Shown here piece by piece: positions 1 to 43,038 of a stretch of 43,038 nt of DNA. This DNA comes from Mollicutes bacterium. GTDB lineage: Bacteria > Bacillota_I > Bacilli_A > RFN20 > CAG-826. The notes beneath the pieces were generated by a model. The model was not told where the DNA came from, made no database searches, and worked only from the letters and a program-made list of their open reading frames with translations. The DNA is taken from positions 1 through 43,038 of the forward strand of contig JALEXS010000004.1 in NCBI GenBank assembly GCA_022780025.1, in the 5' to 3' direction. Within the stretch, counting starts at the first letter, position 1. Each line of letters opens with the position of its first letter. The position numbers were made by a program, and so were the translations under genes.

Positions 1-98
1 TAACAGTCTAGCTGTAAAGATTTTTGCAGGGTCACTAAATGCCCTAATGATTAATATAAACATTCCTTCATTACTATTATACTATAATATTAGAAATA

Positions 99-125
99 AA
101 AAACTAAGAGATTAACTCCTAGTTT
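99..125 (-). terminator. Hairpin terminator
   Basis: An inverted repeat of about 11 bp (arms at 99-110 and 115-125) reads on the minus strand as a stem followed by a run of T. It lies downstream of the minus-strand ATPase gene, after a second hairpin, and could stop transcription from either side. Confidence 0.5.
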
Positions 126-137
126 TATTATACGAAA

Positions 138-163
138 AGGTTTGATATCACTATATCAAACCT
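138..163 (-). terminator. Hairpin terminator of the minus-strand ATPase
   Basis: A perfect 11-bp inverted repeat (aggtttgatat / atatcaaacct, 4-base loop) is followed on the minus strand by TTTT. It lies about 120 bases past the stop of the ATPase gene ending at 284 and is the best candidate for its terminator. Nothing else in bases 1-237 looks coding. Confidence 0.55.
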
Positions 164-237
164 ATTCATTTAATATGAATCAAATAGTTTATTTTAATTT
201 TTCTACTGCCTTCAATTTAAACTATCTCAAAATTTGT

Positions 238-285
238 GACAGTTTTTTATTTTTTTAAAATGTGTCCACTTAACTAACTATTTTT
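238..285. repeat. Imperfect direct repeat, copy 1 (ATPase 3' side)
   Basis: About 48 bp starting gacagttttt and containing aaaatgtgtccactta. It matches a second copy at 1575-1623 with a few substitutions and two single-base gaps. The two copies lie directly outside the two ends of the ATPase gene, in the same orientation. Confidence 0.8.
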
Positions 286-1510
286 AAAACTTTTTATGTT
301 CTTTCATGAATTCTAAAATATTTACGTGATTGATACCATTCCTTTTTTGCAATAGATAATCTGTTGTTAAAACATATTTTGCATAATTATCTTTGATCAT
401 TTCAAGCGGTCTATATTCTCTATCTTCAGTTTCTTTGCTTTCATTTATTGTGTATGCAACTTGTAAATAGCAATAGTTCATATTTGAATCACGTACGATA
501 AAATCACATTCTAATTTACCAATTCTTCCAACACTAACTTTATAATTATTGCTTCTAGCATAGATATAAACCATGTTTTCAAGTGCTGCTCCATAATTTA
601 TTCTATTGTCTGTATTTGTTGCAAAATATAAAGATGTGTCAGCAAGATAATATTTTTTTTCGCCACTAATTGAACGTTTTGACTTCATATCGAATCTATC
701 ACATTGATACAAAATTTTACTTTGTGTTAATATATCAATATATCTTGAAAGAGTTTCTCTTTTAATGGTTAATCCATTTTTATTAAGTGTTTCATGTAAA
801 CTCTTAATACTAAAAGTAGTACCAAAATTATTTATCAAAAAATTTCTAATATTTTTAAAAACTTGTTTTCTTATTTTTACACGACTCTTGATATCTTTTT
901 CAAATATCTCCGTAATAATAGATTCAACGTATGTTCTTTTATCTGAAAAATCATCATACTGCATTGCTTTTGGGAATCCACCATCTCTTAAATAATTATT
1001 CATTTCTACAATAAGATTTGATTCTACAGACTTCCCATAAAAATTCTTCATATCGATATATTCTTCAAAACTTAATGGAAATAATTCAAATTCAATATAT
1101 CTACCAGTTAATTTTGTAATTAATTCACCACTAAGCAAGTATGAATTAGAACCTGTAATAAATATAGAGTATTCACCACTTTGGCGATATGCATTAATTA
1201 GTTCTTCAAATTCAGCCACATTTTGTATTTCATCAATAAATAAATATTTTGTACCTTCTACACTAGGAAATGAATCTATCAAAGATTCTAGTTGATCAGT
1301 CGTTTTAATCTTTCTATATTGTTTAGAATCTAAATCAAGATAGAAAATATTTGTTTCATTAATTCCAGAAGCTGATAATTCTTTTCTTATTGTTTCCATA
1401 AGACATGATTTACCACATCTTCGTATGCCAGTTATGACTTTTATTAGATCTGTATCATGATAAAAACCACGTATCTTCTTTAGATACTTTTCTCTATAAA
1501 ATAATTCCAT
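284..1510 (-). CDS. AAA+ ATPase with DUF4143-type C-terminal domain (paralogue 1)
   Basis: A 408-residue P-loop ATPase of the AAA_14/DUF4143 group, which has an N-terminal AAA domain and a C-terminal PD-(D/E)XK-like domain. Visible are Walker A GIRRCGKS (about residues 28-35), Walker B LFIDEIQ (about 91-96), a sensor-like TGSNSYLL (about 119-126), a following TGRY, and the C-terminal GKLECDFIV...YLQVAYT block expected of the nuclease-like fold. The ATG at 1510 is preferred to the upstream TTG because AAGAGG lies just before it and a promoter (TTGCCT, 17 bp, TATAAT) ends shortly upstream. The family is abundant in gut anaerobes and its biological role is not settled. Five further members or relics occur in this window. 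The gene lies between two direct repeats. Confidence 0.85.
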   Translation of the reverse strand: MELFYREKYLKKIRGFYHDTDLIKVITGIRRCGKSCLMETIRKELSASGINETNIFYLDLDSKQYRKIKTTDQLESLIDSFPSVEGTKYLFIDEIQNVAEFEELINAYRQSGEYSIFITGSNSYLLSGELITKLTGRYIEFELFPLSFEEYIDMKNFYGKSVESNLIVEMNNYLRDGGFPKAMQYDDFSDKRTYVESIITEIFEKDIKSRVKIRKQVFKNIRNFLINNFGTTFSIKSLHETLNKNGLTIKRETLSRYIDILTQSKILYQCDRFDMKSKRSISGEKKYYLADTSLYFATNTDNRINYGAALENMVYIYARSNNYKVSVGRIGKLECDFIVRDSNMNYCYLQVAYTINESKETEDREYRPLEMIKDNYAKYVLTTDYLLQKRNGINHVNILEFMKEHKKF

Positions 1511-1537
1511 AGCATACCTCTTATTTATTCTAATCAA

Positions 1538-1566
1538 ATTATAGGTAAAAACTACAAAAAAGGCAA
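1538..1566 (-). promoter_or_regulatory. Sigma-70 type promoter of ATPase 1
   Basis: On the minus strand TTGCCT (1561-1566) and TATAAT (1538-1543) are separated by 17 bp, 28 bases ahead of the ATPase ATG. The right copy of the flanking repeat begins nine bases upstream of the -35 box. Confidence 0.65.
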
Positions 1567-1574
1567 GTTAAACG

Positions 1575-1623
1575 GACAGTTTTTTCATTTTTTTCAAAAT
1601 GTGTCCACTTAAATGACTATTTT
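1575..1623. repeat. Imperfect direct repeat, copy 2 (ATPase promoter side)
   Basis: Second copy of the 48-bp repeat found at 238-285. This copy contains a short inverted repeat (ggaca at 1574-1578 against tgtcc near 1602-1606). It sits just upstream of the ATPase promoter, so it may be an operator, or the end of a mobile or recombining unit. Confidence 0.8.
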
Positions 1624-1657
1624 ATACCGTTATTTTTTCCGTATGCGAGTGTATTAA

Positions 1658-1873
1658 TGGGTAAAAAAGAATAATGAATTAGATAATAATGGACTTAAGA
1701 ACAAGTGTATTGTTTCTTATATAATTAGTAATTCAAATAACAACAAATTAGTATTTGATACATTTGATAAGACCTTAGAATTAAGCAAAAGTGCAAAACC
1801 TATATTTCATAGTGATAGTGGATTTCGATATATATCAAAAAATTTAACTATCTACTTAGCAAGTATCAGTTAA
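1658..1873 (+). pseudogene. IS3-family transposase relic (orfB fragment)
   Basis: An open stretch without a start codon translates to a piece of the DDE domain of IS3/IS150-type transposases: SNSNNNKLVFDTFDK, then AKPIFHSDSGFRYIS, where the HSD motif carries the second catalytic aspartate. An in-frame TAA at 1655 precedes it and it ends at TAA 1871-1873, so the N-terminal part and the last catalytic region are missing. It is a decayed insertion sequence beside the repeat-flanked ATPase. No intact partner copy is in the window. Confidence 0.75.
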
Positions 1874-2024
1874 TTTAGTATTTATAGATTTTATTTTTCT
1901 AATTTTGATTATTGAAATTATAAAAATAATTAATGATGTTATAAATAAAGGAACAGCAAAAGCGATAAAAAACATGTATAAAAAAAGTCCAATACATAAT
2001 TGTATCAGACTAATATTTAATTAA

Positions 2025-2101
2025 TGGCGCGCCAGGCAGGAGTCGAACCCGCAACCTCCTGGTTCGTAGCCAGACACTCTATCCAGTTGAGCTACTGGCG
2101 C
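2025..2101 (-). tRNA. tRNA-Arg(ACG)
   Basis: Read on the minus strand this forms a full cloverleaf. The acceptor is GCGCCAG/CTGGCGC, the D stem is GCTC, the anticodon stem TCTGG/CCAGG encloses CTACGAA giving anticodon ACG, the T loop is GTTCGACTC, and CCA is encoded. It is 77 nt long and lies downstream of tRNA-Pro on the same strand, probably co-transcribed with it. Confidence 0.95.
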
Positions 2102-2160
2102 ACATAAATATAATACTTTCAAATAAAAAAGAATACAACAGTATTCTATTACTTACTTAA

Positions 2161-2237
2161 TGGTCGGGGCGACTGGATTTGAACCAGCGGCCTTCAGTTC
2201 CCAAAACTGACGCGATACCAAGCTACGCTACGCCCCG
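2161..2237 (-). tRNA. tRNA-Pro(TGG)
   Basis: On the minus strand the acceptor is CGGGGCG/CGCCCCG, the anticodon stem TCAGT/ACTGA encloses TTTGGGA giving anticodon TGG, the T loop is GGTTCAAATCC, and CCA is encoded. It is 77 nt long. A strong promoter lies just upstream and the arginine tRNA follows about 60 bases downstream. Confidence 0.95.
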
Positions 2238-2253
2238 TTCTCAAGCGTTATTT

Positions 2254-2282
2254 ATTATAAGTTAATTAAAATTACTATGCAA
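2254..2282 (-). promoter_or_regulatory. Promoter of the tRNA pair
   Basis: On the minus strand TTGCAT (2277-2282) and TATAAT (2254-2259) are spaced 17 bp, placing the transcription start a few bases before tRNA-Pro. Confidence 0.75.
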
Positions 2283-2375
2283 CACTTATTTTTCAATTAA
2301 TGAAATAATTTCATTAAAATCATGATTTAATCGAATAAAATTAAAATTATAAATAGTAGAAGAAGTAAAAAAAGA

Positions 2376-2876
2376 TTATTTCTTATTATTTTTATTTTTA
2401 CCGTAAATAATTTCTTCTCTTTTAGCTTCAAATTCTTCAGCAGTAATAACTCCTTGATTTTGAAGTTCTTTCCAACCTAGGATCTTTTTAATTCTTATAT
2501 CGTTTTTAGGATCATTATCACCTTCACCACCTAAAGCAAGATACCCAATTAAACAAATTAAGAAATAAATAGCATATAAAATAACACTAGTTAAACCAAA
2601 AATTGGAGCAGAACATTTACCAATATAGGTAATAGAAGCAAAAAGTAAGATAGCCATATAACCAGTAACGATTCCTTGACCGATTCTTCTAGCTATTTTA
2701 TTTTCTATAAAGAATAAGAAAAAGCCTACACAAGCTAAAATAACAAAAGAAACTAATAAAGCACTAATTGCTTGATCAACACTTTCTAAAGTAATTGAAC
2801 CATTAATAAAACTAAAAATACCAAAAACAAATGACAAAATAAGAATTATCTTCTTAACAATATTGAAAATTTTCAT
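2376..2876 (-). CDS. Small membrane protein with C-terminal SHOCT domain
   Basis: A 166-residue protein with four hydrophobic segments (about residues 8-27, 35-57, 67-88 and 93-116), then a short hydrophilic linker and a C-terminal SHOCT-like helical hairpin (WKELQNQGVITAEEFEAKR). SHOCT is a short oligomerisation module common at the ends of membrane proteins of low-G+C Gram-positives. The start is supported by AGGAGGGA just before the ATG and by an upstream TTGACA/TTATAT promoter. It appears to be a single-gene unit. No specific function can be assigned. Confidence 0.75.
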   Translation of the reverse strand: MKIFNIVKKIILILSFVFGIFSFINGSITLESVDQAISALLVSFVILACVGFFLFFIENKIARRIGQGIVTGYMAILLFASITYIGKCSAPIFGLTSVILYAIYFLICLIGYLALGGEGDNDPKNDIRIKKILGWKELQNQGVITAEEFEAKREEIIYGKNKNNKK

Positions 2877-2897
2877 AATTCCCTCCTAATAAAATTA

Positions 2898-2926
2898 ATA
2901 TAACACTAGCTTATTTTTAATGTCAA
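2898..2926 (-). promoter_or_regulatory. Promoter of the SHOCT membrane-protein gene
   Basis: On the minus strand a consensus TTGACA (2921-2926) and TTATAT (2898-2903) are spaced 17 bp, about 20 bases before the start codon. Confidence 0.7.
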
Positions 2927-2984
2927 TTAAAAATAATATAGTTTAATATATCTATAATATTTAATAACTAATAATATATAGATA

Positions 2985-3026
2985 ATAAAAAAGATTAATT
3001 TCTAATTCAATATAAATAGAAATTAA
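2985..3026 (-). terminator. Terminator after hpt
   Basis: A perfect 10-bp inverted repeat (arms 2995-3004 and 3017-3026) is followed on the minus strand by TCTTTTTTA. It lies 22 bases past the hpt stop codon. Confidence 0.7.
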
Positions 3027-3047
3027 CCTATTTTATTCAAAAACCTT

Positions 3048-3605
3048 TTATTTCTTTAATATTTTATTCCACTTGTCAATTTGATCTTCACTAGGAACAA
3101 ATACATAAGGAGTATTTCTTTCTAATTCATCATAATCAAATCCATATCCTACTAAGAATTTAGCTTCATTTAAAACTAATCCTACATAATCTGGTTCTAA
3201 ATCAACCTTTCTTAAAGGTTTTTTATCAACTAAACAACAAATTTTAATATCTTTAGGCTTATAAGTAATATTTAAATAATTCTTTAAATATTTTAAAGTA
3301 GTACCAGTATCAATTATATCTTCAATAATAATAACTTCTTTATTTTCAATATTTTCACTTAAATCTTTCTTTAAATGAATTACTCCTGTAGATTCTGTTC
3401 CACTATAACTAGATACTTGTACATAATCAATAATTAAAGGAAAATTACATTTCTTAATTAAATCATGCATAAATGGTGCAGCACCTTTTAATACACAAAT
3501 AAATACAGGTACAACGTCTTTATTCATATAAAGATCATTAAATTTACTAGCTAGCTTAGTAGTAATTTCATCAATTTGTTTACTAGATAAGATTAGTTCT
3601 TTCAT
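3048..3605 (-). CDS. hpt: Hypoxanthine phosphoribosyltransferase
   Basis: A 185-residue purine phosphoribosyltransferase that converts hypoxanthine (and usually guanine) plus PRPP to the nucleotide in cytosolic purine salvage. The PRPP-binding loop VIIIEDIIDTGTTL is intact at about residues 90-103, the PPi-binding FICVLKGAAPF lies near 36-46 and the family motif SSYSGTESTG is present. Length is normal for the family. The ATG at 3605 is chosen over the TTG at 3620 because GGGGGAAG lies between them as ribosome-binding site. It follows the regulator gene on the same strand, but a weak promoter of its own suggests independent expression. Confidence 0.95.
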   Translation of the reverse strand: MKELILSSKQIDEITTKLASKFNDLYMNKDVVPVFICVLKGAAPFMHDLIKKCNFPLIIDYVQVSSYSGTESTGVIHLKKDLSENIENKEVIIIEDIIDTGTTLKYLKNYLNITYKPKDIKICCLVDKKPLRKVDLEPDYVGLVLNEAKFLVGYGFDYDELERNTPYVFVPSEDQIDKWNKILKK

Positions 3606-3631
3606 TATTTCTTCCCCCAAATAATATAAGT

Positions 3632-3661
3632 AATTTATTACTTTATATACTAATTTGTCAA
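3632..3661 (-). promoter_or_regulatory. Probable hpt promoter
   Basis: On the minus strand TTGACA (3656-3661) is followed after 18 bp by TAAATT (3632-3637). The -35 box is consensus and the -10 box is weak. Confidence 0.4.
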
Positions 3662-3666
3662 TTAAA

Positions 3667-4851
3667 TTATTTTAAATATTTATTAAAATCAAATTTAATA
3701 GATATTAAATATTTAATAATTAATAAAGAATGTAAATAATTTAGATTAATAGAAGATGAATCTAAATTATCATCTAAGATATCTTTTATTTTATTTAATC
3801 GATATGTAATTGTATTTTTATGTACATATAACTCTTTACTACATTCAGCTAAACTACGATTACATTTAATATATGTATATAAAGTAAAACCTAAAGAAGT
3901 ATTATTATCAATATCATATTTATATAATTTAAGTATATTCTCATGTATTAATGATAATAATACAATATTATCATTAGTACCTATAATCGTAGATAAAAAT
4001 ATATAATCACTTTCTTTATATAAGATATATTCATTTTTATCTACTATTAAATAAGTTAATAATTTCTTTAATATATTATAAACAGTATTAATATTATAAA
4101 AATCTAATATTGGAGTAGATAATATTCCATATAATTTATTTTTAAAGAAGAAGGAATTAATATCTTCATAATTAATCTCATTATATAAAAAGATTATTAT
4201 ATATTCTTCTTTAAAAATAATAGTAGAATCCATAAATAAAAATGTTAAAGATATCTCTAATGTTTTTAATACTTTTTTATCTATATTATTAATAGAAATA
4301 ATAATAAATTTATATATCTTACTTTTATCTATTATTGAATTATATTTTTCTAAAAAGATAGTTTCATTATTAAATTCTTTATTTATTAAAGAAGTAAAGA
4401 AAGAATTTAAATTATTAATATTTTGATGTGTATTATTAATTAATAAATATTTAGTTATTATTTTACTTATATGAGTTAATAATTCTTTATCTATATCTTT
4501 TAATTTTTTATTAAATTCAATAATAACTAAATAACCTAATAAGTTATTATCTTTATCTTTTAATTTAATAAATAATCTATTTATATTATCAAAACCAAAA
4601 ATAGCAAAGTCATTATTAGCTAATGATTTAGATATTTTATTAATTAGTTCAATAGACCAATAACCTCTATTAATAGAGTCATAAAATGTTTTTCCTAATG
4701 TATATTTATCTAAAGCAAAATGACTTATTATTTTATAATTTTCATCAATAATAGCGATAGGACATTCAATTAATGAATAAAAACCTTTAGTTAATTCATC
4801 AATAGTAGTAGATTCTTCCTCAATTTGTAATAATTTCTCAAAAATATCCAT
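3667..4851 (-). CDS. PucR/CdaR-family transcriptional regulator
   Basis: A 394-residue regulator. The C-terminal 60 residues match the PucR-type helix-turn-helix: SLAECSKELYVHKNTITYRL followed by NKIKDILD. The first 120 or so residues look like a GAF/PAS-type sensor (ECPIAIIDENYKIISHF, later LLGYLVIIEF) and the middle is a variable domain as in CdaR-like proteins. Such proteins usually control adjacent catabolic genes in response to a metabolite. It is transcribed divergently from the gldA-like operon across a 103-bp gap, so it is the likely regulator of that operon (inference). The ligand is unknown. Confidence 0.8.
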   Translation of the reverse strand: MDIFEKLLQIEEESTTIDELTKGFYSLIECPIAIIDENYKIISHFALDKYTLGKTFYDSINRGYWSIELINKISKSLANNDFAIFGFDNINRLFIKLKDKDNNLLGYLVIIEFNKKLKDIDKELLTHISKIITKYLLINNTHQNINNLNSFFTSLINKEFNNETIFLEKYNSIIDKSKIYKFIIISINNIDKKVLKTLEISLTFLFMDSTIIFKEEYIIIFLYNEINYEDINSFFFKNKLYGILSTPILDFYNINTVYNILKKLLTYLIVDKNEYILYKESDYIFLSTIIGTNDNIVLLSLIHENILKLYKYDIDNNTSLGFTLYTYIKCNRSLAECSKELYVHKNTITYRLNKIKDILDDNLDSSSINLNYLHSLLIIKYLISIKFDFNKYLK

Positions 4852-4954
4852 ATTGGTCTAATAGCACAAATCTATACGAATATTTTATTCTTTTAAAACA
4901 TTTAACTCAATATTTATTTAGAGTATCTTATTAGCGTTTGGAGGAAAATCTATT

Positions 4955-6055
4955 ATGAAAGATTTATTACTTATGAGAGCACCTTTAAAATATATTCAAG
5001 GAAAAGATGCTTTAAAGAAATTTTATGAAAATGCTAAAGATTTTGGTAAAAAGTATTTATTTGTATGTTCACATAGTGGCTATAATGCAACTCATGATTT
5101 AATTGAAGAATCATTTGGCAGTAGTAAGACAGTTAGACATTATGAAATTTTTAATAGAATTTCATCAGTTGGTGAAATTAAAAGAATGGAAAAGATAGTT
5201 AAAGACGAAAAGATCGATGTAGTCGTTGGTATTGGAGGAGGAAGTGCAATTGATACTGCTAAAGCAACAGCATATTATACTCATAGAAGAATTGCAATTG
5301 TACCAACAGTATGTGCTACTGATGCACCATGTACTGGATTAAGTGTTATTTATAACGATGATCATTCATTCAATTCTTATTTATTCTATCCTAATAACCC
5401 AGATTTAGTCATTGTTGATAGTGGAGTTATTTCTAAATCCCCTGCTAAATTCTTAGTTGCTGGTATGGGTGATGCTTTAGGCACTTATTTTGAAGCTAGA
5501 GCATGTTATAAAACTCATTCTAAATCACTAGAAAATGGTGGAATTACATTAAGTGCTATGGCTTTATGTAAATTATGTTATGAAACATTAATTAAAGATG
5601 GTAAAAAAGCTTTAGTTAGTGTTGAAAATAAGTTAGTTACACCAGAACTTGATGCTATTATTGAAGCTAATACTTATCTTAGTGGTGTTGGTGCTGATAA
5701 TGGTGGACTTTGTGTCGCTCATAGTTTCTATAATGGTGTTACTTCAGTAGGTAAAAAGACTGCAATGCATGGTAATTGTGTAGCTTTTGGTACACTTGTT
5801 CAATTATTACTTGAAAATGGTTGTAGTGAAGAATATAACGAAGTTAGAGACTTTATGTATTCTGTTGGACTTCCTTTAACTCTTGAAGAAATTGGTCTTG
5901 AAGATAGCGATGTTGAAGCTGTTGCTAAAGCAAGTTGTGCAGCTGGAGAAAGTATTCATAATTTAAGTGGAGATGTTACTCCTAATGAATTAAAAGATGC
6001 TATTATACTTTGTGATAGATTAGGACACGAATATTTAAATAGTTTAAAAAAGTAG
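4955..6055 (+). CDS. gldA: Iron/zinc alcohol dehydrogenase, glycerol dehydrogenase (GldA) family
   Basis: A 366-residue NAD-dependent dehydrogenase of the GldA group. The nucleotide-binding VGIGGGSAIDTAKA is at about 91-104, PTVCATDAPCTGLSVIY at 117-133, and the metal ligands appear as Asp173 (GMGDALGTYFEA), His256 (CVAHSF) and His272 (MHGNCVAFG), matching known family positions. GldA enzymes oxidise glycerol but also interconvert vicinal diols such as 2,3-butanediol and acetoin. As it shares an operon with acetolactate decarboxylase, acetoin reduction is as plausible as glycerol use. The start has GGAGG about 10 bases upstream. The permease follows 39 bases downstream. Confidence 0.9.
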   Translation: MKDLLLMRAPLKYIQGKDALKKFYENAKDFGKKYLFVCSHSGYNATHDLIEESFGSSKTVRHYEIFNRISSVGEIKRMEKIVKDEKIDVVVGIGGGSAIDTAKATAYYTHRRIAIVPTVCATDAPCTGLSVIYNDDHSFNSYLFYPNNPDLVIVDSGVISKSPAKFLVAGMGDALGTYFEARACYKTHSKSLENGGITLSAMALCKLCYETLIKDGKKALVSVENKLVTPELDAIIEANTYLSGVGADNGGLCVAHSFYNGVTSVGKKTAMHGNCVAFGTLVQLLLENGCSEEYNEVRDFMYSVGLPLTLEEIGLEDSDVEAVAKASCAAGESIHNLSGDVTPNELKDAIILCDRLGHEYLNSLKK

Positions 6056-6094
6056 GTTAAAATTATAAAAACCTTGCAGATTAAGGGTATTTTT

Positions 6095-7339
6095 ATGGAA
6101 AATGAAGTTAAAGAAAAGAAAAAGTTTAATGGTATTGGCATTTGGAAATTCTTAAATAAGATTCCTGCTGGTACAATGTTTGTTCCTTTAGTAATAAGTG
6201 CAATTATATGTTCTATATGTATTGCTAGTGGCTTAGGAACAGGAAAACCTAGAGAAGGATTAACTCTTTGGAATTACTTAGGTAATCCTATGAAAGATTT
6301 GTTTGGTAGTACTGGACAAATGCTTGTTATAGGTTTGATGTTATTCTGTACTGGTACAATGATTAAACCTCATGACTTTGTAGAAGTATTTAAAAGAGGT
6401 ATTTGGATTATATTAGCTAGACTTATTCCAGCTTATATATTAAGTGTTTTAATCTTTGTATTTTGTCCTAATGGATTTTTAGGAATTGATCCTGTTACAT
6501 TATGTGTATGTGTAAGTAGTGCTAATGCTGCTTTATATATGGGTATTATTCCACCATATGCAGATAATAGTGATAGAGCTACATTCCCAATTATGCTTAT
6601 ATTATCAATGCCTTTATTACCATTTATTGTTATATCTTGTTTTGGTACAACTACTGGTGATGCTGGTTTAATTGGTAAAATCATGCAAATTGTATCCTTA
6701 TTATTACCATTTATTTTAGGATTTATCTTAGGTAACTTAGATCTAAAAATTAGAGAAGTATTCAAAGGTGGAAATGCTATATTATTACCTTTCTTAGGAT
6801 TCCAATTTGGTTCAACAATTAATTTAGCTAAAGCATTTAGTGATGGAATGCTTTGGGTAGCTGCAATTGTATTAATCTTAATTTATTGGGCTGTTACTTT
6901 AGTTATTCCTTATATTGTTGATAGATTTGCTTTAAAAAGACCAGGATATGCTTCAGTAGGTAGTGCTTCTTTAGCAGGTGTTGCTTTAAGTATTCCAACT
7001 ATGTTTGCTGCTTATTCATTTAATGGTGTTATTTATGGTGATAAAGTTGGTAATGCTACATTAATCTTAGCTATCGTATTACTTGTTACTAATATATTAG
7101 ATCCATTCTTTACAAAATGGACTATGAATTACTATTTTAAATCACATCAAGGCGAAAAGATGGCTGATCCTATTAGAGTATTTGAAAAAGATCATCCAGA
7201 ATTATTAGCTGCTATATATGATGAAAATGGTAATTATCGTACACATCATCATAATCATGATTTTTATAAGAAAATATTCCATATTAAATCACATAAAGAT
7301 GATGTAAAAGTTGGTAATAAAGAGAATATAGATAAATAA
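6095..7339 (+). CDS. 2-keto-3-deoxygluconate permease (KdgT)-family transporter
   Basis: A 414-residue polytopic membrane protein with about ten hydrophobic segments. Family-like stretches include MLVIGLMLFCTGTMIKPHDF, CVCVSSANAALYMGI and LLPFLGFQFGSTINL. KdgT transporters move 2-keto-3-deoxygluconate with protons. The C-terminus is a charged, histidine-rich cytosolic tail (HHHNHDF). The ATG at 6095 is preferred over the TTG at 6074 because AAGGG lies eight bases before it. It sits between a GldA-type dehydrogenase and acetolactate decarboxylase, so the true substrate could be another 2-keto or hydroxy acid such as acetolactate. Family is fairly sure, substrate is not. Confidence 0.8.
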   Translation: MENEVKEKKKFNGIGIWKFLNKIPAGTMFVPLVISAIICSICIASGLGTGKPREGLTLWNYLGNPMKDLFGSTGQMLVIGLMLFCTGTMIKPHDFVEVFKRGIWIILARLIPAYILSVLIFVFCPNGFLGIDPVTLCVCVSSANAALYMGIIPPYADNSDRATFPIMLILSMPLLPFIVISCFGTTTGDAGLIGKIMQIVSLLLPFILGFILGNLDLKIREVFKGGNAILLPFLGFQFGSTINLAKAFSDGMLWVAAIVLILIYWAVTLVIPYIVDRFALKRPGYASVGSASLAGVALSIPTMFAAYSFNGVIYGDKVGNATLILAIVLLVTNILDPFFTKWTMNYYFKSHQGEKMADPIRVFEKDHPELLAAIYDENGNYRTHHHNHDFYKKIFHIKSHKDDVKVGNKENIDK

Positions 7340-7361
7340 AATATAATTGGAGGTTATATTT

Positions 7362-8078
7362 ATGAAAGAGAATAAATTATTTCAAGTTGGTACATTAAAT
7401 AGTTTAATGATGGGTGACTATCATGGTTCAGTAAGTGTTAAAGATTTACTTAAAAATGGTAATGTAGGTATTGGAACTTATGATGGTCTTGATGGTGAAG
7501 CTATTATCTTAAATGGACATGCTTATGATGGCAGAGCTGATGGCAAAGTTAGTGAAATGAAAGATAGTGATACATTACCATTTTCTACTGTAATTCATTT
7601 TGATGAAGGTGTAAAAGAAAATGAAATTTCATTTGATTCTATCGAAGATTTTAAGAATAAGATGAATCAATATATTGGTTCACATAATTACTTCTATATG
7701 ATTAAAATGGAAGGTACATTTAATGTAAGAGTAAGATCTTGCTTTAAACAAAAAGAACCTTATGAACCTTTATATAAAGTTGCTTGTGATCAAAGAGAAT
7801 TTGAATATCATGACATTGAAGGTTATGTAATTGGTGTTTATTGCCCAAATTACGTAGAAGGTATGAACTTACCAGGATGGCATATTCACTTCTTAAGTAA
7901 TGACTTAACTAAAGGTGGACATATCCTTAAAGTTAGTGGTGAAAACATTAAATTTAAAGTCAATGAACTTAATGGATGGGATGTTTATTTACCACATACT
8001 GAAGGATTTGAAAACTGGGATTTAACCGAAGATCTAAAAGAAAAAACTAAAGCAGTTGAAGGTTCTTCAAAGAAATAA
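7362..8078 (+). CDS. alsD: Alpha-acetolactate decarboxylase
   Basis: A 238-residue enzyme that decarboxylates 2-acetolactate to acetoin in the cytosol. The three zinc-binding histidines are visible as PGWHIHF (His174, His176) and GGHIL (His187), with the same 2- and 11-residue spacing as characterised enzymes. FNVRVRS supplies the conserved arginine, and the N-terminal FQVGTLNSLMMGDYHGS is the family signature. The start follows GGAGG by eight bases. It is the last gene of the three-gene operon and is followed by a strong terminator. No acetolactate synthase is in the window. Confidence 0.95.
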   Translation: MKENKLFQVGTLNSLMMGDYHGSVSVKDLLKNGNVGIGTYDGLDGEAIILNGHAYDGRADGKVSEMKDSDTLPFSTVIHFDEGVKENEISFDSIEDFKNKMNQYIGSHNYFYMIKMEGTFNVRVRSCFKQKEPYEPLYKVACDQREFEYHDIEGYVIGVYCPNYVEGMNLPGWHIHFLSNDLTKGGHILKVSGENIKFKVNELNGWDVYLPHTEGFENWDLTEDLKEKTKAVEGSSKK

Positions 8079-8097
8079 GTTAAATTAAATAACTAAT

Positions 8098-8126
8098 AAA
8101 ACTACGGTCATAAGCCGTAGTTTTTT
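8098..8126 (+). terminator. Terminator of the gldA-kdgT-alsD operon
   Basis: A 10-bp perfect stem (aaaactacgg / ccgtagtttt) with a 7-base loop and a TTTTTT tail, 20 bases after the alsD stop codon. Confidence 0.9.
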
Positions 8127-8152
8127 GTCAATTGTAAAAAAATAAAAAAATG

Positions 8153-8181
8153 TTGTATAGATTTTTTTATAGTAATAAAAT
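8153..8181 (+). promoter_or_regulatory. Promoter of the protease/lipoprotein unit
   Basis: TTGTAT (8153-8158) and TAAAAT (8176-8181) spaced 17 bp, followed by AGGAGGG and an ATG at 8203. Confidence 0.6.
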
Positions 8182-8202
8182 TAAAAATAGGAGGGAAAGA
8201 AA

Positions 8203-9238
8203 ATGAAAAAATCCATAGTTTTGTTGTTTTGTCATTTTTAGCGTTGACTATTGCTAATAACAATTTCAATACTAAAGATGAATCTGTACATTGCTATTTT
8301 ACAAATAGTAATGGTGATAATAATGAAGTTTTGGAGCAAATTGAAGAACAAACTACCTCGTCTGTAAGTAGATATATTAAATTCAATTTTACTTCTAGAA
8401 CTAGTACTACAATTAACTATAACTTTAGTTCTGATACTAGTGGCGTTAAAACTATTGATGGAAGAAATAATTCTACAACTAATTTTAGAGGTCTTCTTAC
8501 GGCTAATTATAATAATAGTACAGCCTTCACTGACAATAGAATTGTTACAAATGTTGATGATTTTCAGTATTATATGCCATCTGCTATTTGTATAGTTCAA
8601 GCTAGTTTTGTTAGTGCCGATACAGCTGGACATGGAACAGGATTTGTTATCGGAAATAATTTAATTTTAACAGCAGCTCATAATATTTATAATGGTAGTA
8701 TTTTTAATTTAAATGCTGAAGTTGGCTTCGTCTTACAAAACTATACAAGCAATGGGCAAGATGTAACGGCTCATTATGAAATTAAAAATGCTTATTTGCC
8801 AATAAATTTTTATAATAATTATGGTAATACTGATTATGATTGAGCTATTGTCGAATTAGATAGTTCTGTTAATCTAGTTCAAAGTTATGGCGCCTTAATA
8901 TTGGGTCAAATTATACTTTAAGTAGTGCTTATTCGACAGCTAGTGGTTATAGTACAGATTTTGGTGATTTGAAACTTGTCACATCTAGTGCTTATGGGGT
9001 AATGCATTCTTACGACAAGAGATTTGATTTATATAACTATTGCAATTCTGGTATGAGTGGTGGCCCTATTATTTATTATTACGAGGATCCTATAACTTTA
9101 GAATATAATAGAGTTTGCGTTGGTATTATTTCACAAAAAGTTGTTAATAGTAATACAAGTGCGATAATTTATTCAAAAGCTTGTAAGATTACAAATAATT
9201 TTATAGATTTAGCAAATACAATAAGAGGAGGAAATTAA
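8203..9238 (+). pseudogene. Secreted trypsin/V8-like serine protease, broken in three places
   Basis: Joined across its lesions this is a secreted serine protease of the S1/glutamyl-endopeptidase type. The histidine motif GTGFVIGNNLILTAAHN, an aspartate motif DYD-AIVELDSS and the serine motif CNSGMSGGPI are all present in order. Lesions: the ATG at 8203 (after AGGAGGG) opens a signal peptide that goes out of frame near 8227-8231, resuming as LSFLALTIANNN; a TGA at 8841-8843 falls where DYDWAIVEL would be expected (TGG to TGA); and a one-base loss near 8908-8912 puts the rest in another frame. All three could be decay, or partly read errors in short T and G runs. It precedes two lipoprotein genes on the same strand. 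Confidence 0.8.
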
Positions 9239-9240
9239 AA

Positions 9241-9630
9241 ATGAAAAACAAAATCTTTTTAAGTTTGTTGGGTGTTTTAATTTTGACTGGTTGTAATAAT
9301 ACGTGTAAAGAAGATGATTCATATTCAACTGTTTTATTACCTGATACAATCACTAAATATGAATTAGGAATTATTACTTATATAGAGAAAGAAGATACAT
9401 TTAATTTTAAGTTCTATAATTTTAATTTGGAATATAAAAGTATTGAGAAAGGTACTTTAATAGATAAAGATGGTAATGTAATTGCTTATACTTGGCATGA
9501 AGAAAAAACTAGACCTTATTTAAAAGATAATTTAGAAGCCTATGGCTCTATTAGTTATGAAAAAGTACCTAATAGTAATAAATTAATATTAACTAATTTT
9601 GGCTTTCCTGCTATTAGATTAATTAAATAA
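9241..9630 (+). CDS. Small lipoprotein (paralogue A)
   Basis: A 129-residue lipoprotein: short basic N-terminus, hydrophobic stretch and lipobox LTGC with Cys18, so it should be lipid-anchored on the outer face of the membrane. The mature part is a small beta-rich domain without a family I recognise. It shares TLIDKDGNVI and YLKDNLEAYGSISYE with the next gene's product. It begins two bases after the protease stop with AGGAGG before it, so the two were translated as a unit. A role in holding or inhibiting the protease is possible but unproven. Confidence 0.7.
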   Translation: MKNKIFLSLLGVLILTGCNNTCKEDDSYSTVLLPDTITKYELGIITYIEKEDTFNFKFYNFNLEYKSIEKGTLIDKDGNVIAYTWHEEKTRPYLKDNLEAYGSISYEKVPNSNKLILTNFGFPAIRLIK

Positions 9631-9654
9631 TAATATAAGGATGGTATATAGAAT

Positions 9655-10029
9655 ATGAATAAAATAATTAAATTATTATCAATATCTTTATTTAGTATAT
9701 TAATTAGTAGTTGTAAAACTACTAATTGTAATAATAATAAATCTGATTATACTGATACTATTAATGTATCATTTAATAAAGGTAAATTAATATTTAATGG
9801 TACTAATTCTTTTAAATTTAATTTAAAAGCACAAATATATTTAGTATCTTTAAATGCTTATTTATTAGATAAAGATAATAATAAATTGGGATTAATATCA
9901 GATAATAAATTAATAGATAAATACTTAAAAGAAGATATGGAAATATATGGAGGATTTATATATAAATTAGAGCAATCTAAAATAGTATATTTCTCTAATG
10001 ATGTATCTTATTTAAAATTAATAGATTAA
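9655..10029 (+). CDS. Small lipoprotein (paralogue B)
   Basis: A 124-residue lipoprotein with lipobox ISSC (Cys20). The mature domain parallels the preceding protein (YLLDKDNNKL, then YLKEDMEIYGGFIYK), so the pair arose by duplication and has diverged strongly. AAGGATGG precedes the ATG. Codon use is even more A/T-biased than in the neighbour. Function unknown. Confidence 0.7.
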   Translation: MNKIIKLLSISLFSILISSCKTTNCNNNKSDYTDTINVSFNKGKLIFNGTNSFKFNLKAQIYLVSLNAYLLDKDNNKLGLISDNKLIDKYLKEDMEIYGGFIYKLEQSKIVYFSNDVSYLKLID

Positions 10030-10057
10030 TTATAAATAATATAAAATTAGATTAATT

Positions 10058-10095
10058 CGCCAAATAAGGAAGTAAATTAACGCCAAATGAGGAAG
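10058..10095. repeat. Direct repeat pair upstream of ATPase 2
   Basis: Two near-identical 15-bp copies of cgccaaatraggaag begin at 10058 and 10081. The second copy also forms the left arm of a palindrome (acgccaaa at 10080-10087, tttggcgt at 10109-10116). Confidence 0.75.
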
Positions 10096-10116
10096 GAGTA
10101 TTGCCTTGTTTGGCGT
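10080..10116 (+). promoter_or_regulatory. Palindrome over the ATPase 2 promoter
   Basis: A perfect 8-bp inverted repeat (acgccaaa / tttggcgt) with extra inner pairing (aagg / cctt). The right arm lies in the spacer of the promoter at 10101-10128, so it could be an operator, or a hairpin ending the upstream transcript (it is followed by TTTTA). Confidence 0.6.
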
Positions 10117-10128
10117 TTTATGTATAAT
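10101..10128 (+). promoter_or_regulatory. Promoter of ATPase 2
   Basis: TTGCCT (10101-10106), 16-bp spacer, TATAAT (10123-10128), ahead of AGGAGG and the ATG at 10150. The -35 box is the same TTGCCT used by ATPase 1. Confidence 0.65.
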
Positions 10129-10149
10129 TAATATTAGGAGGAATTAGTC

Positions 10150-11424
10150 ATGGAAGAATATAAAAAAAGAATAATTGATGATTTAATTAAAGAAAAATTA
10201 GAGTCTAAAGGAGCTATTTTACTTGAAGGTCCTAAATGGTGTGGGAAAACTACATCATGTGAACAAGTAGCAAAAAGTATTTTATATATGGCTAATCCAA
10301 GATTTGTTAAACAAAATTTAATGTTAGCAGATTCTGATCCTGAAATTTTATTAAGAGGAGATACCCCTAGATTAATTGATGAATGGCAAATTGCTCCTAA
10401 ATTATGGGATGCTATAAGATTTGAAGTTGATCAAAGAAGAAGTTTTGGACAATTTATTTTAACTGGTTCTTCGGTTCCAATTAATACTAGTGAAATTATT
10501 CATACTGGTACTGGTAGATTTACATGGCTAAAAATGCGTCCAATGTCTTTATTTGAATCTAAAGAATCAAACGGAAGTGTTAGTTTAGAAAATCTTTTTA
10601 ATAAAAAAGAGAAAATATATGGGGAATCAAATTTAACATTAGAAGATATTGCTTTTTTAATTTGTAGAGGTGGATGGCCAATTGCTACATATTTAAAAGG
10701 TAAAAGTGCTTTATCTCAAGCAATTGATTATTATGATGCAGTTGTTAATATAGATCTATCTAGAGTTGATAATATTAAAAAAGATCCTGAAAAGATTAAA
10801 AGAATTATGGCATCATATGCTAGAAATCAAGGAACTCAAATTAGTTACAATACAATTTTAGAAGATATAAAAATAAATGAAGAAGATAATATAAGTGTTA
10901 AAACTGTTACTTCGTATATTGATGCATTAAAGAGAATATTTGTTATTGAAGATATGAAAGCATGGAATCCTAATTTAAGAAGTAAAACCGCTATAAGAAC
11001 GGCTGATACTAGATATTTTATTGATCCATCTATTGCTAGTAGTTCTTTAGGATTTGGACCTGGTGATTTAATTAATGATTTAAATACTTTTGGTATTATG
11101 TTTGAGACATTAGCTATTAGAGATTTAAGAATTTATGCTGAATCTATTGATGGAACTATATATCACTATAGAGATAAAAATAATTTAGAATGTGATGCAG
11201 TAATTCATTTAAAAAATGGAAATTATGGTTTAGTTGAGATTAAACTAGGTGGAGATAAATTAATTGAAGAAGGAGCTAAAAATCTTTTAAAACTTAAAAG
11301 TATTATAGATACTGACAAAATGAAAGCCCCATCATTCTTATTAGTTTTAACTGCAATTGGTAATATTGCATATACTAGAGAAGATGGTGTTATAGTAGTT
11401 CCTATAGGATGTTTAAAGAATTAA
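10150..11424 (+). CDS. AAA+ ATPase with DUF4143-type domain (paralogue 2)
   Basis: A 424-residue ATPase of the AAA_14/DUF4143 group, in the subgroup with Walker A EGPKWCGKTT (26-35), Walker B RLIDEWQ (74-80) and sensor FILTGSS (102-108). The C-terminal third holds GLGPGD-like DUF4143 sequence (SSSLGFGPGDLI) and the nuclease-like core LECDAVIHL...GLVEIKLGG, with the D...EIK pattern intact. It is distant from the other paralogues here. AGGAGG precedes the ATG. A palindromic repeat overlaps its promoter. The acetyltransferase gene overlaps or abuts its 3' end. Confidence 0.88.
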   Translation: MEEYKKRIIDDLIKEKLESKGAILLEGPKWCGKTTSCEQVAKSILYMANPRFVKQNLMLADSDPEILLRGDTPRLIDEWQIAPKLWDAIRFEVDQRRSFGQFILTGSSVPINTSEIIHTGTGRFTWLKMRPMSLFESKESNGSVSLENLFNKKEKIYGESNLTLEDIAFLICRGGWPIATYLKGKSALSQAIDYYDAVVNIDLSRVDNIKKDPEKIKRIMASYARNQGTQISYNTILEDIKINEEDNISVKTVTSYIDALKRIFVIEDMKAWNPNLRSKTAIRTADTRYFIDPSIASSSLGFGPGDLINDLNTFGIMFETLAIRDLRIYAESIDGTIYHYRDKNNLECDAVIHLKNGNYGLVEIKLGGDKLIEEGAKNLLKLKSIIDTDKMKAPSFLLVLTAIGNIAYTREDGVIVVPIGCLKN

Positions 11425-11429
11425 GATAT

Positions 11430-11996
11430 ATGAATATTATAGAAACAGATAGATTAATTATTAGAGAATTTAATAAGAAAGATTACTTAGATTTATATAA
11501 ATATATAAATCATATAGATGTTAATTGTTTTAAGTGTTTAGAAGTTAATAATATTAAAGAAGCTAAAAAAGAATTAAAGAAAAGAATAAAATTAAATAAA
11601 AATAAAGATGATATATATTTAGCTATATGTTTAAAAGATAGTAATACCTTAATAGGAGAAGTATCTGCTCATTTAGAGACTATAGACTTTACTCAAAAGA
11701 ATAAAGATACATATAGTATTTCATATTTATTTAATAAAGATCATATGCATAAAGGTTATGCATATGAATCTATTTATGCATTTTTATCTTATTTATTTAA
11801 AAAAGATTTTGTTCATCGAGTATTTGCTTATGTTGAAGATTATAATGTGCTTTCTATTAACTTATTAAAAAGATTAAATTTTAGAAAAGAAGGAGAATTT
11901 AAAGAATTTATATCTTTTACTAACGATCAAAATAATAATCCAATTTATGAAAATACTTGTGTATATGCTATCTTAAAAAAAGAATTCTTTAAATAG
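11430..11996 (+). CDS. GNAT-family N-acetyltransferase
   Basis: A 188-residue protein of the RimJ/RimL-like GNAT group: ETDRLIIREFNKKDYLDL at the N-terminus, then SISYLFNKDHMHKGYAYESI (acetyl-CoA binding region) and NVLSINLLKRLNFRKEGE near the end. These enzymes acetylate amines or protein N-termini using acetyl-CoA. The ATG at 11430 puts the family N-terminus in place. An in-frame ATG at 11409, inside the ATPase gene's end, is an alternative, and neither has a clear ribosome-binding site. Substrate unknown. Confidence 0.8.
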   Translation: MNIIETDRLIIREFNKKDYLDLYKYINHIDVNCFKCLEVNNIKEAKKELKKRIKLNKNKDDIYLAICLKDSNTLIGEVSAHLETIDFTQKNKDTYSISYLFNKDHMHKGYAYESIYAFLSYLFKKDFVHRVFAYVEDYNVLSINLLKRLNFRKEGEFKEFISFTNDQNNNPIYENTCVYAILKKEFFK

Positions 11997-12302
11997 CTTA
12001 AAATATTTAAAAATTAAAAAAATTGTTGAGTTTTGCAGGGATTTTCATTTAAAAGTGCCACTTTTTTGTATTTACTTATTTTAAAAATTGAATAATTAAC
12101 TAAAATTGTAGTAATTTTCTTATTATTTGATTTTCTTTAAAAGTAAGAAAATTTTTGTAAGTCAAAAAATTTCTAATTAATAAAATTAATTATAAAAAGT
12201 AATGAATAAATAATTGATGTAAATGGAAAATGAATTGACAAGTAATGACATTTCAATTTTTCATTAACAAAAATAAGGGATGTTTGAACGATATTTTTAG
12301 TG
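11997..12302. other. Non-coding gap with no recognised feature
   Basis: About 300 very AT-rich bases between the acetyltransferase and the surface locus. I see no coding signal and no RNA gene. A short palindrome (aaaagtg / cactttt around 12051-12066) is followed by T residues but its loop is too small for a normal terminator. Confidence 0.5.
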
Positions 12303-12331
12303 TTGACTTAACTTACTATTAACTTTAAAAT
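12303..12331 (+). promoter_or_regulatory. Promoter at the head of the surface locus
   Basis: TTGACT (12303-12308) and TAAAAT (12326-12331) spaced 17 bp. The predicted start lies about 40 bases before the ATG at 12380. Confidence 0.65.
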
Positions 12332-12379
12332 TAAAGTACTTTAAGAGTTTACTACGTAAAAGAAAGGATTAAAGAAGAA

Positions 12380-12904
12380 ATGTTAGGATTAAATGAGTTC
12401 TATCATTTATTGAAAGATTGCTTACCATTAGTGGTATCCATTTTTTGTTTTTGTTTCTTCTTTTTATTACCAGGATTTTTTAGAAAGGAATTTAAACTTA
12501 AATTAAAAGATTTTGCTTTTTCTTTATCTATTACGTCTTTACTTTATTTTTTAACAATCTACTTCTTTGATTTAAGTAGAGTTGATTATATACTTGATGC
12601 TTTTAGAGTATGTAATAATAATCGAGTTATATTTGGTTCAGTATTTGCTTTATTAATTGAAACTACTAAACGTAGTATTTTAACAACAAATGCTAGTAAA
12701 ATATTTAGCGTTTTAATTAGATTATCAATTGTTCTTAATATCTTATTAATTTCTGCTTATCTATTTGATTTATTTAAAACATTATTTATTAAGTTTTTTT
12801 TGTTCAGTACAAATTTCTTTAATGAACAAAAAAGATATGTTTCTAAAAAATTAATAACAATTAAAAACAATATACATATTTATAATTGCAAATATAATTG
12901 CTAG
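12380..12904 (+). CDS. Four-helix membrane protein of unknown function
   Basis: A 174-residue, strongly hydrophobic protein with segments near 14-32 (VVSIFCFCFFFLLPGFF), 45-65, 83-95 and 107-133 and a basic C-terminal tail. I recognise no family. It is the first gene after a clear promoter and before the array of SipW-class proteins, but a terminator-like hairpin separates it from them. It could belong to the export machinery or be an independent gene. Confidence 0.55.
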   Translation: MLGLNEFYHLLKDCLPLVVSIFCFCFFFLLPGFFRKEFKLKLKDFAFSLSITSLLYFLTIYFFDLSRVDYILDAFRVCNNNRVIFGSVFALLIETTKRSILTTNASKIFSVLIRLSIVLNILLISAYLFDLFKTLFIKFFLFSTNFFNEQKRYVSKKLITIKNNIHIYNCKYNC

Positions 12905-12920
12905 TTTATTTAAGGTAATT

Positions 12921-12955
12921 AAAATTAGTTAATCTTTTCGATAACTAATTTTTTT
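12921..12955 (+). terminator. Terminator or attenuator before the SipW-class array
   Basis: An 11-bp stem (aaaattagtta / taactaatttt, 10-base loop) is followed by a run of T. It sits between the membrane-protein gene and the first SipW-class gene, so it ends one transcript or attenuates the array. Confidence 0.65.
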
Positions 12956-13007
12956 ATATATATTTTACTAACCTATTCTATATTAATAATTTTTTAAAGG
13001 AGAGAAT

Positions 13008-13835
13008 ATGAGAAAAGATTTTAAGAGTAAAAGTAAGAAGAAGTGGATCACTGGAGGTATTTTACTCTTCGGTGGTATTGCTTTACTTACAACAGGTTTT
13101 GCTACTTGGGTAGTTGGTGTTAATAGAAGCAAAGTTGGTTCAGATATCGATATTGAACAACAAGGTACTGTTAATGAAATGTTTAAATTAACAGTTAAAC
13201 TTTCAGATGCAAAAGTCGTTATTAGTGAACAACATACTAAAGCTTCTAATGAGATTATAGGAACAAAAGAAGGAAGCCCAGCAACTGATTTCCAAGTAAA
13301 AGGTGTATTTACAGTTGAAGTTGGTAATGAATATGGCAAATTACCAGATAAGGTTAATTTCTCATTTGGTTATAGTGATACTGAAGGAGCTGTTGCAGAA
13401 GATCCTGCTTATGCTAATACTGATAAAAACAAAGTTAATGTTGCTGCAGTTACTAGAACTCATGCTGTTGGTAATTATGAATATTTAAGAATTGCTGAAG
13501 GTTCAAGCTTAACTGTTACAGATGTTGAAGGTGAAAAAGGACATGAAGGTGTTTGGACTAAAACAGAAGGTACATCATCAACAAAATGGACAGTAGAAGC
13601 TACCTTTAATTTATTTGATTGGGGTTCATTCTTCAATAATTCTAGCCCATGTACATATTACAATGGATTATATAATCCAGATGCAACTTATGAAGAAACT
13701 ATCACAGTACCTAAATTAACTGATGATAATAGAGACATTGATTTCGTTACTAAAGAAATGAATGATATGAAAGATTTATTCAATGGTAAAAAGATTAAGG
13801 TAATAGCAACCTTAACTGAAAAAGATAAACAATAA
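13008..13835 (+). CDS. SipW-class exported surface protein 1
   Basis: A 275-residue protein. A basic N-terminus (KSKSKKKW) and hydrophobic stretch end in TTGFATWVVGV (about 28-38), the pattern of signal peptides handled by SipW-type peptidases, as in TasA and camelysin. The mature part is a beta-rich domain of about 230 residues whose second half carries FDWGSFFNN...PCTYYNGLY, a motif repeated in the following paralogues. It ends with KVIATLTEKDKQ and has no wall anchor. AAAGGAGAG precedes the ATG. First of seven tandem paralogues ahead of the peptidase gene; probably a secreted structural subunit (inference). Confidence 0.75.
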   Translation: MRKDFKSKSKKKWITGGILLFGGIALLTTGFATWVVGVNRSKVGSDIDIEQQGTVNEMFKLTVKLSDAKVVISEQHTKASNEIIGTKEGSPATDFQVKGVFTVEVGNEYGKLPDKVNFSFGYSDTEGAVAEDPAYANTDKNKVNVAAVTRTHAVGNYEYLRIAEGSSLTVTDVEGEKGHEGVWTKTEGTSSTKWTVEATFNLFDWGSFFNNSSPCTYYNGLYNPDATYEETITVPKLTDDNRDIDFVTKEMNDMKDLFNGKKIKVIATLTEKDKQ

Positions 13836-13849
13836 AGGGGTATAAATTT

Positions 13850-14683
13850 ATGAAAAAGAAAAATTTATTAATAGCTCTAATTGGCTTAACCACTATCTCA
13901 TTAGCAGGAGTTGGTTTTGCTACTTGGGTTGTCGGTGTAACTCAAAAGCAAGTTGATAGTAACTTACAAGTTGAAGTAGATGATGCTTTGAATGATTCTG
14001 TTTTCTTAAAAGCAAGCTTTGCAACAGGTGCTAAAGTTGCTATTGCTGAAACAACAACAGTTACTAAACCTAATAAAGGACTTGTTAGTGTTACTGATAA
14101 TTCAACATCTGGTCAAGGCCTAAAGGTAGATATAAACGCTTTAAGTTTTGAATTTGCTGAACTTAAATACATTGTTGGTAATGCTATTAGTGCTGATGCT
14201 ACACCTGCATATTTAAAATTAGAATTAGATAATACTAAAAATGCTTCAAATGTAGTTCAAGCTGACAATGTTAAACTTACTGATAAAAAAGGTGCTAGAC
14301 CAGTTAAAGTAGGAGAAGGAACTGAACCAGAATTACACTATTTACAATTCAAGGAATATATAAAACTAGACAGTACTACTACAGACTCAACTCCTGATAG
14401 TTCTTCAACTACTTATACTTTAAAAGATAAAAAATTTAAGTTTTTATGGGGTGATTTCTTTGGAAATACAACCAATACTGCTGCAGATAATAAGCAACCT
14501 TCAACATATTATAATGAATTATACGCAGGTGTTGAAAATCCTGAATATGAAACTTTATTAGATGCTTCTAATAAAGCTTATCAAGAACTTACTGCTATGA
14601 AGAGTGTTTTAACTGCACCAAGTAATGTATTTAAAATTACTGCAAAATTATTGACAGCAGATGAATTTAATGCAGGTAAATAA
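13850..14683 (+). CDS. SipW-class exported surface protein 2
   Basis: A 277-residue paralogue of the preceding protein, 14 bases downstream with AAAGGGG as ribosome-binding site. The signal ends in LAGVGFATWVVGV (about 18-30), almost the same as in protein 1. The shared motif appears as FLWGDFFGNT...PSTYYNELYAG, followed by YQELTAMKSVL, which corresponds to the conserved LxxMKxxL helix near the end of the family. It contains a serine/threonine-rich linker (TTTDSTPDSSSTTY). No sortase motif or transmembrane anchor after the signal. Confidence 0.75.
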   Translation: MKKKNLLIALIGLTTISLAGVGFATWVVGVTQKQVDSNLQVEVDDALNDSVFLKASFATGAKVAIAETTTVTKPNKGLVSVTDNSTSGQGLKVDINALSFEFAELKYIVGNAISADATPAYLKLELDNTKNASNVVQADNVKLTDKKGARPVKVGEGTEPELHYLQFKEYIKLDSTTTDSTPDSSSTTYTLKDKKFKFLWGDFFGNTTNTAADNKQPSTYYNELYAGVENPEYETLLDASNKAYQELTAMKSVLTAPSNVFKITAKLLTADEFNAGK

Positions 14684-14700
14684 TTAAAAAGGAGTAATAT

Positions 14701-15468
14701 ATGAAAAAGAATTTAAAAAGAAATAAAGTTTTATTAACCTCATTATTAGGATTAGCTGTAGTTGCTAGTTCAACTGCTGCTTTCTCTACTTGGATTTTTG
14801 GCTATATTCATAAAACAGAAGAAAATCAATTAACAGTTAAAGTTGATACAACTACAAACAAATCAGTCGTTTTAACTGCTAAAGCTAATAATCCAGTTAT
14901 AAAAGTAGGAGAAAATGCAAAAGTTGAAGGGCAAACTTATGTCAATGTCGATGTTTATGAAAGTGCATTACAGATAACATTAGATACATTTAAAGTTACT
15001 TTTTCCGAAGCTACTATTAAGCCACCAAAAATTAATTTTGAATTAAAAGAGGCTGATTTTAATAAAGTAAATGTTGCTTCAGCAAATGATTATTTTGGAA
15101 GACCTACTGGCGATTATACTTATATAGTTTTAGCACAAGAAAGTATAACGTTGGCAGAATCTAATTATACAGTCGAAGCTAATGATGCGAATGGTAATAA
15201 TGTTTGGAGTATTAATGATAATATAGTTGAATTTGGCTGGGGAACTTTCTTTACATATGCTCCTGCAGGTCAAACTACTCCTGCCCCAACAAAACCAAGT
15301 GAATTTTATAATCAAAACATCGAGAAAAAAGGTGAAGCTGAAAAACTTACTGCAATTAAAAATGGTCAAACTGAGTTAGATAATATGAAAAAAGCTTTAC
15401 ACGATGGTGGCAAAGAATTCACATTAACTATTACAGTTGAAACTGTAGATGTAACACCTATTGTTTAA
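14701..15468 (+). CDS. SipW-class exported surface protein 3
   Basis: A 255-residue paralogue. The N-terminal 23 residues are nearly the same as in the next protein (MKKNLKRNKVLLTSLLGLAV), and the signal ends AAFSTWIFG (about 26-34). The domain motif reads FGWGTFFTYAP...PSEFYNQN, then ELDNMKKALHDG. A proline/threonine-rich insertion (TTPAPTKP) lies inside the motif region. AAAAGGAG precedes the ATG. Proteins 3 and 4 look like the most recent duplication in the array. Confidence 0.75.
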   Translation: MKKNLKRNKVLLTSLLGLAVVASSTAAFSTWIFGYIHKTEENQLTVKVDTTTNKSVVLTAKANNPVIKVGENAKVEGQTYVNVDVYESALQITLDTFKVTFSEATIKPPKINFELKEADFNKVNVASANDYFGRPTGDYTYIVLAQESITLAESNYTVEANDANGNNVWSINDNIVEFGWGTFFTYAPAGQTTPAPTKPSEFYNQNIEKKGEAEKLTAIKNGQTELDNMKKALHDGGKEFTLTITVETVDVTPIV

Positions 15469-15482
15469 TTTAGGAGATTATT

Positions 15483-16331
15483 ATGAAAAAGAATTTTAAA
15501 AGAAATAAGATATTATTAACTTCTTTAATTGGATTAGCTGTTGTTGCTAGTGCTAGCGTTGCTTTTTCAACTTGGATTTTTGGTTTAAATAAAGATAATG
15601 CATCAATTGAAGGTATTACAGTAACAGTTGATGGTTATAAAGATACTACTAAATACATTGATATAGTTGCAGCTCCTAATGAAACTATTAAATTAGCTGA
15701 ATATAGTGCAATTGATCCTTCTAATAATATTGCTTATACAGAAGATATTATTGATGAAACTGGAAAAGGTGACTTTGATATTAATTTATCTAAATTTGAA
15801 TTTGCTTATTCATCTGATCAATATAAATTTGAAAATATCACTTTTGAAATGGTTGTATATAAAGGAACTGATGCTACAAAAACTGATATTAATAAAGTTA
15901 GTGCTGACAACGTTCATAGTGAAGCAAATGCAACTAATAAGACTATAAAAATGAGAGATGCTAAAGAATATGAATATATATCATTAGCTACTGCTACTAT
16001 TAGCGAAACTGATTTAACAACATGGTTTGATGATGCTCAACAAATTGGTTCTTATACTTATTATGAAGCTAAAACAGCAAATAAGAAATTATCCTTAAAA
16101 TGGAGTGATTATTTCGGAACAGCAGCTGACGCTAGTCCAGCAACGTTTTATAATGCAAAATATACAGATTACATCAAGGATGGAACTAAAACTATTAAGG
16201 ATAAATTACAATTTTTAAATACTGCAAATAGTGAAATGGAAGCTATGCGAGGTATATTTAAAAATACAGAAACTCTTCAAATTAAGATTACTGCTAAATT
16301 AAATGTAAAAGATAAAACTGCCGGTGCTTAA
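15483..16331 (+). CDS. SipW-class exported surface protein 4
   Basis: A 282-residue paralogue. Signal ending SVAFSTWIFG (about 25-34), motif LKWSDYFGTAADASPATFYN, then SEMEAMRGIFK. TAGGAG precedes the ATG 14 bases after the previous stop. Glycine of the WG motif is replaced by serine here. The mature domain is longer by one strand-sized insertion than in protein 3. Confidence 0.75.
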   Translation: MKKNFKRNKILLTSLIGLAVVASASVAFSTWIFGLNKDNASIEGITVTVDGYKDTTKYIDIVAAPNETIKLAEYSAIDPSNNIAYTEDIIDETGKGDFDINLSKFEFAYSSDQYKFENITFEMVVYKGTDATKTDINKVSADNVHSEANATNKTIKMRDAKEYEYISLATATISETDLTTWFDDAQQIGSYTYYEAKTANKKLSLKWSDYFGTAADASPATFYNAKYTDYIKDGTKTIKDKLQFLNTANSEMEAMRGIFKNTETLQIKITAKLNVKDKTAGA

Positions 16332-16384
16332 TTAATAACTATTAATTATAAGGATTGTAATAAAGATTTAAGTAGGAGAAAGTA

Positions 16385-17188
16385 ATGAAATTATATAAAA
16401 AGAATAAAGGTTTATTAATTTCAGTTTGTGCTATATCAATAGTTGCTTTAGCAACTGTTGGTTTTTCCACTTGGATTTTAGGTATAAATGATCCTAGTAA
16501 AGATATTGATAATATTAATGTTGAAATAGATACTCATAAAGATCGTACTTGTGCTTTAGAAGTTAAAACTACGGAAGATAAACCTATTTTAAAATTAAGT
16601 GAAAATATAGGTAAAAGTATTGATAATGATGCTAATACTGGATTTGGCTATCAATTTGATGAAAAAAATCCAGCTAAATTTGATATTAAATTAGATTATT
16701 TTAACTTTGCTTTTCCTAAAACTAATGCAACTTTTGATAGCGTAGCGTTTACTACTACATTTACTAAAGATGGAGTAACAGGTGATCCTAATATTTCAGC
16801 AAAAAATCTATTTGGAAGACCATCTGGTACTGAGTATAAATATATCGAATTTGTAACTGAAGATATTACATCTACCAATTTAGATAGTAAAGCTACTTTA
16901 ACAAATGTAGGTAGTTATAATTACTATTCTTTAAATGAAAAGATATTAAAATTTAAATGGGGTAATTATTATACTGATAGTTATAATGGTAAAACTAGTA
17001 ACTCGCCAGCTTCATATTATCAATTACAATTAGATAGGATTAATGATACCTATAAAGATACAGAAAAATTAGAAAAACAATTAGATGTATTATCTAAAGC
17101 TAAAACGGAGTTTGAAGCTTTAGATAATGCTTTAAAAGGAGCTACTATTAATTTAAATATTACATTAAGTGTGACGTTTACTGATTAA
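16385..17188 (+). CDS. SipW-class exported surface protein 5
   Basis: A 267-residue paralogue with signal ending TVGFSTWILG (about 24-33) and domain motif FKWGNYYTDS...SPASYYQLQLD, followed by TEFEALDNALKG. GTAGGAGAAAG precedes the ATG. An LFGRPSG stretch matches YFGRPTG in protein 3, another sign that the whole mature domain, not only the signal, is shared. Confidence 0.75.
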   Translation: MKLYKKNKGLLISVCAISIVALATVGFSTWILGINDPSKDIDNINVEIDTHKDRTCALEVKTTEDKPILKLSENIGKSIDNDANTGFGYQFDEKNPAKFDIKLDYFNFAFPKTNATFDSVAFTTTFTKDGVTGDPNISAKNLFGRPSGTEYKYIEFVTEDITSTNLDSKATLTNVGSYNYYSLNEKILKFKWGNYYTDSYNGKTSNSPASYYQLQLDRINDTYKDTEKLEKQLDVLSKAKTEFEALDNALKGATINLNITLSVTFTD

Positions 17189-17210
17189 TAATAGATAAAT
17201 ATATAAGTAT

Positions 17211-18131
17211 ATGAAGAATAAGAAGAAATTAATAAGAAAGAATAGAACTATATTATATGTTACTATTGCTTTAGCATTAGTTTCTTTAATGAGCGTTGGT
17301 TTTTCTAATTATATTATAGGATTAGAAAATAAATCTAAAGATATTACTACTAATATATCTACTGAAACTATTACTTATAAAACATTAATATTAGAAGCTA
17401 GTACTAATACTAAAAATATTACTGCTGATAGAAATAATAATAGTAGTACTACCGGTGGTAGTACTACTAATCCTCATGAATCTATTAGATCACCATATAC
17501 ATATTCTAATAAATATAGAAATAATAATGTATCTTTATTAAAAGAAGGTGATAATACTACTTCATTAGTAGCAACTATACCTTTTAATATTGATATTATA
17601 GCTAGTTATAATCCTGATGATACTACTAATGTTATTGATCTTAGACCAGATTCATTAGATGTTAGTTATAAGATTATAGATAGTAAAGATACTACTAATA
17701 CTACTAATTTAAATAATATTACTACTAGTGGTTCTAAATTTAGAAGTAATGGTGATTATAATTTATTTAATTTTAATATTACTACTGGTGGATTTAGTAA
17801 TGATAGATATACATTTGATAAAGATACTGATTTTGAGCCATATACAACTAGTAGTGGAACTACTTTAACTGGTTCTTATTATCATTGTAATAAAAAAATT
17901 AATATTGATATTAAATATGGTAGTTTCTTTAATTATGAATTACCTGATGATTTCTATAATAAGAAATTAGAAGATATTAAAAATGAATATTTAGCTAATA
18001 ATAAAACTAAAGATTATTTATTAGAATCAATAGATGAAGCATATACTGAATTATTAAATTCTTTCTACGAAAGAATTAATAATAAATCAATAGTATTTAC
18101 TTTTAAAGTAAATAAAGCAGGTATTACTTAA
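17211..18131 (+). CDS. SipW-class exported surface protein 6 (divergent)
   Basis: A 306-residue paralogue. The signal ends SVGFSNYIIG, with tyrosine in place of the usual tryptophan. The mature part is longer and unusually rich in Thr, Asn and Ser (for example NNSSTTGGSTTN). The motif survives as IKYGSFFNYELPDDFYNKKL, again with tyrosine for tryptophan. There is no ribosome-binding site before the ATG and codon use is simpler (ACT, AAT, AGT) than in proteins 1-5. A 12-bp hairpin follows directly at its stop codon. Confidence 0.7.
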   Translation: MKNKKKLIRKNRTILYVTIALALVSLMSVGFSNYIIGLENKSKDITTNISTETITYKTLILEASTNTKNITADRNNNSSTTGGSTTNPHESIRSPYTYSNKYRNNNVSLLKEGDNTTSLVATIPFNIDIIASYNPDDTTNVIDLRPDSLDVSYKIIDSKDTTNTTNLNNITTSGSKFRSNGDYNLFNFNITTGGFSNDRYTFDKDTDFEPYTTSSGTTLTGSYYHCNKKINIDIKYGSFFNYELPDDFYNKKLEDIKNEYLANNKTKDYLLESIDEAYTELLNSFYERINNKSIVFTFKVNKAGIT

Positions 18132-18162
18132 TTGATACACTTATTTAAAAAGTGTATCAATT
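18130..18162. terminator. Long perfect hairpin inside the surface operon
   Basis: A 12-bp perfect inverted repeat (aattgatacact / agtgtatcaatt, 9-base loop) begins in the stop codon of surface protein 6. It lacks a long T tract, so it may act as a partial terminator or mRNA stabiliser, setting the level of upstream genes relative to the next one. Confidence 0.5.
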
Positions 18163-18237
18163 AATAGATATACATATATAAATGTTTTAGGAATTATTAA
18201 TAATTATATTTAATTTATATTATAAGGAGAGAAAAAT

Positions 18238-19017
18238 ATGATTAAGAAAAGAAGTAAGATGAATAAGATCATCATGTGGGGATTAATAGCTACTGCTAGT
18301 GTATCCCTTGCTAGTGTTGGTTTTGCTAGTTGGGTTATTAATACTATAACACCTACTAACGGCGATAATGTTAAAGTAACTGTTGGTGAAGTTAAAAATA
18401 AATCTTTAATTGCAAAAGTTAATACAGAAGGAACAGATTTAAATGTCGCTTTTGATAACGATGCAGAAAAAGATACAACTGGTGGAAATTTTGTGAATGA
18501 TGATGGAAAAAAAGAAAAATTATCTTTCACAATTAAAACTACATTTGAAACTGGTGCAACTCAGATTTCTGATGTATTAGGTGGTGTTGATTTTGATTTT
18601 ACAGTTGGCACTGATTTACAAAAGTTAATTAATGCAAGTGATAGTACAGGTGCAACTAACTATATTAAAGCCCCATCATTTATTGGAACGGATAATAAAT
18701 CTACCATTAGATTTACTTGGACTGGAACCGCATGTAGTAGTACTGCTCTAGTTCCTGACAAAAGTGCTTATTTTTCAACTGGAATACAAACTAATTCTTC
18801 CGGTGCTGGAAAAACATTTTCATTTACTACAACATTTACATTTGAATGGGGCAGTGCATTTTTAAATGTAAATCCAAATAAAACTACAATAGGAAGTAGT
18901 GATAGTACAACCGCTTTAACTAGAAGCTCTTTAGAAACTAGACTTGCTGCCTTTAGAGCTGCTTATAATGATAAAGGTTCTTTCTTATCAGTTAAAATAA
19001 CACCAGTAGCAAAATAA
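18238..19017 (+). CDS. SipW-class exported surface protein 7
   Basis: A 259-residue protein with signal ending ASVGFASWVINT (about 25-36). The mature domain is more distant from proteins 1-5. It keeps FEWGSAFLNVNP but lacks the YYN element, and ends with ETRLAAFRAAYNDKGSFLSV, corresponding to the final helix and strand of the family. AAGGAGAG precedes the ATG. It lies directly before the signal peptidase gene. The lysine-rich start and absence of other membrane segments support export. Confidence 0.72.
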   Translation: MIKKRSKMNKIIMWGLIATASVSLASVGFASWVINTITPTNGDNVKVTVGEVKNKSLIAKVNTEGTDLNVAFDNDAEKDTTGGNFVNDDGKKEKLSFTIKTTFETGATQISDVLGGVDFDFTVGTDLQKLINASDSTGATNYIKAPSFIGTDNKSTIRFTWTGTACSSTALVPDKSAYFSTGIQTNSSGAGKTFSFTTTFTFEWGSAFLNVNPNKTTIGSSDSTTALTRSSLETRLAAFRAAYNDKGSFLSVKITPVAK

Positions 19018-19046
19018 TTTATTAACCTGTCTTACCTTATTTCATT

Positions 19047-20111
19047 ATGACTAGTATCGAGATTATTTCTTTAGTTGTTACTATTATATGTTTATTGAGT
19101 TTCTGTATTGTGTTTACATTTCTTTTTAGACACTACTATATTAGTAATATTAATGAAATTAATAATGGTCATAATGATGTTGATCTTTTAGAACTTGCTA
19201 AAGAAGAAGAAATTATTAATAAATCTAAGAAGAAGAGAGTAACTAATATCATCTCTAAAGTTATTAGTTACACTCTTCTTAGTGTAGTTTTAATTGGATT
19301 TGGAATTAGTGTATATTCTAGATTTGCTAATAATAACTTACTATTTGGTAATGAAGGATATGTAGTTATTAGTAGTGGATCAATGTCTAAAAGAAATGAA
19401 GTAAATACTTATTTAGATGAGTATCATCTAAATAATCAATTTAATACATATGATATTATTAATATTAGAAAATATAATAAACAAGAAGATGTTAAATTAT
19501 ATGATGTAATAGCTTTTAAAGGTGATGATGGTAATATCTATGTTCACCGTATTATTAGTATAGACACTAAAGATAATACTTATATTACTAGAGGTGATTC
19601 TAATAGTGCTAGTGATCCTAATCAATTATATAAAGGTAATTTAACATATAATAAGATAATAGGTTATTATACAGATAAGAAAATAGATACATTAGGTATA
19701 TTTGTTATATTTTTACAATCTAATAGTGGAATAATAACGATAGTATCGATTATATATTGCGTTATTATGTTTGATCATTTTAGAAATAAATATGATGAAG
19801 CAATATATAACCGACAAGAAAAATTAATAAAATTATTAGAATTTGATCTTAATAGTGATGATGAAGTAAGTAAATATACTTCATTAATAGAAGAAGAAAT
19901 ATTAATTTATAAAAATAATAAATATATCTTCTCTAATGGAGAATTAGTTGATATTAAGTTAAATATCACTGAATCTGAACTAAATGAATTAAAGAATATT
20001 AAACCATTAATAGATAATGAATTTAATATAAAAGAAGAAAAAGATAAAAAAGGAAATAATTTCTTTAATAAATTAAAGTCTAAATTTAATAAAGAAAATA
20101 AAGATAAATAA
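19047..20111 (+). CDS. SipW/ER-type signal peptidase I
   Basis: A 354-residue membrane signal peptidase of the archaeal/ER/SipW type, which uses a Ser-His rather than a Ser-Lys pair. Visible are hydrophobic segments at about 5-31 and 72-92, the serine box VVISSGSM (Ser112), histidine box IYVHRI (His167) in place of lysine, and TRGDSNSASD (Asp184, Asp190), then a C-terminal segment near 214-243 and a long charged cytosolic tail. That tail of about 110 residues and the first hydrophobic segment are additions to the usual compact SipW. It should cleave the nine SipW-class proteins encoded around it. No ribosome-binding site precedes the ATG. Confidence 0.88.
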   Translation: MTSIEIISLVVTIICLLSFCIVFTFLFRHYYISNINEINNGHNDVDLLELAKEEEIINKSKKKRVTNIISKVISYTLLSVVLIGFGISVYSRFANNNLLFGNEGYVVISSGSMSKRNEVNTYLDEYHLNNQFNTYDIINIRKYNKQEDVKLYDVIAFKGDDGNIYVHRIISIDTKDNTYITRGDSNSASDPNQLYKGNLTYNKIIGYYTDKKIDTLGIFVIFLQSNSGIITIVSIIYCVIMFDHFRNKYDEAIYNRQEKLIKLLEFDLNSDDEVSKYTSLIEEEILIYKNNKYIFSNGELVDIKLNITESELNELKNIKPLIDNEFNIKEEKDKKGNNFFNKLKSKFNKENKDK

Positions 20112-20140
20112 ATTAGTATCTAAATTATAGGAGAAAAATT

Positions 20141-21973
20141 ATGAAGACACATTTTACTAGGAAGAATTACATATTTATCGCTATCTCATATTTTTATATT
20201 TTGATGGCTTTATTTGCTGGATTAGCTCTTGATGCATCTAATCCTATCATGAAAAGTAATAATCCTATTCAAAAAATAGCTAATGCTTTTGGATTTCCTT
20301 TAATTAATCCAGGATTTGCAGGTTATGTATTACTTGCTTGTATTCTTATTTATTTATTATTATTTATTTCTAGTATTATATATGAAGTTAGATTAGCAAA
20401 ATATTATGAAGATAGAGTATTTTCTAAGAAATGGGTTATTACCTATACTTTAACTTTCTTCATTAGTTTTGGCTTATGTTTTGGTATTGGAATGGTTGCT
20501 CAATATCCATATAAAAGTGAATATATGATTAATTCACTTTTATATATGTTAGAGAGTTTATTTATTGGTTTATTAATATTTATTTTCTTAGGTTCTATTA
20601 TATTTAGTATTTGTTTAATATTTGTTAATTTTAAACATATTGATGAACCATTTAGATTCTTTGGTAGTAGAACAAAAGAATTAGAAGATAAAGAAAAAGA
20701 ACAAGAAGAAAAAGAACTTAAAGATTTAGATGATCAAGGTAATTTAGCTGCTAGTTTTGGTGAAAGTAATGTTGATAGTAATGGTAATCCTATTAATGGT
20801 GTAGGAACTGGTACTGGAGTAGGTAACGCTAGTGGAGTAGGAGCTAATTCTAATTTTGATGAATTAAATAAAGAAAAAGAAAAGATCTTCCCAGGACTTT
20901 GTTCAATTGATTTAATTAATGAATCATATAGAGAAAAAGATTATGCTGATGATAATATCACATTAGACGAATTATGTAATAGATTTAGATTATATTTAGC
21001 TAAAGTAGAGAAATTATATTTTGATATTAATACAATTAGAGCATTTATTAGTGGTTTAGCTAGTTCTAGACTTATTATCTTAGAAGGTCTTAGTGGTACT
21101 GGTAAATCTAGTTTAGCTCGTTATTTTAGTGAATTTATATCTCAAGAATCTTTCTTTGAAGCTGTACAAGCTACTTGGAGAGACCGCACTAATTTATTAG
21201 GTTATTATAATGATTTCTCTAAGACTTATAATGAAACTGAATTCTTAAAGAGATTATATGATGCTACATTTAAACCAAATGAAGTTAATATTATGGTTTT
21301 AGATGAAGTTAATATTTCTCGAGTTGAATATTATTTTGCAGATTTCTTATCTATTATGGAATATCCTAGTGATAAATGGGCATTAAAAATTATGAATCTT
21401 CCTTATGACTTTATTGCTCCTAATCATCTTGAAGATGGTATATTACATATTCCTACTAATACATGGTTTATTGGTACTGCTAATAAAGATGATTCTACTT
21501 ATACTATTACTGATAAAGTTTATGACCGTGCTATTACAATTAGTTTTGATGACCGTAATGAACCATTTGAAGTAAAAGAAGATGTTAATAAGATTGTTAT
21601 TAGCTTTAATCATTTAATGGATTTATTTAATGAAGCTATTAATAAAGAAGAAAATAAATTAACTAAAGAAGAATTAGAGAAATTTAATATTATTACTAAT
21701 TACGTTTATGAAACATTTGATTTAACATTTGGTAACCGTATTATGCACCAAATTGAAATATTAGTACCAACTTACTATGAATGTGGTGGTAGTAAACTTG
21801 ATGCTTTAGACTTTATGTTCTCTAGAAAAGTTATTTCTAAACTTGAAGGTCGATTTGAAGATTATATTAAAAGTGGATTAATTAATTTAAAGAAATTAAT
21901 TATTAAAACTTATGGAGATAATGAATTTAAATTAACTAATCACGCTATTGATAAATTATTAAAGAAATTATAA
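20141..21973 (+). CDS. Membrane-anchored McrB-like AAA+ ATPase
   Basis: A 610-residue protein. Four hydrophobic segments (about 10-31, 60-82, 99-120 and 138-163) are followed by a charged coiled stretch (LEDKEKEQEEKELKDLDD), a Gly/Asn linker and an AAA+ module of the McrB/MoxR kind: Walker A GLSGTGKSS (316-324), Walker B IMVLDEVN (384-391), sensor 1 FIGTAN (443-448) and KVYDRA with the arginine near 463. McrB normally powers McrC nuclease in restriction. Here it is tied to the membrane, has no DNA-binding N-terminus and follows a signal peptidase gene, so a chaperone or remodelling role in surface assembly is more likely (inference). AGGAGAAA precedes the ATG. Confidence 0.8.
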   Translation: MKTHFTRKNYIFIAISYFYILMALFAGLALDASNPIMKSNNPIQKIANAFGFPLINPGFAGYVLLACILIYLLLFISSIIYEVRLAKYYEDRVFSKKWVITYTLTFFISFGLCFGIGMVAQYPYKSEYMINSLLYMLESLFIGLLIFIFLGSIIFSICLIFVNFKHIDEPFRFFGSRTKELEDKEKEQEEKELKDLDDQGNLAASFGESNVDSNGNPINGVGTGTGVGNASGVGANSNFDELNKEKEKIFPGLCSIDLINESYREKDYADDNITLDELCNRFRLYLAKVEKLYFDINTIRAFISGLASSRLIILEGLSGTGKSSLARYFSEFISQESFFEAVQATWRDRTNLLGYYNDFSKTYNETEFLKRLYDATFKPNEVNIMVLDEVNISRVEYYFADFLSIMEYPSDKWALKIMNLPYDFIAPNHLEDGILHIPTNTWFIGTANKDDSTYTITDKVYDRAITISFDDRNEPFEVKEDVNKIVISFNHLMDLFNEAINKEENKLTKEELEKFNIITNYVYETFDLTFGNRIMHQIEILVPTYYECGGSKLDALDFMFSRKVISKLEGRFEDYIKSGLINLKKLIIKTYGDNEFKLTNHAIDKLLKKL

Positions 21974-22007
21974 GGATTATATTTATTATTAATTAATTAT
22001 TTAATTT

Positions 22008-23468
22008 ATGAGAAAAGTAGAGACGTATTTAAAAGAATTTAATAATAAGATTATTAGAATTATTAATTCTAATAATTCTTTTACGTCTTTATATAATTAT
22101 TTAGAATTAGATAAAATTAAATTTAATAAAACATATGATTATGAAGAAACATTATCTAGATTATTAGTTATTAAAGATTTAATTAATAAGATTAGTAGTA
22201 TTATATATAAACCTCATATTAAAGTAGATACTAATGAAATTATTCTTCGTAGTGAATTAGCTAATAAATTATCTAATGAGTCTTTTTTAAAAACTACTAA
22301 AGATTCTAGATTATGGAAATATAAAAATAATGAATTAACTCCTGAATATGTTTATAGTATTGAAAATATTGATACTATCTTAACTTATGAAAATAGATTT
22401 ATATCTTTATTAATTTCATTAATTTATGATGAATTAGATGAAATTAATGTCTTAATAGAACCTTTAATTGAATCTTTATTAGAGAAATATGAAATAAGTG
22501 ATATTACTTATGGAGAATATTCTATCTTTAAAGAATTTAATAATTATGGTTATCCTTATAAAAATGTATTTAGTGAATCTAAATCTAACTCTAATAAAGT
22601 ATATAATTTAGCTAGATCTTTATTAAAAAGAATAAAGATCTTAATGAATACAGAATTCTATAAAATTAATATTAAACATAAATTAGATAAGAATGTATTA
22701 CCTACTAATATATTAATACATGATGATCTATATGCTTATTGTTATAAATTTTATAAGAATAATTATTTATCTAATTCAAATATTGAATTAGATAATAATA
22801 CATTAGATACATATTATTATAATTATGTATTAATATCTTTTATTAAGTATTTATCAATATTAAATATAGGTAAAACTAAAGCTAGTTTTTTAACTTCATT
22901 TAATATTGATAATAACTATCGAATTAGATTTAAGATGTTTTCTTTTAAAAAAGGAGTATTCTCTTATATTATTAAAGAAGATAATGATAATTTAGGTTTT
23001 ATAATTGAAACTAGATTTATTGATAATAAAGTTAAAACTAATTCTAAAGTAAATAAAGATAAATCATCTTTATATTATATTAAATCTATATATTCATATA
23101 ATAATGATAACTATCCATTAATTAAATCTTATTTAAATAATAAATTAAATATAGAATATTATGATAATGTTATCTTATTTACTCATATGAATTTGGTAAG
23201 AAGATATGATAATGTCGCTACATTATCATATTATAAAGATAATCATCAGTTATTATTTAAAAATATTATTAATTCATTATCAATGTTATTTGATAGTGAT
23301 CACTTAATATATGAATCAAAGTGTCCTGTATGTGGTAAACATAATATTACATATGATGGATATAATTATATTTGTAATGATTGTGGATCAATATTTTCTT
23401 TATTTAATTCAAAAAAAGAAAATAACAAAGAATTATTATGGATAAAATCTTTTAGAAAGGAGAATTAG
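22008..23468 (+). CDS. DUF2357 (McrC-like) protein with C-terminal zinc ribbon
   Basis: A 486-residue protein. TPEYVYSIENIDTILTYENR followed by FISLLISLIYDEL is typical of DUF2357 proteins, which accompany McrB-like ATPases and are related to McrC. The C-terminus holds a zinc ribbon, CPVC (Cys439, Cys442) and CNDC (Cys456, Cys459). I cannot make out an intact PD-(D/E)XK catalytic set; GFIIETRF is the nearest candidate. It has no membrane segment. It lies 34 bases after the AAA+ gene without a ribosome-binding site, so translation may be coupled. Most likely the partner of that ATPase; whether it is a nuclease is open. Confidence 0.65.
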   Translation: MRKVETYLKEFNNKIIRIINSNNSFTSLYNYLELDKIKFNKTYDYEETLSRLLVIKDLINKISSIIYKPHIKVDTNEIILRSELANKLSNESFLKTTKDSRLWKYKNNELTPEYVYSIENIDTILTYENRFISLLISLIYDELDEINVLIEPLIESLLEKYEISDITYGEYSIFKEFNNYGYPYKNVFSESKSNSNKVYNLARSLLKRIKILMNTEFYKINIKHKLDKNVLPTNILIHDDLYAYCYKFYKNNYLSNSNIELDNNTLDTYYYNYVLISFIKYLSILNIGKTKASFLTSFNIDNNYRIRFKMFSFKKGVFSYIIKEDNDNLGFIIETRFIDNKVKTNSKVNKDKSSLYYIKSIYSYNNDNYPLIKSYLNNKLNIEYYDNVILFTHMNLVRRYDNVATLSYYKDNHQLLFKNIINSLSMLFDSDHLIYESKCPVCGKHNITYDGYNYICNDCGSIFSLFNSKKENNKELLWIKSFRKEN

Positions 23469-23472
23469 TTAT

Positions 23473-24279
23473 ATGGATAATCAAGAATTTAAAATAAATA
23501 ACGAAGATGTTAGTGAATTAGATACTAAATTAGAAACTCCTATTCAAGTAGATTATGTTATTGAAATTAAAGATTTATTTAAAAGTTATGGTAAAAAAGA
23601 AGTTTTAAAAGGCCTTAATTTAGAAGTTAAAAAAGGAGAAGTATTTGGTTTTATTGGTAAAAATGGTATTGGTAAATCAACTACTATCGACTGTATTGTT
23701 GGGCTTAAAGACTATGATTCAGGTCATATTTTAATATGTGGAAAAGATAATAAACGTGATGATTTAGAAACTAAAAGTATGATAGGGTATGTTCCTAGTG
23801 AACCAGTAACTTATGAAAATATGACTGGAAATGAATATTTACAGTTTATAGCTAGTTCATATAATATGATTCAAGCAAGTTTTAATAATAATTATAATTT
23901 CTTAGTTAAGAAATTTAATATGAATACGATTGATATGAACCGTAAGATTAAAGAATATAGTCATGGTATGAAACAAAAGATATGTTTGATGGCTAGTTTA
24001 ATTCATAATCCTAAAATATGGATATTAGATGAACCTACAGTAGGATTAGATATTATGGTTTATGAAGTATTACTTAAAATGATTAAAGATTTTGCTAGTT
24101 TTGGTAAAACTGTCTTTGTTACTACTCATAATATTGAACTTGTTAGTAAAGTTTGTGATAGAGTAGCAATTATTAATGATGGAAAAGTAGTAGAACTAAT
24201 TGATTTTAATAAAGAGCCTCTTAAACGTCGTGATTTAAATAAGATCTTCTTTAAGATATATGGAGAAACTTTAAGGTAA
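23473..24279 (+). CDS. ABC transporter ATP-binding protein
   Basis: A 268-residue ABC ATPase with a 25-residue acidic N-terminal extension ahead of the domain. Walker A GKNGIGKST (62-70), signature YSHGMKQK (162-169), Walker B IWILDEPTVGLD (182-193) and switch His219 (TTHN) are intact, and the sequence resembles BcrA/YxlF-type exporters (GYVPSEP, MTGNEYLQF). It acts on the cytosolic side with the membrane protein encoded eight bases downstream. AAAGGAG, inside the end of the previous gene, serves the start. Substrate unknown; the context suggests a component of the surface system. Confidence 0.92.
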   Translation: MDNQEFKINNEDVSELDTKLETPIQVDYVIEIKDLFKSYGKKEVLKGLNLEVKKGEVFGFIGKNGIGKSTTIDCIVGLKDYDSGHILICGKDNKRDDLETKSMIGYVPSEPVTYENMTGNEYLQFIASSYNMIQASFNNNYNFLVKKFNMNTIDMNRKIKEYSHGMKQKICLMASLIHNPKIWILDEPTVGLDIMVYEVLLKMIKDFASFGKTVFVTTHNIELVSKVCDRVAIINDGKVVELIDFNKEPLKRRDLNKIFFKIYGETLR

Positions 24280-24286
24280 TTAATTT

Positions 24287-25900
24287 ATGTTAATTGAATT
24301 AATGTATAAAGAATTTAAAAATGAATTAAATATAACTAGTGAAAATAAAGTTATAAGATTTTTTAGTATTCTTTTTAAATTAATTTTTATAGGTTTATTT
24401 ATTACTTTAGAAGTATTTATTTTCTTATCGCTTGATAAGAAAATAACTAAATATTCGGGTTTCGGTAGTTATGATTTTTTAATATTCTTCTTATTTATCA
24501 TGTTAATAATAGGAATATTTTCTAGCTTAATAAAAGCTAGAAAAGTATTATTTAATAAATTAGATAGTACTATTTTATTTACTTTACCGATATCTAATTC
24601 AACATTAGTATTTTCTAAAATAATATTTATATATATTAAGAGTGTATTATTAAATTTAATTATATCTACTCCATTACTTATTAGTTATGGTAGTAGTCGT
24701 GGATTTATGCCTTATTACTATATATTTAGTTTATTATATCCATTTATTATATCTTTATTTATTATTGGAGTTACTTTAATATTATTAGTTCCTTATGAAT
24801 ATTTATATAAATTAATTAAATTAAATGATTATGTTCAGTTTATATTAGCTTCATTACTTGCAATATCTTTATGTTTTATTTATAAATATGTCTTAGAGTT
24901 ATTTTTAAATGCTTTAAATGGATCAAGTATTGGAGGTGTATTCTCTAAGAAATTTATTAGTTTATTACATGATAATGTTAAATATTTATATCCTATTAAT
25001 AATATATTTGATTCCTATATTAAATCTATAAATAGACTTAGTAATACTTGTTTCTTTATAGGTGGATCTATAGTTATATTTGTTATAGGATGGAATATTA
25101 CAACATACTACTATAATAAACTTAATAAGAATGAATTAAATTTCTCTAGATTAAATCTACATAATAAAGAAAAAGAGATTAAAGTTATATCTCCTTTTAA
25201 AGCATTAATTAAAAAAGAATTAGTATTATTATTTAAAGATTCTACTAATATATTTTCTTATACTGCTTTATTAATTATGGCTCCTTTTTTAAGTTTTGTT
25301 GTTATATCTAGTTTAAATGAAATAATGTATAAATCTTTAAAAGGTTTTATTATTTATTTCCCTGAGTTAATTAATTCTCTTAATATATGTTTAATTTTAT
25401 TATTTAGTGGTGTAATTAACGCTAGTGCTAGTTTATCTATTTCTCGAGAGGAAAAAGCTAAACAAATAATTAAATATATACCTATTAGTCCTATTAAACA
25501 GATATTTATTAAGATATTAATACCATTTATCTTAAGTAGTGCATCTTTATTAATTAGTGATATTATTTTAGTAAGTTTAGGTGTTATTAGTAAAACATGT
25601 TTTATTACTAGCTTAATTATTGGTTTATTATTAATATTATTTACTAATATATTTGGGGTATATTCAGATATGTATGATTTATCTAATAATAAGATTAAGA
25701 TTAAATCATTAGTAAATATTATTAATATATCTTATCCATTTATTTTATTTATGATTGAATTCTTATTAAGTTATTTAAAACTTAATAAGTATCTTATTAA
25801 TGTAATTATTATCTTATTATCTATTATTTTAATAATACCTTTATTTATTAAAATAAGAAGTAGAATTAAGAAAGCATTTTATAAAATGGAGGTAAATTAA
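24287..25900 (+). CDS. ABC-2 type exporter membrane subunit
   Basis: A 537-residue polytopic protein with about twelve hydrophobic segments arranged in two halves, with a cytosolic loop in between (NKEKEIKVISPFKALIKKEL). The second half has ABC-2-like SISREEKAKQIIKYIPISP, the coupling region of this kind of exporter. It pairs with the ATPase just upstream. The ATG follows a weak AAGG only. Probably moves a lipid-linked or protein substrate, or regulates lipoprotein release; the sequence does not say which. Confidence 0.8.
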   Translation: MLIELMYKEFKNELNITSENKVIRFFSILFKLIFIGLFITLEVFIFLSLDKKITKYSGFGSYDFLIFFLFIMLIIGIFSSLIKARKVLFNKLDSTILFTLPISNSTLVFSKIIFIYIKSVLLNLIISTPLLISYGSSRGFMPYYYIFSLLYPFIISLFIIGVTLILLVPYEYLYKLIKLNDYVQFILASLLAISLCFIYKYVLELFLNALNGSSIGGVFSKKFISLLHDNVKYLYPINNIFDSYIKSINRLSNTCFFIGGSIVIFVIGWNITTYYYNKLNKNELNFSRLNLHNKEKEIKVISPFKALIKKELVLLFKDSTNIFSYTALLIMAPFLSFVVISSLNEIMYKSLKGFIIYFPELINSLNICLILLFSGVINASASLSISREEKAKQIIKYIPISPIKQIFIKILIPFILSSASLLISDIILVSLGVISKTCFITSLIIGLLLILFTNIFGVYSDMYDLSNNKIKIKSLVNIINISYPFILFMIEFLLSYLKLNKYLINVIIILLSIILIIPLFIKIRSRIKKAFYKMEVN

Positions 25901-25901
25901 T

Positions 25902-28451
25902 ATGAAGAAGAAAACTTTAATTGTCTTATTAATTATTCCTTTTATTATTGGTCTATTATCTTTTATTAGTGTTATTTTACTTAATATTACTGTCGCTAGT
26001 GATATTACTGATATTATTTGGAATTATAAAGATAATGAAGGATTTAAAATAAGAGAAAATCCTTATGAACTTAAAGCTACTCCCGTAATTAATGAAAATT
26101 TAATATTAGCTACTGGTAATGATTTAATTTGGTATTCTAGAGATAATGAAGATAAAGTAGTAGATATTAAACAAGATGAAGAAACTAAAAAATACTATTT
26201 ATATGCTTTAAAAGAAGGAAGTTGTGAAATAGTATGTAGTAATGAAAAAGGATCTAAATCTAAATCATTTAAAGCAACAATTTATGATAATGGAGCCATT
26301 ATCATAAATTATAAAGAATATAAATTATCTGGAGAACAAATAGAAAATATAAGAAGTTATGGAGAATATAATTTAAGTTATAATGAACTTAAATTAGATA
26401 ATTATAATAAAACTAAAGCATCTATTAAATTAGATATTGAAGTAGTAGGTGATAATATTAATTCTAATAAAGTAGTAGTAGATAATATTTCTAGTAAAGA
26501 TATATCTTTTGATAATATTAATAATGAATTAATTATTAATAAAGATGAAGATATTACTGGTGGAGTATCTACTATTACTTTTAGAGGTGATGATATAACT
26601 AGTAATTATATAACTAGTGATTTTAAGATTAATATTATTAAAGATGGTGTTAATGTTTATAATTATAATGATTTAATGATGGCTACTAATTTTTCGAGTT
26701 CTGGAGAAATTGTAGTTCTTCAAACTAGTCTAGGTAGTTTTAGAGATATCTATAACGGAGTAGAATCTAGTTTAGGAGAAGAATTTGATCATCAAAAAGT
26801 AACTAAATTTATACCAGACTTTACTAGTTATAAAAATAAAGATAATAATATATCTTTATTTGGTAATTATAATAAAGAATTAGATAAATTTAATTTTAAT
26901 AATGAATTAATTAAATTAAAAACAACCTATAATGATAAATTCTTATTAGATAATAATTCTAATAATGAAGTTAAAGTAGGAATTAACTTAAAGAAAGATT
27001 TATATGGTAATGGATTTTTAATTAATGGTAATGCTTTATGTTTTCCTAATAATGGATCTATCGATACTAATGTTAAAAAACTATATCCTAGTAGTGAATT
27101 AGATTATTTTTTAGGACCTTTAGCTTTTGTTACGATTGGAGATCCAAATAATAATGAAGCAGTAATAGTAAAAGCCTTTGGTGAAGATAATGCTTTATTA
27201 TCTATTAAAGGTGATAATATCACCATTAATGATTTAAGAATTAAATCAATAGATGATAATTCTAATAAAAGAAATTTTGCTTATATTGGATCTACTATTG
27301 ATATTAGAGGAAAAAATGTAACAATAAAGAATTCTATTATTAGTAATGGTAAAAATTTAATAAGAGCTTTTGATAGTGATAATTTAAATATCGATAATTC
27401 TATATTATCTAATAGTGCTGAATTTAATTTATTAGTAGGATCTAATAAAATTAGTAATTATGATTCTAAAAAAGAAATAATTACTAATTTTAATAATACT
27501 CAATATAAGAATTCATTTAATGATTTCTATGATAAAAATACTAATAACTTAAATGAAGGAAGTAGTGCTAATTTAATATTAGAGAAATATTTAGGAGCTA
27601 GTGAAGCTCTAGGTAGTGGAAGTATTGATTTATCTTGTTCTAAAGAAGAATTATATAAAGCACTAGAAGTAATTCAAGATGGATTAGATAATTTAAATGG
27701 TATAATTAACGAAGACGGATCAATAAATTACGCTAATAATATAAATATTAATAACACTTATTTTAGTGATAGTGGAATATTCTCAATTGCTTTTGAGACA
27801 ATGTTTAATGGACCTTATTTATATAGAGGACTTAGTTCTACTATATCTAATGTCTTAACTTCTTTATTATCGTCTCCTTTACCTAACAAAATAGGTGGAA
27901 CTAGTTTCCCTAGTAAAATTACATTAACTGGTAATACTGAATTTTATGATTATAAAAGAAAAGAAGATATTGATATATCTTGTTTAATTGAAGAAAGATT
28001 ATCTAGTTTAGTAGGATCTATAGTAAGTAGTGCATCTAATTTAACAATTGATGATTTCTTCCCAATGAAACCTATATTAATAGATAAATGTAAATCTCTT
28101 AATTATATGATTAATGGAGAAATATTAGATAGCTCAGGTAATACGATTAAAAAAGGTGAATTTATTAATACTAAAGTAGCGTATTATGGAGGAGGAAATA
28201 ACTTATCTACTTTAATAAATGAATCTAATAATTTAGATTCATTTAGTAAAGATATTGAAGTTAATTTACTTAAAGATAGTGAACCATATTTAAATAGTAA
28301 TACTATTATTCAATTATTAAGTAAATGTGTATTATTTGCAGCTGGGTTTAATAGTTTTAAATTCGTTACTAATAACGAATTTAATAAAGATAAGATTAAA
28401 TTAGATGAAGTACCATCTAAAGAATATTTAAAAAGAAATTTATATAATTAA
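25902..28451 (+). CDS. Large membrane-anchored Ig-like/beta-helix surface protein
   Basis: An 849-residue protein beginning with an N-terminal hydrophobic anchor (about 4-30, LIVLLIIPFIIGLLSFIS). A BIG2-like Ig domain follows at about 60-145 (LIWYSRDNEDKVVDIKQ, ALKEGSCEIVCSNEKG), then a second beta domain. Around 430-520 are short repeating strands of right-handed beta-helix type (SIKGDNITINDLRIKS, DIRGKNVTIKNSIISN, FDSDNLNIDNSILSN). A beta-helix of this kind usually binds glycans or forms a scaffold. GGAGG precedes the ATG. The gene starts one base after the exporter subunit stops, so it is probably the exporter's partner or cargo. Confidence 0.7.
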   Translation: MKKKTLIVLLIIPFIIGLLSFISVILLNITVASDITDIIWNYKDNEGFKIRENPYELKATPVINENLILATGNDLIWYSRDNEDKVVDIKQDEETKKYYLYALKEGSCEIVCSNEKGSKSKSFKATIYDNGAIIINYKEYKLSGEQIENIRSYGEYNLSYNELKLDNYNKTKASIKLDIEVVGDNINSNKVVVDNISSKDISFDNINNELIINKDEDITGGVSTITFRGDDITSNYITSDFKINIIKDGVNVYNYNDLMMATNFSSSGEIVVLQTSLGSFRDIYNGVESSLGEEFDHQKVTKFIPDFTSYKNKDNNISLFGNYNKELDKFNFNNELIKLKTTYNDKFLLDNNSNNEVKVGINLKKDLYGNGFLINGNALCFPNNGSIDTNVKKLYPSSELDYFLGPLAFVTIGDPNNNEAVIVKAFGEDNALLSIKGDNITINDLRIKSIDDNSNKRNFAYIGSTIDIRGKNVTIKNSIISNGKNLIRAFDSDNLNIDNSILSNSAEFNLLVGSNKISNYDSKKEIITNFNNTQYKNSFNDFYDKNTNNLNEGSSANLILEKYLGASEALGSGSIDLSCSKEELYKALEVIQDGLDNLNGIINEDGSINYANNININNTYFSDSGIFSIAFETMFNGPYLYRGLSSTISNVLTSLLSSPLPNKIGGTSFPSKITLTGNTEFYDYKRKEDIDISCLIEERLSSLVGSIVSSASNLTIDDFFPMKPILIDKCKSLNYMINGEILDSSGNTIKKGEFINTKVAYYGGGNNLSTLINESNNLDSFSKDIEVNLLKDSEPYLNSNTIIQLLSKCVLFAAGFNSFKFVTNNEFNKDKIKLDEVPSKEYLKRNLYN

Positions 28452-28468
28452 AAGGAGATTATAATATT

Positions 28469-29611
28469 ATGATTAAATTAATTAATAAAAAGAAATTAAG
28501 ATGTTTAATTACTACTATTATGTTATTTAGTGTTCCGCTTATTAGTAGTTGTTCATCATTTTTTGGTAGTGATTCTTATAATATTAAATCTACTTCTAAA
28601 GTATATGATGAAACTAGTGGAGATACTATTGTAACTATTACATTTGATAATGATGAAGTAGAACCAATGGTAATTAGAATTCCTAGAGGAGTAAGTGGAA
28701 AAGATGGAGTAGGTATTAAAGATATAATTACTACTAAACTTGAAGATAGTGTTGTAATTCGAATTGTATTTACTGATCCTAGTATTAAAGATACTACTAT
28801 TACTATTCCGATTATTAATGGTCATGATGGAGTTAGTGTTACTGGAGTAGTAGTAAGTAATGATGAAGTAACTGGTAACGTTAATATTAAATTTACTTAT
28901 AGTGATGGTAAAGAAAGTGAAGTAATATCTATTCCTAAAGGAAAAGATGGATTAGATGGAGTAGGTATTAAAAGTATAACTACATCTAAAAATGATGAAA
29001 CTGGTATTACTACTATTACAGTTAGTTATACTGATGAATCGATCCCTAATTCTACTTTTACTATTAGTGATGGCTTAGGAATATCAACAATTACATATAA
29101 TGAATCATTATCTAATGAAGATAATTATGTATTAACCATCACTTATAGTGATGGTTATAAGGAAAATATTACTTTACCTAGACCTAAAACTACTAGATGG
29201 TATAATGGAGTAACTACTCCTAATTCAACTATAGGAAGTGATGGAGATTATTATTTAAATGAAGAAACAGGAGAAGTATATAGAAAAACAAATAATACAT
29301 GGTTATATTTATTCTCAATGAAAAATAATACATCACTATCTAGTTATAAAGTTAGTTTTAATATTAATGGTGGTAAATGGAAATATGTTGAAACTGGAGT
29401 TAGTGAAGTAGTTAGAACTTATACATATGATTATGGATCATATGTAGACTTTTCTAATAACTTATTAGAAGTTAAAGCTAATGAAGGTTATACTTTTGAT
29501 GGTTGGTGGACTGATATAGATCATACTCTTGATCCTAATAGTGGTCAATTAACTAAATTAACACCAATATTAAGTGATTTAACCTTATATGCTAATTGGA
29601 AAGCGATATAA
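28469..29611 (+). CDS. Lipoprotein with glycine-rich repeats and InlB B-repeat
   Basis: A 380-residue lipoprotein with lipobox LISSC (Cys28). The central part repeats a beta unit with turns such as GKDGVGIKDI, GHDGVSVTGV and GKDGLDGVGIKSI. A short segment (YNGVTTPNSTIGSDGDYYLN) leads to a C-terminal InlB B-repeat/Listeria-Bacteroides domain (YKVSFNINGGKW ... GYTFDGWWTD ... LTLYANWKAI), an extracellular protein-interaction fold. AAAAGGAG precedes the ATG. An A/T-only 11-bp hairpin (29610-29636) overlaps the stop codon. Likely a membrane-attached adhesive part of the surface structure. Confidence 0.82.
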   Translation: MIKLINKKKLRCLITTIMLFSVPLISSCSSFFGSDSYNIKSTSKVYDETSGDTIVTITFDNDEVEPMVIRIPRGVSGKDGVGIKDIITTKLEDSVVIRIVFTDPSIKDTTITIPIINGHDGVSVTGVVVSNDEVTGNVNIKFTYSDGKESEVISIPKGKDGLDGVGIKSITTSKNDETGITTITVSYTDESIPNSTFTISDGLGISTITYNESLSNEDNYVLTITYSDGYKENITLPRPKTTRWYNGVTTPNSTIGSDGDYYLNEETGEVYRKTNNTWLYLFSMKNNTSLSSYKVSFNINGGKWKYVETGVSEVVRTYTYDYGSYVDFSNNLLEVKANEGYTFDGWWTDIDHTLDPNSGQLTKLTPILSDLTLYANWKAI

Positions 29612-29671
29612 TTAATATATAATAAATATATTAATTATTAATATTACTTATTACTATTTAATTAAATTATT

Positions 29672-30319
29672 ATGAAGAAGAAATTATCAATTAAATTAAA
29701 TCATTATATATTTATATTATCTCTAATACTTATATCTTGTGTTGGAGTAGGGTTTTCTAGTTGGATAACAGGACCTTCAAATAAAGACAATGCCAATGTA
29801 GATACAAATGTTGGTGATGTAATAGATATTAATAATTATATTAAGTATGGAACTGTGGAGATTTTTGATTATTGTAAGCATGGCGTTATTAAAGATGAAA
29901 CCATTGTTGAAAATGGAGATGTTATTATAAACTTTTCTATTGAATTAAAGTACCCTAATGATAAAATTTTAAATCATATTTCTTCAGTAAATAATGATTT
30001 AACAATATCGACTGAATTTAGTAATGGAAGTCCTAATGTTTCAGCAATATTTAGTACATATTTACAATCAGTTGATTTATCAGTAAGTGCTTTAGAATAT
30101 TCTAATGCATTTGACATTAGGCCTACGAAAAACGAATATGATACTTCAAAAACATATAATTCATCATTTTCAACGAATACAAATTTAGAAATTTCTAAGC
30201 TTTTCTTTAGAATTAAATATTCTTTTCAATTTCCTGTCTATACAGATTTTAATACATATGTTTTTGCAAAATTAAATCGTGGTAAGTTCTGGTTTGATTT
30301 TAAAGCTGAGGTTAAATGA
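29672..30319 (+). CDS. SipW-class exported surface protein 8
   Basis: A 215-residue protein with a SipW-class signal ending CVGVGFSSWITG (about 23-34). The mature part, of about 180 residues, has no WG..F..YYN motif and is thus a different domain behind the same signal type. It has no ribosome-binding site at the ATG and ends in TGA, the only intact gene here to do so, overlapping the next start as ATGATGA. Its base use is less extreme than that of 17-29 kb, suggesting a different origin or later arrival. Confidence 0.7.
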   Translation: MKKKLSIKLNHYIFILSLILISCVGVGFSSWITGPSNKDNANVDTNVGDVIDINNYIKYGTVEIFDYCKHGVIKDETIVENGDVIINFSIELKYPNDKILNHISSVNNDLTISTEFSNGSPNVSAIFSTYLQSVDLSVSALEYSNAFDIRPTKNEYDTSKTYNSSFSTNTNLEISKLFFRIKYSFQFPVYTDFNTYVFAKLNRGKFWFDFKAEVK

Positions 30320-32267
30320 TGAAAAAGAGAATGTTAACGTTTTTAATTTCAATAGGCTTAATAGCTTGTGCTGAGGTTGGATATAGCAGCTGGATTTTAA
30401 GTAACAACAATTCTCTGTTTTATGAAAAAAATTCTTCAGATAAAGTTGCTGTATGTAAAATTGGTAGCACTTATTACACTAATATTGGAAAAGCCATCGA
30501 GAAAAGTGTAGCAAATGATGTTATTGAAGTTTTTCCTGGTAATACAGATAGAAACAGTCTTTCATACACAATCACCACAGAAAAAGAAGATAAAACATTA
30601 ACAATACCTCAAGGTGTTACTTTAAATATTCCATATGAAACAGGAAAAGCAAATAATAAAGTTGCCTCTGGAACGACAGGTGTACATGCTTTAGCTAATA
30701 GAGCGACATATTGCAAGTCTTCAGTTATTTTAGGAGATGGAATTACATTAATAAATAACGGAACTATCGAAATTGGAGGCTATATTGGTGCTAATGCTGG
30801 AGGAAATCCATCTGGCTGTACAGCTGAAATTATAGTGAATTAATACTTGGAAATGGTTCTAAATTAGAAAATCATAATATAATAAATCTTTATGGCTATT
30901 TAGGAGAAAAAGAAGATAAAAAATCATCTCTTATTTTAGAACCAACTTTATTAAATGTTAGACCGGCACTTAATATGCCTATGTATTGGTATGACTACTG
31001 TGGTGGTTCTGCTTTAAAGGCAATATATGATGCAATAGGAACTAGATATTGTCTACCATTAGATGATTTCTATTTTGAAAATAATGCTGTCAAAACGACT
31101 ATTTATGGTGGATCGGATGTCACTTCTTGGGTTAACCTTTATGCTGCAAGTTACAATGGTGGATATGATTTACAACTAATTGGAAGTGATGGAAAAGGCA
31201 TTGTTTCAATTCCTAATGGTTCTTATATTGAATGTGATTATAATGAGTCAACACTTATTAATGACCTTCATTTTTTCGGTAACTCTTCATTTAATGCATT
31301 TACAATTGATGTTGAAAAAGCTATTAAAGATACTGCTGGAGGTTTTGCATGGACACTTGCTAAGGGTATGGGAGTACCATCGAAAGTTACAAGCAATGAT
31401 GGTTATTTTCCAGTTTCTTATCATTTTAATGTTATATTGGATAAATTAGCTGGGCAAACTAGTGCTAGTTACGACGGAACATCGAATAGATATAAATTTC
31501 TTAATGGTTCATCATTAAAAATAGAAAGCGATGTAGAATTAAAAATTAAGGAATTAATAGCATATAAAGGTGATGATATTTATACTGGAAGAGGAACTCA
31601 TGCCGCTAATTTAAAGAAAAGTAAAACGCCATTAACTCCAGCAAATATGAACATTAATGGAAGCCTAGTAGCTGATACGATTGCAGGGCAATTTTATGGA
31701 GAAATATCTGGCGGAACGATACAAGCGTCTGTAAATACAAGTGTAACAATGTATGAGCCAAAAAAAGGTGAAGGGGATAAATTTAGTGCGAAAATGCTGA
31801 ATGGTGAAGAAGGTTGGTTTTATTTACCATTATCCTTAAAACTCAAAAATATAAATGGAGTTATCGAAGAGAGAGAACCTAGTAAATATAATTGTGTATC
31901 TAATGAATGTTATTGGGAACAATTAAAAGAATTAACAAGTATATCTATTAAAGAGACGTCAGGAAACTATACAAGTGGTAAACGTGCTGCAGCGACTTTT
32001 AATATTATTGCAGAGTTTACCCCAATTGATTATTCAGATGTAATTGAGAGTTTTACTTGGAAACAACAAAGACATGATACAAGTGTTAGTGAAGATGGCT
32101 ATTTTGAAAATAGTACTCTTACAAGTACAATATTTAAAACAAGGCGAAATGAAAATGCTCTACATAACAATTATATTGATGTATGGCTTGAAGTTAAGAT
32201 TAAAGGAAGAAGCGAAATTTTAAAATCTAATATAATAACATTTAACGCTAAATTCTGGGCTGGCTAA
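30316..32267 (+). pseudogene. SipW-class surface protein 9, large, frameshifted
   Basis: Two open frames belong to one protein of about 650 residues. The first (30316-30843) begins MMKKRMLTFLISIGLIACAE with a signal ending VGYSSWILS, then a beta-helix-like region (TLTIPQGVTLNIPYETG, SVILGDGITLINNGTIEIGG). It meets TAA at 30841. The other frame resumes at once from 30840 with LILGNGSKLENHNIINLYG and continues to 32267. A single-base shift at about 30838-30842 therefore splits it. No slippery heptamer or homopolymer is present there. It may be a real mutation or an assembly error. Start overlaps the stop of the previous gene. Confidence 0.75.
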
Positions 32268-32568
32268 TTTATATAAACATAATTACGTAATAAAACATAA
32301 CAATAGATATAAAAGTAATACATAAAAGATATTCAATAGAAATAAATATTAATATAGATAATAATAATTTCAATGAAACTAAATCAATTTGAGAAATTTA
32401 ATAGTGTTGATTGCATTTAATAAAAATCATCTTGTTATTAAAACTGTGCATATATTAATTTTTAAATTGACATTGCAAGAATAAAATTTTTAGTCAATAA
32501 TAGTAATATAAAGTAATAAATTAAATTAATATTTTATATTTTTTTAAAACATAAAACTTATAAAGTTT
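32268..32568. other. Non-coding gap before the DUF6273 gene
   Basis: About 300 AT-rich bases without coding signal. A consensus TTGACA at 32467-32472 is present but no good -10 box at normal spacing, so a promoter here is only possible. Confidence 0.4.
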
Positions 32569-32580
32569 TTGGAGGGTAAA

Positions 32581-34185
32581 ATGACTAAAAAAATAAAATT
32601 TTTATTTGTTCTATCTTTTTCTATTTTGCCGGTGAGTTATGAAAGAAGTAGCAAAACATATACAGTAATTTGGAAAAACTTTGATGATAAAATTCTTGAA
32701 ATTGATTACGATGTAAAAGAAGGAACTATACCAACGTATGACTCTTCAATACCTACTAGAGACAATGATTTAGAATATAAATATATATTTAATGGGTGGG
32801 ATCCAGAGATATCACCTGTTAATAAAAATCAGATTTATACTGCAACTTATAGACCTGAATTAATTGTCAATGAATACACTATTTATTTTGATTTAGATGG
32901 CGGAACTTCACCATCTTATGTTGAATCAAAAGTTGTTACAAAAATAACATATGAAGACTTCTTTTTTGATTGCAAAAAAGATGGATATATCTTTAGAGGA
33001 TGGTCGTATAATGGCGTAAAAGTATTTAATGAATATAAAAATAAACTATATGAGCCAGAATTAACTGATTCAATGACTTTTGTAGCTATATGGGAAGCGT
33101 ATAAATTTGATTTAACTATTAGAAGTAACGATGAAAATAAAGGTACAGTCGAAAGTTTTATTAATACAAAATATTATTATAACGAAGAAGTAACTATAAA
33201 AGCTATACCTGTAAAAGGCTATGTTTTTGCAGGATGGTATGATAATTTAATTAAAGTAAGTGATGAATTAATTTATACTTTTAAAATGCCAAAACATGAT
33301 TATTCTTTAGTAGCTTATTTTGCTACTAAAGAAGAAGCTAATCCTAACTTTGGAATAATACCAAATTATGATCAAAATAATAAGACTATTACTTATGGTA
33401 TTTATCCTCAAACAGTTGTTGATGATATGTCAACTATTTATAATTTAAATAAAATAAAAACTAAACAAAAAAATGGATTTTATTTATATAACGATAATTA
33501 TTATTCTAAAATAATTGCTACTCCTAATAGTAGCAATTATAGGTTTAATAATAATAAAGAAATAATATCAGGAGAAGAGTATTGGTTTAAATGTGAACCT
33601 ATAATATGGAACATATTAGAAAATAATAATAGTAATAATTATAGTGTACTTTCTAAATATATATTAGATGCTCAACCTTATTATGATAAAAATATAAATT
33701 TAGAAAATGAATTATTAGTTACACCTAACAATTATAAATTTAGTTATATAAGAAACTGGTTAAATGATTCATTCTATAATTCTGCATTTTCACTTCATAA
33801 TAAATATATAATGACAACTTTAGTTGATAATAGCGCTAAAACAACAGAGATAGAAACTAACTTTAATATTTGCGATGATACTAATGACAAAATATATTTA
33901 TTGAGTTATAAAGATTACATTAATAAAGATTATGGTTTTTCATCATCTAGTTTCCCATCAAATACAAGAATAAGTATAACAACCGATTGGGCAAGAGCTA
34001 GAGGTGCTTACTATAATGAAGAAAGTTACTACAAATTTAATGGTATGTATATGACAAGATCCCCTAAAAATTATTATGAAAATGGATCTTGGATAGTAGG
34101 CTATGATGGAACGCTCGGTGTAGCGAATTTAAATTTAAAAAACAAAGGTGTACGCCCTAGTATGGCTTTAGAAATAAATTATTAA
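32581..34185 (+). CDS. Secreted protein with InlB B-repeats and a DUF6273 domain
   Basis: A 534-residue protein. After a hydrophobic N-terminus (KFLFVLSFSILPVSYERSS) come about three InlB/Listeria-Bacteroides repeats (YTVIWKNFDDK, YTIYFDLDGG, DGYIFRGWSY, GYVFAGWYDN). The C-terminal half is a DUF6273-like domain: ITYGIYPQTV, EPIIWNIL, SKYILDAQPY, IRNWLNDSFYNSAFS, KIYLLSYKDY, MTRSP and GVRPSMALEI. Such proteins are secreted surface components. The ATG at 32581 follows GGAGGG; the TTG at 32569 lies inside that site and is rejected. The signal looks like a lipobox, but tyrosine stands where a cysteine would be (LPVSY), so lipid anchoring may be lost. Confidence 0.78.
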   Translation: MTKKIKFLFVLSFSILPVSYERSSKTYTVIWKNFDDKILEIDYDVKEGTIPTYDSSIPTRDNDLEYKYIFNGWDPEISPVNKNQIYTATYRPELIVNEYTIYFDLDGGTSPSYVESKVVTKITYEDFFFDCKKDGYIFRGWSYNGVKVFNEYKNKLYEPELTDSMTFVAIWEAYKFDLTIRSNDENKGTVESFINTKYYYNEEVTIKAIPVKGYVFAGWYDNLIKVSDELIYTFKMPKHDYSLVAYFATKEEANPNFGIIPNYDQNNKTITYGIYPQTVVDDMSTIYNLNKIKTKQKNGFYLYNDNYYSKIIATPNSSNYRFNNNKEIISGEEYWFKCEPIIWNILENNNSNNYSVLSKYILDAQPYYDKNINLENELLVTPNNYKFSYIRNWLNDSFYNSAFSLHNKYIMTTLVDNSAKTTEIETNFNICDDTNDKIYLLSYKDYINKDYGFSSSSFPSNTRISITTDWARARGAYYNEESYYKFNGMYMTRSPKNYYENGSWIVGYDGTLGVANLNLKNKGVRPSMALEINY

Positions 34186-34266
34186 AAAATATCTAAATAT
34201 CATAGTTTATATGTTTTTAATGAAAGAATATGAAAAAATTACAACCAGTTATAGGAGGATTATATT

Positions 34267-35145
34267 ATAGAAAATGATCAAATAATTGTTATTGATACAT
34301 GTGCATTACTTCCAAATTGTCAAAAGGAAGATAAAAGATTTGATATTAATAAATGGACAAATTTTTTAAGTAATAATAAGAACTATGAATTATATATAAC
34401 ACCTTTTACTCTTTATGAAACACTTACGTTTAAAGATGAATCAACTAAAATTAAGTTGTTTGAATATCTTGAAAAAGAAAACATTAAAGTACTTACATAT
34501 AACGATTTTAAAGGAGGATTAGTAAATTTATCAATGATAAATGATATTTACTTACTCATTTATCTTAAAAGGTTAATTATTAATGAATGCAATAAATTAT
34601 TAGAGATTGTTACGATTAATCAAATTTTATTAAAATACAATCATATGTCAAAAAATAATGAACTAGATAAAATTGTGGATGATTTAAATGATTTCTACTA
34701 TTTAAATAAAAAAGCTGGTGAAGTGGATGATTTAAAAGTTTGGATGGATGATGATTATTTTAAGGAATATTTTACTAGAGTTACCAATTCTATAGAAAAG
34801 AATTTTTATATAAAAAAATTTTATGATGAATTCTTAAATTCTTGTAAAACAGAAAATAAATATTTAGATGAATTATCTGCCTCTCTAGAAATTAAAAAGG
34901 AAAACTTACTAATTTATCGATATATTCTTAATATGGCACTAAATAGAAAAACAAAGCACAAACTAATTAATTATGTTATTGATGCCTTAAATATACATGC
35001 TGCTTTATTAGAAGATCTTAATGCTTATTTTATAACTAGAGATAAAGAATCAATAAAATTTTTCAAAAGTATAGAAAGTATTGATTTTGATATCGAAGAT
35101 AAAAAGAATTTCTTTAACAACTTTTTGATTACAAAAAATAATTAA
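34267..35145 (+). CDS. PIN-like domain protein with a non-standard start
   Basis: The open frame runs from after a TAG at 34252 to 35145. The N-terminal IIVIDTCALL and later YITPFTLYETL resemble the first Asp and Glu motifs of PIN-domain nucleases; the rest (about 190 residues) is helical and unrecognised. No ATG, GTG or TTG lies at the right place. AGGAGG (34253-34258) is followed eight bases later by ATA (34267), which I take as the start, perhaps a mutated ATG. The first standard start would be TTG at 34456, which would remove the PIN-like part. Final length about 292 residues. The nuclease assignment is tentative. Confidence 0.5.
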   Translation: MENDQIIVIDTCALLPNCQKEDKRFDINKWTNFLSNNKNYELYITPFTLYETLTFKDESTKIKLFEYLEKENIKVLTYNDFKGGLVNLSMINDIYLLIYLKRLIINECNKLLEIVTINQILLKYNHMSKNNELDKIVDDLNDFYYLNKKAGEVDDLKVWMDDDYFKEYFTRVTNSIEKNFYIKKFYDEFLNSCKTENKYLDELSASLEIKKENLLIYRYILNMALNRKTKHKLINYVIDALNIHAALLEDLNAYFITRDKESIKFFKSIESIDFDIEDKKNFFNNFLITKNN

Positions 35146-35178
35146 ATGTTATTTATCTTATAAACCCCAATATAAATA

Positions 35179-35241
35179 TAAAAGTAATATATAAAGAATT
35201 ATCTAAATAAAGATAATAATTCTTATAATATATTACTTTTA
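35179..35241. terminator. Long hairpin, bidirectional terminator
   Basis: A long imperfect stem: taaaagtaatatat pairs with atatattactttta, with further inner pairing (aagaattat / ataattctt). It lies between the convergent PIN-like gene and the minus-strand gene. Confidence 0.6.
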
Positions 35242-35251
35242 ATAAAGAAGA

Positions 35252-35273
35252 AGATATTACGTAAGTAATATCT
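35252..35273. terminator. Second hairpin
   Basis: A perfect 9-bp inverted repeat (agatattac / gtaatatct) with a 4-base loop, directly after the previous hairpin. Confidence 0.45.
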
Positions 35274-35276
35274 AAT

Positions 35277-35301
35277 AAATAGTAATTAAAAATTACTATT
35301 T
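35277..35301. terminator. Third hairpin at the 3' end of the minus-strand gene
   Basis: A perfect 11-bp inverted repeat (aaatagtaatt / aattactattt, 3-base loop) overlapping the last codons and stop of the minus-strand gene. Confidence 0.45.
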
Positions 35302-35763
35302 ATCACTTTTGTCTTTTGGATAATTAGATTTATATTCATCAAATATAGAAGACCAAGTAGATATAAATCTATTATTAGTTTTACCTACTGTTTCTAATTT
35401 AATACGTTTCCAATCAGTAGCAGAATATATATCACATTCTTTAGCTAATTCTTCTCTAGCTTCTTTTAACTCTTCTAAAGTAACATTATTATTAGTTATA
35501 TAGTTATATACTAATTTTCTAAAAGAATATACTAATTGAATAAAATGTTTATCTTTTTCAAAAGTATAAACAAATATAGTTCTAAATTCATTACTTGCTT
35601 TACTTAATTCTTTTATTATATTTTTCTTTTCTATTTCATTACTAGATTCAATATAATATGGATCACTATTAGCAAGTAATATAGATACTAAATTTAACAT
35701 CTTTTGACGTCTTTCTAATCTATAACCAGTTATAACAGTAATACTATTATTCTTTCTTTGCAT
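35296..35763 (-). CDS. Unknown protein, probably missing its membrane-anchored N-terminus
   Basis: From the ATG at 35763 this encodes 155 mostly helical, charged residues that I cannot assign. The same frame stays open further upstream and spells a typical membrane helix (SIATICVTLLLGIGGFIF) ending just before that ATG, with no start codon beyond it. At about 35800-35830 the sequence changes into a DUF4143 ATPase fragment on the other strand. The simplest reading is that the original gene began upstream and lost its 5' end in a rearrangement. No good ribosome-binding site precedes the ATG, so it may not be expressed. Confidence 0.5.
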   Translation of the reverse strand: MQRKNNSITVITGYRLERRQKMLNLVSILLANSDPYYIESSNEIEKKNIIKELSKASNEFRTIFVYTFEKDKHFIQLVYSFRKLVYNYITNNNVTLEELKEAREELAKECDIYSATDWKRIKLETVGKTNNRFISTWSSIFDEYKSNYPKDKSDK

Positions 35764-35828
35764 ATAAGTATTAAATATAAAACCACCAATACCTAATAAT
35801 AAAGTTACACATATTGTTGCTATTGAAT

Positions 35829-36091
35829 TATTAAGAAGAGGATATGAGGTATATATAGGAAAGTTGCAATCAAAAGAAATAGATTTTGTTGCGATGAAAA
35901 ACGGCAGAAAAACTTATATTCAAGTAAGCGATAATATTACTAATCAAGAGACATTTAATAGAGAAGTAGCTCCACTATTATCAATAAATGATGCATATCC
36001 AAAAATTTTAATAGCTAGAACAAAAAATAACATAACTGATTTTAATGGTGTTGAAATTATAGATATCGCTAGATGGCTATTAGATGAATAA
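35829..36091 (+). pseudogene. AAA/DUF4143 ATPase relic (C-terminal fragment, a)
   Basis: Only the last 87 codons of a DUF4143 ATPase remain: LLRRGYEVYIGKLQSKEIDF, then NGRKTYIQVSDNI, PLLSINDAYPKILIARTK and IIDIARWLLDE. It is closest to the intact paralogue at 38244-39440 (KRRGYEIYIGKLYQKEIDFV). The ATPase part is missing. A hairpin repeat related to that paralogue's repeats lies 20 bases downstream. Confidence 0.8.
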
Positions 36092-36110
36092 TATTTAATT
36101 TATTAATATA

Positions 36111-36145
36111 TTTCGCAAAAATGAATATTTTTAAAAATTGCGAAA
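36111..36145. repeat. Hairpin repeat after ATPase relic a
   Basis: Perfect 8-bp arms tttcgcaa (36111-36118) and ttgcgaaa (36138-36145) enclose aaatgaatatttttaaaaa. The core is the same as that of the 40-bp repeats around the ATPase at 38244. Confidence 0.65.
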
Positions 36146-36187
36146 TGTACTTAATTACAAAATTTTTAAAAAAAGAAATTTAACTAC

Positions 36188-36400
36188 CAAAAACGGAATT
36201 GATTTAGTTATTATTCAAGATTGAAAACTTAATAAAATCAAATGTAAAAGTGGAATTATTTTAATAATAAAGATGCTAAAAGCTTTTAACAATTAGATAA
36301 AACACAATATTCAATTGGATATAAAGTTATAATTTGTAATACAAACTCTATTCATTTATTAGATGATGAAGTCTATGCTTTACCATTAGCTGGAATTTAA
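36188..36400 (+). pseudogene. AAA/DUF4143 ATPase relic (C-terminal fragment, b)
   Basis: Decayed sequence that still reads, with in-frame stops and shifts, as the C-terminus of a different DUF4143 ATPase: NGIDLVIIQ, KCKSGIIL, then LDKTQYSIGYKVIICNTNSI and HLLDDEVYALPLAGI before TAA at 36398. It is not the same subgroup as relic a. Confidence 0.6.
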
Positions 36401-36535
36401 TAATTTCTTATTTTTGTTTAAATTATTGTTTTTATATGGTATTCAACTACTTTTAGGTTAACGCTTCAAATCATCCAATAAAATAAAGAAAATCCTCCAA
36501 AAGAATTTACCAAGTATATTTAAAACAGGCTATGT

Positions 36536-36687
36536 TTTGTTTGAAAAATGCAAAAAAGAAGACTAAATTTGGTTGGATAAATGTAAAATTAAGGCTATTT
36601 TTGGTTGGAAAAATGCAAAAAGAAGACTAAATTTGGTTGGAAAAATGCAAAAATGAAGCAAATTTTGGTTGGAAAAATGCAAAAAAG
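36536..36687 (+). repeat. Five tandem 32-bp repeats before ATPase 3
   Basis: Copies starting tttggttggaaaaatgcaaa (first and second variant) begin at 36536, 36568, 36600, 36632 and 36664, an exact 32-bp period, about three helical turns. There are no spacers. The last copy contains the -35 box TTGGAA of the promoter at 36669-36697. Confidence 0.85.
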
Positions 36688-36697
36688 TTTGTATAAT
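36669..36697 (+). promoter_or_regulatory. Promoter of ATPase 3
   Basis: TTGGAA (36669-36674) and TATAAT (36692-36697) spaced 17 bp, 17 bases before the ATG at 36714. The -35 box is part of the fifth tandem repeat. Confidence 0.7.
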
Positions 36698-36713
36698 TGA
36701 ATCGGTAATTATT

Positions 36714-38063
36714 ATGTTAGAAAGAAAAATAACTAAGCAAATTGAAGATTGGTTTCAAAACAAAGAAACAGGATTACTTATCGACGGGGCAAGACAAATT
36801 GGAAAAACAACGGTAATTCAAAATTTTTTAAAGTCAAAAAACCTCAACTATCTTGAAATTAATTTAATAGAAAATAAATTGGCATTAGAAGCTTTCAATA
36901 CATATACTGATGAAAAACAATTATTGCTACGCTTATCCGCTCTTTCAAACAAAGAAATTGATGAAAAAACTGTAATTTTTATTGATGAAATCCAAGAAGC
37001 TAATGATGCTATTACACCAATTAAATTTTTAATTCAAAAATCGAAATATAGATATATATTTTCAGGGTCTCTTTTAGGAATAAAAATGAATGATATTTCT
37101 TCAATACCTGTAGGATTTTTAACGATATTACAGATGTATCCAATGGATTTTGAAGAATTTATGAAAGCAATTGGTGTTTCTGATAAAGTCTATTTATATT
37201 TAAAGGATTGCTTTAAGAACAAGATTATAGTTGATGAAATAATTCATAAGCAAATGATGAATCTTTTTAATACTTATTTAGTTGTTGGAGGTATGCCTAA
37301 AGCAGTAGATGTATTTATTAAATCTAATGATATCAATTTTGTTAATAAAGAATTAAAAGATATTGATGTTGGTTATAAAAAGGATATTGGTAAATATCAA
37401 AAAAATAATAAATTATTAATTCAAGAAATATACGATCTTATCCCTAGTGAATTAAATGCTCAAAATAAACGATTTATTTTAAAAAACTTAAATGAAAAAG
37501 CTAGATTTTATAAATACGAAACATCATTTACATGGTTAAAAAATAGTGGTGTAGGATTATTTGTTCATAATGTTGATAACCCAATATATCCTTTACTTGC
37601 AAGTAAAGAAAGAACATTATTTAAATTGTTTTTATCTGATGTTGGTTTATTAACATATAAATTATATAACGGAAATGAAATTGAAATATTAAACGGTAAT
37701 GCAAATTTAAATTATGGAGCAATTTATGAAGCTGTAGTTGCTCAAGAATTAAAAGCTCATGGATTTGAATTATATTATAATAGTGATAAAAAAAGAGGAG
37801 AAATTGATTTCCTAATTGAAATAAATAATCAAGTAGTCCCTATAGAAGTTAAAAGTGGAAAGAAATATAAAAGACATTCTGCACTTAATTATTTGATGGC
37901 TAATAAGACTTTTAATTACAAATATTCTTATGTTTTATGTAATAGTAATCTAAATGTAGATGGCAATATTACCTATATTCCTATATACATGGTTTGCTTT
38001 ATCGAGAATGCAAAAAATAACAATAAGCAGGTTATAAAACTTGATATTTCAAAATTAATATAA
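36714..38063 (+). CDS. AAA+ ATPase with DUF4143-type domain (paralogue 3)
   Basis: A 449-residue AAA_14/DUF4143 protein of the GARQIGKT subgroup. Walker A DGARQIGKTT (24-33), Walker B IFIDEIQE (88-95), sensor YIFSGSLLG and the DUF4143 block FLSDVGLLTYKL are visible. The C-terminal nuclease-like core is complete (EIDFLIEINNQVVPIEVKSGK), with the D...EVK pattern. The ATG at 36714 lies just after a good promoter; the open frame starts at a TTG at 36669, but that is within the promoter and is rejected. No strong ribosome-binding site. It is preceded by five tandem repeats. Confidence 0.88.
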   Translation: MLERKITKQIEDWFQNKETGLLIDGARQIGKTTVIQNFLKSKNLNYLEINLIENKLALEAFNTYTDEKQLLLRLSALSNKEIDEKTVIFIDEIQEANDAITPIKFLIQKSKYRYIFSGSLLGIKMNDISSIPVGFLTILQMYPMDFEEFMKAIGVSDKVYLYLKDCFKNKIIVDEIIHKQMMNLFNTYLVVGGMPKAVDVFIKSNDINFVNKELKDIDVGYKKDIGKYQKNNKLLIQEIYDLIPSELNAQNKRFILKNLNEKARFYKYETSFTWLKNSGVGLFVHNVDNPIYPLLASKERTLFKLFLSDVGLLTYKLYNGNEIEILNGNANLNYGAIYEAVVAQELKAHGFELYYNSDKKRGEIDFLIEINNQVVPIEVKSGKKYKRHSALNYLMANKTFNYKYSYVLCNSNLNVDGNITYIPIYMVCFIENAKNNNKQVIKLDISKLI

Positions 38064-38134
38064 GAGATTAACTTATTTTATTTTTAAATAATCATTTAAT
38101 TACGTTAATCATTAATATTCTTATTTAAATTTTT

Positions 38135-38174
38135 ATTACCGAAAAATGAAATATTTTTAAAAAGTGGGAATAGA
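38135..38174 (+). repeat. 40-bp repeat, copy 1 (upstream of ATPase 4 promoter)
   Basis: Starts attaccgaaaaatgaa and ends gtgggaataga. It matches 39454-39493 at 38 of 40 positions and 38203-38242 at 35 of 40. Its last four bases overlap the -35 box of the ATPase 4 promoter. Confidence 0.85.
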
Positions 38175-38199
38175 CATCAGTTAATTTTAAAGTTATAAT
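38171..38199 (+). promoter_or_regulatory. Promoter of ATPase 4, between two repeat copies
   Basis: TAGACA (38171-38176) and TATAAT (38194-38199) spaced 17 bp. Repeat copy 1 ends in the -35 box and copy 2 begins three bases after the -10 box. Confidence 0.7.
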
Positions 38200-38202
38200 T
38201 TA

Positions 38203-38242
38203 ATTACCGAAAAAGGGAATAATTTTAAAAAGTAGTAATAGA
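38203..38242 (+). repeat. 40-bp repeat, copy 2 (leader of ATPase 4)
   Basis: Second copy, 68 bp start-to-start from copy 1, filling the whole leader between the -10 box and the ATG at 38244. A protein bound here would block transcription, and the RNA copy could be a translational site. Confidence 0.8.
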
Positions 38243-38243
38243 A

Positions 38244-39440
38244 ATGAAATATTTAATAAGACATACATATTTAAATAAAATTATAAGTTTACAAAATACA
38301 CCAGATATTAAAGTAATCACTGGGATGAGGCGTAGTGGTAAATCTGTATTATTAAAAGAATTTATAGATTATATAAAACAATATGAAAGTGATACTAATA
38401 TTATTTTTATTAATTTACAAGATATTGATTTTGAAAGCTTACTTGAATATCACGCTTTACATGAATATATAGTGAATAAATATAAAAAAGATAAACACAA
38501 TGTTTTAATTATTGATGAAGTTCAATTATGTAATAAATTTGAATTAGCAATTAATAGCCTTCATTCTAAAGAACTATTTGATATATTTATTACAGGCTCT
38601 AATGCTTTTTTATTAAGTTCTGATTTAGCTACTTTATTTACAGGTAGAACAATGAATATAGAAGTATTACCTTTTTCTTTTAAGGAATATTTAGAATACT
38701 ATAATGATTATAATAATATTGATCAAAAATTTGATTTATATTTAAAAGAAGGCGGAATGCCAGGTACTTTTCTATATAACAATATAAAAGATAAATATGA
38801 TTACTTAAATAATGTGTTTAATACTATATTATTAAGAGATTTAATCGATAAATATAATATTAGAAATATAAATGAGATAAAAAAGATATCTGAATTTATG
38901 ATTGATAATATAGGTAATACATTATCTCCTAATAATATTTGTGAATGTTTAAATAAAGATAAAGTATTAATAACTAGAAAAACCATTTCAAAATATATTT
39001 CATATTTTGAAAATTCATTTATGTTTTATAAAGCTAAAAGATATGACTTAGTAGGTAAAAAATATCTTTCTAATAATGATAAATATTACTTAAGTGATAT
39101 AGCGTTTAGATTTGCTATTAATGGAACTAGAAATTTAGATATTGGAAGATGTTTAGAAAATTTAGTTTATTTAGAATTAAAAAGAAGAGGATATGAAATT
39201 TATATTGGTAAATTATATCAAAAAGAAATTGATTTTGTAGCTATAAATAGAAATGAAAAAATATATATACAAGTTTGCGAATATTTAGATGATAAAAAAA
39301 CTTTTGAAAGAGAATATAGACCATTATTATCAATTAAAGATGCTTATCCTAAGATGATTATTGCTAGAACTAGACAAGATGATTACACTTACGAAGGAAT
39401 AATAATTAAAGATATAGCTAAACGGATGTTAGAAGAATAA
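38244..39440 (+). CDS. AAA+ ATPase with DUF4143-type domain (paralogue 4)
   Basis: A 398-residue member close to paralogue 1 and relic a. Walker A GMRRSGKS (27-34), Walker B VLIIDEVQ (87-94), sensor FITGSNAFLLSSDLATLFTG, and the C-terminal GKLYQKEIDFVAINRNEKIY with IQVCEYL. Its start codon lies two bases after repeat copy 2 without a ribosome-binding site. The third repeat copy follows the stop codon, so the gene sits inside its repeats much as paralogue 1 does. Confidence 0.88.
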   Translation: MKYLIRHTYLNKIISLQNTPDIKVITGMRRSGKSVLLKEFIDYIKQYESDTNIIFINLQDIDFESLLEYHALHEYIVNKYKKDKHNVLIIDEVQLCNKFELAINSLHSKELFDIFITGSNAFLLSSDLATLFTGRTMNIEVLPFSFKEYLEYYNDYNNIDQKFDLYLKEGGMPGTFLYNNIKDKYDYLNNVFNTILLRDLIDKYNIRNINEIKKISEFMIDNIGNTLSPNNICECLNKDKVLITRKTISKYISYFENSFMFYKAKRYDLVGKKYLSNNDKYYLSDIAFRFAINGTRNLDIGRCLENLVYLELKRRGYEIYIGKLYQKEIDFVAINRNEKIYIQVCEYLDDKKTFEREYRPLLSIKDAYPKMIIARTRQDDYTYEGIIIKDIAKRMLEE

Positions 39441-39453
39441 TATTTAAATTTCT

Positions 39454-39493
39454 ATTACCAAAAAATGAATTATTTTTAAAAAGTGGGAATAGA
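39454..39493 (+). repeat. 40-bp repeat, copy 3 (downstream of ATPase 4)
   Basis: 38 of 40 bases agree with copy 1. It begins 13 bases after the ATPase 4 stop codon, same orientation. It may be one end of a duplicated unit or the promoter remnant of a lost neighbour gene. Confidence 0.85.
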
Positions 39494-39554
39494 AATTAAA
39501 TGTTATATTTATAATTTTATTAATTTATAAAAGCAAAAATATTTAGTAACTACA

Positions 39555-39587
39555 AAAAGTGCAAGAACTTGCAAAAATTTTAGTTAG
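39555..39587 (+). repeat. 33-bp direct repeat, copy 1 (upstream of ATPase 5 promoter)
   Basis: Identical to the copy at 39620-39652. Each contains the perfect palindrome tgcaagaacttgca. It ends three bases before the -35 box. Confidence 0.9.
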
Positions 39588-39590
39588 CCA

Positions 39591-39619
39591 TTGAATAAGG
39601 ATAATAACTCTTATATAAT
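39591..39619 (+). promoter_or_regulatory. Promoter of ATPase 5, exactly between two repeat copies
   Basis: TTGAAT (39591-39596) and TATAAT (39614-39619) spaced 17 bp. Identical 33-bp repeats end three bases before it and begin at the base right after it. Confidence 0.8.
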
Positions 39620-39652
39620 AAAAGTGCAAGAACTTGCAAAAATTTTAGTTAG
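39620..39652 (+). repeat. 33-bp direct repeat, copy 2 (leader of ATPase 5)
   Basis: Exact copy of 39555-39587, 65 bp away start-to-start. It covers the expected transcription start and runs into the ribosome-binding site (AGGAG at 39651-39655). Confidence 0.9.
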
Positions 39653-39662
39653 GAGCAAATTT

Positions 39663-40913
39663 ATGATTAAAAGAGATAAGTATTTAAATGAATTAATAGA
39701 TAGAATGCATAATGGAATGATTAAGGTAATTACTGGAATTAGAAGATGTGGTAAATCTTATTTACTTTTTAATATTTTTTATGACTATTTAATTAAAAGC
39801 GGTATAAATAAAAATCATATAATTAAAATACAATTAGATGATATTTTAAATGAAGAATTATTAGATCCTAAAAACTTATATAACTATGTAAAAAATAAAA
39901 TAATAGATGAAGATATGTACTATATCTTATTAGATGAAATTCAACTCGTTAATAATTTTGAAGTAGTACTAAATTCTTTTTTGCATATTAATAATTTAGA
40001 TGTTTATGTTACTGGAAGTAATGCTAAATTTTTATCTTCTGACATAATTACAGAATTTAGAGGTAGAGGGGATCAAATACATTTAATGCCACTTTCTTTT
40101 AAAGAATATTATGATTATTCAAATCTTGATTTTGATGAAGCTTGGAATGAATACTCAATGTATGGAGGAATGCCTTACATATTAATGTGTAAATCAGACA
40201 AACAAAAAGTAACTTATTTAACTAATTTATTTAATGAAACTTATATAAAAGATATCGTAAATAGACATAACATTAAAAATGTCGATATTTTAGAAGATGT
40301 TTTAAATATTATTTCTTCAAGTGTTGGTTCACTATCTAATCCTAATAAATTATCAAAATCTTTTAAATCAATTAAACAAATTGATATAGCTCCTCAAACT
40401 ATAAAATTATATTTAGATTATTGTATTGATTCTTTTTTAATTGAAAAAGCTTATAGATATGATGTAAAAGGTAAAAATTATATTGACACCCCATTAAAGT
40501 ATTATTTTGTAGATATAGGACTTAGAAATGCTCGATTAGGTTTTAGACAACAAGAAGAAAGCCATATAATGGAAAATATTATTTATAATGAACTTATTAA
40601 TCGTGGATTTAATGTTGATGTAGGTGTTGTTACAATTAACGAAAAAAATGAAAATGGAAATTATGTAAGAAAACAGTTAGAAGTAGATTTTGTATGTAAT
40701 TTAGGATATGAAAGATATTATATACAATCAGCTTTAAATATAGATAGTGAAGAGAAAAGACTTCAAGAAGAAAGATCTTTAATTAATATAGATGATAGCT
40801 TTAAAAAGATAATAATAGTTAGAAATAATATTAAAAAATGGAAAGATGAAAAAGGCGTTTTATTTTTAAGTCTAAAGGAATTTTTAACGGATATGAATTC
40901 TATTAATTCTTAA
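39663..40913 (+). CDS. AAA+ ATPase with DUF4143-type domain (paralogue 5)
   Basis: A 416-residue member with Walker A GIRRCGKS (25-32), Walker B YILLDEIQ, sensor YVTGSNAKFLSSDIITEFRG, and the C-terminal block QLEVDFVCNLGYERYYIQSAL. The P-loop is the same as in paralogue 1. The ATG at 39663 follows AGGAG by seven bases; the longer frame from TTG 39591 would start inside the promoter and is rejected. The palindromic direct repeats around the promoter suggest self-regulation. The 145-bp gap that follows holds no repeat copy. Confidence 0.88.
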   Translation: MIKRDKYLNELIDRMHNGMIKVITGIRRCGKSYLLFNIFYDYLIKSGINKNHIIKIQLDDILNEELLDPKNLYNYVKNKIIDEDMYYILLDEIQLVNNFEVVLNSFLHINNLDVYVTGSNAKFLSSDIITEFRGRGDQIHLMPLSFKEYYDYSNLDFDEAWNEYSMYGGMPYILMCKSDKQKVTYLTNLFNETYIKDIVNRHNIKNVDILEDVLNIISSSVGSLSNPNKLSKSFKSIKQIDIAPQTIKLYLDYCIDSFLIEKAYRYDVKGKNYIDTPLKYYFVDIGLRNARLGFRQQEESHIMENIIYNELINRGFNVDVGVVTINEKNENGNYVRKQLEVDFVCNLGYERYYIQSALNIDSEEKRLQEERSLINIDDSFKKIIIVRNNIKKWKDEKGVLFLSLKEFLTDMNSINS

Positions 40914-41058
40914 TTATATGTTTTAAAAATAATAAATTTTAGAAAAATAGTTAACTTTAGCAAGGTTTTTACTAGAAAATATTAGGTTTTTGTTTCAAAG
41001 CAAATTATTTGATTTATCTAAAAAGTTGTATAAAATATTAATATATTAAAGGAAATTT

Positions 41059-42468
41059 ATGCTTATATTTAAAGATTATGGATTAAAAGAAATTAAGGAA
41101 ATATTTAAACCTTATTTTATTAATGAAGATGTTTTTAGTTGTGATTACACTTTAGGTGAGAAATTTATGTGGAATAAATTCTTTAAAAGTAGTTATGCAT
41201 TAGTAAATAATACATTAACTTTTAAAGAAATGTATGGAGAAAATAATTATGCTTTTTATTATCCAATGGGTGAAGATATAGAATATATGTTTTCACTTAT
41301 TAAAGAATATGAATTAGCTAGTAATAGGAAAAGATTAGAATTTTGTTCAGTAGATGAAAAACATTTATTAGATTTAAAAAATAGATTCCCACATAATGAT
41401 TATTATTATGATAATGATTGGTCAGATTATTTATATTTAAATAAGAATTTTCAAACTTTTAGTGGTAATTTATATGCTAATAAAAGACATCATGTAAAAC
41501 AATTTATTAAAGAATATAAAGAAGCAATATTTAAAAAATATACTAATGAAGATAAATCTATATTCTTAGATTTCTTAAATGAATTTAATAAATCTAAGGT
41601 AGTAACTACAAAAGAAGCTATTAATGAAATAAATGAAACTAAAGAATTAATACTTCATTTTGATGAATTAGGTTTTGATTGCTTCTATATAGAATATAAT
41701 AATAAAGTAATAGCATTATCAATATGTGAAGTAATTAATGATTGTATATATGATCATATTGAAAAAGCATTAAGAGAATATAATTCTATATATCCTTATT
41801 TTGTTAATAAGATTGCATCTTATTATCAAAATATAACATATTTTAATAGAGAAGATGATAGTGGAGATCCTGGATTAAGATTTTCTAAATTAGATTATCA
41901 TCCTTGTAGAATGATTAATAAATATATGTTTTATGTTAGAAATAATTTAGATTTATTAAATGATATACCTACTATTAAAATAGATAATAATATATCTTTA
42001 ACTAAATTATTAGTTAAAGATAAACTTGATTATTATAATTTATATATAGATGAAGAATTAAATAAATATTGGGGATATGATTATAAATTAGATTTAAAAG
42101 ATAATAAATTAGATCCAGATTATTTTTATAATATGGTTATTAATGATTTTAATAATAAAGAATGGTTTAGCTTTATTATTAAATATAATGATATCTTAAT
42201 AGGAGAAATAACCTTAGGAGAATTAAATAATCTTAATGAATGTAGTATTGGTTATAGATTAATTAAAAAATATCAACATTTAGGAATATGTTATAAATCT
42301 ATTAATGTATTAATAGATTATTTAAAGAATAATATAGGATTAAAAGCAATAAATGCTAAAGCTTATAAAGAAAATACACCATCTATAAATTTACTAAATA
42401 AGCTTAATTTTAAATATATCAATAGTGATGATACATTTAATTATTATCGATTAGAACTTAATAATTAA
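41059..42468 (+). CDS. DUF2156 acyl/aminoacyl transferase-like protein fused to a GNAT domain
   Basis: A 469-residue protein. Residues 1-295 match DUF2156 (related to the C-terminal domain of lysyl-phosphatidylglycerol synthase): GNLYANKRHHVKQFIKEY, FYIEYNNKVIALSICEV, DHIEKALREYNSIYPYF and NREDDSGDPGLRFSKLDYHP. Residues 300-469 form a GNAT acetyltransferase (ISLTKLLVKD, ILIGEITLGELN, CSIGYRLIKKYQHLGICYKS, NTPSINLLNKLNFKYI). Both halves are GNAT-fold, so this is a double acyltransferase. AAAGGAAA precedes the ATG. It is probably a monocistronic housekeeping or envelope-modifying enzyme; substrates cannot be told from sequence. Confidence 0.8.
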   Translation: MLIFKDYGLKEIKEIFKPYFINEDVFSCDYTLGEKFMWNKFFKSSYALVNNTLTFKEMYGENNYAFYYPMGEDIEYMFSLIKEYELASNRKRLEFCSVDEKHLLDLKNRFPHNDYYYDNDWSDYLYLNKNFQTFSGNLYANKRHHVKQFIKEYKEAIFKKYTNEDKSIFLDFLNEFNKSKVVTTKEAINEINETKELILHFDELGFDCFYIEYNNKVIALSICEVINDCIYDHIEKALREYNSIYPYFVNKIASYYQNITYFNREDDSGDPGLRFSKLDYHPCRMINKYMFYVRNNLDLLNDIPTIKIDNNISLTKLLVKDKLDYYNLYIDEELNKYWGYDYKLDLKDNKLDPDYFYNMVINDFNNKEWFSFIIKYNDILIGEITLGELNNLNECSIGYRLIKKYQHLGICYKSINVLIDYLKNNIGLKAINAKAYKENTPSINLLNKLNFKYINSDDTFNYYRLELNN

Positions 42469-42875
42469 TAAAAATATATTCATTTAGAAAAATTTCGGTT
42501 TTCTTAGTTAATTTTAAATAGATTATAAAGATCTATTATTTTATAATTTGAACTTGCTTTCTATCTATATATAAAAATGTATCATCTTATTTATTTATAA
42601 TTAAAGATAGTAGTAAAAACTATATTAGAATTATGGATGGAGTAGGTGGAGATGATTTTTAAAATTTAACAAAATGTATGAGTTCTAAATGGTTTTTAAT
42701 CAAAAATAGGTATTTTTAATAAATTTTATTGAAAGTTTATTAGTAAATTATGTAAGAATTTATATTTATTTAAATCTAAAAATTTACAAACTTCCGATTA
42801 ATTTTTGTATTTGGCAAAATAGAAATGTAGAAAGGGAGTGCAGACAAAAACTTGGACTAAATAGAAAGGACAAGT
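42469..42875. other. Gap with a probable terminator and the left flank of an insertion sequence
   Basis: A 7-bp hairpin (aatagat at 42517 / atctatt at 42531) followed by ATTTTAT may end the preceding transcript. No gene is visible. The last 60 bases (gggagtgcagacaaaaactt and following) change to a more G-rich composition and probably hold the terminal inverted repeat and promoter of the element at the window edge. Confidence 0.4.
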
Positions 42876-43038
42876 ATGCACAAAATAGAAGAAATTAAAA
42901 AAGCATTAAATTTGTTAGATACCTATGATGGACAATTATCTAAAACCGCAAAAGCGTTAGGAATTAATCGCTATACATTAAGATCTTGGAGAGATAAAAG
43001 AAAAAATGGAGAACCCTTAATTTCAAGGAAGAGGAATA
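42876..43038 (+). mobile_element. Start of an insertion-sequence transposase (cut by the window)
   Basis: The first 54 residues of a transposase-type helix-turn-helix protein: MHKIEEIKKALNLLDTYDGQ, then LSKTAKALGINRYTLRSWRD and KRKNGEPLISRKRN, open to the window end. This is the layout of the DNA-binding first part of IS3-like elements. AAAGGA precedes the ATG. The better G+C of this stretch compared with neighbours supports recent arrival. The exact family needs the rest of the gene. Confidence 0.7.

Follow-up and report, generated by a model that had tools for sequence, protein, structure and literature searches.

Ser-His signal peptidases dedicated to neighbouring secreted subunits are known from SipW-TasA-TapA of B. 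subtilis, TasA-CalY-CapP of B. cereus and sipW-bsaABCRSD of C. perfringens. In the SipW-type signal of these subunits, P2′ is aromatic; TasA, which requires SipW, has a Phe at this position (PMC10269814). The locus described here has the same arrangement of peptidase, subunits and signals. However, these three systems are, as described, without a membrane AAA+/DUF2357 pair, and the present locus has up to nine substrates with no detectable match to TasA in sequence or fold.

A second relative is CoCoPALM, named in one paragraph of an eLife article of 2024 (PMC11090510) that gives no description there; the CoCoNuT relatives in the same article are predicted defence systems. Going by that paragraph, CoCoPALM resembles the locus in its NxD McrB fused to a transmembrane (TM) segment, its McrC/DUF2357 partner and its signal peptidase family protein, which is thought to serve pilus assembly. 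The combination by which it is recognised, an NxD McrB-TM fusion with a neighbouring signal peptidase, is found here as well. On the other hand, an FtsB-like TM and coiled-coil domain is reported for CoCoPALM, as opposed to four TM helices here, a comparison with the one-paragraph naming only. Furthermore, our locus has a predicted nuclease-dead McrC with a zinc ribbon and adds an ABC exporter, a large anchored protein and a lipoprotein in fixed order. Measured against the same paragraph, sister loci of type B with one or two TM helices are closer to CoCoPALM than the locus itself. The initial annotation of this DNA knew of no described system of such composition; this comes close to the mark, CoCoPALM having already been named, without description in that paragraph. 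With its four-TM AAA+ protein the locus is a new variant of a CoCoPALM-related architecture that had, as far as this source goes, only been named.

With McrBC type IV restriction the locus has in common the McrB AAA+ motifs and an McrC-like partner with a nuclease fold, but a membrane anchor takes the place of the DNA-binding domain, the catalytic residues have disappeared and the surrounding genes relate to the cell surface. Type IV pili offer an analogy only, with their membrane-coupled hexameric-type ATPase, special peptidase and paralogous subunits; their ATPase is of another family, and the peptidase of our locus would act outside.

Layout of the locus and its substrates

The window, that is, the whole stretch of 43,038 nucleotides analysed, contains nine proteins with SipW-type signals around one Ser-His signal peptidase. 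An AAA+ protein with four TM helices and a DUF2357 protein belong to the same locus, as do an ABC exporter, a lipoprotein and a large surface protein anchored in the membrane. All genes are on the plus strand with short gaps:

12380..12904, +, small 3-TM protein upstream of the array (BLASTP 38-52% over 42-69 aa, genus relatives L035, L037, L039)
13008..13835, +, s1, widespread first SipW-type substrate (signal end TTGFATWVVG; AF2 model)
13850..14683, +, s2, s1 paralogue (mature-region HMM, E 3e-27)
14701..15468, +, s3, s1 paralogue (homology to s1 family)
15483..16331, +, s4, s1 paralogue (homology to s1 family)
16385..17188, +, s5, s1 paralogue (homology to s1 family)
17211..18131, +, s6, divergent paralogue with GFSNYII signal (detected only with the signal region included)
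18238..19017, +, s7, second widespread substrate, s1 homologue (hhalign of mature s1 and s7 profiles, P 99.7)
19047..20111, +, SipW/ER-type signal peptidase, Ser112-His167 (NCBIfam SipW match, alignment)
20141..21973, +, membrane McrB-like AAA+ protein, 4 TM helices (Walker A GLSGTGKS, Walker B VLDE, NKDD as NxD motif)
22008..23468, +, DUF2357/McrC-like protein, predicted dead PD-(D/E)xK fold and C-terminal zinc ribbon C439/C442/C456/C459 (Pfam, model)
23473..24279, +, ABC exporter ATPase (PF00005; best NCBIfam match DrrA-like, under cut-off)
24287..25900, +, ABC permease, 12 predicted TM helices (TM prediction)
25902..28451, +, large surface protein, single N-terminal TM anchor (in 41/41 genomes with the 4-TM AAA+ protein)
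28469..29611, +, lipoprotein with invariant lipobox Cys, G-rich repeats and InlB B-repeat (sequence)
29672..30319, +, s8, accessory SipW-type substrate (signal motif)
30316..32267 (30316-30843 + 30975-32267), +, s9, large SipW-type surface protein, frameshifted in the assembly (frames, relatives)

Nine SipW-type signals, a single strand and an ABC exporter had been claimed initially, and all were recovered: the signal motif is present in s1-s7 (13008-19017), s8 (29672) and s9 (30316) and in 0 of the 20 other genes of the window, and the exporter consists of a PF00005 ATPase and a 12-TM permease. s9 looks like one longer gene with a frameshift near 30830, since its second piece (30975-32267) is in a different frame and relatives encode a single protein of 550-970 aa. 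Only two substrates, s1 and s7, are widespread. s1-s7 form a single homologous family that has expanded locally into the seven-gene array; s8 and s9 mainly have the signal in common with it. The lipoprotein, with its invariant lipobox Cys, is the product of 28469-29611; the InlB-repeat/DUF6273 protein at 32569-34185 is without a lipobox and was not found at the matching place in relatives. The designation "beta-helix" for 25902-28451 was not borne out by Pfam or PDB sequences.

Among 139 substrates selected by HMM, P1 is Ala or Ser in 135 and P2′ is aromatic in 138, the latter partly by construction, since the pattern itself sought an aromatic residue close to where the hydrophobic core ends. 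TasA/camelysin is characterised by a jelly-roll fold with donor strand; the AF2 model of s1 (pLDDT 80) is a beta-sandwich, for which a fold search of the PDB gave no significant match (VIA Z <5); s1, s7 and s8 matched no Pfam family at E 0.5, including TasA/camelysin. As Pfam, PDB sequence and fold searches gave nothing significant, kinship of the substrates to TasA is not claimed. Divergence among the substrate paralogues is rapid, as in proteins exposed at the surface.

The single Ser-His peptidase, also expected from the start, matches NCBIfam SipW with 43.7 bits, short of the 190 bits set as curated cut-off for the SipW equivalog NF046067. Its Ser112 and His167 are invariant in 68 of 68 aligned rows and form a Ser-His dyad in place of Ser-Lys. 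Judged by sequence, the enzyme is a relative of SipW, not an orthologue-level match.

The AAA+/DUF2357 pair

AAA_5 and DUF2357 both exceed their Pfam cut-offs (DUF2357 with 25.6 bits versus 23.3), and four TM helices are predicted, which bears out the membrane AAA+ and DUF2357 proteins of the initial annotation. In the PDB, the AAA domain significantly matches only McrB of E. coli (E 4e-6), and the N[KR]D[DE] signature is present in 76 of 80 AAA+ proteins. The protein is McrB-like, of the NxD branch, and fused to four TM helices that stand in for the missing N-terminal DNA-binding domain of McrB; its AAA+ domain is predicted to lie in the cytosol. For the model of the DUF2357 protein, Foldseek places McrC and PD-(D/E)xK nucleases on top, albeit weakly (E about 0.01), and the VIA Z against McrC is 8.4-9.1. 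In 40 aligned rows there is no conserved Lys or (D/E)xK of the catalytic D...(D/E)xK, and no column of the fold reaches ≥50% Lys. According to the model, the protein has an McrC-like fold in which the catalytic nuclease residues have been lost and to which an invariant zinc ribbon has been added.

Conservation of the gene order

We compared 80 named loci from Bacilli, Acholeplasmatales/Anaeroplasma and MAGs labelled Clostridia, the latter assigned from record titles. The peptidase gene immediately precedes the AAA+ gene in 74 of 76 loci and DUF2357 immediately follows it in 79 of 79; further on there are usually the ABC permease (70/76), the large protein (66/74) and the lipoprotein (59/69). 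A record under the name Anaeroplasma bactoclasticum (L103) has the operon. The initial annotation had asked whether the ATPase, DUF2357 and ABC genes stay beside SipW-class genes in relatives; they do, and a dedicated SipW-class surface locus is strongly supported. The order is also kept in about 30 genomes of the host order from several families, and the large protein is present in all 41 genomes with the four-TM AAA+ protein versus 5 of 106 without it (Fisher p 3e-31). Of 392 genomes sampled from the phylum, those with matches all belong to the same class.

Related loci show other combinations. L163 and L160 have substrate, peptidase, ABC exporter and large surface protein; the McrBC pair is absent. 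Sister clades of the membrane McrBC adjoin AWF-type SipW substrates, a signal peptidase and EAL proteins, L143 has a related pair among type IV prepilin-like proteins, and in L171 one diverged copy lies beside AAA_21 and RloB genes.

Proposed function and alternatives

We regard it as probable that the operon is a surface system, and we favour, with more reserve, the full explanation of a dedicated operon for export and assembly of surface subunits in apparently wall-less gut bacteria. The precursors s1-s9 would be tethered by the uncleaved signal, as the signals and the peptidase in the locus suggest; a SipW/ER-type rather than an ordinary peptidase fits because P2′ is aromatic. The Ser-His peptidase would free the mature subunits outside the cell, and these, predicted beta-sandwiches of one paralogous family, may form a fibre or coat that the lipoprotein and the TM-anchored large protein would hold to the membrane. 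An McrB-type AAA+ ring, fixed in the membrane by its four TM helices and presumably stimulated by its nuclease-dead McrC-like partner, might act from the cytosol on membrane-held precursors or the ABC exporter, as motor or gate and not as a restriction enzyme. The parts are there; the motor or gate step we rate below an even chance. The earlier idea that the AAA+ protein powers assembly stays tentative, given a predicted cytosolic AAA+ domain, cleavage and assembly that would occur outside, and L163 and L160. Because these two loci keep the other components without the pair, the AAA+ protein may be accessory. It is likewise doubtful that we are dealing with an undescribed class of surface-appendage secretion, with a nuclease-dead membrane McrBC as cytosolic motor for SipW-processed subunits, that replaces known pili in wall-less, probably sortase-poor gut bacteria.

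A possible alternative, which we rate below an even chance, is that the pair is a regulator or quality control device that responds to jammed precursors or to a ligand in the cytosol and either clears the precursors or licenses them, polymerisation being spontaneous outside. The predicted cytosolic AAA+ domain, L163 and L160, and the EAL proteins of the sister operons would fit, as does BsaA of C. perfringens, which needs no accessory proteins to polymerise, not even when produced in E. coli (PMC7395162). However, an optional regulator would not be expected in nearly all loci (74/76 with the adjacent peptidase), a figure that is inflated since it was by the AAA+ gene itself that the loci had been located.

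The product could also be an S-layer-like lattice or coat, or separate adhesins, instead of fibres, which we consider rather unlikely. PF00905 transpeptidases are absent in 18 of 19 genomes of the host genus, which would make a protein coat useful, and the fast divergence of the paralogues and the missing TasA match agree with it. Against this stands the operon's presence in walled relatives: it is found in 5 of 27 genomes with PF00905 and 36 of 120 without, and there is no association with wall loss (p 0.34). A link of the operon to wall loss was dropped on this basis; since the host genus is without penicillin-binding proteins, the operon that we read as an export and assembly operon is here apparently a surface system of wall-less cells.

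It is quite unlikely that the AAA+/DUF2357 pair is an anti-phage module, of the type IV restriction or CoCoNuT-like kind, within a surface locus whose proteins may be phage receptors and trigger it upon loss or cleavage. Homology to McrB and McrC, the predicted defence role of the CoCoNuT relatives, the surroundings of L171 and a PADLOC match of the AAA+ domain to the candidate defence family PDC-M26A (115 bits) point that way. But the nuclease fold has no conserved catalytic residues, domain searches recognised no HEPN or other nuclease among the operon genes, the four-TM anchor replaces the DNA-binding domain, and the order with SipW and ABC genes is fixed across large distances, whereas defence islands are shuffled. 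Type IV restriction as the main function was rejected in view of the lost catalytic residues and the conserved context. A chance neighbourhood of unrelated genes is refuted by the gene order conserved across relatives and the co-occurrence of the large protein, and its probability is practically nil.

The data suggest that anti-virus machinery was reused for building the cell surface: surface biogenesis appears to have taken over a restriction-type AAA+ machine whose nuclease is switched off. This gives concrete, testable content to the CoCoPALM idea, named and left undescribed in its one paragraph. It also bears on protein display in wall-less relatives of the Mycoplasmatales: from missing sortases, "reduced surface protein expression" was inferred for related orders (PMC10868615), whereas a large surface-protein operon is found here.

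A conserved operon in its host

The window is a complete 43 kb contig (G000:C3) of a 1.43 Mb genome (94.7% complete, about 24% G+C). Within 13008-32267, all genes of the block lie on the + strand and are separated by short intergenic gaps:

13008-19017, +, s1-s7: seven proteins of 255-306 aa, whose N termini run from basic residues through a hydrophobic core to a motif like GFATWVVG or AFSTWIFG
19047-20111, +, signal peptidase
20141-21973, +, McrB-like AAA+ protein with four transmembrane (TM) segments
22008-23468, +, DUF2357 protein (McrC-like)
23473-24279, +, ABC ATPase
24287-25900, +, ABC permease
25902-28451, +, large protein of 849 aa with a single N-terminal TM segment
28469-29611, +, lipoprotein
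from 29672, +, s8, with a signal of the s1-s7 kind
from 30316, +, s9, with the same kind of signal; the gene is broken, its second half (30975-32267) being in another frame, and encodes a single long protein in relatives

Gene-by-gene reading bore out the initial annotation, which had placed nine proteins with SipW-type signals around one peptidase on the same strand; the motif was absent from all 20 other window genes checked. No counterpart of the InlB/DUF6273 protein at 32569 was found at the corresponding place in relatives. Five AAA_14/DUF4143 genes are also present in the 43 kb (284-1537, 10150-11424, 36669-38063, 38244-39440 and 39591-40913); two of them were run through PADLOC, and both hit the candidate defence family PDC-S01.

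A search with the full-length AAA+ protein covered 147 genomes from the window's order. Inspection of the gene surroundings of about 30 full-length matches showed a conserved succession of genes (substrates, peptidase, AAA+, DUF2357, ABC ATPase, permease, large protein, lipoprotein), with proteins 30-60% identical. In a scan of named genomes, of which the best 80 of 496 loci were retained, the peptidase gene is directly 5' of the AAA+ gene in 74 of 76 cases (one extra gene tolerated) and the DUF2357 gene directly 3' of it in 79 of 79; the counts are 70/76 for the permease, 66/74 for the large protein and 59/69 for the lipoprotein, many of the misses being contig ends or ORF-calling faults. Independently of adjacency, the large protein occurs in 41/41 genomes with the AAA+ protein versus 5/106 without it (p = 3e-31). 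The initial annotation had asked whether the ATPase, DUF2357 and ABC genes stay beside the SipW-class genes in relatives; they do, and the conserved gene order together with the co-occurrence of AAA+ and large protein refutes a chance arrangement. In four loci (L041, L042, L044 and L065) an additional protein of 838-988 aa is encoded between peptidase and AAA+ genes.

Candidatus Onthovivens merdipullorum, classified as Bacilli by NCBI, is the closest named relative among the best 80 of 496 loci, its AAA+ protein being 65% identical. In the window's genus, which we take to belong to the order RFN20, 18 of the 19 genomes searched, that of the window among them, have no PF00905 transpeptidase, and the Mur ligase domain is missing from the window's genome and from all listed genus members. 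Related orders are predicted to be partly peptidoglycan-deficient (PMC10868615). Across the genomes compared, no association between the operon and wall loss was found.

Peptidase, substrates and the McrBC-like pair

Ser112 and His167 of the peptidase are invariant (68/68 aligned). The substrates have a small P1 and an aromatic P2' residue in a pattern scan, the exact P2' count being partly by construction since the pattern itself demanded an aromatic residue. In TasA, an aromatic P2' leads to poor processing by the ordinary peptidase and to cleavage by SipW (PMC10269814). Judged by sequence, s1-s7 belong to one family; in a profile alignment of their mature regions, s1 and s7 reach 99.7% probability. 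The AlphaFold2 (AF2) model of s1 (pLDDT 80) is a beta-sandwich with no significant match among PDB structures. Two more SipW-type peptidases are encoded in the same genome (L054:9028-14027 on C79 and L055:4397-8315 on C37), each with its own secreted neighbours and no McrBC genes nearby.

E. coli McrB is the sole significant PDB match of the AAA+ domain (E = 4e-6). The motif N[KR]D[DE], found in 76/80 AAA+ homologues, fits the NxD branch, in which D or E usually comes next (PMC11090510); NKDD is open to a reading as NxxD too, which makes the NKDE variants the clearer support. From the charge pattern, both ends of the protein and the AAA+ domain are predicted to be cytosolic. For the high-confidence AF2 model of the DUF2357 protein (pLDDT 90), McrC structures top the Foldseek list, albeit weakly (E about 0.01), and a second structural comparison gave Z scores of 8.4-9.1 for McrC and 9.2 for BsoBI. 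The nuclease residues have been lost, there being no conserved (D/E)xK pattern across 40 aligned rows; the four zinc-ribbon cysteines are invariant.

A proposed model of surface assembly

In the model that we propose, the peptidase processes the substrates encoded in its own operon, and the mature beta-sandwich subunits would then assemble into a fibre or coat that the lipoprotein and the TM-anchored large protein hold in place. The membrane McrBC pair may act from the cytosol on the precursors or on the ABC exporter. Nearly as likely, the pair is a regulator or quality-control device: BsaA polymerises purely extracellularly (PMC7395162), and polymerisation of this kind would require no motor.

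Locus variants and CoCoPALM

The initial annotation knew of no described system of such composition. CoCoPALM, a NxD McrB with TM and coiled-coil domain tied to signal peptidases, had already been named, in a single paragraph that deferred its description to a future paper (PMC11090510); our literature search found no such follow-up. It is the closest named system and shares the logic of an NxD McrB with TM segments and a signal peptidase. What sets the present operon apart is the four-TM anchor on its AAA+ protein, a dead nuclease that carries a zinc ribbon, and the presence of ABC, surface-protein and lipoprotein genes in fixed positions.

Most loci whose upstream sequence is long enough carry s1-like and s7-like substrates; the arrays of five to seven substrates arose by expansion in near relatives of the window. 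In a second, paralogous operon (type A prime; L149, L152, L154-L159), the ABC genes are preceded by those for the lipoprotein and two more secreted proteins. The McrBC pair is missing from L163, which retains s1, s7, peptidase, ABC and large protein, and from L160, which retains s1, peptidase, ABC and large protein. Type B loci (L069, L070, L072, L167-L170, L172, L173) combine a McrB of 1-2 TM segments, a DUF2357 protein and secreted proteins, many with AWF/AWY-type SipW signals; several encode a peptidase-like protein, and L070 has signal peptidase, EAL and nucleoside phosphorylase proteins. L070 and the other type B loci are probably CoCoPALM proper. In type C, two membrane McrB genes flank the DUF2357 gene. 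This arrangement, with large secreted proteins adjoining, is seen in L067, L068, L073 and L166, of which L166 additionally encodes the ABC proteins and a protein related to the large surface protein. In the AAA+ domain tree, types B, C and A prime each form a single clade (97-100% support), and type A, the window's own arrangement, and A prime together make up one side of a branch supported at 100/99.

In an Acholeplasmatales MAG (L143:9992-12960), N_methyl prepilin-like genes surround a four-TM McrB/DUF2357 pair, with a T2SSE ATPase encoded upstream; this single case suggests a further role for the pair, in another kind of filament. Diverged four-TM pairs distant from SipW genes are present in L153 and L171, the L171 pair having as neighbours AAA_21/RloB genes and two secreted-type proteins that lack annotation.
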